Virus record (IMG/VR): IMGVR_UViG_3300047509_000355
Span: 1 to 49,253 of that record
Direction: 5' to 3' (one strand)
Origin: a virus
DNA length: 49,253 nucleotides
The notes under the pieces were generated by a model that saw only the letters and a list, made by a program, of their open reading frames with translations, did not search any database and was not told the origin of the DNA. Positions 1 through 49,253 of this stretch are shown one piece after another. Made by a program: the position numbers and the translations under genes. Numbering within the stretch: position 1 is the stretch's first letter; the number at the start of each line of letters is the position of its first letter.

Positions 1-28
1 CAAGGCGGCGATCAAATCGAGAAAGTAG
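1..28 (+). CDS. C-terminal tail of an upstream gene (partial)
   Basis: The frame starting at base 2 reads KAAIKSRK and stops at TAG 26-28, three bases before the next ATG. This is the spacing seen between neighbouring genes here, so it is probably the end of a gene lying upstream. Too short to identify. Confidence 0.3.
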
Positions 29-31
29 ACC

Positions 32-292
32 ATGGAAAATACGGCGTTGAAACTGAAGAAGAAGAAACGAACGGCGGGCGCCTGGATTGACGCCCTGGTG
101 GATGGGACGGGGAAATTCTGCAACCTGGAGACCAACGAGGGGCTCACGCGCTCCGGCAAGCTCACTTCCATCCGCACGAAGGTCATCCTGTTCAACGGCG
201 AGAAGGTGGACGTGGTCTACGAGCTCGAGTTGAACGGCGACCCGTCGGACACGTTGCTGGTGTCTTCGCTCGCAAAGATCAACATCGGTTGA
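32..292 (+). CDS. hypothetical protein, small beta-rich
   Basis: An 86-residue protein with no family I recognise. A lysine-rich start (residues 7-13) is followed by short alternating hydrophobic strands (residues 40-86), which could be an SH3- or Sm-like barrel, but this is only a guess from the pattern. GAGAAAG upstream is a weak ribosome binding site. The stop lies directly before the promoter cassette that drives the MazG-like gene, so it probably ends the incoming transcription unit. Confidence 0.65.
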   Translation: MENTALKLKKKKRTAGAWIDALVDGTGKFCNLETNEGLTRSGKLTSIRTKVILFNGEKVDVVYELELNGDPSDTLLVSSLAKINIG

Positions 293-336
293 ATTTTTAC
301 TTGCCTCGTTGAAGCGCGCACGCTAAAGGATCGGCC
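293..336 (+). promoter_or_regulatory. phage promoter cassette, copy 1 (leaderless type)
   Basis: -35 TTGCCT at 301-306, 17-bp spacer starting CGTTGAAG, -10 TAAAGG at 324-329, then 7 bases and ATG at 337. The match to the other copies (T-rich lead-in, TTGCCTCGT, GAAG, same -10 to ATG distance) is the evidence. Transcription starting about 7-8 bases after the -10 would place +1 on the start codon. Confidence 0.65.
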
Positions 337-870
337 ATGTACAGAAGCACACCAATGGATGAGTCTTCGATCAGTCGCCTCCAGGCCCGAATGGGCAACA
401 TCGGACGCGAAAAAGGCTACATAACTCCAGAAATTCAAGACCACGAAGCCGAAACGACGCAAGTCGACAAGGCCCTCGCCGCCTGCTGCTTCGAGATCTC
501 GGTCGTCTCGCGCAAGGCGGAGCGCATTCGCCGGGGCGAGCTGCTCGATCTGCACCCCGCGATCCGCGCGACGTTGAACGCGATGCCCAGCGGCAACGGG
601 TGCCAACTGATGAAGGTGCTGGCTATGTTGGCGCTCGTCGGTACGGAGATCACGGAGGCGGCCTCCGAAGCCGTCAACGGCAACATGCACACCACATTCC
701 GGGACTCCGACGGGAAGCCGGAAGGGTTCGCGAGCGAGATGGCAGACATCGTGCTGCGCGTGTTCGCGCTCGCCGACGCGCTGGACTACGACCTCGAAAC
801 CGAGATCAAAGCGAAGCTCGAGTACAATGCGAAGCGCCCCTCGCTGCTCGAGGCGAAGAAACTGGCATGA
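337..870 (+). CDS. MazG-like nucleotide pyrophosphohydrolase
   Basis: 177 residues. Residues 95-170 carry the MazG-type all-alpha signature: E104, E107 and E111 on one helix, then E134-x2-D137 (EMAD), then a K/N/RP tail (residues 158-168). In the family these acidic residues bind Mg2+ and hydrolyse NTPs or dNTPs to NMP and PPi; in phages the enzyme may shape nucleotide pools or ppGpp signalling. The first ATG sits exactly at the predicted transcription start. An internal ATG at 355 (MDESS) is the alternative if a leader is needed. It overlaps the next gene by ATGA. The N-terminal 90 residues are not recognised. Confidence 0.75.
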   Translation: MYRSTPMDESSISRLQARMGNIGREKGYITPEIQDHEAETTQVDKALAACCFEISVVSRKAERIRRGELLDLHPAIRATLNAMPSGNGCQLMKVLAMLALVGTEITEAASEAVNGNMHTTFRDSDGKPEGFASEMADIVLRVFALADALDYDLETEIKAKLEYNAKRPSLLEAKKLA

Positions 871-1442
871 TTCACGCTCCGCATCCCAAATGTGCAGAGT
901 GCGGGAAGGCGCTGTTCAAGGCGTTCGATGGGCCCTGGAACGGGAATCCGCCGCCGAAGGTCACGAAGGCGATGCCCTACGTGTTCTGCCGCAACGTGAA
1001 ACACTGCAACGAGGCGCGCGTCCAGTCGGCCGGAACCGGTCGCGCGCTCGAAACGCTGAAGAAGAACGTGAAAACGATGGTAAAAGAAGTGAAATCCAAG
1101 CCCGTGTACAAGAAGTACACGAAGCAGACGCTCGTCCGCTCGCCGGAGCTCGTCTCGGATCCGCCGCCGATTCCTCCGGTCACTCGGAAGACCGAAGACG
1201 GAAAGACGGTCGCGTTGAAGCGAAAGGCGATCCCGAAAGGTCCGCCGAAGCCTCCGAAGCCGGTCGACAGCGACGTGGTCGCGGTGGCACGGACGCGCGT
1301 CGCCGCGCTGATCAAGGCGTTCGGCAATGAGATCGGGCTCGTGCTCGCCCTCGCCAATCAGGAGCTCGGGAACAACGACGTAGCCAACGCGCTGATCGAC
1401 GAGTATTCGCTGAATGAGCGCTTCGGATTGGAGAAGTTCTGA
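867..1442 (+). CDS. hypothetical protein with N-terminal zinc-binding motif
   Basis: 191 residues, starting at an ATG that overlaps the upstream TGA (ATGA), so translation is probably coupled. CAECGK near residue 9 and CRNVKHC near residue 40 suggest a treble-clef or zinc-ribbon fold. A basic, proline-rich middle (residues 65-135) and a helical C-terminus follow. Probably a small nucleic-acid-binding protein, but no family is recognised. Confidence 0.7.
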   Translation: MIHAPHPKCAECGKALFKAFDGPWNGNPPPKVTKAMPYVFCRNVKHCNEARVQSAGTGRALETLKKNVKTMVKEVKSKPVYKKYTKQTLVRSPELVSDPPPIPPVTRKTEDGKTVALKRKAIPKGPPKPPKPVDSDVVAVARTRVAALIKAFGNEIGLVLALANQELGNNDVANALIDEYSLNERFGLEKF

Positions 1443-1858
1443 TGCCGCGGGAACGAACGCCCGAGAACGGTCCGAGGTGCGCATGCGGGTTGCCCGCGGT
1501 TTGGAACGGTCTATGCCAGATGGCCGACGGAATTGGGCATTGCGACAATACCGGACGATCTTCTCGAGTCGATTGTCCGCCTGCAGTTCCCGCTCCACCT
1601 CCGGGAGTGCCGACCGCGGGCTTCGCTCCGACGGTGTTCGGTGTTGAAATGAACGCGGATTCCGGTCGTCTATGGATGATCAAATGGACGATTAGAATCG
1701 GCCCGCTGAAGTACGAGATCTTGACCCAACCGCCCAATAGCGACGTGCAAGGCGTCGTGCACCTGATCAGCGGCGAGAAGCGCGGGACGCTGGTCGAATG
1801 TGCGATCGCCATCGAGCTCGAAGTGACGGCGTTGCGGGCGCTGCTGCCGAATGCCTAA
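1442..1858 (+). CDS. hypothetical protein
   Basis: 138 residues, starting in a TGATG overlap. The first 45 residues contain four cysteines (CACG, C-x6-C, C); a proline-rich linker follows, then a folded-looking part from about residue 69 (hydrophobic strands). ATG 1649 is an alternative start giving only that part. No family recognised. Confidence 0.6.
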   Translation: MPRERTPENGPRCACGLPAVWNGLCQMADGIGHCDNTGRSSRVDCPPAVPAPPPGVPTAGFAPTVFGVEMNADSGRLWMIKWTIRIGPLKYEILTQPPNSDVQGVVHLISGEKRGTLVECAIAIELEVTALRALLPNA

Positions 1859-1958
1859 GGCGGACCGGATCGCCTGGTGGATCATCGCGATCACCATCGG
1901 CGGCTTGCTTTGTTTGAAGATCGTTTCCTTTATTTACCATGTGGAGATGTTGCAATGA
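1851..1958 (+). CDS. small single-span membrane protein (35 aa)
   Basis: MPKADRIAWW followed by a hydrophobic stretch of about 20 residues (IIAITIGGLLCLKIVSFIY). It is squeezed between two genes: its ATG overlaps the upstream TAA and its TGA overlaps the next ATG, so all three frames are coupled. Placed just before an exported lysozyme-like protein, it could be a holin-like or chaperone-like partner, but that is inference from position only. Confidence 0.6.
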   Translation: MPKADRIAWWIIAITIGGLLCLKIVSFIYHVEMLQ

Positions 1959-2683
1959 GTCTCGCCGCCGCGCTGCTGTCCCTGATGATGCAGAAGGCCC
2001 ATCCCGGGCTTTCTCCCCATTCGTTCGAACTGAAACCGGAGTGCGGAACCGATGAGCGGGCCCCGACTTGTGACGTGGAAGCTCCAACGTGCGCTGAGCC
2101 TACGATCTTGTGCCGGAAGCCCGTCTACATTGACGGAGCCTGGCGCCAGGTGGAACGGAAAGAAACGGCGCGCGCGCGCTTCGCCGTCATCGCTGACGCG
2201 CTCGCTGACGAAGCGAAGGACTTTGCTGGAGAGTATGGTGGAAAAGTCTGGATTAATGGCTACGTGGATCTGGCTGCGGCGATGCTGGCGGCGAGCTACT
2301 GGAGCACCGGCTTCCGGGAGGACATCGAATCCGGCCGGAAGCGCGGGCCGGCGGGGGAAGTCTGCCTCGCCGACATCCAACCGATGATCGCGTGGTCGTT
2401 TGCGCGTTGGCCGCACGCCAACCAGAGCGTCCGCGAGGTGTCGGAGCAGATGGTCGGCTCGGACTACTTCGCGCTCCGGCGTTGCTTCGGAGCGGGGTTG
2501 AAGACGCTGTCGGTGATGCGGCGGTGGTCCGATGCGCATTGCACGCCGTTCGTTTCGCGCAGCTACGCTGGATTTTCGGCGTATGCGACGGGCAACGCCT
2601 GCACCACCGCCGGCAACAAAAAATATGGCGACTACGCGATGAAGCGTGAAGAGCTTTATCGCTTTTTTATCAGCAGGCTATAA
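1955..2683 (+). CDS. exported lysozyme/transglycosylase-like protein, possibly inactive
   Basis: 242 residues from ATG 1955 (GTGGAG upstream; ATGA overlap). The N-terminus (MSLAAALLSLMMQ) looks like a short secretion signal. Residues 105-225 follow a lysozyme-like plan that I associate with small transglycosylases: helix AAAMLAASYWSTGF, then GPAGEVCLADIQP, a paired cysteine region (C178, C196) and AYATGNACTTAG. The family usually has HESGF where this protein has WSTGF, so the catalytic Glu seems to be Ser117. It may be a binding protein or use another residue. It ends exactly where the next promoter cassette begins. Confidence 0.45.
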   Translation: MSLAAALLSLMMQKAHPGLSPHSFELKPECGTDERAPTCDVEAPTCAEPTILCRKPVYIDGAWRQVERKETARARFAVIADALADEAKDFAGEYGGKVWINGYVDLAAAMLAASYWSTGFREDIESGRKRGPAGEVCLADIQPMIAWSFARWPHANQSVREVSEQMVGSDYFALRRCFGAGLKTLSVMRRWSDAHCTPFVSRSYAGFSAYATGNACTTAGNKKYGDYAMKREELYRFFISRL

Positions 2684-2727
2684 CTTTTTTCTTGCCTCGT
2701 GGAAGCGTTGGGGATAAGAACCGAATC
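2684..2727 (+). promoter_or_regulatory. phage promoter cassette, copy 2 (leaderless type)
   Basis: CTTTTTTC then -35 TTGCCT at 2692-2697, 17-bp spacer CGTGGAAGCGTTGGGGA, -10 TAAGAA at 2715-2720, seven bases, ATG at 2728. It is nearly identical to the minus-strand copy at 9526-9575, including CGTGGAAGCGTTGG. Confidence 0.7.
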
Positions 2728-2982
2728 ATGGAAACGGCGAAGAACACGAACAACCTACCCGACGGGACGCTGGTGTCCTGGAACGCGGGGCTCAGCTACG
2801 GGCGAACCTGCGGCCCGGCGCGCGCGGTGCGCAAGGCAAAACGCGGCGCGACCGTCGAGTACATGGTCCAGCCGGGCTTCTACTCACCGATTGCCGGCCA
2901 ATGGAAGTTCGGGCAATTCCCGTCGAAACTGATGCCCGCTCGCAACCTGACGGTCGTCGATTCCCTCCCGAAAGCGCAATAA
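2728..2982 (+). CDS. hypothetical protein, first gene after promoter 2
   Basis: 84 residues starting METAKNTN. A longer in-frame reading from 2692 (MPRGSVGDKN...) is an artefact, because those codons are the promoter itself; the same artefact appears on the minus strand at 9561. The protein looks like a small beta fold with many Gly, Tyr and Trp (residues 10-75), perhaps SH3-like. No leader or ribosome binding site is present. Confidence 0.65.
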   Translation: METAKNTNNLPDGTLVSWNAGLSYGRTCGPARAVRKAKRGATVEYMVQPGFYSPIAGQWKFGQFPSKLMPARNLTVVDSLPKAQ

Positions 2983-2983
2983 C

Positions 2984-4009
2984 ATGGAAAAGACCACACC
3001 AATCGACTTCATCACCGATGCCTACCTGATCTGGGTCGGCAGCGAGCACTACGGATTGATCGACGACTACACGTCCGAGGCCGCCATCATGGGCATCTCG
3101 AAGCGCATCCCATCCATCGGCATCGGTCGCCAGATGATGGAGCCGGGTGCGGTGGTCTTCGTCGCGCACGACGAGGGCAAGAAGAAAGACTGCAAGAAGT
3201 GCGCCGGTAAATTCGAGTGTCCGGACTGCCGGAAGCGCACAGAAGAGATTGGCGCCCTGCGCATCGACTGCGACAAGATGATCGAACGCTACGCGGACGT
3301 GGCGAAGGCCGAAAAGCAGGACTTCCGCGACTGCTCAAAGATCCCGACCGCCGCGCGCGTCTTTGTCGAGCGGCGCGAGCGAAAGATCGGCGAGTTAAAG
3401 ATCCAACTCACGACCTGCACGGAGTGCGACGGGGCGGGAATGATCCATGGTGGTACCGGCGGCGCCGTTACCCTGACGGACGGCGTGGCCTGGGACTACC
3501 GAAAATACAACTACTACCTGCACCAACCCAAGAAGTTCGATCCCAGCCTCAATGTCGCCAAGAAAGACATGTGCAAGACGTGCGGCGGGACGGGCGAGCT
3601 CCCCATCGCTCAGATCTTCGGCGTCTTCATCCCGGAGAAACTCGAATACATCCTCACCGGCGAAGAGACGCCGGAGGAGCTCGCGGCGCTGCCGGACGCG
3701 GAGAAGATCTCGGCCGATCGCCTGAAGGTGGAATCGAAGCGGCGCTGCGGAAAGCGGAAGCCGGGCGGCGTGTACGTCACGACGACGGTGGGCGAGACGA
3801 CCGTGGAGGCGAAGAAGACGCTGAAGGAGCTCGAGAAGCGCGGGCTGGTTTCGAAGGGCGCGGCGGACGTGTCGGGATCGTTCATTCGCTTCCGGAGTCC
3901 GCTGAAGGTGAACGAGAAGCGCTTTCGCGGCGTGAAGCGCATCGACATGTCGAAGGTGTCGCGGGCCGCGAAGATGGAGGCGGCGGGCATCTTGGAGGCG
4001 ATGGCGTGA
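2984..4009 (+). CDS. protein with DnaJ-type zinc-finger repeats
   Basis: 341 residues. Four CxxC knuckles are visible: CKKC (70-73), CPDC (79-82), CTECDGAG (from C145) and CKTCGGTG (from C197). The last two have the CxxCxGxG form of DnaJ zinc domains, which bind unfolded protein. There is no J-domain. The C-terminal 100 residues are basic. It starts one base after the upstream TAA and ends in a GTGA overlap with the next gene. Role unknown; RNA, DNA or protein binding are all possible. Confidence 0.65.
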   Translation: MEKTTPIDFITDAYLIWVGSEHYGLIDDYTSEAAIMGISKRIPSIGIGRQMMEPGAVVFVAHDEGKKKDCKKCAGKFECPDCRKRTEEIGALRIDCDKMIERYADVAKAEKQDFRDCSKIPTAARVFVERRERKIGELKIQLTTCTECDGAGMIHGGTGGAVTLTDGVAWDYRKYNYYLHQPKKFDPSLNVAKKDMCKTCGGTGELPIAQIFGVFIPEKLEYILTGEETPEELAALPDAEKISADRLKVESKRRCGKRKPGGVYVTTTVGETTVEAKKTLKELEKRGLVSKGAADVSGSFIRFRSPLKVNEKRFRGVKRIDMSKVSRAAKMEAAGILEAMA

Positions 4010-4440
4010 TCACGCGGAAGGATGAAGTCCTGGCCTTCATGAAGGCCAATCGTGGTCAACAATTGGAGGTGGACATCGTAGCGAATATGAAGTGGAACGA
4101 CACTTCATCGATGGCCTATCGTTGGAAGCAAACGCGAGTCGCGTTGCGACGCTTGGAGAAGCAGCGCCTAGTTCAGTACGTTGGCCGATACATGTGGCAA
4201 TTCGTTGAACGAGTCGAGGACGATTCGCATGTCCCCGGCGATGAACTGACGCAAGAAGCCGTCCAAACGATGATCGAACAGCTGCGCCAGACGCGCGTCG
4301 CCTTGATCAAAATGCTTCACGATTCCGAGCACGATGGACACAATATGTCCAAAATGCCTGTTCGAACGTTGCTCGCTTACACGTTCGGAATTCCGGTCGC
4401 GGACCAACCGCCCTACTCGCTCAAACACCTGGAGCAATAA
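4006..4440 (+). CDS. winged-helix-like DNA-binding protein
   Basis: 144 residues from GTG 4006, which overlaps the upstream TGA. ATG 4039 is the alternative. Residues 5-65 read like a winged helix: ITRKDEVLAFMKAN, then a helix and ALRRLEKQRLVQYVGRYMWQFV, where the last part would be the wing. The remainder is a long helix, possibly for dimerisation. A regulator role is inferred from the fold only. Confidence 0.55.
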   Translation: MITRKDEVLAFMKANRGQQLEVDIVANMKWNDTSSMAYRWKQTRVALRRLEKQRLVQYVGRYMWQFVERVEDDSHVPGDELTQEAVQTMIEQLRQTRVALIKMLHDSEHDGHNMSKMPVRTLLAYTFGIPVADQPPYSLKHLEQ

Positions 4441-4736
4441 TGGACATACCGTATTTCGCTTCGCCCTTCGGGCTTCAACGCGGTTCGCGAAAGATGGACG
4501 CGATCCACCGGCGCGGGCTCAGCGAGTCGCTTCAGCAATTCGCGCAGCGGCTCGGCGGCCCCAACGCCAAGATCGAGGCATTCCGACCGAGTTGGGCGCT
4601 TCAAGGCCTGCGATTCCTCGGCGTCGTGCCCATGGATGAGACATGGGAGACGACCGTGGGCCGAATCGGGCCGGGCGCGCGGATCGCGCCGGGCGTCGCC
4701 GTTCCAGCCGAGTATCGAAAGTCGGACGATGTCTGA
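4440..4736 (+). CDS. hypothetical protein
   Basis: 98 residues, starting in a TAATG overlap and overlapping the next gene by 8 bases. Middle helix (residues 25-45) and a Gly/Pro-rich C-terminus (RIGPGARIAPGVAVPAEYR). No family recognised. Confidence 0.6.
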   Translation: MDIPYFASPFGLQRGSRKMDAIHRRGLSESLQQFAQRLGGPNAKIEAFRPSWALQGLRFLGVVPMDETWETTVGRIGPGARIAPGVAVPAEYRKSDDV

Positions 4737-5052
4737 GCCGACGCGCGCGGAGCTCGACGCGGCGCTTCAGTTAGTAAAGGCGGAGATCGCGATGCTGCGG
4801 GAGACGGCGCAGCACTTGGAGATTGAAGACCAGTTGCTGGCCGAAACGTTGGCGAGGCGGAGCAGTCTTGCCGCTCAGCAACGTCTCGGCCGCTCCCGGT
4901 CGCGCCCCGCGGCGGCGGAGTATTGCGAGCTCCGCCTCGCTCACCTGGACAAGGAGCTGTTGCGGCTCGAAGAGGCGATCCGGAAAATGGACGCGAACGA
5001 GGCTTGGCTTCGAAACGTAAATCGAGGAAGGTATATGGACCATGACCGATGA
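4729..5052 (+). CDS. coiled-coil protein
   Basis: 107 residues beginning MSEPTRAELDAALQ. Almost wholly helical with heptad-like Leu/Ala spacing and many charged residues (residues 5-95), so an oligomeric coiled coil is likely. It overlaps the next gene by 11 bases. Function unknown. Confidence 0.6.
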   Translation: MSEPTRAELDAALQLVKAEIAMLRETAQHLEIEDQLLAETLARRSSLAAQQRLGRSRSRPAAAEYCELRLAHLDKELLRLEEAIRKMDANEAWLRNVNRGRYMDHDR

Positions 5053-5260
5053 GACCGCTCCGAAGCTATCCGCGACCGAAACCTACAGGAACTGGCTTTC
5101 GGCCGAGCCCACGATCAAGGCCGCGATGAAGGCGGCGGTCTCGGGCTACGAGATCCCATCGATCGACGTGCGAATCGAGAACTTCGTGAAGCAGCTGGGC
5201 CACGAGATGCGCGAGGCCGCGCACGAAGAGGCCTTCGCGCCGCCCAAGCCAAAGGACTGA
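5042..5260 (+). CDS. hypothetical protein
   Basis: 72 residues, acidic and helical, overlapping the coiled-coil gene upstream by 11 bases and lying 5 bases before the sigma factor gene. It is probably co-translated with the sigma factor. An anti-sigma or partner role can be imagined from the position, but nothing in the sequence shows it. Confidence 0.6.
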   Translation: MTDETAPKLSATETYRNWLSAEPTIKAAMKAAVSGYEIPSIDVRIENFVKQLGHEMREAAHEEAFAPPKPKD

Positions 5261-5265
5261 ACACG

Positions 5266-5793
5266 ATGGACGCGGAAGCAACATTCCGCAACTGGCGCCC
5301 GCTGGCTTGGAAGATAGCCGGCGGTTACATGCGAAAATTGCCGCCCGCGATCCAGCGTGACGACATTTTCGCGGCCGCTGACATGGGACTATGGCAGGGA
5401 TTGCTTCGACTCGGCGAGGAGCCCAACGACCCCAGCCAGCAGTACTACCTGATGAGTCGGATCCGCGGCGCCGTCGGCGACGAGCTCCGGCGCCAAGACT
5501 GGTCCCCGAGGCGTTCCCGCTTGAAGACGGAAGCGCCGCAGATCGTGTATGGGGATGGCGTGGTGGAGACGTTCGTGGCGGACACGGTCGAGTCGGACTT
5601 CCTCGAATTGGACAACATCCTCGACGCCATTGAGCAACTCGGCGACCGCGATCGTTGGGTCCTCGGCCAACACGTCAACGGCGCGAAGCAATGCGAGATC
5701 GCGGCCGAGCTCGCACTTTCCGAGCCCAGAATAAGCCAACTACTGGCCAGAATCCGAAAGAACCTCGGCATTCGCCTCGGTCTCGCGGCGTAG
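5266..5793 (+). CDS. FliA/WhiG-type RNA polymerase sigma factor
   Basis: 175 residues. Residues 13-86 match sigma region 2 of the sigma-28 group: LAWKIAGGYMRKLP, DDIFAAADMGLWQGLLR, then MSRIRGAVGDELRRQDW-PRR (region 2.4, which reads the -10). Residues 118-167 are region 4, ending in a helix-turn-helix (CEIAAELALSEPRISQLLARIRKNL) that would read the -35. The linker of about 45 residues is shorter than in FliA (about 239 residues in total), so region 3 seems missing or reduced. It would redirect host RNA polymerase to phage promoters; the repeated cassettes in this window are the natural candidates. Confidence 0.8.
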   Translation: MDAEATFRNWRPLAWKIAGGYMRKLPPAIQRDDIFAAADMGLWQGLLRLGEEPNDPSQQYYLMSRIRGAVGDELRRQDWSPRRSRLKTEAPQIVYGDGVVETFVADTVESDFLELDNILDAIEQLGDRDRWVLGQHVNGAKQCEIAAELALSEPRISQLLARIRKNLGIRLGLAA

Positions 5794-5832
5794 CGTCGGG
5801 CGCGTTTCCGGTTATCGTCGCCGGTACTACAG

Positions 5833-6216
5833 ATGGCCGAAACGACATTGTCCCCGGAAGCGGTTGAAGCCCTCGCGACGAGCCTCGCAGTGAAGCTCAG
5901 CGTGGATCGGAAGACGGTCGGCGACTTAGCCAACCAGATGTCCGAGTTTCACCAATCGGACAAGGTTTTCAAAGCAGAAGACAAAGTGTTCAAGGAGAGC
6001 GTTTCCACGTCGCTGTCGGGCCTCCGACGGCAGCGGGTGATGATGCCGGTGATCGCGATCGGGGCCGCCTTCATTTCCATCGTCATGAGCGTCATCGGCC
6101 TCGCCGGCACGGCTCAGGCCGTCTCCAAGCTCTCCGAACAGATCAACGCTCAACAACTCGAGCTCCGCGAGCAGCACCTCGAGATCTTGCGCCTGTCGCC
6201 GGACTTCCGGAAGTAA
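5833..6216 (+). CDS. single-span membrane protein
   Basis: 127 residues. A helical charged N-terminus (1-65), one hydrophobic segment (about 70-98, MMPVIAIGAAFISIVMSVIGLAG) and a coiled-coil C-terminus. It is 5 bases upstream of another coiled-coil membrane protein, and the two probably work together. Phage membrane proteins of this shape include inner-membrane spanins and superinfection-exclusion proteins; the sequence does not decide. Confidence 0.6.
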   Translation: MAETTLSPEAVEALATSLAVKLSVDRKTVGDLANQMSEFHQSDKVFKAEDKVFKESVSTSLSGLRRQRVMMPVIAIGAAFISIVMSVIGLAGTAQAVSKLSEQINAQQLELREQHLEILRLSPDFRK

Positions 6217-6221
6217 CGCGG

Positions 6222-6896
6222 ATGCCCGGCGTGAAACGTCCGGGGTCGAAGCCGTTCCTCGACATCCGGGAAGAATCAGCGGTCACGGCCCCGCACACCT
6301 ACCCGCCGCCTCGGCCGACTCAGGTTCCATTCGACGAACTGAAGCGTCGGCATGAAGAAACCGTTCAGCAGGTCGAGGAGCTCGGCGAGGAAGTCCAGCG
6401 CATCTCCCAGCTGCACGCCGAGAGCGACCTGGAACGGGCGGAGCAGGAAGAGAAGCTCGAGAAGGCGCGCGTGCGGCGGGCCTGGAACGTCGTGGGGCTG
6501 AAGATCGCCGGTTCGATCGCTGCAATATTGGCGATCGTCGCGTTGTACTTCGGTATTTGGGCGAAGAGCGCGTTGGAACCCAAGGTCCAGGACGCGAAGG
6601 CGATCCAGATTTCCCAGGTCGACCGCATCGATAACATCGAAAAGCGTGTCGCGGCGAGCGAGGCGTACAACCGCCTGAAGTATCGGCGTGACCTTTGCAT
6701 ATGGTCGATGGTCCACTCGGCGTTTGCGCGTGGCACGGGGCATGACCTAACGCCGCTGGTTGACACGGGAGTCCACTGGACCTCCGAAAGCATGCCTAAG
6801 CTGCAGCTCCGTGTCACCTGGGACACGGTCCCGTTCTTCCCGATCACGCAATGCCCGGAAGAACCGGTGCCGCCCGGCGAGCGCAGCGGACCCTAA
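6222..6896 (+). CDS. coiled-coil membrane protein
   Basis: 224 residues. A Pro-rich start, a coiled coil (35-85, FDELKRRHEETVQQVEELGEE...), one transmembrane segment (about 93-110, IAGSIAAILAIVALYFGIW), a second short coiled coil and a C-terminal domain (150-224) with Trp and two Cys. With the C-terminus outside, it could be an i-spanin or a receptor-blocking protein. Its TAA (6894-6896) overlaps the TAG of the convergent leftward operon (6893-6895), so the two units collide tail to tail with no terminator visible. Confidence 0.6.
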   Translation: MPGVKRPGSKPFLDIREESAVTAPHTYPPPRPTQVPFDELKRRHEETVQQVEELGEEVQRISQLHAESDLERAEQEEKLEKARVRRAWNVVGLKIAGSIAAILAIVALYFGIWAKSALEPKVQDAKAIQISQVDRIDNIEKRVAASEAYNRLKYRRDLCIWSMVHSAFARGTGHDLTPLVDTGVHWTSESMPKLQLRVTWDTVPFFPITQCPEEPVPPGERSGP

Positions 6897-7099
6897 GGGT
6901 TTCGATTGGCCCAATCGGCCGCCGCTCGGACCGCTGCGTCCAAGTCCGCATCTACAATGACGAATGCGGGGTCTGCGCAATTACGGATCATCAGCGCGAC
7001 CTGCCATTTATCGCCGTTCGTGATCGTGACGGTCATTGCGCGCGTGGAAGCTTGCCCGTGATAAGATCCATTCTTTATCCAATTCCTAATTGGTTTCAT
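6893..7099 (-). CDS. hypothetical protein, last gene of the leftward operon
   Basis: 68 residues from ATG 7099, which overlaps the upstream gene's TGA (ATGA). A second ATG at 7036 (MTVTITNGDKWQ) would give the folded-looking part only. Short beta/alpha protein; no family recognised. Confidence 0.55.
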   Translation of the reverse strand: MKPIRNWIKNGSYHGQASTRAMTVTITNGDKWQVALMIRNCADPAFVIVDADLDAAVRAAADWANRNP

Positions 7100-7371
7100 T
7101 GTTCATCCGTTCGGTCAGGTTCGGCCTCTTTCCAGTCGGCCAAGAACTTCTTCGTTGCCTCCGAGCAGTACCAACCGAAGCGCGTCGAGCAGTAGCGGGC
7201 CTGGCTGTTGCGATTCAGTAGGCCGTCCGCGACCATGCGCCCGATGGAAACATAGATGCCGTTCAGCGGCAATTTCAGGTCCTCGGCCATCTCCTTTCCG
7301 GTCCGAAGCCGACCGGAAAGGTAGTCGATGATGCGGATCTGATTCTCGCTGAGCAGGCGCGGCGCTTTCAC
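7096..7371 (-). CDS. small winged-helix protein
   Basis: 91 residues from GTG 7371, chosen because it overlaps the upstream TGA (GTGA), the joint used throughout this operon. Residues 6-60 (LSENQIRIIDYLSGRLRTGKEMAEDLKL-IYVSIGRMVADGLLNR) fit a winged helix-turn-helix: initiating helices, recognition helix and start of the wing. Probably a transcription regulator. Confidence 0.6.
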   Translation of the reverse strand: MKAPRLLSENQIRIIDYLSGRLRTGKEMAEDLKLPLNGIYVSIGRMVADGLLNRNSQARYCSTRFGWYCSEATKKFLADWKEAEPDRTDEQ

Positions 7372-7661
7372 GCGAGCTCCGTCCAATGCTTGGGCTTGGA
7401 TGGTAGCGGGGTGGAGCCGTCTTCGGTCATCCAGACGCCGTTCCGATAGCGGGCGTTTCCGAAGCGGAGATCGCCGTCGTGGTCGAGGGCGACGCCGACC
7501 ACGCGATCGTCGTTCGGCGGGACATCTTGGAGGAGGAGCTTGTTGCCTTCTTGGAGTCCGCGCATGAACGCGATCGTCAACGCGAAGTTCGTCGAGCACT
7601 GGCCTGACTCGACGCGCGCCAACAACTTGTCCAAGAATTCCGTGATCTCTTGATGCTTCAT
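7368..7661 (-). CDS. hypothetical protein
   Basis: 97 residues from ATG 7661, overlapping the neighbours by 4 bases on both sides. A helical N-terminal half (1-45) and a beta-rich C-terminal half with GVALDHDGDLRFGNARYRNGVW. No family recognised. Confidence 0.6.
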   Translation of the reverse strand: MKHQEITEFLDKLLARVESGQCSTNFALTIAFMRGLQEGNKLLLQDVPPNDDRVVGVALDHDGDLRFGNARYRNGVWMTEDGSTPLPSKPKHWTELA

Positions 7662-8035
7662 TTCTTCGGCTTCTTTTTGGAGTCTAGGCGGTGGACGGTG
7701 GCCAACTTGGGCTTCGGTTTCTTCGGGACCAGGCCAACGGCGGCCTTGCGCTCCGTGGCGAAGACGGATTCCGAAAAGGGAACCTTCGGCATCACCGGCA
7801 GCTCGTAAAGGTCAAAAACGGAACTCAGCAATCCGAGCTCCTCCAGGAGCTTCTCCGCCGTGCCGTAGGGGCAACGGAATTCGATGTCGAAGCGCCCCGC
7901 GCACAGCTTCGAGTAGGCGTCCGAGATTGACTCGGCCAGGATCTCGCCCCCGTCCTTCAGCTCAAGGCCGACCACGTCCGGATACGTCGGGCGACGGAGA
8001 ATGTGCGCAGTCTTGATGTCGAGGACGATCTTCAC
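7658..8035 (-). CDS. hypothetical protein
   Basis: 125 residues from GTG 8035 (GTGA overlap with the upstream membrane protein). Alternating strands and helices (VKIVLDIKTAHILRR, DVVGLELKDGGEIL) and a very basic C-terminal tail (KKPKPKLATVHRLDSKKKPKK, in part), typical of small nucleic-acid-binding proteins. No family recognised. Confidence 0.6.
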   Translation of the reverse strand: MKIVLDIKTAHILRRPTYPDVVGLELKDGGEILAESISDAYSKLCAGRFDIEFRCPYGTAEKLLEELGLLSSVFDLYELPVMPKVPFSESVFATERKAAVGLVPKKPKPKLATVHRLDSKKKPKK

Positions 8036-8283
8036 AGCCGTCGTCTCCAGACGCAGTTGATGGTGGTGCTGAAGCAGGTGATTCCGACCAACTCCCAACC
8101 ATGTTTGTAATCAGGCGGGATTGGCCCTACGTAACGCGCGATGGATCCGCTCGGCAACGGCGAAGCGTCGAAGTCGTTGCATGCGTACTCGTAGCGCGCG
8201 TGTCCGTTGATGGCGATCATGGCGTAGAGCACTATGAAAATCAAGATTACAAGCAATAACGTGTTGACGGTGATGATGAACAT
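8032..8283 (-). CDS. small membrane-anchored protein
   Basis: 83 residues. The N-terminal 25 (MFIITVNTLLLVILIFIVLY) form a clear transmembrane anchor. The rest is a small soluble domain with three cysteines. It is likely exposed in the periplasm. No lipobox. Function unknown. Confidence 0.6.
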   Translation of the reverse strand: MFIITVNTLLLVILIFIVLYAMIAINGHARYEYACNDFDASPLPSGSIARYVGPIPPDYKHGWELVGITCFSTTINCVWRRRL

Positions 8284-8286
8284 GGA

Positions 8287-8712
8287 TTACCCGTTGAGGT
8301 GGATGAGGCCGCCGTTTTCGTCGATCTTGATGTTTCCGTTGCCAGTGGCTTCCATTACGATGCACTCGATGGAGTCGATGATTGCGATCGCCGTCGACCA
8401 GACGAGCGCTTCCGGAAGGTTGCAACTGATCCAGTCCTGGAGCTCGGCGAAATCGTCGCCGAGTGCCGACGGACTTCCCCGGAACCACCAAGGCGGAGCG
8501 CAGCCCAGGATCTGGCGAAGCGCGATGCGATAGGGGTCGCGCGGCGCACTGGAAAGGGAATCGCGAGTTACATTGGCCAATGCGTCGTCTTGGAAAATGA
8601 AGACGCCGTTCACGCCTCCAAAGCCGTCAATGAACCAGATGGATTTTGGATCGATCGCGCCGCTCCACAACACTTCTTGTCCGCGTTGAAGCGTTTGCTT
8701 CTTACTTGCCAT
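8287..8712 (-). CDS. hypothetical protein
   Basis: 141 residues, starting inside the end of the DUF262 gene (11-base overlap). Mixed alpha/beta, acidic, with a C-terminal beta part (NGNIKIDENGGLIHLNG). No family recognised. Confidence 0.6.
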   Translation of the reverse strand: MASKKQTLQRGQEVLWSGAIDPKSIWFIDGFGGVNGVFIFQDDALANVTRDSLSSAPRDPYRIALRQILGCAPPWWFRGSPSALGDDFAELQDWISCNLPEALVWSTAIAIIDSIECIVMEATGNGNIKIDENGGLIHLNG

Positions 8713-9313
8713 TTTCAGCCTCCAAAAGCGCTCGCACTCGTCCGAGCTCCGTGTTGGTATGTAGGACTCCGCCCGAGTTCATGTCGAGGTACCACTGCAG
8801 CACCTCCGCGCGCGTCTCGAGGTCGTTGACGTGCCAGTTGAAGTAGCAGTGCGCGCTTCGGATCCGGTCGCTAAAATCCTTGAAAAGCAGTTGCTTTTTG
8901 CTCAACTCAGGCACGGAAATTGCAAGATCGTTACGCATGAATCTGCGAACGGCTTCGAGGCGCTGCTTGCCGTCGACGCAGACGTACGGCCCGCGCCAAT
9001 CCTGCATCCAACCGGCGCAGTTGAAGTACAGATCACGCGCGCTTTCGCCGTTGCGTAAGATGTACAGAACGTACGCCGCGCGCTTCCGGTCGTCCCAGAC
9101 GTGGGCGCGTTGGAAGTCCGGTTCGAGGTCGAGCGCCGAATAGCGCTCTTCTTTGGTATGATTCTCGATGTGCTGCTCGAGGTAAAACCAATCGATCGTG
9201 ACGTTGTAGCTCGCGGAGCGCGTGAACTTTCGGATGTTCTCGAACTTCAGCGTTTGCTCTTTGACGGCGCGATCGAGAAGCATCTTCCCCGTCAATCCTG
9301 GTCTGAGGTCCAT
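8702..9313 (-). CDS. DUF262-like protein (ParB/GmrSD-N fold), short form
   Basis: 203 residues from ATG 9313 (GGAG upstream). It carries the hallmarks of the DUF262/GmrS N-terminal domain: LDLEPDFQRAHVW (62-73), YVLYILRNG, and VDGKQRLEAVRRF (113-125), where the DGQR-like motif binds or hydrolyses nucleotide in related proteins. Then LDMNSGGVLHTNTEL follows. Full GmrSD-type restriction enzymes add a C-terminal DUF1524 HNH nuclease domain, which is absent here, so it may be a regulator, an anti-restriction decoy or a partner of another nuclease. Confidence 0.7.
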   Translation of the reverse strand: MDLRPGLTGKMLLDRAVKEQTLKFENIRKFTRSASYNVTIDWFYLEQHIENHTKEERYSALDLEPDFQRAHVWDDRKRAAYVLYILRNGESARDLYFNCAGWMQDWRGPYVCVDGKQRLEAVRRFMRNDLAISVPELSKKQLLFKDFSDRIRSAHCYFNWHVNDLETRAEVLQWYLDMNSGGVLHTNTELGRVRALLEAENGK

Positions 9314-9315
9314 GT

Positions 9316-9525
9316 TCAATCGTCTCCGTCGGCGAGGATGATCGCGACTGCCTTCGTCTTCGGGATCTTCTTCAAGATCGCGGTCGCGGTCATTGGTTTG
9401 AAGCCTTGGTTCTTGAGCTCGTCGTTGAGGAGCTCGCGCGCGTGCGTTTCGTCGCGCGCGCTGATCACCGCGGCCGTGGCTACATAGCCCATGCCGCCGA
9501 AGTTCGTGCATGCGTAAATCTTCAT
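9316..9525 (-). CDS. small protein, leaderless on minus strand
   Basis: 69 residues from ATG 9525 (MKIYACTNFGG). A longer in-frame start at 9561 (MPRGSVGARSRF...) only reads through the promoter and is rejected. The ATG lies 7 bases after the -10, the same geometry as on the plus strand. Beta-alpha-beta pattern with a central helix (ETHARELLNDEL). Function unknown. Confidence 0.65.
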   Translation of the reverse strand: MKIYACTNFGGMGYVATAAVISARDETHARELLNDELKNQGFKPMTATAILKKIPKTKAVAIILADGDD

Positions 9526-9575
9526 GAATCGACTCCTAGCGCCAACGCTTCCACGCGGCAAGGAAAAAGTCGTGA
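9526..9575 (-). promoter_or_regulatory. phage promoter cassette, copy 3 (minus strand, leaderless type)
   Basis: Reading the minus strand: CTTTTTCC, -35 TTGCCG (9561-9556), 17-bp spacer CGTGGAAGCGTTGGCGC, -10 TAGGAG (9538-9533), 7 bases, ATG at 9525. It lies inside the 3' end of the upstream gene, so the operon has an internal promoter. Confidence 0.7.
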
Positions 9576-9676
9576 ACGATGAAAATAATTCCTGAGGAAT
9601 GCCAATCTGGTAGCATTAACCAACAAATCAGATCGGCCAAAACGCAAAGCCAACAGAATCGGAATATCCAGATCAT
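9536..9676 (-). CDS. small membrane protein (46 aa)
   Basis: Starts at ATG 9676, overlapping the upstream TGA (ATGA). MIWIFRFCWLCVLADLICWL is strongly hydrophobic and is followed by a second hydrophobic patch (GIIFIVHDFFLAAW), so one or two membrane passes are likely. Its 3' end contains promoter copy 3. Confidence 0.55.
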   Translation of the reverse strand: MIWIFRFCWLCVLADLICWLMLPDWHSSGIIFIVHDFFLAAWKRWR

Positions 9677-9906
9677 GGCGTCGCCTCGACGCCCGCCGCG
9701 ACACAAGCAGGACACAGCGCAGTTCCGGCCTTGTAGTCGAGCTTCCAACCGCGACGCCGCGCCTGCGCGTCGCAATCGGTTCGCTTCGAGCCCGTGTACT
9801 GCGCTGGAGGAAGCAAGCGGTCGCCGCCTCCTGGTCTGCAATGGCGATTTTTACATGCATCCTGGCCATCGCAGTACAGATCCATCGTGTAGCAACCGAC
9901 AATCAT
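9673..9906 (-). CDS. cysteine-rich zinc-binding microprotein
   Basis: 77 residues from ATG 9906 (ATGA overlap). Seven cysteines, with CYTMDLYC, CKNRHC and a C-terminal CPAC knuckle. Likely binds zinc. One of four consecutive small Cys-rich genes. Role unknown. Confidence 0.55.
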   Translation of the reverse strand: MIVGCYTMDLYCDGQDACKNRHCRPGGGDRLLPPAQYTGSKRTDCDAQARRRGWKLDYKAGTALCPACVAAGVEATP

Positions 9907-10154
9907 GTTTTTGCATTTCTGCAGGCTGGACAACCGAACTTCACCATCGCTCGGAAGAGCTTTCGGATGAATTCGATGTCGGGCGTCCAGCCGTACGCCG
10001 CGAAGCACTTCGAGCACCAGGTGCCGAACAGGTCCGCGCTCCGGACGGGAGAAATGTGGTGCATCTTCCAGGCCACGGTCGCGTCGCCCCGGTAGCCGTC
10101 GTTGGACAGGTCGAGCCGGTATGGGAGGCGCTTCAGCTTCGGGAGCGTTTTCAA
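9903..10154 (-). CDS. zinc-ribbon microprotein, TTG start
   Basis: 83 residues if translation begins at TTG 10154, whose last two bases are shared with the upstream TGA (TTGA overlap), as at 23185. Residues include CSKC and CPAC pairs about 33 apart, a zinc ribbon. An internal ATG (MHHISPV, residue 31) would keep the ribbon. Function unknown. Confidence 0.5.
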   Translation of the reverse strand: MKTLPKLKRLPYRLDLSNDGYRGDATVAWKMHHISPVRSADLFGTWCSKCFAAYGWTPDIEFIRKLFRAMVKFGCPACRNAKT

Positions 10155-10393
10155 CGCAGGGACTTTCCGTTCGACGGTTTCCGGGCGATGACCGGTTCGC
10201 CGCCGTTGTCGCAGTCTTCCGGCGTTCGTCGATGCACGATGTTGAAACGGTCGACGAGCTCCCAAAAGTGAATTGTTCCTGCTTTTCTCATCGCTCCTCG
10301 ATTTTCGGATCGCGAACAAAGGCGCTGCTCGAAGCCGCAATTCTGGCAGCGGTACTTCTGCTCCGCGCTGATCCAAACGAAATTGTGGTTCAT
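10151..10393 (-). CDS. zinc-binding microprotein
   Basis: 80 residues from ATG 10393 (ATGA overlap). RCQNCGFEQRLC near residue 15 is a CxxC-x5-C knuckle. The C-terminal half is charged. No family recognised. Confidence 0.5.
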   Translation of the reverse strand: MNHNFVWISAEQKYRCQNCGFEQRLCSRSENRGAMRKAGTIHFWELVDRFNIVHRRTPEDCDNGGEPVIARKPSNGKSLR

Positions 10394-10620
10394 TCGCGAC
10401 CAATTAAGCGCTTTGTGGCAAGTTTGCCGCACAAATTGCAGCTTAGTAGAAAGTCTACGTGCGGTGGAGAGACGCCTTCTCCGCGAGAAATCCCGTGCGC
10501 ATCTACCAATTCGAATGGGCGCGCTCCGAGCGCAGTTTTCCCAACCAATCGCCATTGGTGATTGCAAAACCAGAAACGGCACACGTATGAAAAGAAGCGA
10601 CGGAAAAAGGCGAAGATCAT
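10390..10620 (-). CDS. zinc-ribbon microprotein
   Basis: 76 residues from ATG 10620 (ATGA overlap with the upstream gene). An aromatic N-terminus (MIFAFFRRFFSYVCRFWFC) is followed by CNHQW and, near residue 61, CNLCG, giving a probable zinc ribbon. Membrane association of the N-terminus is possible. Confidence 0.5.
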   Translation of the reverse strand: MIFAFFRRFFSYVCRFWFCNHQWRLVGKTALGARPFELVDAHGISRGEGVSPPHVDFLLSCNLCGKLATKRLIGRE

Positions 10621-10913
10621 AGGTTTGGCTTTCGGATGATCGAAGGTTCGTTTCCATGTTCGAAATGCGGTTTCCGCTTGATCGCTGTCACCGGAACATC
10701 ACACAGCGTTCCCCAATTCGGCTTGCAAGGAACCGGTCCACGTTCCCAACGTAGGTCCACGGTCAACGGAATGCCATCTTGGCAGTAAACGGACTCGACG
10801 ATCGCGGTCTCGCCTTCGCGCAGCACATTCCCGGCCTTGCTGACGATCGTTGAAAGCGCGACCACTTCATCGCCGGCCTTCAAGACGTAAAACGTGTCAA
10901 CGTTCCTCAACAT
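10617..10913 (-). CDS. hypothetical protein, beta-rich
   Basis: 98 residues from ATG 10913, overlapping the upstream membrane-protein gene by 17 bases. Short strands (FYVLKAGDEVVALSTIV, ETAIVESVYCQDG, LTVDLRW) suggest an SH3- or KOW-like barrel. No family recognised. Confidence 0.55.
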   Translation of the reverse strand: MLRNVDTFYVLKAGDEVVALSTIVSKAGNVLREGETAIVESVYCQDGIPLTVDLRWERGPVPCKPNWGTLCDVPVTAIKRKPHFEHGNEPSIIRKPNL

Positions 10914-11064
10914 CTCGATCCCTCGGCCCTTTCAACGGCCCAATCCAAGACCCGAAGATCCATACCAACAGCAGGCACGCCACCGCAGGAGCGGTCGCGA
11001 TGACGTATGCGGCCTGGCGTCGACCGTCGCGCGTACTGAGGCAGTTTTTGCAATTCTGGAACAT
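10897..11064 (-). CDS. small membrane protein with CxxC head (55 aa)
   Basis: Starts MFQNCKNCLSTRDGRR: a CxxC metal-binding head of about 17 residues, then one hydrophobic segment (AAYVIATAPAVACLLLVWIF) and a charged tail. It matches the size and Cys content of the neighbouring microproteins. No ribosome binding site of note. Confidence 0.5.
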   Translation of the reverse strand: MFQNCKNCLSTRDGRRQAAYVIATAPAVACLLLVWIFGSWIGPLKGPRDRDVEER

Positions 11065-11294
11065 GACGAATTCGTGCTTTGCTGAAGTGGAGAGGCGGGC
11101 CAGTTATCCCCGCGTGGTGCTGGTTTCCGAACGCTCGCAGGCTCACGTTCGGCGTGATGGGTTACCACTGTTTTATCGGAGTCGCTGCGGCGCCGAAGCG
11201 CCACTATCCACCCATCTCCTGTTCTTCAGGCTGTCGACGGGACCCATGCATCGGTCCCACCACGGACTCTCCACGTCAACAAAGCACCGAGCGC
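11065..11294. other. non-coding gap in leftward operon
   Basis: About 230 bases between a small membrane protein and the lipoprotein gene. Open frames on the minus strand (for example 11204 leftward) have Arg/Ser-rich shadow-type composition. I see no promoter cassette, hairpin or repeat here. Confidence 0.4.
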
Positions 11295-11594
11295 TCAATC
11301 GCAGAACACGACCGAATTCGGGTCGGTTAGCGGGTTCACCTTCGAGCAGTCGAGCGTCCGATCCACGACCGCCGTCGGCAGGTAGTAGGTGCATTGATCG
11401 GTCCAGGTCACGCAGAGATCGCCGGGCGGCGGAGTCCCGCGCATCTTCGGCGACTGGATGTTGGAGTCGTCGATTGGCGGAACGGACGAGCTCGAGGCGG
11501 CCGGCGCGGGCGTCGTCGGATCGATCGCGCCGCCGCAGCCGGCGAGTCCGAGCGTCAACAACGTGAGGACCAGAGTAGCGAAGTTTCGAATCAT
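11295..11594 (-). CDS. phage-encoded lipoprotein
   Basis: 99 residues. MIRNFATLVLTLLTLGLAGCGG is a textbook type II signal peptide with lipobox LAGC (Cys20 lipidated). The mature part is a Pro/Ser linker (25-45) and a small domain with four Cys (CVTW, C, C, C). It should sit in a membrane facing the periplasm. Phage lipoproteins often block superinfection at receptors (Cor and T5 Llp are known examples), a role inferred here by analogy. Confidence 0.7.
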   Translation of the reverse strand: MIRNFATLVLTLLTLGLAGCGGAIDPTTPAPAASSSSVPPIDDSNIQSPKMRGTPPPGDLCVTWTDQCTYYLPTAVVDRTLDCSKVNPLTDPNSVVFCD

Positions 11595-11645
11595 GACGGG
11601 TGTCTTTCTTGGGTTTGGGTTGTTGAAAATTGAAACGCGACGAAT

Positions 11646-11942
11646 TCAGCGCGCGTTGAAGGACCGGTCGATCGTAGCCGAGATTGCGGTGACGAACTGC
11701 GAGAGCGGCGTCTTGCCACGGCGTGCGTCGCCGTACAGCGTACCCCGGCCCGGGTTGCCGACGCTCCACATCACCCGCTCCGCGCCAAGCGTGATGGTCA
11801 GGAAGCGCGCCGCGGTGCCGCGGCGCAGCCGTTCAACGATCAGCTGCGCGCAGCACTCGTTCGGCGTCGAGATCTCGCCCTCGAGCTTCAACGCCGCGAC
11901 GAGCTCGCGCAAAGGAACTACTTGTGGATTTTCTTCAGTCAC
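11646..11942 (-). CDS. hypothetical protein
   Basis: 98 residues from GTG 11942, in a GTGA overlap with the upstream gene. Mixed alpha/beta with LRELVAALKLEGEIS and a run of Arg-rich turns. A regulator-like shape, but no family recognised. Confidence 0.55.
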   Translation of the reverse strand: MTEENPQVVPLRELVAALKLEGEISTPNECCAQLIVERLRRGTAARFLTITLGAERVMWSVGNPGRGTLYGDARRGKTPLSQFVTAISATIDRSFNAR

Positions 11943-12313
11943 GTTTTGGGAATACTGGAAGGCGTTGAATCCTCGCTGAGTTGTTTCCACTTTCGCTTCA
12001 GCGCGTCGATGGAAACATCTGCGTATTGCGCGGCTCTTATGGAGCAATGCACAGCGTCCGAATTTAGGCCTGAACGAATGAGATTCGTCAACGCCAAATT
12101 GTAGTACTGAACCCAAGTTTGGTATTCTTGTAGCTTGTCGTCGAATTGTGAAAATTCGGGCGCGACGAATTCAGGATCCGCGACCGATTCGCTGAGGCTT
12201 CCGCGAAGAACCGCCGGAACCGAATCCACGGGCGTCGGTTTTTCGACGCCGATTTGTGAATCTCTGAGGTCGCTAAATTCATGTATGTGATTGGGCGTTT
12301 TTTGATTTTCCAA
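11939..12313 (-). CDS. hypothetical protein, possible DNA-binding C-terminus
   Basis: 124 residues from TTG 12313, chosen because AGGAG lies 5 bases upstream and no ATG exists in the frame. A further upstream TTG (12352) has no ribosome binding site. The N-terminal 55 residues are polar and probably disordered. Residues 75-115 (LTNLIRSGLNSDAVHCSIR, VSIDALKRKWKQL) resemble helix-turn-helix spacing. Confidence 0.5.
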   Translation of the reverse strand: MENQKTPNHIHEFSDLRDSQIGVEKPTPVDSVPAVLRGSLSESVADPEFVAPEFSQFDDKLQEYQTWVQYYNLALTNLIRSGLNSDAVHCSIRAAQYADVSIDALKRKWKQLSEDSTPSSIPKT

Positions 12314-12398
12314 AGGAACTCCTGTTGTTTTATTGTGTTTTAGAGCGTTCAAAATCTGAAACCGTGGAATTCAAACCCTCCGAAATTGGTCGGATTGT

Positions 12399-12713
12399 TT
12401 AGAATTTGTGAAAACTTGAAGGCGACGGAATGGCGATGTGCGAGACGAACGTGAAGCGCCGAACGAAACCGGTCGCGCCGTGAAAGTCGTTGGGCACGAC
12501 GTGCGCCGGGATCTGCGGCAGCTCGAGTTGATCATTCCAAGCTTCGAAGCCGGGCGTCGAGCGCCAGCGCATCACGCGCGCACGCCATTTCGCCTCCGGA
12601 AGGTAGTGAACCACGAAGAATTCGCCCTTTGAATCTTCAGCGCAATGAGTTGCCAAAACTTCCAAACCATCGAAGCGTTTCCAAATTCCTGGCGCAAAAA
12701 TTTCAATGTCCAT
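12399..12713 (-). CDS. hypothetical protein, first gene of the leftward operon
   Basis: 104 residues from ATG 12713 (MDIEIFAPGIWKRFDG). The frame stays open upstream to GTG 12947, giving up to 182 residues, so a longer protein is possible; the extra part is rich in Phe/Trp/His and I cannot judge it. Beta-rich with many aromatic residues. No clear ribosome binding site. Confidence 0.5.
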   Translation of the reverse strand: MDIEIFAPGIWKRFDGLEVLATHCAEDSKGEFFVVHYLPEAKWRARVMRWRSTPGFEAWNDQLELPQIPAHVVPNDFHGATGFVRRFTFVSHIAIPSPSSFHKF

Positions 12714-13059
12714 TTTTGAATCTACGCCATGCGTGCTGTTTTGGGCTGAGCCGGCGCGCGGCGGAGCTCGGGGCGCGAAATGCCATTGTTCAAAATGAGT
12801 TGTGCACAGAACGAGCCTGCATTTTACTAATTTCCATGGGTGCTCGAAAAATACCCACTGAAAAAACCGAAAATGGCGTGGACGGATGATTACAAACTTT
12901 GGGTCGCTGGCCAATTCGGCCGAGCGGTCGAACAATCTTGTATCCACAATAGTTAATGTGCTTTATTTACAAATTGATGTCAACTTTTGGAAAGTTGTCT
13001 ATGAATTGATGTAATTTGCGCCGTTCTACGTAAAAAGAGCGTGCGTTCAGTCTTTTTAG
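12714..13059. promoter_or_regulatory. divergent AT-rich control region
   Basis: Separates the leftward and rightward accessory operons. The part 12940-13045 is the most AT-rich stretch of the area. On the minus strand TTGACA (12983-12978) is a perfect -35 hexamer, but no good -10 follows at 16-18 bases; AT-rich TAAATA and TAACTA lie nearby. The rightward promoter cassette follows at 13060. An operator-like repeat sits between them. Confidence 0.5.
12972..13012. repeat. operator-like palindrome flanked by direct repeats
   Basis: CAACTTT-TGG-AAAGTTG (12981-12997) is a perfect 7-bp inverted repeat. It is bracketed by AATTGATGT at 12972-12980 and again at 13004-13012. Placed in the divergent intergenic region, this is the layout of a repressor operator; the minus-strand TTGACA overlaps the palindrome. 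Confidence 0.55.
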
Positions 13060-13089
13060 TCGACTCGTGGAAGTCTTTCGGCGTAAGCT
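13036..13089 (+). promoter_or_regulatory. phage promoter cassette, copy 4 (with leader)
   Basis: TCTTTTTAG, -35 TCGACT at 13060-13065, 18-bp spacer starting CGTGGAAGTC, -10 TAAGCT at 13084-13089. Here the ATG (13132) is 43 bases downstream with GAAAGGA as ribosome binding site, so this copy makes a normal leader. Confidence 0.6.
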
Positions 13090-13131
13090 CTCGGAGTCCT
13101 CGAAACGAAACCCCTCGAAAGGAAGATGAAG

Positions 13132-13452
13132 ATGAAAACGCCGCTCGAATTCCGACCCTTCTCGCGCTTCGACTGGAAAGCTTTCTGCGGAGCCGAACCG
13201 TTCCCGCGCTGCGGAGTAGGCCTGTACACCTCCGGTCCTCACGAACCGTTGATCGCCTCGATTCATGTCGGACTCCGAGAAGGAGTCGCGATCGTCGATT
13301 CGAGCGGTCTCGCCGTTCACTGGAGCGGGACGGAAGCCGGCGAAGACTTCGTAATTCACTTCCCGGCCGTCTCCGCGCTTCGCGCGCTCGCCCTTCTCGG
13401 CGCCGAAACGACGCGCGGCGTTCTCCTCGCTCTCGGAGGGATCGAGTCGTGA
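13132..13452 (+). CDS. hypothetical protein
   Basis: 106 residues. ATG 13132 is preferred over ATG 13126 because AGGAAG is then 6-8 bases upstream. Beta-rich with Trp and Cys pairs in the first 30 residues. Leucine is written almost only as CTC/CTT, unlike the head genes. First gene of the rightward accessory block. Confidence 0.6.
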   Translation: MKTPLEFRPFSRFDWKAFCGAEPFPRCGVGLYTSGPHEPLIASIHVGLREGVAIVDSSGLAVHWSGTEAGEDFVIHFPAVSALRALALLGAETTRGVLLALGGIES

Positions 13453-13952
13453 GCGCGCCCGAAACGAACGTCTCGAGCCAGTACGGCGCGCCGATGGGTC
13501 GGGGCGGCGGACGGCTTTCCGACCTCCGCGGCCGCGTTTCGGTCCGGCGCGTTCGACTCAACTCCGGAGGTTACGATAAAGGCGGAGCCTATTGGGGAAC
13601 GGGGGCTCCGTTGTTCTACGCGACTGGTTCCGAAGAGGGCGAAGCCTATTTCCGCGCGCCGGATCGCGAAACGGCCGTCCGGCGCGCGCTTCCGTTTATG
13701 GAACGCTCGGTGCTCGAGTGGGCGCGGAACGCTTTCGAGGCCTTCGAAAGCCGTTCGCGCTCGAACGCCGAAACGTTCCTAGCCAACCCGGAGGAAGTCT
13801 CCGCGGCGAAGCGCGCGGAGAAGAAAGGCTTGATCGCGCTTCGGAAGGCCGAAACGAAAACCGCTGGCTTCCGCGACTACTACGCGACGTTGACTCCGCT
13901 CGGACTCGAAACCCTAAATTGGATTCGCGCTTCGGCGCGCGTTCCCTACTGA
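13449..13952 (+). CDS. hypothetical protein
   Basis: 167 residues from GTG 13449, overlapping the upstream TGA (GTGA). ATG 13494 is the alternative. N-terminal half Gly/Arg-rich; residues 65-165 are helical with a basic/acidic alternation (AKRAEKKGLIALRKAETKT), then DYYATLTPLGLETLNW, which resembles the end of a winged helix. No firm family. Confidence 0.6.
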   Translation: MSAPETNVSSQYGAPMGRGGGRLSDLRGRVSVRRVRLNSGGYDKGGAYWGTGAPLFYATGSEEGEAYFRAPDRETAVRRALPFMERSVLEWARNAFEAFESRSRSNAETFLANPEEVSAAKRAEKKGLIALRKAETKTAGFRDYYATLTPLGLETLNWIRASARVPY

Positions 13953-13965
13953 ATTGGAAAGAAAA

Positions 13966-14169
13966 ATGTCTAAAAACGCCTTCAAGTTCCCGCCCGGCGG
14001 GCTCCGCCTCGTCTCGACGCGCGCGCGGGCGCTCCCGCTCAACGACTACCTCGAAAACCTCTCGGAGCGCGCCGTCCGCGGCGAGTTCCGCGCCGCGCGC
14101 CGTCGGACGCGCGGGGGCTCGAAAAAACGCGATTCGAAATCGATGGACTTTAGGCCGAATCGCGAATAA
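13966..14169 (+). CDS. small basic protein
   Basis: 67 residues from ATG 13966 (GGAAAG upstream). Rich in Arg and Lys (RRRTRGGSKKRDSK), so it probably binds nucleic acid. Its last codons already lie in the conserved upstream part of the next promoter cassette (from 14144). Confidence 0.55.
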   Translation: MSKNAFKFPPGGLRLVSTRARALPLNDYLENLSERAVRGEFRAARRRTRGGSKKRDSKSMDFRPNRE

Positions 14170-14233
14170 AAGACTTGAGGCGTTGACTTTTTTCTCGACG
14201 CGTGGAAGTCTAGTCGCTATACCTTATTTCACG
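14144..14233 (+). promoter_or_regulatory. phage promoter cassette, copy 5 (3-nt leader), extended form
   Basis: Extended block: GGACTTTAGGCCGAA, CGCGAATAAAA, GGCGTTGACTTTTTTC, then -35 TCGACG (14195-14200), 17-bp spacer CGTGGAAGTCTAGTCGC, -10 TATACC (14218-14223), seven bases, ACG, ATG 14234. It shares its upstream half with the copies at 15755 and 18445. Confidence 0.7.
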
Positions 14234-14425
14234 ATGTCGAACCGCCTACCGATTCTGAACAACCCCGGCTCTTTCCTCTCTTCTCGCCCCGAAGGCTGGA
14301 CGCTCGTCCTCGGACGAACGGAACGCGCGCTCGGAATTCGGATCCTCACGGAGGAGTCGCTCCGGGCCGCCCTCGGCGCCCGGTCGGTCCGCCTCCTCGC
14401 TGACGCCGTCGTGATCGAAAACTGA
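14234..14425 (+). CDS. hypothetical protein after promoter 5
   Basis: 63 residues (MSNRLPILNNPG...). No ribosome binding site; the start is set by the promoter geometry. Contains WTLVLGRTERALGIRILTEESLRAALGA, a possible beta-alpha unit. Function unknown. Confidence 0.6.
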   Translation: MSNRLPILNNPGSFLSSRPEGWTLVLGRTERALGIRILTEESLRAALGARSVRLLADAVVIEN

Positions 14426-14441
14426 AAAAAGGGAAAATACG

Positions 14442-14552
14442 ATGAAATTCCAAGCCATTCTCGAAATTCTCGCAGACTTTGACGCAGAAAAGATCACGGA
14501 GGTCGATCTCGCCGGCCTCTTCCACCTCTACGAATACCTAGCGATGCGCTGA
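14442..14552 (+). CDS. 36-residue acidic microprotein
   Basis: MKFQAILEILADFDAEKI followed by an amphipathic helix (DLAGLFHLYEYLAMR). AAGGGAAAA lies 7-10 bases upstream. The whole peptide could be one helical hairpin. Too short for a family call. Confidence 0.5.
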   Translation: MKFQAILEILADFDAEKITEVDLAGLFHLYEYLAMR

Positions 14553-14561
14553 CCGCCGTTT

Positions 14562-14587
14562 CTCGGCCCGAATCCGTTCGGACCGAG
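14562..14587 (+). other. intra-operon RNA hairpin 1
   Basis: CTCGG-c-CCGAA, loop TCCG, TTCGG-a-CCGAG: 10 pairs with one mismatch. No U-run follows, so it is not a typical terminator. It stands about 40 bases before the next gene, like hairpins 2 and 3. Confidence 0.55.
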
Positions 14588-14624
14588 GCGCGGACGCCAG
14601 TAACGTCCAAAAAAGGAACCAAAA

Positions 14625-15032
14625 ATGAAAACCACATCGCTGCTCGCCCTCTTCGCCCTCGCGTCCGTCTCGCTCGCCGGCTGCGCTATCGCTCCAGCCG
14701 ACGCGAACAAGGACGGGACCATCCCCGGTTCGTCCGCTTCGCCTTCGCCGTCGGCTTCCGGCGACCTCGTGGCGCCGGCTCCGACCGCGCCCGTCGCGCC
14801 TCCCGCGGTCGTTTCGACCACGACGGCCGTTCCGGCGCCCGCGGTTTCGCCCGGGACGCTTGTGTCCTGCTACTCCTTCGATGTCGCGACGACTACGGAC
14901 GGCGCTTCGGTCGGGGTCTGCGCTCCGACGACCGCGACCGGAAAGCCGCGCTATCTCCGCGCCTACTCGATCGTCACGGTCGTTTCCCCGGTTACGAACA
15001 CGGAAACCTCCATCCTCGTGGGGATCGAATGA
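14625..15032 (+). CDS. phage-encoded lipoprotein
   Basis: 135 residues. MKTTSLLALFALASVSLAGC is a type II signal peptide with lipobox LAGC (Cys20). A long Ala/Pro/Ser linker (25-80) would span the periplasm or peptidoglycan, and a small domain with two Cys (CYSF, VCAP) ends it. AAAAGGA ribosome binding site. Second of three lipoproteins in the window; superinfection exclusion or surface modification is the likely type of role. Confidence 0.7.
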   Translation: MKTTSLLALFALASVSLAGCAIAPADANKDGTIPGSSASPSPSASGDLVAPAPTAPVAPPAVVSTTTAVPAPAVSPGTLVSCYSFDVATTTDGASVGVCAPTTATGKPRYLRAYSIVTVVSPVTNTETSILVGIE

Positions 15033-15469
15033 GCGGCGCGGCTTGTACCTGTGCGGATCGATCGAATCCGAGTCTTTCCTGCCCGACTCACGGCGCCGCT
15101 CGAAAGCGGGACCGGAAGCGCGCCGAGGTCACCAAGGCGCTCAACGCTCCGCCCGCTCTGCGCTACCCGTCGCTGAACGCGGTGAAGGTCGCGAACGAGA
15201 ACCGCGGGCGGACGCTCGGGCGCGCGTACTGGTTCGGGGCGAGCGAGATGGAGCATTTTGGAACGCGCGTTTACCCGGCGCTGTACGGCGGGAAGTATTT
15301 CGTCACCAGCGAGTACAAGGATTACGACCGAACGGCGCGCGCGTTCACGATCCGGGAAGCGCTCGCGGATGGGTCGATCGACACTGTCGGAACCTTCCTC
15401 GGGCACGACTCGATGGCGTCAGCGATCCTCGCGATCGGTTCGCTCCTTGCCGCGGAGGAAGGGAAATGA
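15029..15469 (+). CDS. hypothetical protein with Cys-rich N-terminus
   Basis: 146 residues from ATG 15029 (ATGA overlap). CTCADRSNPSLSCPTHG (6-22) looks like a small zinc knuckle (C-x-C-x9-C-x2-H). The remainder is alpha/beta (RAYWFGASEMEHFG, DGSIDTVGTFLGHDSMASAI). No family recognised. Confidence 0.6.
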   Translation: MSGAACTCADRSNPSLSCPTHGAARKRDRKRAEVTKALNAPPALRYPSLNAVKVANENRGRTLGRAYWFGASEMEHFGTRVYPALYGGKYFVTSEYKDYDRTARAFTIREALADGSIDTVGTFLGHDSMASAILAIGSLLAAEEGK

Positions 15470-15744
15470 ACGTCCTGACCGACTCGTTTCCGGAGCCGCT
15501 CCCGCGCGACCTCGCGGCCGAAATCGGCTCGGAACTCGAGCACGAAGGGCCGGCCGTGCTGGAGGCGTTCGCGGCGCTTTACGCCGCGACTCCGGATCCG
15601 CTGTTGAAGACGCTGGTTCGGTTCGGCCTCGCATCCGCGAACGCGAAGCGCGCGCGCTTCCGCGGCGACATCGAGGCGGCCCTGAAGTTCGAGAAGGGCG
15701 CGGAGATCTACTACAAGGCGCTCCCCGCCAACGCTCGTTGGTAA
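15466..15744 (+). CDS. hypothetical helical protein
   Basis: 92 residues from ATG 15466 (ATGA overlap; GGAAGGGAA upstream). All helical, with TPR-like spacing of Ala and Tyr in the last half (FRGDIEAALKFEKGAEIYYKAL). Last gene of its unit; a new promoter cassette follows. Confidence 0.6.
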   Translation: MNVLTDSFPEPLPRDLAAEIGSELEHEGPAVLEAFAALYAATPDPLLKTLVRFGLASANAKRARFRGDIEAALKFEKGAEIYYKALPANARW

Positions 15745-15754
15745 AATAATCGAT

Positions 15755-15840
15755 GGTCTTTTGGCCATAGTACGTATAAAAAGCCTGAGACGTTGACTTT
15801 TTAGTAGCCTGATGGAAGTCTAGGGCGTACTACTAATTAC
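15755..15840 (+). promoter_or_regulatory. phage promoter cassette, copy 6, extended form (with leader)
   Basis: GGTCTTTTGGCC, ACGTATAAAAAGCC, CGTTGACTTTTTAG, -35 TAGCCT (15805-15810), 17-bp spacer GATGGAAGTCTAGGGCG, -10 TACTAC (15828-15833). The ATG at 15889 is 55 bases downstream and has its own ribosome binding site (CCAGGA). The first bases (ATGGTC, TTTT, GGCCAT) can fold into a 6-bp hairpin. Confidence 0.65.
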
Positions 15841-15888
15841 GAGGTCGCGACGAACCGCGGCCCGAAAAAAGAAAGCCAGGATATCAAA

Positions 15889-16179
15889 ATGAAAAACTCC
15901 CTCGTTGTCGCCGTCTCCTTCGCCCTCGTTTCGCTCGTCCTCGTCGCGCTCGTCCTCGCCGGCCTCGGCGCGCTCGCCGCGTCCGTCGCGTTGCCGGTCG
16001 TGGCGCTCGCGTCCGCTGCGCTCGCGTTCGTCGCGACTCGGACCGAGACGATTGAAGAGGTCGTCGAATTCGAGCGCGTTTCGCGTGCCTTCCCGGTCCG
16101 CGCCTTCGCGGCGATCGTGGTCTCGGTTCCGAGCGTCACCCTTCTCGTCCTCGCGGTCTTCTCCGCAATCGCCCTCTGA
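15889..16179 (+). CDS. small multi-span membrane protein
   Basis: 96 residues, strongly hydrophobic: MKNSLVVAVSFALVSLVLVA, then LAASVALPVVALASAALAFV, a short charged loop (RTETIEEVVEFERVSRAF) and a last span (IVVSVPSVTLLVLAVFSAIA). Probably three membrane passes. Holin-like or exclusion proteins look like this, but the family is not recognised. Confidence 0.65.
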   Translation: MKNSLVVAVSFALVSLVLVALVLAGLGALAASVALPVVALASAALAFVATRTETIEEVVEFERVSRAFPVRAFAAIVVSVPSVTLLVLAVFSAIAL

Positions 16180-16209
16180 GCGGCGTAGCGTAGGAAAGGA
16201 ACCACGAAA

Positions 16210-16563
16210 ATGATCAAGAAATCGGACTTCTATTCGGCTCCCGATTACTTCGTGTTCGCGGGCCCGACTGAGGCCACGCCCGGCGGATTTAAGTGGGCGG
16301 TTTTCGATCTCGACGGCAACGATCTCCCCGATCTCGACGCGGCGACCGCGCGCGTCGGCTTCGAGGTCTACTCGTCCCAACCGGAACTCGACCTCGAATT
16401 CGCAGACGAAAACGACGGTTTCGACGACTACGACGCGGCGCTGGCCTTCCTCGCCTCCGGCGGGATGCTCGTAAAGGTCCCGGATCACGACGGCTCGCCG
16501 CACTGGCGTCTCTACGTCGCGTCGACGGGCTTCAACGACCCGATCAAAGGAACGACACCGTGA
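16210..16563 (+). CDS. acidic hypothetical protein
   Basis: 117 residues with many Asp/Glu (FADENDGFDDYDAALAFLA). AAAGGA ribosome binding site. Beta-alpha pattern, possibly a DNA-mimic by charge, but this is a guess from composition. Overlaps the next gene by GTGA. Confidence 0.6.
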   Translation: MIKKSDFYSAPDYFVFAGPTEATPGGFKWAVFDLDGNDLPDLDAATARVGFEVYSSQPELDLEFADENDGFDDYDAALAFLASGGMLVKVPDHDGSPHWRLYVASTGFNDPIKGTTP

Positions 16564-16721
16564 AAAGCCGAGAATACCGCGTCGAACGCCTTCAAGTTGT
16601 CTCCGGATTCCGAACGGCTTGGGTCGTTCTCCGGGGAAACTGCACGCTGAAGGAAGCCGAGCGAATCTGCCGGCGAAATCGCCGCCGCGAAACCAAAATC
16701 CGGCACGAAAGCGAGTTCTGA
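16560..16721 (+). CDS. basic microprotein (53 aa)
   Basis: From GTG 16560, overlapping the upstream TGA. VKSREYRVERLQVVSGF, then LKEAERICRRNRRRETKIRH: a beta hairpin followed by a very basic helix, so nucleic-acid binding is likely. Confidence 0.55.
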   Translation: MKSREYRVERLQVVSGFRTAWVVLRGNCTLKEAERICRRNRRRETKIRHESEF

Positions 16722-16723
16722 AC

Positions 16724-16954
16724 ATGAAAACGCCTTACATCGTCACGGTTTCCAACATCGGCCTCGGTTCCGGCGACTACGACGCGGGCCCGAACGCCGG
16801 AACCGCGGCCGCAGAGGTCGAGTACCTCGCGCGGAAGTACCCGGCCGCGCGGTTCACCGTAAAGCTGCCGCGCGGTGGCGTCCTGCTCGCGGCCCGGCCG
16901 TCGGCCATCGCGGGCCTCGCGGCTGCCGTACGGCGCAGCGGGGTGGCATCGTGA
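16724..16954 (+). CDS. hypothetical protein
   Basis: 76 residues from ATG 16724, two bases after the upstream TGA. Beta-alpha-beta (YIVTVSNIGLGSGDYDAG, AAAEVEYLARKYPAARFTVKL). Function unknown. Confidence 0.6.
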   Translation: MKTPYIVTVSNIGLGSGDYDAGPNAGTAAAEVEYLARKYPAARFTVKLPRGGVLLAARPSAIAGLAAAVRRSGVAS

Positions 16955-17220
16955 GCTTCCCTCCGCTCCTCGGGTTGAAGGAGGCCGGACCCGTCCGCCG
17001 CGTGAAGCGTTCGCGGCCGCTCGGAGTCCTCGTCGCGCGCGCGCTCCTCGCGGGCGACTACGATCGCGCTCGGACGATGATCGAGCCCTACATTCGCGGG
17101 GGCTTTTCGGGGCTGACGCTGACGTGGTCCGTGCCGGAGGCGCGCGCGCTCGTCGCTGCGATCCGTGTCGCTAACGGCCTCTACGGGACGACCGTTTCGC
17201 CTAGGGAGTTCGGGCTATGA
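16951..17220 (+). CDS. hypothetical protein
   Basis: 89 residues from GTG 16951 (GTGA overlap). Basic N-terminus, helical middle (LGVLVARALLAGDYDRARTMI). Overlaps the next gene by ATGA. No family recognised. Confidence 0.6.
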   Translation: MSFPPLLGLKEAGPVRRVKRSRPLGVLVARALLAGDYDRARTMIEPYIRGGFSGLTLTWSVPEARALVAAIRVANGLYGTTVSPREFGL

Positions 17221-17381
17221 CGCTCTCGTCCGCGGAGCTACTCCGGCGAATCGAGGACTCCGCGGCGATGCGCCGGAAGCGCGCGCGCCTCCGGGCCTAC
17301 GCGCTCGCGGCACTCGGGGGCGCGGTAGGATGGGGGTTGTTGTACTTTTTACTGGCTGCCGTTCATTGGATAATTGTGTAG
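17217..17381 (+). CDS. small membrane protein (54 aa)
   Basis: MTLSSAELLRRIEDSAAMRR forms a charged helix; then ALAALGGAVGWGLLYFLLAA is one transmembrane segment near the C-terminus, as in tail-anchored proteins. ATGA overlap with the upstream gene. Last gene before promoter copy 7. Confidence 0.6.
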   Translation: MTLSSAELLRRIEDSAAMRRKRARLRAYALAALGGAVGWGLLYFLLAAVHWIIV

Positions 17382-17404
17382 GTTTGGGATAAATCGACCG
17401 ACAG

Positions 17405-17454
17405 ATCAATCTTTTTTCTTGCCTCCTGGAAGTCTAGGCCGTATAGCTACTTTC
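17405..17454 (+). promoter_or_regulatory. phage promoter cassette, copy 7 (leaderless type, best match)
   Basis: ATCTTTTTTC, -35 TTGCCT (17419-17424), 17-bp spacer CCTGGAAGTCTAGGCCG, -10 TATAGC (17442-17447), seven bases TACTTTC, ATG 17455. The -10 region GGCCGTATA resembles the GCCGATAA of FliA-type promoters. Confidence 0.75.
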
Positions 17455-17652
17455 ATGGACAACAACACCGCCTTCAACGCCTCCGAAATCGTCACCCTCG
17501 CGCGCCGCTCGGGCGGCCCGGACGCCGTCCGTGCGCTCGCCACGTTCGGCTCGAAAGAGTTCGATAAGTACAGCTACGAGCAGCTAAACGCCATCCAAGA
17601 CGCGGCCAAAGAGGTCGAGGCGACGCTGCCGGATAGCCTGTTCGAAATCTGA
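17455..17652 (+). CDS. hypothetical protein, leaderless
   Basis: 65 residues (MDNNTAFNASEIVTLARR...). The frame is open upstream (to 17374) but that part is promoter. Fully helical, acidic at the end. It starts exactly 8 bases after the last -10 base, with no ribosome binding site. Confidence 0.65.
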   Translation: MDNNTAFNASEIVTLARRSGGPDAVRALATFGSKEFDKYSYEQLNAIQDAAKEVEATLPDSLFEI

Positions 17653-17673
17653 GTCCCGCTCGTCTTTCCGCCT

Positions 17674-17699
17674 CCCGGTTCGAGCGATCTCGAACCGGG
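17674..17699 (+). other. intra-operon RNA hairpin 2 (perfect 11-bp stem)
   Basis: CCCGGTTCGAG, loop CGAT, CTCGAACCGGG. A perfect 11-bp GC-rich stem with a tetraloop and no U-run. It sits 22 bases after a leaderless gene and 43 bases before the next one. Confidence 0.7.
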
Positions 17700-17742
17700 T
17701 AGCGGGCGCCGTAGCGCTCTAACCCCAGAAAGATCGGCCAAA

Positions 17743-18432
17743 ATGACAACCAAGAAGTACAAGAAGTCCGCTCCCTCCACGCCCGCCAAGCCTTCGCCCC
17801 GTCCGGCTCCGCCGGTTTGGCGTGAGTTCGCGATTCGCCGGCTCGAAAACCGCTTAGATGCGGAGCCGATCGAGAAATTCTTGAAGGATGCGGCGGAAGA
17901 CTTCGTCCACGCTTTCGAGTGGAACTTGGAAGAGGCGTTGAAGAAAGCCCACATTAACCAGGACATCGGGCGTTTCCTCCGCTACGCGACCACGCCGCGC
18001 GCCGCGGACGAGGCGAGCGATCCGGCGCTGCCGTCGGACGAGCGCTTAGCGAAGGCCTTCGCGTCGAAGATCGAGCAGATCGAGGAAGATTTGCTGGGCA
18101 ATAGCTGCCTCGGCTCGCCGTCGGACGGGCCCTGGACCGGGCGGTCGACCTCCTGGAGCTCCAACGTCTCGCGACTCGTAAAGTCCAACGCGGACAGGAT
18201 TCTACGCGCGTTATACCGAGACATTTTGGAGGTTTACGAGCAGCGCGCGGCGTTCGTCGGAGCGTTCGGAGCGGGCGATTTCGGTCCGAACAACCCCCAC
18301 GACGGCGAGCGAACGGCCCGGGCGCTAGAGCAAGCGGGCTTCCCGAATTGGACCGGCTCGGACGTGCTGGCCTATCTCGCGTTACCGGACGGGTCGACGC
18401 TCAGCGCGGCACAAACGACCCAAAACGCCTGA
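17743..18432 (+). CDS. hypothetical protein
   Basis: 229 residues. Lys/Pro/Ala-rich start (1-25), then a helical body (45-190) with acidic segments. AAAGATCGG upstream is a weak ribosome binding site. Contains PSDGPWTGRSTSWSSN, a polar loop. No family recognised. Confidence 0.6.
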   Translation: MTTKKYKKSAPSTPAKPSPRPAPPVWREFAIRRLENRLDAEPIEKFLKDAAEDFVHAFEWNLEEALKKAHINQDIGRFLRYATTPRAADEASDPALPSDERLAKAFASKIEQIEEDLLGNSCLGSPSDGPWTGRSTSWSSNVSRLVKSNADRILRALYRDILEVYEQRAAFVGAFGAGDFGPNNPHDGERTARALEQAGFPNWTGSDVLAYLALPDGSTLSAAQTTQNA

Positions 18433-18444
18433 ATCGAAATTGTT

Positions 18445-18531
18445 GGACTATCGGCCGAAGCGCGTATAAAACGCCTAGGCCGATGCCTTTTTTCTTTACC
18501 GATGGAAGTCTTCGGACGTATACCTATTTAC
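18445..18531 (+). promoter_or_regulatory. phage promoter cassette, copy 8, extended form (leaderless type)
   Basis: GGACTATCGGCCGAAG, CGCGTATAAAACGCC, GATGCCTTTTTTC, -35 TTTACC (18495-18500), 18-bp spacer GATGGAAGTCTTCGGACG, -10 TATACC (18519-18524), seven bases TATTTAC, ATG 18532. Confidence 0.7.
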
Positions 18532-18762
18532 ATGGACATCACGTACCGAATCAACTCGAACGAAAACAACGCAATGATCATCGCTTTCGAGGACGGCATC
18601 CGCCTCGAATACAGCCCGGAGACGGAGCCCCGCTGCGTCGAAGTGATCGACGGAAAGATCTTCACGACGGACGAACGGGCGGCTTTCGAGCTCGAATGCG
18701 AGATGAAGGCCTGGGGCGTGACGGGCGCGCACGCGCTCGGATGCGCGGTTTACCCGGGTTGA
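18532..18762 (+). CDS. hypothetical protein, leaderless
   Basis: 76 residues (MDITYRINSNENN...). Beta-rich first half (MIIAFEDGIRLEYS, CVEVIDGKIFTTDE), short helix and a Gly/Cys end. The start is defined by the promoter spacing. Function unknown. Confidence 0.65.
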   Translation: MDITYRINSNENNAMIIAFEDGIRLEYSPETEPRCVEVIDGKIFTTDERAAFELECEMKAWGVTGAHALGCAVYPG

Positions 18763-18779
18763 GCTCTAAGACTTCGGTC

Positions 18780-18808
18780 GTCCGGCTCGAACGATTCTCG
18801 AGCCGGAC
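18780..18808 (+). other. intra-operon RNA hairpin 3 (perfect 11-bp stem)
   Basis: GTCCGGCTCGA, loop ACGATTC, TCGAGCCGGAC. Same placement as hairpins 1 and 2: just after a gene driven by a cassette promoter and about 40 bases before the following ATG. No U-run. Confidence 0.7.
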
Positions 18809-18849
18809 AGCCGGAACCTAAGAACTAACACGAAATAAGGGATGAAACG

Positions 18850-19278
18850 ATGAAAAGGCTGTATCTAGTGGCATTCGCGCACTCGAACGAAATTGGCGCG
18901 GGAATCGAGCGCGAAAACGGCGTATTCGATGCCGAGAGCGCGTCAGAAGCGATCCGCTCCGCGGAGGACTTCGCGGCCGTCTATCTCCGGCCATTCGTAG
19001 GCGCCTGGCGCGTAGCGGAGTTGATCGAAGTGGTCTCGGAGGAGCACGCGATGGCGTATCTAAAGAACGGCCTCACGGAGCGCCGTCAAGGGATTCAGGA
19101 GCAGTACGGCGCCCGTAGCGGGCGCGGATTCGCCCTAAACAACTGCACGAGCAACGGGAGCGGAGGCGGCTTCACCGCGCCCGCGCCCCGAGGCTTCGAC
19201 TCGACGGAGCCGACGGTCATCGACGTCATCGCGACGTTTAAGCCGCGCGAAATCGAAGACTACGGGATGGGAGTTTAA
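18850..19278 (+). CDS. hypothetical protein
   Basis: 142 residues. ATAAGGGATG ribosome binding site. The first 70 residues are alpha/beta (KRLYLVAFAHSNEIG, ASEAIRSAEDFAAVYL); a Ser/Gly/Asn-rich loop (105-125) separates a short C-terminal part. No family recognised. Confidence 0.6.
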   Translation: MKRLYLVAFAHSNEIGAGIERENGVFDAESASEAIRSAEDFAAVYLRPFVGAWRVAELIEVVSEEHAMAYLKNGLTERRQGIQEQYGARSGRGFALNNCTSNGSGGGFTAPAPRGFDSTEPTVIDVIATFKPREIEDYGMGV

Positions 19279-19279
19279 C

Positions 19280-19867
19280 GTGGAAAAGAACAGTAAAAAG
19301 GCCGAATTCGGTCCAAAAGTCTTCCGCGGCGTGACGCTGAAGACGTACTACGCGGGCCCGCGCCACGTTTACTTAGCCGGCGAGGCTTCCGGCTTCAGCG
19401 TCCAACTAAAAGTGGAGTTTCGAGGCGGTAAACCGGCGATCTTCGACGCGACGTTGAGCGCGCCGGGCGTTTCGGTCGACTCGTCGGATACGGGCCCGAA
19501 CGCGAGCGCGGAAGGCGCGCTGTACGGCGCGCGCGAACGCCTCCGGGCGCTCCTCGCTCGGCTGGACGCGCCGTGCTCCGTTACGCGGGAAGAAACCCCC
19601 GCTCAACTGCTCGCCGCGAACGCGAAACCCGTAGAAGAAAAGACGGAAACGCCCATAGCGACCGGGATCGCGACTCTGCCCGGAGGCGCGCCGGAGCTTC
19701 GACTCCCGATCTGGTGCCGAGGGACGCGCGGCGAGCGGGAGGAAATCCCGGGTTACGAGGTCCGCCCGCGGAAGGGCGCGCGGGCCTTCGTTCGTCTCTC
19801 GGGTAGCTCCGCGGTCGTTCGCGAAGTCTCCGCGAACCGGATCCGCCCGCGCGTCGAGGAGTCGTGA
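19280..19867 (+). CDS. hypothetical protein
   Basis: 195 residues from GTG 19280, one base after the upstream TAA. Residues 15-95 look like a beta sandwich followed by a helix (FRGVTLKTYYAGPRHVYLAG, ASAEGALYGARERLRALLA). The C-terminal 70 residues form another beta part ending in Arg-rich sequence. GTGA overlap with the next gene. Confidence 0.6.
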   Translation: MEKNSKKAEFGPKVFRGVTLKTYYAGPRHVYLAGEASGFSVQLKVEFRGGKPAIFDATLSAPGVSVDSSDTGPNASAEGALYGARERLRALLARLDAPCSVTREETPAQLLAANAKPVEEKTETPIATGIATLPGGAPELRLPIWCRGTRGEREEIPGYEVRPRKGARAFVRLSGSSAVVREVSANRIRPRVEES

Positions 19868-20466
19868 CCGAGCGTCGCAACGCGCCGAACGCGAAATCCG
19901 GACCGAACCTATTCCTTCGCGTCGCGGCGTACGGCTTCGCGGCGCTGCTCCTCGTTGGCATCGTCGTGGCCCATCCGCTCCTCTCCGCAGCGTCCGCCAT
20001 CCTCGCCACGAAAGTCGCGTTAGAATGCCAACGGCGTGGCAGTAAAACGAATGCCGAACGCTTCGAAGTCGCGGTCACCGTCCTCGGTACGCTTACGCGG
20101 GCGATCTTCCGACCGCTCCGCGCGCCCTATATTTCCATCTCCCGATGGGCTTTCGAACGCTACGCGCGGGCCCACGTTCGCGCCTTCCGCGAGCCCCAAA
20201 ATCCCGTGGAAGAAAAGACGGAATTCCCCGAAGGCGGAGAGACGGATAAACGCGCGAACGAAAACGGAGCGCTCCCGGCGTTCGTCTTTACGCGCTGCGG
20301 ACGGTACGAAGCGCTTCCCGTCGTAACGGCGGACGAAAGGCCAACGAACTTAGACGAATACGCGAGCCCGGAGGACATCGCGATCTTAGCAGAAAACGGC
20401 ATCTTCACCCGAAGTCCTCCACCTAAACCCCGCGGAAGAAAGAGGAAATCCGGGAAGGGAGAGTAG
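19864..20466 (+). CDS. membrane-anchored protein
   Basis: 200 residues from GTG 19864 (GTGA overlap). Hydrophobic segment LRVAAYGFAALLLVGIVVAH (about 19-38) and a second weaker one; the C-terminal 100 residues are cytoplasmic-looking and end in PPPKPRGRKRKSGKGE. VEEKTEFPE recurs here and as VEEKTETPI in the upstream gene, hinting at related linkers. Last gene before the large non-coding region. Confidence 0.6.
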   Translation: MTERRNAPNAKSGPNLFLRVAAYGFAALLLVGIVVAHPLLSAASAILATKVALECQRRGSKTNAERFEVAVTVLGTLTRAIFRPLRAPYISISRWAFERYARAHVRAFREPQNPVEEKTEFPEGGETDKRANENGALPAFVFTRCGRYEALPVVTADERPTNLDEYASPEDIAILAENGIFTRSPPPKPRGRKRKSGKGE

Positions 20467-20772
20467 AAGGAAGTAGAGAAGGAGAACGCCCGTCCGTACG
20501 CCTACGGCCCGCGTCGAAGCCCTAAGAAGCATCGATAGCGGGCTTTCTCGCGTTCTACGGACAGAGACGAACCGCGAAGGCGCTCCCGGTAACGCTCCGG
20601 AGTTCTCGAGTTCTCCCGCTCCGGAGGCGTTCGGAAACGTTGAATTGTGCCCACCTGCCATCGGCCTGCGACCCCACGCGCGCCACGGAGCGATGGCCTT
20701 CCACCTCCGAAACGCCCAACGACAAACGCGCTTCCGGCGCCCGAATGGGGCTCGGAAAGGACATCGTTTGTT

Positions 20773-20806
20773 GCTAGCCCTATTACGTCGCTAGCCCTAT
20801 TACGTA
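20773..20806 (+). repeat. iteron pair 1-2
   Basis: Two tandem 17-mers, GCTAGCCCTATTACGTC and GCTAGCCCTATTACGTA, followed by GGCGGG. Confidence 0.8.
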
Positions 20807-20850
20807 GGCGGGTCCGTAGCGCGGTTCGCCTACGATTCGTGGGTTAGAGC

Positions 20851-20884
20851 GATAGCCCTATTACGTCACTATCCGTATTACGTA
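20851..20884 (+). repeat. iteron pair 3-4
   Basis: Two tandem 17-mers, GATAGCCCTATTACGTC and ACTATCCGTATTACGTA, again followed by GGCGGG, so the pair-plus-tail is a higher-order unit. Confidence 0.8.
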
Positions 20885-21008
20885 GGCGGGCCCTACGGAA
20901 GCGTTCCCTCTACTCGTCCCCGGCGCTCCCTCCCTACTCTACGGGCGCGCGCGTACGGGGCGGGGAGTAGGAGAGGCGGAGTCGGGAAGCGGGCCGTCCG
21001 TCGTATCC

Positions 21009-21059
21009 TATATCCCTATTACTTTAGTATACTTATTACGTCGCTATCCCTATTACGTA
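21009..21059 (+). repeat. iteron triplet 5-7
   Basis: Three tandem 17-mers: TATATCCCTATTACTTT, AGTATACTTATTACGTC, GCTATCCCTATTACGTA. Confidence 0.75.
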
Positions 21060-21073
21060 GCTAGACTAAGCGC

Positions 21074-21107
21074 GCTAGTCCTATTACGTCGCTATCCCTA
21101 TTACGTC
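21074..21107 (+). repeat. iteron pair 8-9
   Basis: GCTAGTCCTATTACGTC and GCTATCCCTATTACGTC in tandem. The second is the consensus. Confidence 0.8.
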
Positions 21108-21195
21108 GGACGGTCGGCCTACGCTTCGGCCTGTCGACCGTTAAATGGTTATTGTCGACATATACTTATGGATGTCTAGTATAGAATAGCGCAAC

Positions 21196-21224
21196 GTATT
21201 CGGCGTTACGCCGCGTCGTCCCCT
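21196..21224 (+). repeat. 29-bp direct repeat, copy A
   Basis: Identical over 29 bases to 21892-21920 inside the following gene. It contains the small hairpin CGGCG-TTA-CGCCG. Confidence 0.8.
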
Positions 21225-21542
21225 AGCGGCCTGTACAGGGGCCTGTTAGCGCTTCCAAGCTGTCGCTCGTTGCCAACGGCATTGGCAGATGGATGGAAGG
21301 CGGTGGGCCCCACTGTGGTCCAAATCGATGGCGCTTCTGTGCGTGGCGCCATGTGTGGCCCGCCCCGACTGCGCAAACTATTCGAGGGCCCAATGGTCCA
21401 AGGCCCATGCAGGTTCGTTGAGCAAAAGGCCAAAGACCATACCCATCGTAATTTTCGCCGATTTTAGTAGGCCCCAACGGCGCAAGGGAGTATGGAAACC
21501 GAGGAAACGCGACGCGCTCGCTCCCGGGATCGATTCCGCGAG

Positions 21543-21576
21543 TCAGCGCTTATTACGTCGCTAGCCGTATTACTTC
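21543..21576 (+). repeat. iteron pair 10-11
   Basis: TCAGCGCTTATTACGTC (degenerate 5' half) and GCTAGCCGTATTACTTC, in tandem, 38 bases before the next gene's ATG. Confidence 0.65.
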
Positions 21577-21613
21577 GAGCCAACTCGAAAACTTCCATAG
21601 AGGAAAGAACCGA

Positions 21614-23188
21614 ATGAAGAAGATTCAGACCGTGTACGTCGTAGAAAACGGGGCCAACTACGTGGCCACGCCCGTAGCCGAGGACGCCCGGAATCGTTTC
21701 AATGATTGGTCGAAGAACCGACTGGCCACCGCCACCAACGTCTCGCTCCGGAAGTTCGTTCCCGTCGGCTCGAAACGCGCGTCGCGCTCAGAGCCTTCCT
21801 ATCCCAACCCACCGAGACCGATGAAAAGGCTGACGGGCGGCGTGGTGTATGCCGCGTTGCTCAAAACGGCCATGTCTCCGTTTCCCGGACGGTATTCGGC
21901 GTTACGCCGCGTCGTCCCCTGGGCCGACTACGACGACCTGGACCAAAGCAACCGAATGAAGGTGATTGAGCTCGCTGCAGAATTGACGAAGGCCGTCGGC
22001 AGTGTTGACGACTCGGAAGCGGATGGCGAGGTCTGCAAGTTGTACAAAGGGAAGACAGCGTGGTATTGGGCGAGCGAACGCGACATCATCGCCAAGACAG
22101 CAGAGGAGCTCCAACGCCAACTTCATCTAACCGAAGGCCGCATCCGTGAAGCAATGCAGCCGCTGAAAAGGTTGACGGGCGAGAAGCTGTTCCAGGCGAC
22201 GACGGCGTTGAAGGGAGATCGCGCCTCGCGACTGTGGATTGCCGAATCCTCCGCTACCAAGGACCGCTACAGAGACGCGGCCGCGAAGTTGCGCGCTGAA
22301 CTGCTCGAGGGCGCGGGCGCGGAGGAAGAGGACAAGACGAAGCGCATCGCCGAGCTCGAAGACCGCGAGAAGACGTTGAAGGGTTGGCTGAAGGACATCT
22401 GCCGCCTGCTCGGCACGGACCTGAACACGGAACCGATGGGCGTGACGATGAAGTTGAAGGAGGCCTTGGACTCGCTCGCCGAGCTCCGCGCCCGGATCTT
22501 GCCCGTGGCGGATGCGGACCTGCGCGACTACCGCGAGCGAATCGCGCGCCTATTCGCGTGGCCGATGGCGAATGACGACGTGAAGACGTGGTTGGCGGGC
22601 GGTCCGACCAACGCCGGGTTCTTGAGTGACGGCGATCGGTTCGTGGAGATGCTCGTCGCCGCGTACCAGAGCGGCCAGCACAACGTGAAGGAGAAGGAAG
22701 CCGCGCTCTGGCCGACCGTTCCGCCCGCGAAGGGCTTCGAGCCCGGCGTCTTCAGCGTTTCGTTCCGCGGAGTCGCGTTGAATGCGGGTGACGAGCTCGC
22801 GTTTTCCATTCGCCCGAAGGTGCACATCGAGCAGGATGCAGACGCCGGCCCGTCCGAACAACGCGAACAAGAGATCGCGAAAAACAGCCGCTGGCGCAGC
22901 CGGTACACCGGCGAGTTGGTCGAGGTGTTCGAGGTCGACGGGAATGAGGTGAAGGTTGGCGAGCCAGACAACGCCTACGGACAGCGGTCTTGGTCCAAGC
23001 AAGACTTCAAGGCGTTGTTCTTGTCCTTCCAAGAGTGCGATGTGGCTATGTGGAATTATTTGGAATCGTTGTGGGACCAGCACAAGCTCCAGGAGTCGTC
23101 GCCCACTAAGAAGCGCTCGAAGCCCAAGAAACCGCGAAAGAGCAGAATCGCCAACAACGAGAACAAGCCGAGCCGGAGACGCCGTTGA
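21614..23188 (+). CDS. large hypothetical protein, first gene after the iterons
   Basis: 524 residues; GAGGAAAG ribosome binding site. An internal repeat is visible: PMKRLTGGVVYAALLKT (about 69-85) and PLKRLTGEKLFQATTAL (about 183-199). The middle (220-300) is a coiled coil. Residues 415-480 form a beta part (RYTGELVEVFEVDGNEVKVG). The C-terminus is very basic (KKRSKPKKPRKSR), so DNA binding is likely. Its position next to the iterons makes it a candidate iteron-binding or replication protein, but no known initiator motif is seen. Confidence 0.6.
   Translation: MKKIQTVYVVENGANYVATPVAEDARNRFNDWSKNRLATATNVSLRKFVPVGSKRASRSEPSYPNPPRPMKRLTGGVVYAALLKTAMSPFPGRYSALRRVVPWADYDDLDQSNRMKVIELAAELTKAVGSVDDSEADGEVCKLYKGKTAWYWASERDIIAKTAEELQRQLHLTEGRIREAMQPLKRLTGEKLFQATTALKGDRASRLWIAESSATKDRYRDAAAKLRAELLEGAGAEEEDKTKRIAELEDREKTLKGWLKDICRLLGTDLNTEPMGVTMKLKEALDSLAELRARILPVADADLRDYRERIARLFAWPMANDDVKTWLAGGPTNAGFLSDGDRFVEMLVAAYQSGQHNVKEKEAALWPTVPPAKGFEPGVFSVSFRGVALNAGDELAFSIRPKVHIEQDADAGPSEQREQEIAKNSRWRSRYTGELVEVFEVDGNEVKVGEPDNAYGQRSWSKQDFKALFLSFQECDVAMWNYLESLWDQHKLQESSPTKKRSKPKKPRKSRIANNENKPSRRRR
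21892..21920 (+). repeat. 29-bp direct repeat, copy B
   Basis: Second copy of the 21196-21224 sequence, here coding for part of YSALRRVVPW. The copies are 696 bp apart. Confidence 0.8.
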
Positions 23189-23577
23189 AATCCTCCGAGA
23201 CGTTCAGCTGGCGCGGAGTCGCCTTCGCTAACACGGAGGGCGGCCGGCGCTGGGACGCGGTCCCCACGCCAACGTGCCACCTCGATGCCAGCGTCGAGCA
23301 CTATCCGGACCGGCCCGGGTTCTTGTTCGTTGCGATCATCCGGAGCAACCCCGGCATGAAGACCGGGCGCGGGAAGACGCCCGGGGCCGCGCTGGACGAC
23401 GCCTTCAACGCCTGGTTCATCTTCTTCCATTCGCTACCGGCGGAGCCGAAGTTGGAGCCGGCCGAGACGCCGGCCTACTCGAAGTGCGCGACGTGCTGGC
23501 GGGCCGCCTTCCACCCGCACGACCGCTGCGATACCTGTCGGAAGGGAGACGGCCTCGGCGGCGCCAGCAAGGCTTGA
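23185..23577 (+). CDS. hypothetical protein with C-terminal zinc ribbon, TTG start
   Basis: 130 residues from TTG 23185 (TTGA overlap with the upstream TGA). Residues 10-85 resemble a beta-alpha fold of the type DNPGMKTGRGKTPGAALDDAF (a small domain common in phages). A zinc ribbon (CATC ... CDTC, about 98-118) ends it. Function unknown. Confidence 0.6.
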   Translation: MKSSETFSWRGVAFANTEGGRRWDAVPTPTCHLDASVEHYPDRPGFLFVAIIRSNPGMKTGRGKTPGAALDDAFNAWFIFFHSLPAEPKLEPAETPAYSKCATCWRAAFHPHDRCDTCRKGDGLGGASKA

Positions 23578-23627
23578 GACTTTTTCTCTTTACTTCAACA
23601 AAGTTTGTAGATAGTTAAGGAATCACG
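23578..23627 (+). promoter_or_regulatory. phage promoter cassette, copy 9 (divergent, 3-nt leader)
   Basis: ACTTTTTCTC, -35 TTTACT (23589-23594), 17-bp spacer TCAACAAAGTTTGTAGA, -10 TAGTTA (23612-23617), seven bases AGGAATC, ACG, ATG 23628. The spacer lacks TGGAAG, but the spacing and the C-ACG-ATG end match copy 5. Confidence 0.5.
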
Positions 23628-24074
23628 ATGACGGACGACGAGAAAGATGACGACGGCCTCACGCCCGCGCATGTCGAGCGGGCGCTGGACGCGAAGTTCC
23701 GCATGGACGAGGCGACGAAGCGCCTGAATCTGATAATCGAGCGCACGAACGAAATGATGCGCAAGATAAACCTGGGTATCACCGTCTACACGGCGCTCGC
23801 CGACGGTTGGACGTTGGGTTGGAAACGCTACGTCAACGGCCGAATGGACGCTTGGATGCTGGTGGTTTTTAAGGCAGGCACGGACGAGCTCCAAACGTCG
23901 ACGATGGTGCCGTTGATCGAGACCATTCGCGGTCGGCGGATCGAGGCACTGCGCGCGATCCCTGTGCTTTGGGAACGCATGTTGGAGTTGGCCGAGGAAC
24001 GCTCGGCGGAGTTTGAAGCGACCATCGCGAAGTTGGAATGCTTCCTAAACACATGGAGCGAACACAATGGCTGA
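23628..24074 (+). CDS. hypothetical protein
   Basis: 148 residues. Acidic start, long helix (15-50), then a beta segment (ITVYTALADGWTLGWKRYVNGRMDAWMLVVF) and a C-terminal coiled coil. Overlaps the interrupted gene downstream by 8 bases. No family recognised. Confidence 0.6.
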   Translation: MTDDEKDDDGLTPAHVERALDAKFRMDEATKRLNLIIERTNEMMRKINLGITVYTALADGWTLGWKRYVNGRMDAWMLVVFKAGTDELQTSTMVPLIETIRGRRIEALRAIPVLWERMLELAEERSAEFEATIAKLECFLNTWSEHNG

Positions 24075-24318
24075 GAAGTCGAAATCAAAGTCGCTCGGCC
24101 TTCCGCCTTCCAGGTGCGAGCTACCGCGAATCAAGAATCCGAAATCAGAACCAGAACACCCTGGGATCGAAGCGCTTCGGCGAGTCCTGCTCAGAATGCG
24201 TTGGGATAACCAGGGCGGCTACTCCGGCTACATGGGTGGCGGTAAGTGGAATTTCATCACCACATCACTTCCTCAGACGACTCCCGAAGAGTTGAATCTT
24301 CCATGCTTATCCGGTTAG
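24067..24318 (+). pseudogene. 5' half of a gene interrupted by the TIR element
   Basis: Reads 78 native codons (MAEKSKSKSLGLPP ... TTPEELNL) and then runs into the insertion, ending with PCLSG and TAG 24316-24318 inside the left terminal repeat. If 24302-24974 is removed (element plus one 8-bp duplication), the frame continues without a break into the 3' half at 24975 and gives a 136-residue protein with a CKDC/CNSC zinc ribbon. So the natural gene spans 24067-25150 and ends in an ATGA overlap with the next gene. Confidence 0.8.
24294..24301 (+). repeat. 8-bp target site duplication, left
   Basis: GAATCTTC immediately outside the left terminal inverted repeat; the same 8-mer follows the right one at 24967-24974. 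Confidence 0.8.
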
Positions 24319-24326
24319 CTCCCAAT
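24302..24326 (+). repeat. left terminal inverted repeat (25 bp)
   Basis: Perfect reverse complement of 24942-24966. It holds the premature stop of the interrupted gene and ends in the first two bases of the cargo ATG (24325). Confidence 0.85.
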
Positions 24327-24961
24327 GAATAGCATTGCCGCACTTTTCGTCGCGAGCGGAGGTGTCTATTTCGGATTGCCAACTGTCGACCCGTGGGACC
24401 AAGCGCGCGACGCTCGGTTGTACACGGGCTCCGATCCGGTCGTGGCGCACCCGCCGTGTGAGCGTTGGGGCCGCTATTGGTCGGGCGGACCAAGCGCCAA
24501 GACGCGGCGAAAACTAGGCGACGACGGTGGGTGCTTCGCGTCCGCCCTTGCGGCGGTGCGGCGGTGTGCTTGAGCACCCTGAGGCGAGTCACGCTTTCGC
24601 GGCGCATGGGCTGTCCAGGCCGCTTTGGCGCTCCGGCTGGCTCTCTGCGGGCGATGGGCGCGGGCACGTGTGCTGCGTCGCGCAGGGGCATTACGGACAC
24701 CGCGCGCGTAAGCTCACTTGGCTCTACGCCGTTGGTGTCGACTTGCCGGCGCTTGATTGGTCGATTCCGGAGCCGCGCAGTCGGCTCGACTACGGATTCC
24801 ACAGCGCCGCCGAACGCGCAGAAAAACGCGACCGCGTGGCGCCCGTCGTCAACGCGACGCGCCTGCACACGCGCGAGAATCTTTCGACCCCGATCCAGTT
24901 TCGCGATCTTCTTTTGCGGATGGCCCGCAGCCGGAGGCCCAATTGGGAGCTAACCGGATAA
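24325..24961 (+). pseudogene. GGVLEHP-family phage protein, frameshifted
   Basis: Frame 1 (24325-24573) reads MNSIAALFVASGGVYFGLP, VVAHPPCERWGRYW and GDDGGCFASALAAVRR. Frame 2 then gives CGGVLEHPEASHAF, GHYGHRARKLTWLYAVGVDLP and ends at TAA 24961. Together they match the layout of a common phage protein that I remember with PPC-x-W and GGVLEHP motifs, possibly related to DNA methyltransferases. The break lies in GCGGCGGT repeated twice (24550-24565). A third copy would give ALAAVRRCGGVLEHP in one frame. So it is either a slipped-repeat off state, a decayed gene or a sequencing error. Start and stop both lie in the terminal repeats. Confidence 0.7.
24550..24565 (+). repeat. 8-bp tandem repeat (2 copies) at the frameshift
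   Basis: GCGGCGGT twice. Loss or gain of one unit changes the frame; three units restore the conserved protein. Confidence 0.7.
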
Positions 24962-24966
24962 GCATG
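24942..24966 (-). repeat. right terminal inverted repeat (25 bp)
   Basis: Perfect reverse complement of the left repeat; contains the TAA of the cargo gene (24959-24961). Confidence 0.85.
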
Positions 24967-25150
24967 GAATCTTCTCTTCGGGCTCGCCGGGGTCGTACCC
25001 GACGTCATCGCGCCGCTCGGCGATTGCAAAGATTGTGTCCACTCCGAAAACGGCGAAAGTCGCGGATACAAGGCGCCTTGCAATTCGTGCGGAACACCAA
25101 GAATGACCAACTTCCAACCTAAACTTTTTCCTTTGGGAAAGATGAAATGA
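24967..25150 (+). pseudogene. 3' half of the interrupted gene
   Basis: Begins with the right 8-bp duplication (GAATCTTC, 24967-24974) and continues in the frame of the 5' half: LFGLAGVVPDVIAPLGDC, then CKDC and CNSC (a zinc ribbon) and LFPLGKMK, TGA 25148-25150. Without the upstream half it has no ATG, GTG or TTG start near the beginning, which supports a split gene. It overlaps the next gene by ATGA. Confidence 0.75.
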
Positions 25151-25533
25151 CTGATCAAAAGAAGACCGTGATCGAGACGTTGCTCGACAACGTCGATTGG
25201 AAACCCGAGCCGGGCCCGGGCCCGGGCGCCACCGTGCTTCCCTTCGTCACGCACTCCGGAAAGATGAAAATGCCCATGCTGGACGGATTGGAGATTCAAG
25301 TCTACCAACTGTCCAATGGCAAACGAATCATCCCCGACACCGAGATGGAACGGATTTTCGATGCCATGGGAAGCTCGACGCCGACGAAGGCCCGCTGCGA
25401 GGGCATCAGCCCAAGCGGGCTGCGCTGTGACCTTGCCGCGCCCCATCGCGGCCTTCGCCATCGTCACTTCGTCGACGGCGGCGACGTGACTTGGGATGGA
25501 ACGGGCGACGACTGGCGGAAGGAGCCGAAATGA
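25147..25533 (+). CDS. hypothetical protein
   Basis: 128 residues from ATG 25147. GPGPGP linker (residues 22-28), beta segment (LEIQVYQLSNGKRIIPD), then RCEGISPSGLRCDLAAPHRGLRHRH (95 to about 119, quoted in part), a CxxC-like/His cluster that may bind zinc. ATGA overlap with the lipoprotein gene. Confidence 0.6.
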   Translation: MTDQKKTVIETLLDNVDWKPEPGPGPGATVLPFVTHSGKMKMPMLDGLEIQVYQLSNGKRIIPDTEMERIFDAMGSSTPTKARCEGISPSGLRCDLAAPHRGLRHRHFVDGGDVTWDGTGDDWRKEPK

Positions 25534-25757
25534 GCATCCGTTGGTCTTGGGCGTTGTTCGCGTTGGCAGCGGGCTGCTCGCTCGACGTTCACGACGACGA
25601 AGATGTGGCCTGCCAGCTGAGGGACGTTCCGGCGCAGCCCTCGTGCGACGCGGGCCAGTACCTGATCCTCTGCTCGGCGCCCCGTTCGAATCCGGCGCCG
25701 GACGTTTGCTCGCTGCCGGTCGGGAACGATCGCGGAGATTTGTGGTGCTGCAAATGA
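25530..25757 (+). CDS. phage-encoded Cys-rich lipoprotein
   Basis: 75 residues. MSIRWSWALFALAAGCS is a short type II signal with lipobox LAAGC (Cys15). The mature part has six Cys (VACQLRD, SCDAG, LCSAP, VCSLP, WCC), so it is probably disulfide-bonded outside the cytoplasm. Third lipoprotein of the window. GGAG ribosome binding site. Confidence 0.65.
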   Translation: MSIRWSWALFALAAGCSLDVHDDEDVACQLRDVPAQPSCDAGQYLILCSAPRSNPAPDVCSLPVGNDRGDLWCCK

Positions 25758-26428
25758 GCGCCGCAGACCGTGAGGAGGCTCCGAGGGTGCTCGGGGTGGA
25801 GATGACACGGGCCGAATCGAACCGCGAGGCATGGTTCGTCGATTTCGGCGTGCTGCGGTTTGAAATGACGCTCGCGGTGATTCAAGAGCGCGGACTGAAT
25901 CGGCAGTACCTACTGCGAATGACACACGTCTCTCGCGCGGACCACCAGGATCTAAATCTTGGGACATGGGCTCTCGCTAATTGCATTCGCTACATCGAGC
26001 GCGAGCTGCTAGCAATCCGCGCCGCCATTCCCGCCGCCTCAACCCCGCCCAGTCCCGAGCCACAAGCCGAACCGCAGAGGGCGGAGCGCGCGACCATCGA
26101 CGCCAAGACGCTCGCAGAAGATGTGGGGGACCTGTTGCCGAGCATATCAGCCGGCATTCGCCATCACGGTTTCAAGGCTCGTGAGGCCATGTCGCAGTTG
26201 CATGCGATCATCGGTCGCGTGAATCTGGCAGAACCAGCGGAGCACCCCGAGCTGAAGCCGACGAACGCGGAGCTGGTTGCTAAAGCCAAGGAGGCGCACG
26301 ACCTGCTTGGCTTGGCGGTGATGTTCATTGTCGACCCGCAACCGGTGATGGAAAACGAGCATGCTTGGTATGTGCTGAAAGATGTCCTCTCCGAACTCGA
26401 GCGACGCCTGCAAGCGAAGGAGGGATGA
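25754..26428 (+). CDS. hypothetical protein
   Basis: 224 residues from ATG 25754 (ATGA overlap). N-terminal beta/alpha domain (MTRAESNREAWFVDFGVLRF), Pro-rich linker (about 95-115), then a helical domain (LVAKAKEAHDLLGLAVMFIVD). No family recognised. Confidence 0.6.
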   Translation: MSAADREEAPRVLGVEMTRAESNREAWFVDFGVLRFEMTLAVIQERGLNRQYLLRMTHVSRADHQDLNLGTWALANCIRYIERELLAIRAAIPAASTPPSPEPQAEPQRAERATIDAKTLAEDVGDLLPSISAGIRHHGFKAREAMSQLHAIIGRVNLAEPAEHPELKPTNAELVAKAKEAHDLLGLAVMFIVDPQPVMENEHAWYVLKDVLSELERRLQAKEG

Positions 26429-26779
26429 ATGGCTGACCAATACCAAGCCGACATGGAGCTAGTCTGGCAAACCGTCGGCGACGAGCTGCACTCCGAGCAC
26501 CCGGCGCATGCTGCCTGCGAACGGATTCGCGCCCGCATCGCCGAGTTGGATCCCAAGCTCGCCAGCTACGACATGTTGGTTGCCGCCCGCGCTGAGGCCA
26601 ATGCGCGGGTGGCGGAGCTGGAGCAGCAACAGGCCGAGCGGGCACATCTGGAGGAAGGGGCGCGAATACTAACAGCGTCGCACGAGCTGGGCTTGGTGCG
26701 TGACACAGCATACGGCGCCGCTCTCGATCGATGGCTAACCGCCGAGCGCGCCCGCAAAGCCACCAGTGGGGGCGGGTGA
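26429..26779 (+). CDS. hypothetical coiled-coil protein
   Basis: 116 residues, directly after the upstream TGA. Helical throughout, coiled coil at 30-75 (AACERIRARIAEL, ANARVAELEQQQAERAHLEE). TGATG overlap with the next gene. Function unknown. Confidence 0.6.
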   Translation: MADQYQADMELVWQTVGDELHSEHPAHAACERIRARIAELDPKLASYDMLVAARAEANARVAELEQQQAERAHLEEGARILTASHELGLVRDTAYGAALDRWLTAERARKATSGGG

Positions 26780-27204
26780 TGGGCGGGTATGATCGTTCGC
26801 CTCGTCCCGGGCACCGGCCGGAGAAGCGCCACCGCTGGAACCGTAAGAATCACACCAAGTCCGAAAGTGTTTGCGTTGACTGCGGTCTTCATCGGCGCGC
26901 GTTGCCGGTGACCGAAGACTCGGGCATGACGCAATATTTCATTGCCGGGAAATGGTTGAAAGTTCGTGCGCCGACCTGTCCAGGCAGAATGGGCGTCCAC
27001 ACAAGTCCGCATCCGCCAAAGGCCTCTATCGTTTTAGCAACCGGCGATCTAAATACCATCCAGCAGTGGCTAGACAAGGTTCCGGGCAGGAAGATGGATG
27101 GTGATTCGGAAGGAATCAAGTTGACACTAGCCAGCGGATTCTCGCGTGCTTTCGCATCTCTATCGGAAATTGCAGAGTTTCTTAGGAGCAAAAAGGAAGA
27201 ATGA
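26779..27204 (+). CDS. hypothetical protein with zinc motif
   Basis: 141 residues from ATG 26779; GTG 26776 is an alternative. Basic N-terminus, ESVCVDCGLHRRALP (around residue 31-45), a lone Cys further on (TCPGRMG), and a helical C-terminus. A small zinc-ribbon protein similar in pattern to phage DUFs of unknown function. Confidence 0.6.
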   Translation: MGGYDRSPRPGHRPEKRHRWNRKNHTKSESVCVDCGLHRRALPVTEDSGMTQYFIAGKWLKVRAPTCPGRMGVHTSPHPPKASIVLATGDLNTIQQWLDKVPGRKMDGDSEGIKLTLASGFSRAFASLSEIAEFLRSKKEE

Positions 27205-28103
27205 AACAGGCCATGAAAGACGAATATTGGAAGGGACAAGCCGTCGAGATCCGCCTTCGGCACGGAACGAAGGAGAGCTGGATTGGAGCTCGAGTCGATT
27301 CGCCAACGCGCCGGGGCGCGAACGTGACGAACAACTCCGACGGCCGCCAACACCATGTCTTCTTCAACGACCTGCGTCCGTTTCCGCGGCACGGGGTGCA
27401 GCGCACGACGAAGACGATCGGAACGCCGGTGCTCGATCCGAAGTGGTTGGAACAGAAGAAATTGGAAAATAGCAACATTACTTTTGATTCCAGTTACAAA
27501 ACACAAGCTGAGGAGTCGCTGCCGAAAAACGCGGTCGTTCTCTCAGTCGTCCAAAACAGCGCGCCGGCCGCCGCGCAACCCTGCGAAGCGGAACAGCCGC
27601 GCTATTCGACGCGCGGCCCGATGGGCGAACGAAAGACTCGGAATCACCATAACATCACGCCGTTCGCGGCGTTCATTCGCGCCGAACGACTCCGCCGCGC
27701 CAAGACCCAAGACCAGATGGCCGCCATCCTGAACATCGATCCGAAGCGCATCGGGCGTTTGGAGTTGGCGGTGCTACGGCCGAATGATGACGTGCTGATC
27801 GCCATTAGCGAAAGTCTGAACATAGACCTCGGCAAGTTGCTCGAGCTTCGCGACGGCACATCACTTCAGCAGCAACATGAATTGCCAATGCCGCAGATCA
27901 CACAAAAGCAGATTTCCGAGTCGTACGCCGCGGTCGCCGCAGCCGACAAGACCGTGCCCGTTCCGGCCGAGCGATCCGAGTTGGAGCAACTAGCGGCCCG
28001 ACTCGGTGAATTGAGGGCGCGCGCCGATGTTCTCACGGCGGAGCTCGCGCCGATCGGCGTCGAGATCGAATCCATCAAGAACAAGATCAAGGAGCAACTG
28101 TGA
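27201..28103 (+). CDS. XRE-family helix-turn-helix regulator
   Basis: 300 residues. N-terminal beta domain (1-75), disordered linker, then an HTH_XRE/Cro-C1 domain at about 153-215: FAAFIRAERLRRAKTQDQMA, AAILNIDPKRIGRLELAV, LIAISESLNIDLGKLLEL. The C-terminus (255-300) is a coiled coil that could dimerise. This is the only C1-like protein in the window, and it lies just upstream of the second iteron cluster, so it is a candidate repressor or iteron binder. No S24 peptidase domain is present. Confidence 0.7.
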   Translation: MKQAMKDEYWKGQAVEIRLRHGTKESWIGARVDSPTRRGANVTNNSDGRQHHVFFNDLRPFPRHGVQRTTKTIGTPVLDPKWLEQKKLENSNITFDSSYKTQAEESLPKNAVVLSVVQNSAPAAAQPCEAEQPRYSTRGPMGERKTRNHHNITPFAAFIRAERLRRAKTQDQMAAILNIDPKRIGRLELAVLRPNDDVLIAISESLNIDLGKLLELRDGTSLQQQHELPMPQITQKQISESYAAVAAADKTVPVPAERSELEQLAARLGELRARADVLTAELAPIGVEIESIKNKIKEQL

Positions 28104-28498
28104 AATACGGAGCAGACGAAACTTCGACGGTGTCGACGCCCGCAGCCGGGGCGGTCGATTGGATGGTGAAGCTGAACGGGCGCTACGTCCTACGCATCGA
28201 ACGGCCGAGCTATCCGCGGGCGCGCGCCGACGCGGCCATCGCGTTGAAGACGTTGGAATGGGGCGCGATGATCGTGACGCCCGCGGCCGCGCTGTTGAAG
28301 GACTCGAAGACGCGCAGCGGCGTCCGAAAGGCCATCCGCCGAGTCCCGTACATCCGGATGCCGAAGCCGTCGGCGAAGCCCAACACGGGCGCGGCCCTTC
28401 GTGAAGTCAACGCCCTGCTCGCGTCGCGCGTGCGCCTGCCGAAGGCGGCCCGCCTTTCGCTCTTCCGCGTGACGCAGTTGCTCTGCCCCGCGACGTAA
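28100..28498 (+). CDS. hypothetical protein
   Basis: 132 residues from GTG 28100 (GTGA overlap with the regulator). Very basic pI (many Arg/Lys: KTRSGVRKAIRRVPYIRMPK), so it probably binds nucleic acid. Last gene before the second iteron cluster. Confidence 0.55.
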   Translation: MKYGADETSTVSTPAAGAVDWMVKLNGRYVLRIERPSYPRARADAAIALKTLEWGAMIVTPAAALLKDSKTRSGVRKAIRRVPYIRMPKPSAKPNTGAALREVNALLASRVRLPKAARLSLFRVTQLLCPAT

Positions 28499-28700
28499 CA
28501 ACTAGCGCGACGTAATACAGATACACGTTGGTTGTGGAAGTCGTTTTTGGGTGCATTTTCATCGTCGAAACCCAAGCTATCGATATTACTACCCACAAAT
28601 ATCCGTATTACGTCGCACTTTTAACCGATTACTTCGCTATCGATATTCCTTCGACTCAGCCGCATGAACCGTCGGCGCCTAACCTATTAAAAGCACACCC
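28499..28700. repeat. second iteron cluster with degenerate promoter
   Basis: 17-mers related to GCTATCCCTATTACGTC: an inverted copy around 28508-28524 (GACGTAATACAGATACA), then 28576-28592, 28598-28614, 28619-28635 (only the last 9 bases match well) and 28636-28652. A TTGGTT-GTGGAAGTC promoter-like core sits at 28528-28556. Confidence 0.65.
28528..28556 (+). promoter_or_regulatory. degenerate promoter cassette, copy 10
   Basis: TTGGTT (28528-28533), 17-bp spacer GTGGAAGTCGTTTTTGG, GTGCAT at the -10 place. The next bases TTTCATC resemble the TTTCATG of copy 7 with the start codon changed. Probably a decayed copy. Confidence 0.35.
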
Positions 28701-28961
28701 ATGGATTTGAAGACCGCTTTATACGACAATTTTGCTCGATCTGATCAAGTTGAGCACACGTGCATCAGCTCTCGCGCCTGGTGCCTCGGATGCGCGGAGG
28801 TAGTCCGGCGTTGGAATGCGCAGCGCCCGTCGAACGGCACTCTGGACGAGGCGACGAAACTGTTGATCAACTACATGTTGGAGCGTGGACCTATCGCGCC
28901 GAGCTCCGAGATGAGGCATTTTGTTCGTCAGGTCCTGGTTACCTTGATCAAGTCGCCGTGA
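28701..28961 (+). CDS. hypothetical protein
   Basis: 86 residues. TCISSRAWCLGCAEV (20-34) may be a zinc knuckle; the rest is helical. No ribosome binding site of note (AAAAGCACACCC). GTGA overlap with the next gene. Confidence 0.55.
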   Translation: MDLKTALYDNFARSDQVEHTCISSRAWCLGCAEVVRRWNAQRPSNGTLDEATKLLINYMLERGPIAPSSEMRHFVRQVLVTLIKSP

Positions 28962-29473
28962 AGCACTCTCACCTCGTCGAGCATGCCAAGCGCTACCTGA
29001 AGCGCGTCTGCGTCTTCCACACCACAACCGGCATCGCCGAAGAGCGGCCGGACGCGATCGGTTGGATGGCCAGCGGGCAGTCGGTCTTGATGGAGGCGAA
29101 GACGTGCCGTAAGGACCTGCTGGACGAATGGTCACGCCGCGACCGAAAGCTATTCAGAAAGCAATCTCGTGGCGGCCTGGGTGTGCTCCGCACCTACATC
29201 ACCCCACCCAGCATCCTCACGGCCGGCGAGGCCGAGGCGTGGGGTTGGGGGTTGCTCGAGGTTCACAGCGGAAAATTCGTCCGAAAGGCCGAATCCCAGC
29301 TCTGGGAACCAGATTTCTTGCTCGAGTTGCGTTTACTGTCCGGAATCTGTTCGAAGGTGAAATTTGTCCCTGAAAAAAAGCAAACCCAACTCATCTTCCC
29401 CAACGAAGGCCACCCGTCACTCGCCCGCGGCGTCTATGCGACGCGCCCCACTGTCACCGGAAAGGGCGGCTGA
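28958..29473 (+). CDS. PD-(D/E)XK nuclease-like protein
   Basis: 171 residues from GTG 28958. Residues 8-75 fit the nuclease core: helix HAKRYLKR, strand, PDAIGWM (D32), QSVLMEAKTCRKDLLDEW (E46-x-K48), helix. The last part has GWGLLEVHSGKFVRKAE, the strand that follows in VRR-NUC/MmcB-like relatives. D, E and K are all present, so catalysis is possible. Role may be recombination, repair or host DNA attack. It overlaps the next gene by 38 bases. Confidence 0.6.
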   Translation: MKHSHLVEHAKRYLKRVCVFHTTTGIAEERPDAIGWMASGQSVLMEAKTCRKDLLDEWSRRDRKLFRKQSRGGLGVLRTYITPPSILTAGEAEAWGWGLLEVHSGKFVRKAESQLWEPDFLLELRLLSGICSKVKFVPEKKQTQLIFPNEGHPSLARGVYATRPTVTGKGG

Positions 29474-29909
29474 GCTTCGGCAACAGATCGCCTCACCGTC
29501 GGACGTGGGCGCAATCGCGAAGCGCGAGGGCTTGCCGTACATGACCGTGTATCGGTTGGCCACCGGCGAGAGTTTCAAAAAGCTCGGCTCCGCGCCGGTG
29601 GAGCGGGCGTCGAAGACGAAGATCACGCCCGAGATCCGAGCCTGGATCATGGACGTGAAGAAGCGTAAAAACTGGACCAACGTCCGCTTGGCCCGGAAGC
29701 TCTCCGTCACGCCGATCACGATCGCCCGAATAATCATGGAAGAACGAATGGTCTTGGCAGCGCGCGTCCAGTCCATGTTTCTAAGCAGCGGCTCGAACAG
29801 CGCGGCACGTAAATCGTTCGGTCTAAACAACATCGAAGTGGAGGCGTTGCTCGCGCTCGCGACGGAACGGCCCCTGCCGGAAAAACTGAAAGGACGGATT
29901 GAAGAATGA
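29436..29909 (+). CDS. helix-turn-helix DNA-binding protein
   Basis: 157 residues from ATG 29436 (MRRAPLSPERAAELRQQ). The frame is open from 29364 but would overlap the nuclease gene by 110 bases. Two HTH-like segments: VGAIAKREGLPYMTVYRLATG (split here, residues about 23-43) and NVRLARKLSVTPITIARIIM (about 76-95). Probably a small regulator or a terminase small-subunit-like DNA binder. Confidence 0.55.
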   Translation: MRRAPLSPERAAELRQQIASPSDVGAIAKREGLPYMTVYRLATGESFKKLGSAPVERASKTKITPEIRAWIMDVKKRKNWTNVRLARKLSVTPITIARIIMEERMVLAARVQSMFLSSGSNSAARKSFGLNNIEVEALLALATERPLPEKLKGRIEE

Positions 29910-30202
29910 ACCCCACACTCCAAGCCAAAGAGAACGTACTGCAGTGGGTGAATTTCACTCGGGAGCACGGCGCCTCCGGCGGCGAGCTAAATTGCAACAT
30001 CGATTGCATCGGCACGTCATCGTTGTACATCAGCGCGTGCATGGACGAGTTGAAGACGCACGGCTACAAGGTGATTTCGCACTCGGCCCAGATTTACGGC
30101 ATGTCGCCCGACGGCAAGCCTCAGATTCGACATCTATCATTGTTGATTCGCCCAATCGATGACGAAGCGCCCGTGCCAAAGATCATTCTCCCGGGCCGCT
30201 GA
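29906..30202 (+). CDS. helix-turn-helix-like protein
   Basis: 98 residues from ATG 29906 (ATGA overlap). ENVLQWVNFTREHGASGGEL and SLYISACMDELKTHGYKVIS give the outline of a winged helix. Function unknown; follows another HTH gene. Confidence 0.5.
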   Translation: MNPTLQAKENVLQWVNFTREHGASGGELNCNIDCIGTSSLYISACMDELKTHGYKVISHSAQIYGMSPDGKPQIRHLSLLIRPIDDEAPVPKIILPGR

Positions 30203-30231
30203 TCGATTCTTTCAGCTATTCTCTCACCACC

Positions 30232-30933
30232 ATGCCAAAGCCACTGAAGATCGACCGCGCGCTCAGCCGCGCGGAGTTGCTCGAAGTCGCCGTGAACATC
30301 GAAACGCGCATCATGAATGGTGATACGCGCGAAGAAATCATGGACGCACTGGCCTATACCTTCGATCAATATGAAGAAGCCCGCAAATTCCTTCTGGACT
30401 TGAAGTCGGAGGAAGTGCGCGGTCGGTCTCGTGAGCATACGTACGTGGAGTACGTGATGGAGCAGCGGGCAACGATCCGCGCACTCGACAAGCTGGCGAA
30501 GGACTTGGACTCCAAGAGCCAATACAACGCGCTCGTCGGCGCGTATCGGTTGAGAAGCGACCTGCTCGACAAGATCATCGACCGGGGACACGACTTCGGC
30601 TTCATCAAGAAGACCCCCGAGCGCAAGGAGATCGTGGCCGGTCTGATCATCGGGGACATGTCCGCTGAAGATTTGAAGAAAGAGATCGTCAGCCATGGCA
30701 AGTTGACGCGCGAGCTCCTGTCTAAGTTCGGCGACGGCGGGTTTCTCGAGCTGCCGGACTCCCCGACGCACTACGGCGACCCGGAATTCATCCGGCCCGA
30801 TCCGAGCGATGTCGTGGCCGACGGCGAAGAGCTCGATGATGAAGAAGACCTCGACGAGGAGTTGCGTCGCAAGGCAAAGGCGGAAGCGCTCGCGCCCCGC
30901 AAGAAGAAGTCCAAGAAGTCACCGAAACGATGA
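30232..30933 (+). CDS. hypothetical protein, candidate terminase small subunit
   Basis: 233 residues. Mainly helical; an N-terminal three-helix part (LSRAELLEVAVNIETRIMNG, EEIMDALAYTFDQYEEARKF) could bind DNA, a long middle helix, and an acidic then basic tail (DDEEDLDEEL, RKKKSKKSPKR). It stands three genes before TerL, a usual place for TerS. The assignment is positional and tentative. Confidence 0.4.
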   Translation: MPKPLKIDRALSRAELLEVAVNIETRIMNGDTREEIMDALAYTFDQYEEARKFLLDLKSEEVRGRSREHTYVEYVMEQRATIRALDKLAKDLDSKSQYNALVGAYRLRSDLLDKIIDRGHDFGFIKKTPERKEIVAGLIIGDMSAEDLKKEIVSHGKLTRELLSKFGDGGFLELPDSPTHYGDPEFIRPDPSDVVADGEELDDEEDLDEELRRKAKAEALAPRKKKSKKSPKR

Positions 30934-31946
30934 ACAAAAACCCGCTGAAGAATCGTCCCATGTTCAAGCCATGCGATCATCCGGATTGCTCGGCGCATGT
31001 CACGTTCGTGTTGAGAACGTGTGAAACGTGCCACGGAACTGGCCATAAAGAACGTCGCTGCACGCAATGCTGGCGTTGGAAGAAGACGATTCATTTCCGC
31101 GGCGCGCGCGGGAATTTCACGCTTCGATGTGGCGTGTGCTCGAAGAAGTACGCGAACTGGGAAAAGAAGCCGCTCGACGAGCGCGAGCAAGCCACCAATC
31201 CACGAAAAAACATCCCGAACGACGGTCCACTGCGCGTTTCGTTCGTGGTCCGCAGCGGCAATCGAAAGACCGGGCCGATCCCGGTGTCGATGACGAGCGC
31301 GCGGACTTGTCCCCGGTCCTGCCCGCTGTATGGACGCGGCTGCTACGCCGAGCAGCACATGGTTTCCATGCATTGGCGACGCATCTCAAAGGGGAAAGGG
31401 TTGCTCTGGAGCACGTTCATCTCCGCCGTCGTCGCGCTCCCAGCCGGACAACTGTGGCGCCACAACGAAGCCGGCGACCTGCCGGGCGACGACGAAGAGA
31501 TCGACGTCAATCTCTTCAAGCAACTACTCCGCGCGAACCGCGGGAAGCGCGGCTTCACCTACACGCATAAACCCCTCACGGAGCAGAACGTGTTCCTGAT
31601 GCTCCAGGCCAATCGCCTGGGTTTTACAGTGAATGCGTCGGCGGATTCACTGTCCGAAGCGGACCAGAAGGCCGCGCTTGGGTTGCCGGTCGTGGTCGTT
31701 CTGGATCACAATGCCCCGACACGCGGGATCCGGACGCCCGACGGCCGGCACGTCGTCGTTTGTCCAGCGCAGACGCGGGACGATGTGACATGCGAAAGTT
31801 GTGAATTGTGCTACGTTGCCAAGCGTAAATCTATCGTCGGGTTCTTAGCCCACGGCGATCGGAAGAAGCAGATCACCGAACGCCATCGCCAGCTGCCCAT
31901 GTTCAAGGAAACGCCTCGGCTTCCCCCGGGAACTGTCGGGCGTTAG
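30930..31946 (+). CDS. DUF7227-like conserved phage protein with N-terminal zinc cluster
   Basis: 338 residues (ATGA overlap). Residues 15-70 have CDHPDC, CETC, CTQCWRWK and CGVC, a double zinc finger. Then the conserved body: RKTGPIPVSMTSARTCPRSC, GCYAEQHMVSMHWRR, AGQLWRHNEAGDLPG, RGKRGFTYTHKPL, FTVNASADSLSEAD, LGLPVVVVLDHN, VVVCPAQTRDDVTCESCELC and VGFLAHG. This family is frequent in phages; no activity is established that I know of. The many Cys in the body could hold a metal or Fe-S centre. Confidence 0.75.
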   Translation: MNKNPLKNRPMFKPCDHPDCSAHVTFVLRTCETCHGTGHKERRCTQCWRWKKTIHFRGARGNFTLRCGVCSKKYANWEKKPLDEREQATNPRKNIPNDGPLRVSFVVRSGNRKTGPIPVSMTSARTCPRSCPLYGRGCYAEQHMVSMHWRRISKGKGLLWSTFISAVVALPAGQLWRHNEAGDLPGDDEEIDVNLFKQLLRANRGKRGFTYTHKPLTEQNVFLMLQANRLGFTVNASADSLSEADQKAALGLPVVVVLDHNAPTRGIRTPDGRHVVVCPAQTRDDVTCESCELCYVAKRKSIVGFLAHGDRKKQITERHRQLPMFKETPRLPPGTVGR

Positions 31947-31986
31947 GCTTTCACTCGTTAGGGCCGAGGCCCGAAGGAGTTTTTCA

Positions 31987-32298
31987 ATGTCCTCAGGTAA
32001 TCGTCGCGCAGTCAACGGGTCGTTCGTAGCCACGGGCGCGGCCGGCCAGCAGATTCTCACCCTCTTGTTCTCGCCCCGCAAGGTCGAGCTGCTCAACACG
32101 ACCACGAAGGCCCGCGGGATTTGGATCGATTCCATGCCCAACGGCGCCTTGTTCAAGGACGTGGACACCGGAACCGGTACGGAAGACGAAGCGTACGTCA
32201 CGACGGGTGGCGTCACCCCGGTGGCTAACGGCTTCCAGGTCGACACCGACGCCTTCTTCAACGCGGCGGACGTCATCTTCTACCGCGCCGAAGAGTGA
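31987..32298 (+). CDS. hypothetical virion-type protein
   Basis: 103 residues; GAAGGAG ribosome binding site. Beta-rich with SFVATGAAGQQILTLLFSPR and RGIWIDSMPNGALF; this looks like a small capsid- or tail-decorating jelly-roll or barrel. It precedes the tRNA-like RNA. Function unknown. Confidence 0.6.
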   Translation: MSSGNRRAVNGSFVATGAAGQQILTLLFSPRKVELLNTTTKARGIWIDSMPNGALFKDVDTGTGTEDEAYVTTGGVTPVANGFQVDTDAFFNAADVIFYRAEE

Positions 32299-32302
32299 TT
32301 CC

Positions 32303-32317
32303 TGGGGTAGAACCCCA
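32303..32317 (+). other. perfect 6-bp hairpin abutting the tRNA-like RNA
   Basis: TGGGGT, loop AGA, ACCCCA. It ends on the base before the tRNA-like fold starts, as a processing or termination hairpin would. Confidence 0.5.
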
Positions 32318-32406
32318 CGAAGTTAGCATATAGGCAATGCACCTCTTTCGTCGGAGCTCCGGCCGAAGAGGACCGATGCTCGGTTCGACTCCGAGCACTT
32401 CGTCCA
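32318..32406 (+). ncRNA. tRNA-like RNA with CCA end but no normal anticodon arm
   Basis: 89 nt. Acceptor CGAAGT (32318-32323) pairs with ACTTCG (32397-32402); U and CCA follow. T8 A9, D arm GCAT-ATAGGCA-ATGC with the GG of a D-loop, T arm CTCGG-TTCGACT-CCGAG with TTCGA consensus. Between them, instead of a 5-bp stem and 7-base loop, is a long hairpin CCTCTT...AAGAGG with loop AGCT. No anticodon can be named. Either a decayed class II tRNA or a tRNA mimic. Confidence 0.5.
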
Positions 32407-32428
32407 ATTAGTCGTAGGGAACCCAACA

Positions 32429-32848
32429 ATGCAATCACCGCTCCGCGCCCCCGAATACGTGTTATATCGCTTCTTGGCGGCGGCCGATGGAGCGGCGCAG
32501 TTGCTGGACCAAAGTTGCGGCATCAACGGCCGCAACTACAAGTGGCTCAACTTCCAAGTCATCCCTGTGAACGTCGCGGCTCGTCCTGTCGGCGACGACT
32601 TCACGGCTGTCGCTGCTGCCGTGACGACCAATCCCTCCATTCGGGTGCGCTATTGGTACCCGAAAAAAGGCATCTGGATCAAGTCCAATCCCGATGTCAC
32701 GTTGACGGGAGCCGGGGCCGGGGCGCCGTACGAATTCTCTGTTCAGAACAACGGTCGTGCGGTCATGATCGAGTTGACGAGCGCGCCCGCGGGCACCGAA
32801 GGCGTGGCCATCTTCTGTTCGGGTTTCCCCGAGCAAGAAGCCATCTGA
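32429..32848 (+). CDS. hypothetical virion-type protein
   Basis: 139 residues. Beta-rich (VLYRFLAAADGAAQLLD, YKWLNFQVIPVNVAA, IRVRYWYPKKGIWIKS, VMIELTSAPAG), consistent with a beta-sandwich structural protein. It precedes TerL by 44 bases. No family recognised. Confidence 0.6.
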   Translation: MQSPLRAPEYVLYRFLAAADGAAQLLDQSCGINGRNYKWLNFQVIPVNVAARPVGDDFTAVAAAVTTNPSIRVRYWYPKKGIWIKSNPDVTLTGAGAGAPYEFSVQNNGRAVMIELTSAPAGTEGVAIFCSGFPEQEAI

Positions 32849-32892
32849 GCTCGCTTTCCGGACGAGTGTTTACGATAATGGCTTAATCGGCC

Positions 32893-34377
32893 ATGAAACA
32901 TACGCTCATCCATCCGGCGACTCCTCCGATCCCGACCGCGCGTGCGTTGAAGTCCGCGGAGCGCGGCGACCTCGTCGAATACTACAAGCGTTGCCGCGAT
33001 ATGAGCAACGAGTGGTTGCGTCGTCAGATCATCAAGAACAACCGGATCGACATCCTCGGGGAAGTCGTTCTTGGCTTGAAGTTCCAGCCGATGCATCTTC
33101 GGATGCTGAAGTTCCAGTTCGAGCATCCCGACAATCTGCAGCTCGCTTTCCGTGGCGCGGGGAAGTCGACCGGCTGCACGATCACGAAGTGCATCCACCT
33201 ATTGCTGTTGGATCCGAACCTTCGGATCTTGATTGGCTCGAAAACACAAGGCAACGCCCAAGGGTTCTTGAAAGAGATCAAGAACCACTTCGAAGGCAAC
33301 CAACTGCTCGAGGAACTCTTCGGCCAGTACTACGACGCGCGGAAGGTGTCGAAGTGGGACCAGGGCGAGATCGAGGTGCTGCCGCGGACGAAGCCGAACA
33401 AAGAGGCTTCCATCACGTGCGTCGGCGTCGAGGCGACGATCGTGTCAAAGCACTACGACGTGATCATCAGCGACGACTTGATCGACGAGGACAATTCGCG
33501 CACGAAGCTGCAGCGCGACAAGGTGCGCACCTGGTACTACCAGACGCTCGACCCGACGTTGGAGCCGCCGGACCGCGACGTGCCACACCGTGGCGAGCAC
33601 CACCGACAGGGCACCAGTTACCACTACGATGACCTGAACGGGCATCTAATCAGCAAAGAACTGAAGGAACACCACCAGATCATCCCGGGCCTGAAGGACG
33701 GGATGTCGCCTTGGCCGTCGAAGTACCCGGTGCGTTGGTTTCTGGAAAAGAAGAAGAAGGCCGGCCTCATCATCTTCAACGCCCAGTACCAGTGCGACAC
33801 CGAGGCAATGAAGGGTGAGATCTTCCAGTTCGACGATTGCCAGCAGATCGAGGAATCCGAGTATCCGGACACGAAGACACTCCGCGTGTTCATGGGCGTC
33901 GACCTCGCGATCAGCGAAGAAGAGTCCGGTGACAAATTCGCCATCATCGTCATCGGCGTCACGCCCACGCGGTCGGCCTATTACGTGTTGGACTTCTTCG
34001 AGGATCAGCTGCGCTTCTCAGCGCAGACCGCAAAGATCCGCGAATTCTCGAAGCGATGGGATCCGATTCGAATCGGCATCGAAACCAACGCTTACCAGAA
34101 GGCTCAATACCAGAAGGTCAAAGAAGAGGAACCGGACATTCGCCTCCGCGCCATCAACACCGACAAGGACAAAATAACGAGGGCATGGAAATTGAGCCCT
34201 ACGTTCGAGGAAAAGAAGGTATTCTTCAAGAAGAACCTTCATGATCTTGTCGTTGAACACATGGTTCTGTTCCCGAATCACATCCACGACGACATTTTCG
34301 ATGCTTTCGACCATTGCGTGCGCGTTTCGCGCGTCTCGCGCCGCTCGAAGCGAGAGAAAGAACCAGGATTGATCTAA
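32893..34377 (+). CDS. terL: terminase large subunit
   Basis: 494 residues, usual size. N-terminal ATPase: Walker A LAFRGAGKST (84-93), Walker B DVIISDD (189-195). C-terminal RNase H-like nuclease: FMGVDLAISEEESGDK (first Asp about 337), GIETNAYQKAQ (about 395) and HDDIFDAFDH (about 464-473), supplying the metal-binding acids. It cuts concatemeric DNA and pumps it into proheads through the portal. It overlaps the portal gene by one base (TAATG), the normal order for phage head modules. Confidence 0.92.
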   Translation: MKHTLIHPATPPIPTARALKSAERGDLVEYYKRCRDMSNEWLRRQIIKNNRIDILGEVVLGLKFQPMHLRMLKFQFEHPDNLQLAFRGAGKSTGCTITKCIHLLLLDPNLRILIGSKTQGNAQGFLKEIKNHFEGNQLLEELFGQYYDARKVSKWDQGEIEVLPRTKPNKEASITCVGVEATIVSKHYDVIISDDLIDEDNSRTKLQRDKVRTWYYQTLDPTLEPPDRDVPHRGEHHRQGTSYHYDDLNGHLISKELKEHHQIIPGLKDGMSPWPSKYPVRWFLEKKKKAGLIIFNAQYQCDTEAMKGEIFQFDDCQQIEESEYPDTKTLRVFMGVDLAISEEESGDKFAIIVIGVTPTRSAYYVLDFFEDQLRFSAQTAKIREFSKRWDPIRIGIETNAYQKAQYQKVKEEEPDIRLRAINTDKDKITRAWKLSPTFEEKKVFFKKNLHDLVVEHMVLFPNHIHDDIFDAFDHCVRVSRVSRRSKREKEPGLI

Positions 34378-36215
34378 TGGCCGAAAACAACATTTCATTC
34401 GTCGACGCCAACGCCTCATCCAACAAGGCCACGCACCGCGCGCTACGCACTGTGCATGCCAAAGTGATCGAGGTCAACGGCCAGAAAGCCACTGTCGTCG
34501 AGATTACTAAGGCCTCGGGACTCACCGACGGAAAGGCCGACCCCGGCGAGTCCCAGATCTTGCCCGATGAAGTATGGAGCTCACTGACGCAGGCAGGCCG
34601 CGTCATCGAGCCGCCCTTCGACATGCTCACGTTGGCGATGCTCGCGGAGCACAATAGCGAGCTCGGCCAGTGCCTCGAAGCAATGGAAACCAACATCGAC
34701 GGCTACGGACACCGCTTCATCTCGCGGCTGATGAAGGACGACACCCAGGAGACGGCCCCCGGCGCGGACGTTTCCGAGAAGGAGCCCGAGACGCCGTCTC
34801 CGGACGAGCTCGCGGCCCAGGCCGAATTCGCGATGTTGACCAATTTCTTCACGTATTGCACGGAAGAATCGTTCGTCAACTTCCGGAGCCGCCTTCGTCG
34901 AGACAAAGAGTCCACCGGCAACTGCTACTTCGAGATCCAGCGTGACGCGGACGGCCGGATCTCGGGATTCTTCCACTGCCCAGCGCATCAGATCCGACTC
35001 GGCCGGGTGGATGACGATGCGATCTTGGTCGATCGGAAGATTGCCGAGATGCAACCTGACGGGTCGATGAAGATTAAGACCCAAAAAGAGTGGCGTCGAT
35101 TCCGTCGCTTCGTTCAATCGCGCGCCATCTACCGCCGCCAGTTGTCGACGATGGAGAGCGCGAAGGTTCGCTGGTTCAAAGAATTCGGCGACACGCGCCG
35201 CCTACACAAGGAAACCGGCGAATACGAAGCCCCGAACAGGCCGGTGCCCGACAACATGCTGGCTTCGGAAATGATCCACGAAAAGCTGTATTCAGCGCGG
35301 TCGCCGTACGGACTTCCACGGTTCATCGGCAACCTGCTTTCCATTTTCGGCGACCGCGCGTCCGAAGAGGTGAACTACATCACCTTTCGCAACAACAACA
35401 TCCCGTCGATGGTGGTGTGCGTCTCCAACGGCCAACTCACGCCCGGCACGATCGCCCGCATGGAGTCGTTCGTTGAGAGCCAGATCCAAGGATCTGACAA
35501 TTACTCAAAGTTCTTGATCGTCGAGGCGGAGCCCTTCGGTGACGAAGGCGAGGACGGCGGCCAGGTCAAGATCGACATCAAGCCGCTAACCGCAAATCAG
35601 CATAAAGACGCACTGTTTCAGGACTACTCCAAGAACAACCAAGACAAGATTCGGCGCGCCTTCCGGCTCCCGCCGATCTTCGTGGGGCGTTCGGACGACT
35701 ACTCGAAGTCCACGGCCGAATCCAGCCGGCGCCTCGCCGATGAGCAGGTGTTCGCGCCCCAACGGGACGAATTCGACGCCATCTTCAATCGGCGCATCTT
35801 TCCGGAAATGGGCATCGTCTATCACAAATACAAGTCCGCCACGCCCAATACTACCGATAACCAACTGCTGGTGAAGATGCTCGCGGCGGCGGAGAAGACT
35901 GGCGGCATCACGCCCCGCATCGCCCGGAATGTCATGCAGTCGATCTTGACCGAGGAGCTGCCGGACTTCCCCGCGAACTTCCCCGCGGACGTTCCCTACT
36001 CCATGACTATGGCCCAGGCGGTCAAGAACATGGCGGACCCGGCCGAGCCTGGACAACAGATTACGGCGTTGAAGGCATTGGGCATCATGTTCGGCGACGA
36101 CAACCTCGACCTCGGCATCGACGACGAGACCGATGAAGTGACGATCGCGAAGAAGTTGATGGGGTTGCAGAAGTCCGTCGAGGCGCTCTGGCGCTCGCAG
36201 CAGAGCGACGAGTGA
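34377..36215 (+). CDS. portal protein (PBSX/SPP1-like)
   Basis: 612 residues from ATG 34377. PBSX-type portal marks: VIEPPFDMLTLAMLAEHNSE and LGQCLEAMETNIDGYGHRF (80-125), later SPYGLPRFIGNLLSIFGDRA, ITFRNNNIPSMVVCVSNGQL and FRLPPIFVGRSDDYSKSTAE, which form the clip/stem region. It makes the dodecameric ring at the vertex through which DNA enters and leaves. It is longer than typical PBSX portals because of N- and C-terminal extensions. Overlaps the next gene by GTGA. Confidence 0.88.
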   Translation: MAENNISFVDANASSNKATHRALRTVHAKVIEVNGQKATVVEITKASGLTDGKADPGESQILPDEVWSSLTQAGRVIEPPFDMLTLAMLAEHNSELGQCLEAMETNIDGYGHRFISRLMKDDTQETAPGADVSEKEPETPSPDELAAQAEFAMLTNFFTYCTEESFVNFRSRLRRDKESTGNCYFEIQRDADGRISGFFHCPAHQIRLGRVDDDAILVDRKIAEMQPDGSMKIKTQKEWRRFRRFVQSRAIYRRQLSTMESAKVRWFKEFGDTRRLHKETGEYEAPNRPVPDNMLASEMIHEKLYSARSPYGLPRFIGNLLSIFGDRASEEVNYITFRNNNIPSMVVCVSNGQLTPGTIARMESFVESQIQGSDNYSKFLIVEAEPFGDEGEDGGQVKIDIKPLTANQHKDALFQDYSKNNQDKIRRAFRLPPIFVGRSDDYSKSTAESSRRLADEQVFAPQRDEFDAIFNRRIFPEMGIVYHKYKSATPNTTDNQLLVKMLAAAEKTGGITPRIARNVMQSILTEELPDFPANFPADVPYSMTMAQAVKNMADPAEPGQQITALKALGIMFGDDNLDLGIDDETDEVTIAKKLMGLQKSVEALWRSQQSDE

Positions 36216-37294
36216 AGGACCGCGAAACGATTCGCGGCGTGATGATCGCGAAGTGCGGCTGCGCAAAGCTGGACTTGATCGATCAGCTACTCCGTGCGAC
36301 GGACGCCGAAGTGGCGAAGGCCCTTTCCATCTCCAACGTGGCCAAGATCGCTCGGCTCGAGATTCGAGCGCGGCGGCTGCTGGCCGACAAGTGGAAGGTG
36401 CGTTCGAAAGCGGCCGCCGACACGGCAGCCAAGATCATCGCCAACGGAAAGTCCGTCGCGGACGCGAGCTCCGGCGTCGACACCATAATGAAACGCTGGG
36501 CCGGCGACGTGAAGCCGGGGTATTCCGCATTGGTGGCGAGCGCGTACAAGCTCGCGCGCCGCGCGGGCCACGACAAAGGGACCGGAAAGACGACCGCCTC
36601 ACTTCAGTACGTGATGCCGGCGGAGCCGAAAGTGAAGAAGGCCAGTCCGTCGCCCAAGGCGTCGATTGCCTTCAAATTCGGGTTGGCTGACGAAAAGGCA
36701 ATCGAGCAACTATCCAAGCAAGAGATGATGTGGATTGGTGAGGTGTACGAGAACGTGGCGCCGACGGTGAACGCGGCCTTGAAAGACGCGGTGGCGTTGG
36801 GACTCTCGGCGAGCGACGTGGCCCAAGCCGTCGCCGACGCCGTTTCGGAAGCCCTCGGCAACATCGCCATTCCATCCGGCTACAACGGCACGGCCACGCG
36901 GTACTTCGAAGGCTTGGCCGCCAACGCGATCACCAACGTTCGTGTCCAAGGGCAGATCCAATCGTTCGCGAACCTCGGAATCGAAAGCTACGAGTTGGTG
37001 AATCCGGACGACGAACGAACGACGGAACTATGCCATGAGTTGAATGGGACGGTGTTCACCACCGAACAAGGCATCGCCAACATGCAGGAGCTCGCTAAGG
37101 CGACAACGCCCGACGAGTACCGCGCCGCCAAGCCATTCCTACCGCCCAAAGAAGTGCTCGAGATGCTGGCGAAGGGGGCGGACGTTTTAGCTGCCGCCGG
37201 CCAAGCCTTCCCGCCCTTTCACCAAGAGTGTCGCACCACCGTCGACATCTCGGAAGAGTCGATGGATTTCGACGCCTTAGGTTCCGGCGACTAG
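36212..37294 (+). CDS. minor head protein (SPP1 gp7 / Mu gpF type)
   Basis: 360 residues from GTG 36212. The C-terminal 110 residues match the head-morphogenesis domain: ESYELVNPDDERTTELCHEL-NGTVF, later PPFHQECRTTVDI, with the Asp/Cys/His/Cys pattern (C270-region, PPFH-x2-CR). An odd N-terminus with CGCAKLD and helical Ala/Lys-rich segments precedes it. Proteins of this family bind the portal and travel with the DNA. Confidence 0.75.
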   Translation: MKDRETIRGVMIAKCGCAKLDLIDQLLRATDAEVAKALSISNVAKIARLEIRARRLLADKWKVRSKAAADTAAKIIANGKSVADASSGVDTIMKRWAGDVKPGYSALVASAYKLARRAGHDKGTGKTTASLQYVMPAEPKVKKASPSPKASIAFKFGLADEKAIEQLSKQEMMWIGEVYENVAPTVNAALKDAVALGLSASDVAQAVADAVSEALGNIAIPSGYNGTATRYFEGLAANAITNVRVQGQIQSFANLGIESYELVNPDDERTTELCHELNGTVFTTEQGIANMQELAKATTPDEYRAAKPFLPPKEVLEMLAKGADVLAAAGQAFPPFHQECRTTVDISEESMDFDALGSGD

Positions 37295-37328
37295 GCAACT
37301 CATCCACGATTCTCATATTCTTTAGGGC

Positions 37329-37970
37329 GTGTCGATCACCGCCCATATCCGTGACATAGACTCGCAACTCAGCGATCTATTCGGTAAAAGCGTTGTACAA
37401 AAAATCGACTCTTCCGCCCTCGCTGGGGGCGGAAAGCTTGCCACGGCCCAGAACTATGCGAAGGGACCGAAGGGCAAGAAAGAGGAAAAGTGTGGCTGCG
37501 GAAAGTCCGCCGATGCCGCTTCCTGCAAGTGCGATGACGAATTGGTCGACGAGGACGCGACCGAAAAGTCAATGTTCGTCGAGATCGCCAAAGCGGTCGA
37601 CGAGCAGCAAACCGTCACGGGCATCGTTCTCCAACCGGAAGTCACCGATGCCCAAGGCGACATCTACGACGCTGACGTGATTCGGGCGGCCGCGTACGAC
37701 TACCTCGCCAACTACAACAAATCAACCAAACTCGGACTTCAGCACAAGTCGTTTCCAAAGGGGAAGATGGACTTGGTGGAGTGCTACGTGGCGCCGATTG
37801 AATTCGCGCTCGGCACTCGGATCGTGAAGGCGGGCTCTTGGGTTATGACGGTGAAGGTGTTGGACTCTAAGCTTTGGGCGAAGGTTAAGGACGGCTCCAT
37901 TGGCGGCTTTAGCATCGGCGGCAAGGCAAAAGTGAAAGACCTGACGAAAACACCGGGGGCTTTGAAGTGA
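37329..37970 (+). CDS. XkdF-type prohead serine protease
   Basis: 213 residues from GTG 37329. The N-terminal 80 residues are poorly conserved with a Cys-rich patch (KCGCGKSADAASCKC). Residues 85-205 carry the XkdF pattern: QTVTGIVLQPEVTDAQGDIY, LQHKSF (His), DLVECYVAPIEFALG, GSWVMTVKVLDSKLWAKVKD and GSIGGFSIGGKA (Ser nucleophile region). It would cleave scaffold and capsid during maturation. The usual C-terminal SLVD-PAN segment is found at the start of the next gene instead. Confidence 0.75.
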   Translation: MSITAHIRDIDSQLSDLFGKSVVQKIDSSALAGGGKLATAQNYAKGPKGKKEEKCGCGKSADAASCKCDDELVDEDATEKSMFVEIAKAVDEQQTVTGIVLQPEVTDAQGDIYDADVIRAAAYDYLANYNKSTKLGLQHKSFPKGKMDLVECYVAPIEFALGTRIVKAGSWVMTVKVLDSKLWAKVKDGSIGGFSIGGKAKVKDLTKTPGALK

Positions 37971-38959
37971 AACAGCCCAAACGTAGATTCGTCAGCCTAG
38001 ACGTTGGCGAGGTCAGCCTGGTCGACAGCCCCGCGAATGAGATCCAATTTTTGGTCACAAAAGCTCAGGAGAATCAGATGTCTGGAAAGAATGCCGCTGG
38101 CGAGACTGTCACCGAAGAAACCAACTCGGGCGAAGGCGAACACGTCGCGAAAGCCCTGGAGCACGTGGCCTCTATCGTCAGCACGATCAAGACCGCCATG
38201 TCGCCCGGCGCTGCCGTCCTCCAATTGGCGACGGACGAAGACGACGTCACCAAGGGCAAGACGCCCACCGTCGGTGCGATGATGAAGGCGATTGGCTTGA
38301 AGAAGGAAGACTACGACGCGGCGATGTCGAAGCTCCAGAAGCAATTCGGCCTCGACGCCAACGCGAAGTTCCAGAATCAACAGCCGCCCGTCGCCAAAGC
38401 GAAGAAGCCCCCGATGGAGGGCTCCGCCGAGGAAGAAGCGGACGAGTCGGACGAGGAAGCGGCGGCCGAAGGCGACAAGCCGAAGCCCAAGAAGGCCAAG
38501 AAGTCCGAAGCCGTTTCGGACGACCCGGTGGACATGCTGATGGCCGCCATCTCGAAGTCTTACGAGGACTTCTCGGTGGAAAAAGCCAAGCACATCACCA
38601 AGAGCCGCCTCGCCAACCTGAAGAAGGCGCAGGAGATTCTGAAGGCGATGATCGACGAAATCGAAGAGGGCACGCAGCCGCCGGTGAAGATGCCCGCGAG
38701 CTCGGGCTTCGGTCCGTCCGGCGTCCAGTCGCTGCTCGGCGACAAGACGCAATCCGTCTCCAAGGCAGCCGAGCCTGTCTGGGACGAGGCCAAGGTCACC
38801 AAGGCCATCCAAGACGGCATCGCAGCCGCCGTCGCGCCGCTCGCCGCTGAGCTCGAAGCGGTGAAGAAAGCACGCCCCGCTTCCAACAGCCTCGAAGGCG
38901 AGGGCGGCACCGAATCGAAGGTCTCCAAGAGCAAGTCGCTCTGGGGCGGCGTAATCTGA
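37967..38959 (+). CDS. scaffold-like protein with XkdF tail
   Basis: 330 residues from GTG 37967 (GTGA overlap). It starts RRFVSLDVGEVSLVDSPANE, a segment that in XkdF-like proteases is the C-terminal end. The rest is charged and helical: Glu-rich (EEEADESDEEAAAEGD), Lys-rich, helices SYEDFSVEKAKHITKSRLAN and AAVAPLAAELEAVKKA. This composition and the place just before the capsid gene indicate a scaffolding protein and protease substrate. Confidence 0.65.
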   Translation: MKQPKRRFVSLDVGEVSLVDSPANEIQFLVTKAQENQMSGKNAAGETVTEETNSGEGEHVAKALEHVASIVSTIKTAMSPGAAVLQLATDEDDVTKGKTPTVGAMMKAIGLKKEDYDAAMSKLQKQFGLDANAKFQNQQPPVAKAKKPPMEGSAEEEADESDEEAAAEGDKPKPKKAKKSEAVSDDPVDMLMAAISKSYEDFSVEKAKHITKSRLANLKKAQEILKAMIDEIEEGTQPPVKMPASSGFGPSGVQSLLGDKTQSVSKAAEPVWDEAKVTKAIQDGIAAAVAPLAAELEAVKKARPASNSLEGEGGTESKVSKSKSLWGGVI

Positions 38960-39021
38960 AACTGGGTTGACAAGACCCTCCAAGTCGTATTCGCTAACAG
39001 GAAGAAAAAGGAAGACTCCAC
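38960..39021 (+). promoter_or_regulatory. possible weak promoter and leader of the capsid gene
   Basis: TTGACA at 38967-38972 is a perfect -35 hexamer; TATTCG at 38988 has only 15-bp spacing. AGGAAGAAAAAGGAAG before ATG 39022 is a strong ribosome binding site fitting a highly made protein. Confidence 0.35.
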
Positions 39022-40167
39022 ATGGGCAACTTGAACAACCAAGAGCTGGTCGAAAAGGCCGCAATCGTCGCAGACACCCTTTCGACCGCGGGCAAGCTCA
39101 ACCCTGCCCAGAGCGACAAGTTCATCGACTATGTCGTGGACGAGTCGGTCGGCCGCCGCATGGCGGTGCCGAAGGCGGAAGCCGCGGATCCGAACGTTCG
39201 CCGCGGCATCTCCACCTCGAAGATCACGCTCACCCCGAGCGAGCTGATGGTGCCGTTCGAGATCGGGGACAACTTCCGCGAGATCAACATCGAAGGCGAC
39301 TCGATCGAAGAAACGATCATCCGCCTGATGGCGACGCAGCTCTCCAACGACTTGGAAGACCTGTACATCAACGGCAACAAGCTCGGCCCCGCCCGCCTGC
39401 AGAGCGACATGCTCGACGGCGGCTCCACGACCCAGTACGTGAAAGACACGTACTTGGCCATGGCGGATGGTTGGAACTTGCTCGCGGACGGTGCGAACGT
39501 GGTGGACGCGGGCGGCGCGAACATCGGCCTCAGCATCTTCTCGAAGGCGATCCGCGCGCTGCCGACGAAGTTCCGCCGCAACAAGGCGCAACTCCGCTGG
39601 TTGATGAGCCCGGACCTCTGGCAGCTGTACCAGGAGAAGCTCGCCACGCGCGCGACGCCCCTCGGCGACAGCGCGGTGAACGGCACGGACGGCTCGATCG
39701 CCGGCCCGTTCGGCATCCCCGCGGTGCCGGTTCCGCTGATGGGGTTCGAGCCCCTGACCGTGGAGCATGTCGTCGTCACCGGCACGACCGTTCCCACGGC
39801 GCTGAAGAACGGGCCGATCGTTCCCGGAAGCGTGTCCGTGGTCCTGTCGACGCTCGGCGCCCAACCCACCACGGCGTTCATCGAGAACACCGACTACACC
39901 ATCGACTACAACGCGGGCACGATCGTTCGCGTCGGCGCGGGCATCAGCTCGGGCGCGACGGTGAAGGTGACGTACCTGGCGTATCCGCAGTTGATTCTGA
40001 CGCACCAGAACAACTTCATCGTCGGCATCGGGCGCGACCTGCGCATCGAGAAGGACCGCGACATCTTCAAGGGCGTGAACCAGTACGCCATCACGGCAAA
40101 GGTCGCGGTCCAGTTCGAAGAGCTGACGGCCATCGTGAAGGTGCGCAACATCGGCATCGGCGTCTGA
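39022..40167 (+). CDS. major capsid protein (HK97 fold, XkdG-like)
   Basis: 381 residues. HK97/XkdG traits: N-terminal helices (KAAIVADTLSTAGKLNPAQS), E-loop-like ISTSKITLTPSELMVPFEIG, spine helix IEGDSIEETIIRLMATQLSN-DLEDLYINGN, LRWLMSPDLWQLYQEKLATR (P-domain), FGIPAVPVPLM. An insertion of about 70 residues (255-325, VPGSVSVVLSTLG, TDYTIDYNAGTIVRV) interrupts the C-terminal strands and looks like a small beta domain exposed on the capsid. The end VNQYAITAKVAVQFEELTAI closes the fold. Confidence 0.9.
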   Translation: MGNLNNQELVEKAAIVADTLSTAGKLNPAQSDKFIDYVVDESVGRRMAVPKAEAADPNVRRGISTSKITLTPSELMVPFEIGDNFREINIEGDSIEETIIRLMATQLSNDLEDLYINGNKLGPARLQSDMLDGGSTTQYVKDTYLAMADGWNLLADGANVVDAGGANIGLSIFSKAIRALPTKFRRNKAQLRWLMSPDLWQLYQEKLATRATPLGDSAVNGTDGSIAGPFGIPAVPVPLMGFEPLTVEHVVVTGTTVPTALKNGPIVPGSVSVVLSTLGAQPTTAFIENTDYTIDYNAGTIVRVGAGISSGATVKVTYLAYPQLILTHQNNFIVGIGRDLRIEKDRDIFKGVNQYAITAKVAVQFEELTAIVKVRNIGIGV

Positions 40168-40183
40168 TAGTCGTTTCTGTTAG

Positions 40184-40210
40184 GCTTGCGGGAAACCGCC
40201 AAGCGTTTTG
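40184..40210 (+). terminator. terminator-like hairpin after the capsid gene
   Basis: GCTTGCGG, GAAA tetraloop, CCGCCAAGC (8 pairs, one bulge), then GTTTTG. A short U-run, so partial termination is likely; this would raise capsid mRNA over downstream genes. Confidence 0.6.
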
Positions 40211-40247
40211 TAGTGGGCCACTTTGATTGGCTGAAGGAAGCACAAGA

Positions 40248-40673
40248 ATGGCAAAAGCAAGAGTTTCTCTGATGGACACCGGCCCCGTTACGTATGACGG
40301 GGGCGGCCACAAGTTCGCGCGTGGTGAGGCGAAAATCCTGATCGAGCCGAATGACATCCTGTATTTCGAGAAGCAACCCCACTTCTCAGTCGAGTACCTC
40401 GAAGGGGAGCCGCCCGTCGTCGCGAAGACGGCGAAGACGGCGCCCCGCGCGGAGCTCGCGGCGGTGAAGGGTGGCGCGAAGAAGAAGACGCCGAAGACCG
40501 CGCCCCCGCCGCCCGACGATCCGGTGGACGGTCGGCTCACGGCCGAAACCCTCGAAGAGCTGACGCCGAAGGCGATCGCAGAGCTGATCGACACGATGGG
40601 CTATGAAGTGCCCGAGGGCGCCGACAAGGCCGCCCTGATCAAGCTCGCCCTCGACGCCCAAGACGCCGGCTGA
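40248..40673 (+). CDS. hypothetical protein with HeH/SAP-like C-terminus
   Basis: 141 residues from ATG 40248 (GAAGGAAG upstream). N-terminal beta part (RVSLMDTGPVTYDGGGHKFA), Lys/Pro-rich linker, C-terminal LEELTPKAIAELIDTMGYEV-PEGADKAALIKLALDA, which fits the HeH/LEM-like helix-extended-helix motif often found in small phage head proteins. Confidence 0.6.
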   Translation: MAKARVSLMDTGPVTYDGGGHKFARGEAKILIEPNDILYFEKQPHFSVEYLEGEPPVVAKTAKTAPRAELAAVKGGAKKKTPKTAPPPPDDPVDGRLTAETLEELTPKAIAELIDTMGYEVPEGADKAALIKLALDAQDAG

Positions 40674-40707
40674 TAGCTGGCACAGACCACGTTTAGGAGT
40701 CCGACCC

Positions 40708-41049
40708 ATGCCGGTAGTTCAGTACAAGCAAACAGCGCAGCCCTGCCAAGTAGAGGGCTTGCCGTTGGTCATCGACACGGCCGAGAAGACGAAGGACGGT
40801 GACGTGATCACCCGCGCGTTCGATCGGTCCGCCGAGGGCGCTCTGCACTTCCGGCCGGGCGGGACGATGGTTCTCTCTGCCGACGAATTTAGCTGGTTGA
40901 AGAGCAACGCGAGCAAGGTCTTCAATAACCTGCTCTTGCTCGCGGACGATCCGGCTCCGGAAGCGAAGCCAGAGAAACCGTCGGAGCCTTCGCCGAAGTT
41001 GGCGAAGAAGTCCGACCTTCCGCCGCCCGTTTCGCCTTCGATCAGCTGA
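40708..41049 (+). CDS. hypothetical head protein
   Basis: 113 residues; AGGAG ribosome binding site. Residues 14-75 beta-rich (LPLVIDTAEKTKDGDVITRA, FRPGGTMVLSADEFSWLK), then a Pro/Lys/Ser-rich tail. No family recognised. Confidence 0.6.
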   Translation: MPVVQYKQTAQPCQVEGLPLVIDTAEKTKDGDVITRAFDRSAEGALHFRPGGTMVLSADEFSWLKSNASKVFNNLLLLADDPAPEAKPEKPSEPSPKLAKKSDLPPPVSPSIS

Positions 41050-41076
41050 TCCGCGCCGGCCTCTTCCGAGGTCTAA

Positions 41077-41484
41077 GTGCTGCGAATTCACACCAAGGAC
41101 GGCAGGACCAGGTCGCTGGACCTGTCGGACGCGGAGCAGGCGCGCGAATGGCTTCGTCTCAGTGGCGATGCCCGGTTCCAAGCGTCCGTCTCGGGCGTTA
41201 CTATCGCCAGTGGCCACCGCTCAGTCGCCGAGTGCGCGGAGTGCGGGGCCTGTTCGGATGAACGCCTGACGATTCAATACTCCGTCGCTCGTCCGCAGGA
41301 CTTCCGGCGCGTTGAAGTCTTGGTCGAGGACGTGCCGCGCGCGGAAGGCGTGAATGGGGGCGAGCGCGTCATAGTGTTTGCGGATGACGTGCGCCTGACG
41401 CTGATGGCGCACGCCGCCAATCCCGCCGCGCGCGTCGTGCTCTCCAAGGTTGGTCACCGGCGGTTCGATCCGAAAAGGGCGTGA
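41077..41484 (+). CDS. hypothetical protein
   Basis: 135 residues from GTG 41077. LRIHTKDGRTRSLDLSDAEQ and WLRLSGDARFQASVSGVTI look like a small beta-alpha domain; CAECGACS (54-61) is a Cys cluster. The end is beta-rich. No family recognised. Confidence 0.55.
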   Translation: MLRIHTKDGRTRSLDLSDAEQAREWLRLSGDARFQASVSGVTIASGHRSVAECAECGACSDERLTIQYSVARPQDFRRVEVLVEDVPRAEGVNGGERVIVFADDVRLTLMAHAANPAARVVLSKVGHRRFDPKRA

Positions 41485-41487
41485 ATC

Positions 41488-41715
41488 ATGATGACAAAAG
41501 AGTCGTTAGTTCAATGGGCTTCTCATTGGGTCCCGAGCGACGGCGGGCAACGTGAGCGTTTCGCGCAAGCTCTGGAACAGGAGTTGAAGGACTGGAAAGA
41601 GCCAACGCCAGCTCCGACGTTCTGTAAGAATTGCCCGTTTACTGAGCATATGCACTACATGCAAGACGGAATCTTGGTGGCTGATGGATGCAGCGGTTTC
41701 GAACCAAAAGACTGA
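41488..41715 (+). CDS. hypothetical protein with Cys motif
   Basis: 75 residues. Helical first half, then FCKNCPFTEHMHYMQDG and CSGF, a possible C-x2-C-x-H/C zinc site. ATG 41491 is an alternative start. Confidence 0.55.
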   Translation: MMTKESLVQWASHWVPSDGGQRERFAQALEQELKDWKEPTPAPTFCKNCPFTEHMHYMQDGILVADGCSGFEPKD

Positions 41716-41716
41716 A

Positions 41717-42013
41717 ATGGACATCGAAATATCCAACGTCAAAGATCTCAGCCTCCAAATCCAGCTGACCACGCTTCAGCTAGTGATCACGACGCTCGGC
41801 GCGCGGCGCGTCGCCAAGCAGAACGAAATCACAGCCATCAAAGACGAGCGCGGATTTCGCTTCGGTGCCGAAGTGGAGATGGAGATCTTGAAGATCGAGC
41901 TCCGCGGCGCGTTGGAAGCGGAGCAAGCCATCGTCGAGCTCTTCAAGTCCATCGCCAAAAACGCGGGTCTCCAAACACTGGAACAAGAAAATGAGAAAAG
42001 CAGTCCTCGATAG
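41717..42013 (+). CDS. helical hypothetical protein
   Basis: 98 residues from ATG 41717 (the frame is open from ATG 41684, which would overlap the upstream gene). Long helices with Leu/Ile heptads, coiled coil. It overlaps the lysozyme gene by 23 bases. Function unknown. Confidence 0.55.
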   Translation: MDIEISNVKDLSLQIQLTTLQLVITTLGARRVAKQNEITAIKDERGFRFGAEVEMEILKIELRGALEAEQAIVELFKSIAKNAGLQTLEQENEKSSPR

Positions 42014-42824
42014 GTACGTTGAATTCACGGCGCCGCTCGAAGGCGTTTTTCTATGGATGTATCAAGACGTCAAGGGCTTGATCACGACGGGTATCGGAAA
42101 CCTGATCGACGCCAGCCAATACCTGCCGTCGCATCCGGAGACTCCCGCGTCGATGCTGCCTTGGAAACATCCCGACGGGACGCCCGCAACGCCGGCCGAG
42201 ATCGCGGCTGAATGGCTAGCGTTCAAGGCACAACCCGAGATGGCCCATTACCCGGCGAGCTCGAAGAAGGTTCAAAACGCGACCACGCTCCGGCTCACGA
42301 TGACCGACGTGCTCGATCTCGTCGATCGCGCGTTGCTCGCCAATGAAGACACGTTGAAGAAGGTCTTCGGCGATTGGGACCGATGGCCGGCGGACGCGCA
42401 GATGGCCGCGTTGTCGATGACTTGGGCCGTTGGCGCGAATGTCTTCGCTGAATTTGGAAATTGCAAGAATTCGTTGCTGAAGGGTCATTTTCACGAAGTG
42501 ACGATTCGCGCGACGAGCTCGGACGGCAAGGAACAAGCCTCCGAATGCGACATTTCCACGCACAACAACGCCGGAATCGTTCCGCGTAATGCCCAGAACC
42601 GACTGTGCTTCAACAATGCTCAGATCGTCGTCGACGCGGGACTCGACCCGGAAGTGCTGTATTGGCCGAAGTCCGCGAGCGACTCATCCATTCTGATCAC
42701 GCCCTTCGACGACCACGGCCAATCCCTGCAGCAAGCCGCCTCCCTCGCGCTCGCCAACTGGACCATGGGAATGGGCGCCTGGGACGGGCATTCCGGCGCG
42801 GACGTTGCCGCTGAATCGACCTGA
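41991..42824 (+). CDS. endolysin, T4-type lysozyme-like (GH24)
   Basis: 277 residues. The T4 lysozyme triad spacing E-x8-D-x5-T is present: E17 in TAPLEGVFLWMYQD, D26, T32 in KGLITTGIGN. Later AQMAALSMTWAVGANVF and VPRNAQNRLCFNNAQIV match the helix and the R-x2-L-x3-A helix of the fold. A region of 50-110 is longer than in T4 and the C-terminal 50 residues are extra. No signal peptide, so it needs a holin. Place within the head module suggests it could also be virion-associated. Confidence 0.75.
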   Translation: MRKAVLDRYVEFTAPLEGVFLWMYQDVKGLITTGIGNLIDASQYLPSHPETPASMLPWKHPDGTPATPAEIAAEWLAFKAQPEMAHYPASSKKVQNATTLRLTMTDVLDLVDRALLANEDTLKKVFGDWDRWPADAQMAALSMTWAVGANVFAEFGNCKNSLLKGHFHEVTIRATSSDGKEQASECDISTHNNAGIVPRNAQNRLCFNNAQIVVDAGLDPEVLYWPKSASDSSILITPFDDHGQSLQQAASLALANWTMGMGAWDGHSGADVAAEST

Positions 42825-42890
42825 CTCGAGCTTTGCGAAACAGCACCGAAACAAAGAAGATAGGGCCGTTGGTCCGAAGGAGCGCCTGGA

Positions 42891-43367
42891 ATGTCTGAAA
42901 GAACGCACGAAGTTGTCGTCCATAAGGCGGGCATTCCATTGGCCGCTGGCGAATCGCTCGGGCAGTACATGTCGCTGCTGAACAGCGCCGTGAAAGAGCA
43001 CGCCAAGAAGAAGATCGGCGGCGGCCAAGACAAGAATCTATACCCGTACATGATCGAAGCGTACGCGGACAGCTGCGTCATCGACCTGTACACGCCGTCG
43101 GATTCGAGCGGCGCGGGCGGCGGGTACAAATACTACTCAATCCCGTACACGCGCAAGGACGGCACGTTCAGCTTCGGAGCGATGACGGAGGTGATTCCGG
43201 TGAAGACGTTCCAGCCCGTCACGGCGCTGCCGCTCGCCTCGAACACCACCGGCGCGTCCGTCGCGGACGCCTCCTCGATCACTTCGACGAAGGCCGTCAT
43301 TCCCGGCTCTTTGGCTTCGAAAAATTGGATTCCGACCGAGAAACGCCTCTTTGCCGGGGTCCTCTGA
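42891..43367 (+). CDS. hypothetical virion protein
   Basis: 158 residues; GAAGGAG upstream. Helical N-terminus (SLGQYMSLLNSAVKEHAKKK), then beta-rich (AYADSCVIDLYTPSDSSGAG, YKYYSIPYTRKDGTFSFG). Possibly a structural or decoration protein. No family recognised. Confidence 0.6.
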   Translation: MSERTHEVVVHKAGIPLAAGESLGQYMSLLNSAVKEHAKKKIGGGQDKNLYPYMIEAYADSCVIDLYTPSDSSGAGGGYKYYSIPYTRKDGTFSFGAMTEVIPVKTFQPVTALPLASNTTGASVADASSITSTKAVIPGSLASKNWIPTEKRLFAGVL

Positions 43368-43393
43368 ATCTCACAAACGACAGGGAAACGCAC

Positions 43394-43906
43394 ATGCCCG
43401 AAGAAAAACTGGTCAAGAAGAAGGTCCTGATGCAGGATCCGGCGCACGGCGCACACCTGCGTCTTCCCGGAGAAGCTGAGAAGCTTCTGCGCCACGCTAC
43501 CTATTTCGACAGCGTTGGTGACGTGGTCGAAGCGGCGGCATACCGCCTCCGTCACAAGCACACCGTCGAGCGCCACGGCCACGCCGTGAAAGCGGCGGCC
43601 TTCGTCGAGACGTTGGGCCTGTCCCATGAAGTGAAGTCCGAAGGCTACACGTTCAACGACGCGGTGAATTTCGTCGCCAAGGTGCTCCACGAGCACGATC
43701 AACACGAGAACCGCTTGGCCGAAATCAAGCCGCTCTACGCGCGCGCCCACGGCAACATCGACCCCGCCACCAACGACGGGGCCCACGTCGACCTCGAAAA
43801 GATGAACGCGCCGCGCGACTCCGCGGCGGAAGTGATCGAAGCGCTCGGCCTCGAAGGCCCAGCAGCGGACGCGGCGCGAGCCCTGTTCGCAGGAAAGGTG
43901 GTGTGA
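43394..43906 (+). CDS. hypothetical protein
   Basis: 170 residues from ATG 43394 (GGGAAACGCAC upstream). Helical, His-rich middle (RHKHTVERHGHAVKAAAF, VLHEHDQHEN). Histidine clusters could bind metal. No family recognised. Confidence 0.55.
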   Translation: MPEEKLVKKKVLMQDPAHGAHLRLPGEAEKLLRHATYFDSVGDVVEAAAYRLRHKHTVERHGHAVKAAAFVETLGLSHEVKSEGYTFNDAVNFVAKVLHEHDQHENRLAEIKPLYARAHGNIDPATNDGAHVDLEKMNAPRDSAAEVIEALGLEGPAADAARALFAGKVV

Positions 43907-43907
43907 T

Positions 43908-44348
43908 ATGGCGGGTTGGGTATCGGCAGCCGCGAACGCGGTGCTCCTTCTGTTTCTCCAGGCGACCGCGATTGCGAATATCGCGGACAACGCCGCTTCG
44001 TCGCCCACGACGAACAACTTCCTAGCGCTGCACACGGCGACACCAGCCTCGGGCAACCAGAGCACGAGCGAGGCCACGTACACCAGCTACGCACGCCAGG
44101 CGCTCGTCCGCGCCTCGGCCTCGCCCGGATTCACGGTCGCCTCAAACGTCGCGACGCTCGCAGCCAACACGTCGTTCCCGGCCTCGACCGGCACGCCGTC
44201 GGAAACGGAGACCTTCGCCAGCGTCGGGAAGTCCATCAGCGGCGCGAATCCGGCATGGTTCTACGGGGCGATCTCCCCGACCATCGCCGTCACCGCCGCG
44301 GGCGTCACGCCGCAAATCCTGAACACCTCCACGATCACGCTGACCTGA
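43908..44348 (+). CDS. virion protein of the LHTA-P type
   Basis: 146 residues. FLALHTATPASGNQSTSEAT and YTSYARQALVRA match a short beta-sandwich protein I remember from many phages (ALHTADP...EVSGGSYAR). The N-terminus (VSAAANAVLLLFLQATAI) is hydrophobic. Probably structural (tail or decoration). Confidence 0.6.
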   Translation: MAGWVSAAANAVLLLFLQATAIANIADNAASSPTTNNFLALHTATPASGNQSTSEATYTSYARQALVRASASPGFTVASNVATLAANTSFPASTGTPSETETFASVGKSISGANPAWFYGAISPTIAVTAAGVTPQILNTSTITLT

Positions 44349-44354
44349 GGACCG

Positions 44355-44759
44355 ATGGAAGGCGCGTCATTCGAACCGATCGCATCCATCGAAGCCCACG
44401 GTGCGATCGCCTACAACCCAATCCGAGCCCCAAAGTGTTGCGGGTTCGGAGCCTGGGAAGTTCACCCCAACAAAGTCCCCGTCGAAAAAGACGGGGTCTT
44501 GTCGTTGGAGTACAACGGCGAATTCCTGGCGCTCGGCGAATTGCCGGACGACAATGGGGTGTCTCGGCCGTATCGAATGGCATTCTGTGGCGCGCCTCAT
44601 CAATCCGCTCGGAGCATGGCCGAGCGGGTATGCGCCTTCAAAAACGAGGGCGCGCCGACGCGCGTCGTCGACGAATGCGGAGCGGAGACCGTCTCCCGTC
44701 ACACCTTCGCCAGTGTTCAAAAAGAGTTGGAAGCGGCAGCCGCCGCAGCAAGGAACTGA
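44355..44759 (+). CDS. hypothetical protein
   Basis: 134 residues. Beta-rich with Cys pairs (PKCCGFG, AFCGAP) and a helical Ala-rich end (QKELEAAAAAARN). No family recognised. Confidence 0.55.
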   Translation: MEGASFEPIASIEAHGAIAYNPIRAPKCCGFGAWEVHPNKVPVEKDGVLSLEYNGEFLALGELPDDNGVSRPYRMAFCGAPHQSARSMAERVCAFKNEGAPTRVVDECGAETVSRHTFASVQKELEAAAAAARN

Positions 44760-44762
44760 CCA

Positions 44763-45311
44763 ATGTCAGGCGTAGCAACATTTCTACAGAATCTGACGGC
44801 GTCTCGTTCCGCGGCGACGCTCCAGAACACGTACACGACCGCGAAGCAGGTCATCAACCCGACCGACATCGTGCCGATGCCGGCAGTGTACTTGTTCCCC
44901 GGCGCGCAGTTTCACATCTCGTCCTTCGGCGCGATCTCGAACGTCGTCACCGCCCAACCCACCTTCACGTTCCAGGTCATGGTCGGTGCCGTGATCGTCT
45001 GGACCAGCGGCGCGCTGACCAGCGTTGCTGGCGCGAACGTACTGGCCCCTTACCGCTTCGAGCTCGACCTTCGACTCGACACGGAAGGCAACGGCACGGC
45101 AGCGAAGTTCATCGGCGTGGGTTGGATTCAATGCGCGGCGCTCGGCACCGGACCGTTGATCTTGCCGTCGACCGCGCCCGCGGTCGGAACGGGCTTCGAC
45201 TCGACCGCAGCCGGCAGCATGGATTTCTGGGTGGGGCTCTCGGCGTCGAGTGCGTCCACCGGCATCCGCGTCGACAATTACCGCGTCGACCAATACCGCT
45301 TCGGCAGCTGA
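44763..45311 (+). CDS. virion protein, beta-sandwich type
   Basis: 182 residues. Regular strands (FPGAQFHISSFGAISNVV, PTFTFQVMVGAVIVWTSG, YRFELDLRLDTEGNGT, SMDFWVGLSAS) and VDNYRVDQYRFGS at the end, as in phage tail-tip or decoration jelly rolls. No exact family. Confidence 0.6.
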   Translation: MSGVATFLQNLTASRSAATLQNTYTTAKQVINPTDIVPMPAVYLFPGAQFHISSFGAISNVVTAQPTFTFQVMVGAVIVWTSGALTSVAGANVLAPYRFELDLRLDTEGNGTAAKFIGVGWIQCAALGTGPLILPSTAPAVGTGFDSTAAGSMDFWVGLSASSASTGIRVDNYRVDQYRFGS

Positions 45312-45360
45312 TCGTCGAAGGGGCGTGCTGCCTCGACACCAACCAGGAGCGAGGAGCGCC

Positions 45361-46089
45361 GTGAGTCGAAACGTCCAACCTGCTCGCCTTGGCAGAGGGA
45401 ACCTTCAATCCCGACCCAAGCTGTTCTATGCCACCAGCTTCCCGAACGACGAGACCCCGATCTCGGAGAACGGGAAGTGGCAATCGAACAGCACGTCACG
45501 AACACGCCTCGTGACGTCGGGCGGGATCTGCTTTGGGACGCAGACGCTCCCCAATCCGCCCTACGCGGATTCGTATGCGAATCTGACGCAAACTTGTGGT
45601 CCAGACATGGAGACCATCGTCACGATCTTCAAGGGAACCACCTCCGGGATCCAAGAGATCGAGATCAACTTCCGCGCCACTGATACGCCCGGACTCGGGG
45701 ACGCGGTGATGTACGAAGTGAACCTAGCTCACGATGGGCAGTATTGCAATTTTGGTGGTTGGTTAGGGCCCAACGCTGACATTTCTGGATTCTTCGGATT
45801 GGCGCCGGACGGCGGCACGGGCATCCAATTCAACGTGCCCGGTGGTGTTCACAACGGCGACCTGTTCAAGGCAACGATTCAGGGCAATGTGATGAATGCC
45901 TACATCAACTACAACGATGGCGGCGGCTACCACATCATCAACACGAACGGCCCGATCGTCGACACCGGCGGACCGGGCGGGGGCGCGCGCTACACGATGG
46001 GCGCCCACGGCATCGGCACCTATCGCGAAGCGAGCGCCGGTGCCAGCAACCAATTCGGCATCTCCCACGTTCAGTTCACGGAGCTGTGA
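45361..46089 (+). CDS. lectin-like (concanavalin/LamG-type) virion protein
   Basis: 242 residues from GTG 45361 (AGGAGCGAGGAG upstream). The order PKLFYATSFPNDETPISENG-KW, IEINFRATDTPGLGD, YEVNLAHDGQY, GDLFKATIQGNVMNAYIN and HVQFTEL is that of a concanavalin-like jelly roll such as those in glycan-binding phage proteins. It may bind host or environmental polysaccharide. Confidence 0.6.
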   Translation: MSRNVQPARLGRGNLQSRPKLFYATSFPNDETPISENGKWQSNSTSRTRLVTSGGICFGTQTLPNPPYADSYANLTQTCGPDMETIVTIFKGTTSGIQEIEINFRATDTPGLGDAVMYEVNLAHDGQYCNFGGWLGPNADISGFFGLAPDGGTGIQFNVPGGVHNGDLFKATIQGNVMNAYINYNDGGGYHIINTNGPIVDTGGPGGGARYTMGAHGIGTYREASAGASNQFGISHVQFTEL

Positions 46090-46127
46090 TGGAATTCGCG
46101 GCACACAACTGGACGGGAGCGGCATAA

Positions 46128-48635
46128 ATGGCCAGCTCGGTTCGGCACCAGAACGCCTCCTACAGCAGCGCTAGCAATCTTACGATTACTGGCGATTTTA
46201 CATACCATTGGGCAGTAAAGCCGAACGCGGGTGAATACGGCGACGGAACCAATGACCACGGTCTCGCCGGGATGGGGTCGACGGGCGGCGCGTCCGAGGG
46301 CATCGGCATCTTCGTATTCTCCGGATCTAACACACAATTAGACACGTCTGTTTTCCGGAATGGGGGTGCGGAATTCCAGTCTGCAGTGATCGCCACCGGC
46401 AGCTCGACGGCCTGGGTATTCATAGCCGTCCGACACCTTTCCGGCTCCGCCAGCTACACGGTCAGCTGGCGTTTTGAGAATCAGACGACTTGGACCAGCA
46501 CGACGCTAACACTCTCAACGCAGATCGTCTCGGCCGGCTCACTGTTCATCGGAACCGATCAATTCACAGAGAATTGCTTGGATTCGGACACGGCAGGTTT
46601 TTTCTGTCAACAGGTCCGAATGTCGGACGCTGCGTTGCTCACGGCGTCTCAGAATGCTCGGACGACGGCCCCCGCCGGGACCAATCTCCATTGGCTAAAG
46701 GAAATCGACTCGGCCACCGCTGTAAACAACGGCGGAACGGCTGGGAATTGGACATCGACAGGCACTCTTTCGACGGCCGCTACCGAGCCCGTCGAAACGC
46801 TCACGCCCGCCAGCAATCCCGTGCTGCTCGTTCAACAGCGGGCGAAGGGCTTCCCGCCACGCGCGCCGATGCCGGGTATCAACCGCCTCGGCATCGGATT
46901 GTATGCGGCTCCGCCCCCGCCCGTCGCGCCGATCGTCGTGGCGACGCCGATTCCGTTTCTGCCATTGATGCAACCGCGCGCGGCCGGCGGTCTATTCCGG
47001 CAACCCGCCCCGCCCATTATTACGTTGGGCATGCTGCCGCTCGCGGCAGCGCCGCCGCCCGGATCTTCTGCGGCGGTAGCTTGGACGCCTGACGTCAATG
47101 CCTCGTTCGTCGGCAACTTGATCATTTCGGCGGGCTTCGCCGCCGCGCCGCAGGCCGCGTCCAGTCTCGTCGGCGCTGAAACGGCGGCGGCGGTCGCGAC
47201 TTCGACGCCGCAGGCCGCTACTTCATTGGTCGGCGCGGAGCAGGCCGCTACAACATTGGCTTCGACGCCGCAGGCGGCCACTTCATTGGTCGGCGCGGAG
47301 CAGGCCGCGTCGTCGATGGCTTCGGCACCGACCGCAGTCTTTTCTTGCGTTGGAGCGGAGCTCGCCACTTGCTCTGTTTCGTCGACACCGACGGCCACTT
47401 GCTCATTCGCCAGCCTAGCGGGCGCGAGTGCTACCTTCTCAGCCACGCCGCAGGCCGCGCTTTCCGTCGTCGGCGCGGAGACGGCATCCGGATCGACGGC
47501 CTGCACGCCGACGGCCGTCTTCAGCGCGATCGGCGCAGAGCAAGCAACGTCCGTTCTGGCTTCGACGCCGATCGTCAATTCATCACTCGTCGGCGCCGAG
47601 CTAGCCACGGCCACCTGCACATCGACGCCGACGAGCGCCTTGGTCATCTCAGGCGCTGAAAAAGCTACATCTTCGTTGTCAACGACGCCAACCGTGACGA
47701 CGGCGATCAACGTACTGGCGATCGACTCCGCCACGCTCGCTTCCACGCCCCAAGCCGCAGTTTCCAACGTTGGAGCAGAATCGGCCGCCGCCGCGCTTTC
47801 CTCCGTTCCCAATGCAACGGCTGCTATGGTCGGCGCGGAGCGCGCGGACACGCAGCTCTTGGCAACGCCGACCGCTCTCACGGCGTTCGAGACGAGCGGC
47901 GCAGCTCCGACAACGATGTCGCCGACACCGTCGGCGACCTTCGCACCCGTCGGCGCCGAAAAGGCCTCCACCAGTCTGACGGCGACGCCGACGGCGTCCG
48001 CAGCTCTAGTCGCGAACGCGATCGATTCGACAACGTTGAGCGCGACGCCAGCGGCGGCGATGGCCCCGGCCGGGGCCGAACAGGTTGCCGCTCCGTTCTT
48101 GTCCACGCCCACCGCTGATTCTGCCTTGGCCTCGGCGAGCGGTAGCGGAGCGGCTTGGACAGCGGCGCCCGTAGCAGCGACGGCGTTGGCAGCGGCCGAA
48201 CGGGCTTCTTCAACGCTCAATTCAACGCCGCAAGCCGCCGGCGCATTCGTTCCGACCGCCGTCACCGCCGGGTCCCTAGCGAGTAGTCCGAGTGCCGCGC
48301 TCGCAGCTGTGGGCGCGATGATCAAGGCTGTGCAGATGCTGTCGGACGCCCCGGCAACGTTCGACGCCCGATCCGGCAGCGGGGCGTCGTCCGGATTTAC
48401 GTCCGCGCCCGATTCGTTGTTCAACGTGTACGGCTTCGCGCTGTTCAGCTGCTCATTCCACGCGGCGCCGACCGCGAATTTCAACGGGGTGTCCGGGAAT
48501 GGGCTGTCGAGTGCGTTCCAATCGCGACCAACGTCCAGCGTAGACTTCCGAGGTCCCGCGCATCACGCACGCGCGCGCTTCGTTCCCGTCAACGCCCACG
48601 CACCCACCGTCAGCTTCACCAGGATCAAACCATGA
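46128..48635 (+). CDS. LamG-like plus 20-residue-repeat adhesin-like virion protein
   Basis: 835 residues. Residues 1-205 form a second LamG/concanavalin-like domain (FTYHWAVKPNAGEYGDGTND, WVFIAVRHLSGSASYTVSW). A Pro-rich segment follows (240-330). From about 338 to 815 there are roughly 24 units of 20 residues with the pattern TPQAATSLVGAEQAATTLAS. They are Ala/Ser/Thr-rich with Gly-Ala-Glu in the centre. Such repeats can form a long beta-solenoid fibre. The last 30 residues are basic. Overlaps the next gene by ATGA. Confidence 0.65.
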   Translation: MASSVRHQNASYSSASNLTITGDFTYHWAVKPNAGEYGDGTNDHGLAGMGSTGGASEGIGIFVFSGSNTQLDTSVFRNGGAEFQSAVIATGSSTAWVFIAVRHLSGSASYTVSWRFENQTTWTSTTLTLSTQIVSAGSLFIGTDQFTENCLDSDTAGFFCQQVRMSDAALLTASQNARTTAPAGTNLHWLKEIDSATAVNNGGTAGNWTSTGTLSTAATEPVETLTPASNPVLLVQQRAKGFPPRAPMPGINRLGIGLYAAPPPPVAPIVVATPIPFLPLMQPRAAGGLFRQPAPPIITLGMLPLAAAPPPGSSAAVAWTPDVNASFVGNLIISAGFAAAPQAASSLVGAETAAAVATSTPQAATSLVGAEQAATTLASTPQAATSLVGAEQAASSMASAPTAVFSCVGAELATCSVSSTPTATCSFASLAGASATFSATPQAALSVVGAETASGSTACTPTAVFSAIGAEQATSVLASTPIVNSSLVGAELATATCTSTPTSALVISGAEKATSSLSTTPTVTTAINVLAIDSATLASTPQAAVSNVGAESAAAALSSVPNATAAMVGAERADTQLLATPTALTAFETSGAAPTTMSPTPSATFAPVGAEKASTSLTATPTASAALVANAIDSTTLSATPAAAMAPAGAEQVAAPFLSTPTADSALASASGSGAAWTAAPVAATALAAAERASSTLNSTPQAAGAFVPTAVTAGSLASSPSAALAAVGAMIKAVQMLSDAPATFDARSGSGASSGFTSAPDSLFNVYGFALFSCSFHAAPTANFNGVSGNGLSSAFQSRPTSSVDFRGPAHHARARFVPVNAHAPTVSFTRIKP
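47145..48560 (+). repeat. 60-bp coding tandem repeats
   Basis: About 24 degenerate 60-bp units encoding the 20-residue motif. The first three (about 47145-47320) are nearly identical at DNA level (CCGCAGGCCGC, GTCGGCGCGGAGCAGGCCGC); later ones diverge. The repeats create a false long open frame on the minus strand. Confidence 0.7.
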
Positions 48636-49253
48636 GCAATCTGGTAATTACGCGCGGCGTCGACAACGTCTTCAGTGTCGTCGTGGCGATTGACGATGCG
48701 GTGGTCGATCTGACCGGGGCGTCGCTGTCGTTCTTGGCCAAGTTGAATGTCGGCGACGCGGACGCCGCGGCATTGATCGACTTGGAGATCGGAAGCGGAA
48801 TCGAAGTCGACGCGCCGGAAACGGGCAGCGCCCTGCTCACCATCTCCGCCGCTCAAACGGCCACCTTAACCGTTGCTCAATCCATCCTGTACTACACATT
48901 CACGTTGGATCGCGGCGCGGGCCCGGAACTGCTGAATTCGGGAACGCTATCAATCACGGCGGACGTGTCCGCCCGCTACTACATCCAAGTCGACGACATT
49001 CGAGCCCAAGGCCTCGCTCCCGAGGACTTTCCGGATTCAGTCGTCCTAGCCAGCATCAAGACTTGGCAACAACTGATCGAGCGCAAGACGCGCCAATGGT
49101 TCTATCCGCTGCCGCTGGAATTGAACTTGGACGGGACGGATTCGGACGCGATCCACTTCGGCGTGCCTTGCATTTCGATCCAGGAGCTCCGCATCAACAA
49201 GAGCCTCACGGCGCTCGATCCGCAACACTACGAAGTGTACAACAATCTGTCGA
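48632..49253 (+). CDS. BppU-like N-terminus fused to head-tail connector-like domain (partial)
   Basis: 207 codons, running off the window. Residues 1-115 (NLVITRGVDNVFSVVVAIDD, LTGASLSFLAKL, ALLTISAAQ, YYTFTLDRGAG) match the pattern of the DUF2479/BppU-type beta domain. Residues 120-207 (RYYIQVDDIRAQGLAPEDFP, VVLASIKTWQQLIERKTRQW, IQELRINK) match gp6-like head-tail connectors, which sit under the portal. If right, an unusual fusion. ATGA overlap with the repeat protein. Confidence 0.6.
   Translation, partial: MSNLVITRGVDNVFSVVVAIDDAVVDLTGASLSFLAKLNVGDADAAALIDLEIGSGIEVDAPETGSALLTISAAQTATLTVAQSILYYTFTLDRGAGPELLNSGTLSITADVSARYYIQVDDIRAQGLAPEDFPDSVVLASIKTWQQLIERKTRQWFYPLPLELNLDGTDSDAIHFGVPCISIQELRINKSLTALDPQHYEVYNNLS

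Follow-up and report, generated by a model that had tools for sequence, protein, structure and literature searches.

The stretch of DNA analysed here (the window) is the IMG/VR record IMGVR_UViG_3300047509_000355 taken whole, a linear fragment of 49,253 bases from a tailed phage. Genes for terminase, portal, protease and capsid lie at 32.9-40.2 kb, and a possible tRNA, without an anticodon call, is found just upstream of the terminase region at 32318-32406. The terminase matches among GenBank phages are just 22-28% identical, with no close cultured relative; in the comparison with cultured phages the capsid is ~26% identical to that of Streptomyces phages and the gene at 2984 has no match. A search for the host through terminase matches in bacterial genomes (24-39% identity, Gemmatimonadota and Alphaproteobacteria) was uninformative. 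The window also encodes a phage sigma-70-like factor of 175 aa with regions 2 and 4 (5266-5793, plus strand), which has relatives, 32-36% identical, in four IMG/VR phages. Gene starts throughout are the output of a crude caller.

Cassettes of the window

Eight copies of a promoter-like cassette, with -35 elements at 301, 2692, 9561 (minus strand), 13060, 14195, 15805, 17419 and 18495, are present in the window, and all of them precede genes in the correct orientation. Cassette 1 (293-339, plus strand) comprises a T-run (294-298), a -35 TTGCCT (301-306), the box CGTTGAAG and a -10-like TAAAGG (324-329), and leads in leaderless geometry to the ATG at 337 of a MazG-like gene; an SD-like AAAGGA overlaps the -10. 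Cassette 2 (2684-2730, plus strand) likewise has a T-run and TTGCCT (2692-2697), followed by the box CGTGGAAG, a -10-like TAAGAA (2715-2720) and ATG 2728, with a weak purine run. Cassette 3 lies on the minus strand (9523-9569) and carries TTGCCG (9561-9556), the box CGTGGAAG and a -10-like TAGGAG (9538-9533) before ATG 9525, where an SD-like AGGAG overlaps the -10 at 7 nt from the start codon. Cassette 4 (13052-13134, plus strand), with TCGACT (13060-13065), the box CGTGGAAG, an 18 bp spacer and the -10 TAAGCT (13084-13089), is leadered: a ~35 nt leader with the SD sequence AAAGGAAG runs to ATG 13132 (or 13126).

The other four cassettes are also on the plus strand. Cassette 5 (14187-14236) has TCGACG (14195-14200), the box CGTGGAAG and the -10 TATACC (14218-14223); its ATG at 14234 lies 10 nt past the hexamer, giving a predicted leader of ~3 nt, and is without an SD sequence. 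Cassette 6 (15797-15891) combines TAGCCT (15805-15810), the box GATGGAAG and the -10 TACTAC (15828-15833) with a leader of ~50 nt and a weak SD sequence (AGGA) before ATG 15889. Cassette 7 (17411-17457) has TTGCCT (17419-17424), the box CCTGGAAG and the -10 TATAGC (17442-17447) ahead of ATG 17455, again without an SD sequence. Cassette 8 (18487-18534) carries TTTACC (18495-18500), the box GATGGAAG, an 18 bp spacer and the -10 TATACC (18519-18524), and there is no good SD sequence before ATG 18532. A second conserved upstream block, GGACTTTAGGCC followed by ATAAAA, can be read directly from the sequence at cassette 5 (14145-14186, plus strand) and is also found at cassettes 6 (15755-15796) and 8 (18445-18486). 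Its spacing is fixed in these three window copies, GGCC ending exactly 47 bp before TGGAAG.

The same family was recovered by a blind repeat search of the window. When the window was scanned with the consensus CTTTTTTCTTGCCTCGTGGAAGTCT, the eight cassettes (1-6 mismatches in 25) were well apart from the next-best site, which has 8. An IUPAC core pattern gave seven exact matches and one with a single mismatch, all at cassettes, and the reversed pattern gave none. With a matrix trained on the window the eight score 31.7-41.5 and the next site 8.1, while a ninth copy that had been proposed at 23589 scores below zero; there are therefore eight copies and not nine. This candidate (23589-23630, plus strand), in which the SD sequence AAGGA precedes ATG 23628, ranks 85 with the window-trained matrix and ~3000 with the relative-trained one, and is ruled out by both. 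A matrix built only from the ten cassettes of a relative, G010, placed window cassettes at ranks 1, 2, 3 and 4 of 98,448 positions (cassette 5 at rank 1, cassette 2 at 2-3, cassette 3 at 4, and cassette 7 at 2 when TA is included).

Of the spacer box, TGGAAG is present in seven of the eight cassettes and the full CGTGGAAG is exact in four. The distances to the start codon were described correctly, with 7 nt between the -10 hexamer and the ATG at 337, 2728, 9525 (minus strand), 17455 and 18532, and 10 nt at 14234. Measured from TGGAAG the ATG lies at 27-29 nt in 5/8 cassettes, with one more at 31 nt. Most copies with a close start do not have T at the sixth position of the -10 and have it at the seventh instead. 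The window hexamers are weak and are missed by a generic sigma-70 scan.

Related phages and shared loci

Cassettes are also present in two relatives. G010 (116,461 bases) was reached via the terminase, which is 72% identical to that of the window; its capsid gene spans the ends of its record. G018 (106,758 bases) was reached by a search with gene 2984 and has a terminase 63% and a capsid 67% identical. In a terminase tree, some forks of which have limited support, a split separates G018 from the window and G010. A cassette of the window type was not found in the terminase relatives G006, G012 and G005, and scans of IMG/VR with patterns of the window, G010 and G018 types returned G010, G018 or seemingly unrelated chance matches and nothing else. 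Close starts are known from two phages, and the clear leadered version from one. In every copy from all three phages the hexamers are 16-18 bp apart, within the 17 +/- 1 bp of sigma-70 promoters.

The G010 cassettes were first met upstream of homologues of window genes. Scanning recovered ten, of the form CAAAAAAGTTCTCGACTTGTGGAAGCA, three of them identical over 24 bases. In seven the ATG is 27-29 nt after TGGAAG and 6-8 nt after the -10; the other three are leadered, with AAGGAGAG or AAGGA at the end of the leader. Neither the window nor G010 yielded a full copy off a promoter, all 8 + 10 preceding genes, and TGGAAG outside cassettes has an ATG 27-29 nt away in 0/43 cases in the window and 8/125 in G010. 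About 50 bp upstream of the G010 cassettes is the block TTCCACAA, the inverted form of TTGTGGAA, with 12 copies genome-wide against 1.75 expected (both strands), 10 of which are intergenic.

Two further, degenerate G010 cassettes are likely, one upstream of a GIY-YIG-like gene (~70682) and one upstream of 93172. The former stands directly before a frame (70682-71166) assigned by eye as a GIY-YIG-like homing endonuclease, which separates two genes that adjoin each other in the window. G010 also encodes a sigma-like protein of 353 aa (46412-47473) that has homologues in G012 and G018 and adjoins CobT-like and MoxR-type AAA genes; a degenerate cassette is seen in front of gene 43213, the first of this run.

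The G018 cassettes have the form TTTTTTTC-TTGACT-TCTGGAAGCAAGCCAAC-TATAAT, with TCTGGAAG in a 17 bp spacer, and are near the sigma-70 consensus (10-11 of 12 positions at 17 bp spacing in eight copies). These near-consensus hexamers indicate that the -35 and -10 of the original prediction were rightly placed. As the window copies fail the generic scan, they are assigned to sigma-70 through their homology to the G018 and G010 copies. All nine G018 copies with a clear gene start downstream are leadered, with SD sequences of AGGAG or GGAG type. The T-tract of some G018 promoters also serves as a hairpin tail (TTGCCTCCAAGGCAA), giving an element that resembles a terminator and is fused to the next promoter.

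Several loci are common to these phages. The promoter of gene 2984 is found at 2692 in the window and at 72511 in G010, both in leaderless geometry, and at 90012 in G018, where it is leadered. The promoter that follows gene 32-292 corresponds to 301 in the window, to a leadered copy at 95997 in G018 and to a degenerate copy near 70640 in G010. G018 therefore carries the cassette family at two of the loci of the window. Window 13060 is syntenic with G010 85230, and both are leadered. Window 18495 matches G010 88923; the proteins encoded downstream share 64% identity in an alignment that begins at residue 1, and the G010 start (88968) has the same arrangement, TATACCTATCTAC-ATG, as the one at 18532. 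In other relatives found with gene 2984 the starts of that gene appear to be leadered, in a small sample in which the promoter class is sometimes ambiguous. Since the G018 copies are leadered even at shared loci, the comparison of sequences indicates that leader use is switched within one promoter family, between the predicted close starts of the window and G010 and the leaders of G018.

Start codons with and without predicted leaders

Taking both phages with close starts together, the ATG lies 6-10 nt past the -10 hexamer in 6/8 window and 7/10 G010 copies. TA-led leaderless genes have the -10 ~6-7 bp before the ATG; the distance here is 7 nt at five window starts and 10 nt at one, and 6-8 nt at the seven of G010. 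In Deinococcus, -10 motifs 6-7 bp before open reading frames drive leaderless mRNAs (PMC12340547), and TA-led genes have been surveyed in Actinobacteria, Deinococcus-Thermus and Acidobacteria (PMC3160421). If the -10 assignment is correct, +1 is expected ~6-7 nt downstream, that is at the ATG.

An SD sequence is absent at 10/13 close starts. Their SD pairing energy is no stronger than background (median -1.5 versus -2.4, P 0.88) and compares with -4.1 for other genes (P 0.025), and the leadered cassettes of all three phages (mostly -8.7 in G018) have stronger SD sequences than the close starts (P 1.4e-4). A gene finder blind to SD sequences picks 14/18 of the cassette-proximal starts of the window and G010. 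These data are best read as leaderless or near-leaderless mRNA at the close starts, although the starts at 337, 2728 and 9525, with SD-like energies of -5.4 to -6.8, are ambiguous. The original prediction had these genes lacking ribosome binding sites, which holds at 14234, 17455 and 18532 but not at 337 (AAAGGA), 9525 (AGGAG) or 23628 (AAGGA), whose SD-like runs are normally spaced, and less clearly at 2728, where the run is weaker but the score similar. Leadered copies make up 5/18 (two in the window, three in G010), with leaders of ~35-50 nt, most with an SD sequence. Because 13060 and 15805, like the three G010 copies, feed leadered genes, a leaderless start as the rule for the first genes of units was too strong a claim. 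The idea of a promoter family that places +1 on the ATG is partly supported: for most copies a predicted +1 at or next to the ATG has good support, and the geometry recurs in G010 (7/10), but it does not extend to the leadered 5/18 or to G018.

Promoter reading and its rivals

The reading preferred here, with a probability of roughly 0.78, is that the cassettes are a family of early or middle sigma-70-type promoters, mostly leaderless in the window and G010 and leadered in G018. Promoter activity, the position of +1, leaderless translation and the use of the host polymerase are the parts of it that we infer. The cassettes would be multi-copy phage promoters read by a sigma-70-type RNA polymerase, most likely that of the host. 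An A or T tract would sit where a proximal UP element is expected, itself an inferred assignment, followed by a -35 in the versions TTGACT (G018), TCGACT (G010) and TTGCCT or TCGACG (window), by TGGAAG opening the 17-18 bp spacer and by a -10 beginning with TA. In most copies of the window and G010 transcription would begin at the A of the ATG or up to ~4 nt before it, and the leaderless or almost leaderless mRNA would depend for translation on ribosomes that recognise an AUG at the 5' end. A smaller number of copies would retain leaders of ~35-50 nt, most with an SD sequence, and in G018 every copy is leadered with a strong SD sequence, leader use presumably having changed within the family.

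One rival explanation concerns the polymerase. The box and A/T tract could be the recognition site of a phage sigma factor or activator, host sigma-70 alone not reading the cassettes. This is possible, with the odds against it, and it would be compatible with leaderless starts, contesting the host polymerase only. Sigma-like proteins are encoded in the window (5266-5793) and in G010, G012 and G018, the box is better conserved than the -10, each phage has a homogeneous version, as co-evolution with a DNA-binding protein predicts, and inverted TTCCACAA is enriched upstream of the G010 copies (12 versus 1.75 expected). Against this, the G018 copies are near-perfect TTGACT-17-TATAAT promoters, and the G010 search found no homologue of the 175-aa sigma of the window. 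The latter finding also led to rejection of the window sigma as sole reader, as G010 has cassettes and no close homologue of it. The constant TGGAAG box and the inverted G010 block suggest a possible regulator besides the polymerase. HTH proteins are encoded in a cassette-led operon of G010 (98986) and, repressor-like, at 27201-28103 of the window. These would also fit repressor operators of the stoperator type overlapping the -35 region, with the ATG geometry secondary, as would a box that is asymmetric, lies beside the -35 and is repeated in a single orientation relative to the gene. Stoperators occur throughout genomes, however, whereas no full copies were found off promoters; a fixed distance to the ATG is foreign to them, and no integrase turned up in the scan of proteins, so that this explanation is quite improbable.

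It is unlikely that these are normal leadered promoters starting farther upstream, with an incidental TA motif and with SD-like sequences (-5.4 to -6.8) that serve as the true translation signals at 337, 2728 and 9525. The leadered orthologues in G018 are in agreement with this, but it leaves the 10/13 close starts lacking an SD sequence to be accounted for, the constant 27-29 nt distance seen in both phages with close starts would be unexplained without a link to +1, and a generic scan shows no other sigma-70-type promoter upstream. Chance or a coding repeat artefact, for which no point in favour was found, is refuted by independent recurrence in G010 and G018 and its likelihood is negligible. 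A bolder version of the promoter reading, that a whole leadered early promoter family turned leaderless in a phage lineage, giving SD-free early translation, possibly with the help of a box-recognising phage factor that sets the start site, is held with considerable doubt. If it were true, the SD-independent route could be, for instance, initiation by 70S ribosomes while the host is being taken over.

The classical leaderless case is lambda cI. The discovery of leaderless initiation is credited to lambda (PMC3160421), and in the Corndog-type (cluster O) mycobacteriophages three promoters (PL1, PR2 and PL2) are predicted to have +1 on the start codon (PMC4351075). With these precedents the mechanism is already known. 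As in cluster O, a promoter of host type (SigA-like there) is predicted to start transcription at the first start-codon base of a phage gene; unlike the three individual promoters of Corndog, the present ones are a repeated cassette with a common spacer box, which serves 13 genes across two phages and has leaders in a relative. The likeness to TA-led genes (PMC3160421, PMC12340547) lies in a -10 hexamer 6-7 bp before the ATG without an SD sequence. These genes have TANNNT, whereas the motif here is mostly TA-N4-T, is accompanied by a -35, tract and box, and is confined to cassettes, TANNNT showing no general enrichment before starts elsewhere in the genome. The SAS of cluster K mycobacteriophages (PMC3203893) is also repeated, oriented and associated with start codons of the non-structural region, but it measures 13 bp, contains AGGAG and lies 3-7 bp from the ATG, whereas the box described here stands 27-29 nt before the start codon and an SD sequence is missing at most close starts. 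The stoperators of cluster A mycobacteriophages (PMC9283540, PMC6550527) are likewise asymmetric repeated sites associated with promoters; the cassettes differ in occurring only at promoters, in register with a -10 and a start codon. UP-element promoters (PMC4390567) share the A/T tract just upstream of the -35, here a putative site of alpha-subunit binding; in some G018 copies the T-tract is also the end of a hairpin resembling a terminator.

As far as searches show, what is new is the repeated cassette and the switch between leadered and leaderless forms within one promoter family. Leaderless mRNAs of phages are known mainly as single cases, and here one family spans three phages with some common loci. 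Loci with and without leaders offer a natural comparison of the gains and losses to an early gene that gives up its ribosome-binding site. Start prediction based on SD sequences will misplace such genes.

Elsewhere in the window, non-coding repeats of the form TATTACGTCGCTA(G/T)CC occur at 20770-21580 and ~28480-28650, some closely spaced and on both strands, and from their sequence look like iterons or an origin or partition site.

Follow-up and report, generated by a model that had tools for sequence, protein, structure and literature searches.

Eleven tandem 17-bp units occupy a gene-free region in a 49,253-bp IMG/VR virus record (the window, that is, the whole stretch of DNA analysed). On balance, this array probably serves as the chief control region for a small regulon of the phage. 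Read from their sequence, the units would be asymmetric sites bound by a DNA-binding protein of the phage itself, through which the starts of rightward gene blocks are controlled. Several observations count in favour of this reading: the array is far above chance; a second cluster of units lies at 28.5 kb; a syntenic relative carries a drifted form of the motif in the same layout; weaker outlying sites (satellites) are intergenic and precede further gene blocks, the replication operon among them; and a gene for an XRE-type helix-turn-helix protein is shared between the two phages. By class, the array is a phage regulatory repeat array, a known kind of element.

The array and its satellites in the window

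The control region (20467-21613; 1,147 bp) lies between two rightward gene blocks. Codon use marks it as gene-free: its three overlapping ORFs score -18 to -27, and none has phage-like codon use. The original prediction had called it the longest gene-free stretch of about 1.15 kb; the absence of genes is confirmed, while the superlative is not strictly correct, as 11913-13125 (1,213 bp) is also empty in the gene calls. The latter stretch has lower GC (about 50%) and no convincing gene; a 182-aa minus-strand ORF there has no family match. A nucleotide search of phage records with the control region gave no real match.

The units read GCTA[G/T]CCCTATTACGTC, all lie on the plus strand and fall into groups of two, two, three, two and two. 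They start at 20773 and 20790; 20851 and 20868; 21009, 21026 and 21043; 21074 and 21091; and 21543 and 21560. Spacing within groups is exactly 17 bp, and start-to-start distances between groups are 61, 141, 31 and 452 bp. Pair 1 (20773-20806) and pair 2 (20851-20884) are each followed by GGCGGG, directly after units 20790 and 20868, as had been noticed at the outset. In each case a short inverted repeat includes the hexamer or lies directly beside it (20803-20834 and 20878-20900, respectively). The triplet spans 21009-21059; pair 3 (21074-21107) precedes another inverted repeat (21110-21141); pair 4 (21543-21576) ends 38 bp upstream of the start codon at 21614. The first unit of pair 4, at 21543, is weak (15 bits), and the remaining array units score 22-29 bits. 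The 17-mer has little dyad symmetry.

The arrangement described in the original prediction, eleven units on one strand at 17-bp spacing, is thus reproduced as pairs and one triplet, far above chance. With up to three mismatches, GCTATCCCTATTACGTC matches eight of the 11 array units and nine places in the whole window (0.03 expected); TATTACGT occurs 13 times in the window (0.18 expected). An AT-rich segment (21139-21188; 70% AT over 50 bp) adjoins the array after its main group; at this scale the window has just three further spots of equal AT content.

Two further features of the control region were recorded in passing. A 29-bp exact direct repeat, GTATTCGGCGTTACGCCGCGTCGTCCCCT, is present at 21196-21224 and again at 21892-21920, within the coding sequence of the following gene. 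GATC is scarce in the control regions of both phages, at 0.9 per kb in the window (20467-21613) and 1.7 in the relative described below (90827-93171), against 5.0 and 4.2 per kb in their other intergenic DNA.

The motif extends beyond the array. Counting it over the window upheld the expected enrichment in the array and contradicted confinement to it, as four more units are found at 28509-28652. They lie within the gap 28499-28957, which separates genes 27201 and 28100 from the gene block that follows, and comprise an inverted unit on the minus strand (28509-28525; TGTATCTGTATTACGTC), a degenerate unit (28576-28592; GCTATCGATATTACTAC), a strong unit (28598-28614; AATATCCGTATTACGTC) and another degenerate unit 49 bp upstream of ORF 28701 (28636-28652; GCTATCGATATTCCTTC), the last three on the plus strand. 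A matrix built from the eleven array units only gives three of these four units at least 12 bits, with 0.26 such sites expected in the whole window. Among 1000 column-permuted matrices, seven give as many intergenic sites of at least 12 bits and one equals the best score. The window satellites form this one cluster only.

The counterpart in a syntenic relative

The window is a fragment of a large tailed phage; its genes include those for the large terminase subunit (32893) and the portal protein (34377). Just upstream of the terminase gene, at 32318-32406, ARAGORN predicts a tRNA-like gene whose anticodon is undetermined (tcgt). The terminase has its relatives in other IMG/VR contigs; its matches in named phage records are remote (23-28% identity among the matches listed), as are those in bacterial genomes (at most 39% identity, in metagenome bins). 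The closest long relative found is IMGVR_UViG_3300012984_000014 (G009; 116,461 bp), whose large terminase is 72% identical; its matches to window genes extend across the whole window, with gene order largely conserved. G009 encodes a DnaB-like helicase, a DnaC-like helicase loader, a sigma-like factor and a Thy1-type thymidylate synthase; other proteins are read from their sequences as a putative primase and a putative DNA polymerase III alpha subunit. The window has a small sigma-70-like protein of its own (5266-5793; regions 2 and 4 weakly matched), different from the sigma-like protein at 46412 in G009. Near the end of the window, two large overlapping ORFs on opposite strands (46128-48635; 835 and 550 aa) contain internal 30- and 60-bp tandem repeats; their codon use favours the minus strand, and the neighbouring genes favour the plus strand.

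G009 carries an array in the corresponding position, flanked by its counterparts of genes 18532 and 27201. The gap there measures 2,345 bp, the longest between called genes, and is defined by gene calls alone. Nine clear units of 16 bp lie in it, eight of them in 92584-92858 and the ninth at 91688; their word, TAACCCTATTACCCTA, is found on either strand and at varied spacing. The two words have the core CCCTATTAC in common and differ in their second half. Neither unit spacing nor orientation is kept between the phages, and outside the units a local alignment of the two control regions gave no similarity that clearly exceeds chance. An AT-rich 50-bp segment lies at 92608; at a scale of 30-50 bp, few places in either genome are as AT-rich as the stretches by the two arrays.

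Sites in G009 are strongly intergenic. With a matrix from its array only, all 17 sites of at least 8 bits fall outside called genes, and intergenic DNA makes up 14.6% of the genome. Four out-of-array sites reach 12 bits or more (37851, 37864, 102452 and 102868; 0.29 expected), all of them intergenic; of 1000 column-permuted matrices, one equals this result in intergenic DNA. Site 37864 ends 23 bp upstream of start codon 37903, where a replication operon begins that also encodes the helicase loader, the DnaB-like helicase and the primase-like protein. Sites 102452 and 102868 come before ORFs 102476 and 102993, and satellites lie 9 and 56 bp upstream of these two ORFs. A relaxed matrix, partly trained on satellites, adds sites at 96027, 102437 and 102922, and its scan places a site 8 bp upstream of ORF 96050. 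Three satellites (102452, 102868 and 102922) are oriented against the genes downstream of them, so the satellites are not promoters as such.

The pattern is present in these two phages only: other terminase relatives have no such non-coding array or are short fragments, and in IMG/VR more than one copy of TAACCCTATTACCCTA was found only in G009. A search of IMG/VR for the tandem core pattern returned more than 100 contigs, mostly unrelated and many with short-period repeats; a DNA methyltransferase common to some of them was judged coincidental.

Candidate binding proteins

Two genes had been proposed to encode the binder of the 17-mer, and they fared differently. The XRE-type protein encoded at 27201-28103 (plus strand; Pfam HTH_3, residues 159-212) is the likeliest candidate, judged from position and conservation. 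Its gene is the only one between the two site clusters that is common to the window and G009 (98986-100110; phmmer 8.8e-14). The helix-turn-helix region is similar in both proteins, and the recognition-helix segment differs (DPKRIGRLE in one, SAPVLSRLE in the other); such a difference would be expected if the XRE protein binds words that have drifted. The protein has one recognised helix-turn-helix and a weak PHROG match to 'transcriptional repressor', and its only relative in the collections searched is that of G009. Its structure model has a mean pLDDT of 53.5, a confidence insufficient for searching folds, and hints at a small beta barrel at the N terminus and a coiled coil at the C terminus.

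The gene directly after the array (21614-23188, plus strand) does encode the large basic protein foreseen, with 524 aa, a net charge of +11 and no known family. It is a poor candidate binder, because no relative was found in any collection searched. An alternative to the XRE protein is a second helix-turn-helix protein beyond the second cluster, encoded at 29505 (105408 in G009); its structure model (mean pLDDT 62.9) is also too low for a fold search.

Regulatory model and competing explanations

The original prediction had offered three readings of the array: iteron origin, centromere-like site and repressor stoperator. The operator-like reading fits best, because the motif recurs intergenically at the heads of other gene blocks in both the window and its syntenic relative. 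The origin is a possible reading, and the centromere-like site has no support.

In the proposed regulon, the sites would act at the DNA level as operators, as suggested by their facing both towards and away from the genes downstream of them. The binder would be the XRE protein encoded between the two clusters or another phage DNA-binding protein. The rightward block that begins at 21614 may be controlled chiefly through the array, and the outlying sites would bring other blocks under the same control. Several tandem copies could favour cooperative loading, such that the array would respond first and the satellites later; the effect of binding might be repression or activation. The enrichment of the motif in intergenic DNA before gene blocks and operons, near gene starts, is common to the window and G009.

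Several points count against the model. The pattern is limited to two phages, and the window satellites make up one cluster. With placement ignored, 5-7% of column-permuted matrices equal the raw count of sites outside the array. The sites of XRE proteins usually have dyad symmetry, of which the 17-mer has little. A classical repressor role is also not evident, as neither a tyrosine integrase nor another clear lysogeny module was found. Finally, an origin could likewise carry operator-like outlying sites.

An iteron-type replication origin is the main competitor, possible and yet rather doubtful. An initiator would load on the tandem units, melt the adjoining AT-rich DNA and recruit the phage helicase loader, the DnaB-like helicase and the primase; the outlying units would be control or titration sites, like the two iteron sets of plasmid P1. 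Iteron origins with a Rep_3-type initiator have tandem direct repeats of 17-22 bp in non-coding DNA, as the array does. The iterons of plasmid/phage P1 and of F-type origins are 17-19 bp tandem direct repeats, a first set being at the origin and a second in another place. The array resembles them: tandem direct repeats, here in the largest or second-largest gap, occur in two sets, and in both phages the candidate binder gene lies between the array and the second set. AT-rich stretches adjoin both arrays, though promoters are AT-rich too. With its helicase, loader, putative primase and polymerase III alpha, G009 must have an origin somewhere. Against this stands the GC skew, suggested as a check for an origin, which does not change sign at the array of the 116-kb G009. 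There is no match to the Rep_3 initiator (PF01051) in the window or G009, a difference from the P1 and F-type systems, and no DnaA box (TTWTNCACA) in either sequence. The changed spacing and orientation of the units argue in the same direction, and outlying sites just before gene starts, including those ahead of unrelated operons in G009, are not explained by an origin.

A bolder combination of the two ideas is unlikely. One XRE protein would start replication at the array and, through the outlying sites, time the early and replication operons, in a phage without a recognised lysogeny module, the word having drifted together with the protein between the two syntenic phages.

Known systems of repeated phage sites help to place the array. 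The SPBRE of Bacillus prophage SPbeta is a 15-bp motif in several intergenic promoter regions, and its sites were known as intergenic repeats long before their binder, MrpR, was shown; MrpR has a tyrosine-recombinase fold and keeps lysogeny (PMC10516654). As there, a short repeated element in several intergenic regions was seen by sequence first; the differences are the tandem array, the few outlying sites and the XRE candidate, whereas MrpR is a lysogeny regulator. The likeness to the start-associated sequences of cluster K phages is looser. Those are 13 bp long including the ribosome-binding site, lie near the start codons of non-structural genes, mostly in one orientation, and form no array (PMC3203893), whereas here there is an array, with both orientations in G009.

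An operator or stoperator system for the immunity repressor of a temperate phage, as in SPbeta or cluster A mycobacteriophages, seems improbable. The latter (e.g. L5 and TipsytheTRex) are temperate and have more than 20 asymmetric 13-bp sites genome-wide, oriented with transcription (PMC9283540). The asymmetric repeated sites in promoter or intergenic DNA and the repressor-like helix-turn-helix protein, here a candidate, recall them loosely. A repressor that binds as a monomer through two DNA-binding domains is a further trait of the cluster A system; the 27201 protein has one recognised helix-turn-helix. However, neither a tyrosine integrase (PF00589), the one integrase type searched for, nor the partition genes ParA and ParB have a match in the window or in its 116-kb relative, and the distance of the terminase relatives in bacterial genomes also speaks against a temperate phage. 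The units are tandem 17-mers concentrated at one main locus, and their mixed orientation in G009 is independent of transcription. On the features tested, with sites neither spread through the genome nor oriented with transcription, the array is not a member of the stoperator family.

The remaining explanations are very improbable. Some partition sites are typically arrays of short direct repeats, which would suit the centromere-like site of a plasmid-state prophage, but neither ParB (PF02195) nor ParA (PF13614) has a match in the window or G009, and sites recurring before other operons are not needed for partition. A structured or regulatory RNA from the region, to which the short inverted repeat after each of three unit pairs might point, is hardly credible, given folding no better than shuffles (z -0.28 for the array; z 0.14 for the stretch after it, 21108-21545), no Rfam match in the window, and units on both strands in G009.

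In large environmental phages that bring their own replication machinery, little beyond the structural genes is annotated. The conserved array, a candidate binder that can be named and a relative with a changed word together offer a direct route to gene timing or the start of replication in such phages. The window and G009 form a natural pair for studying the joint change of a regulator and its sites.
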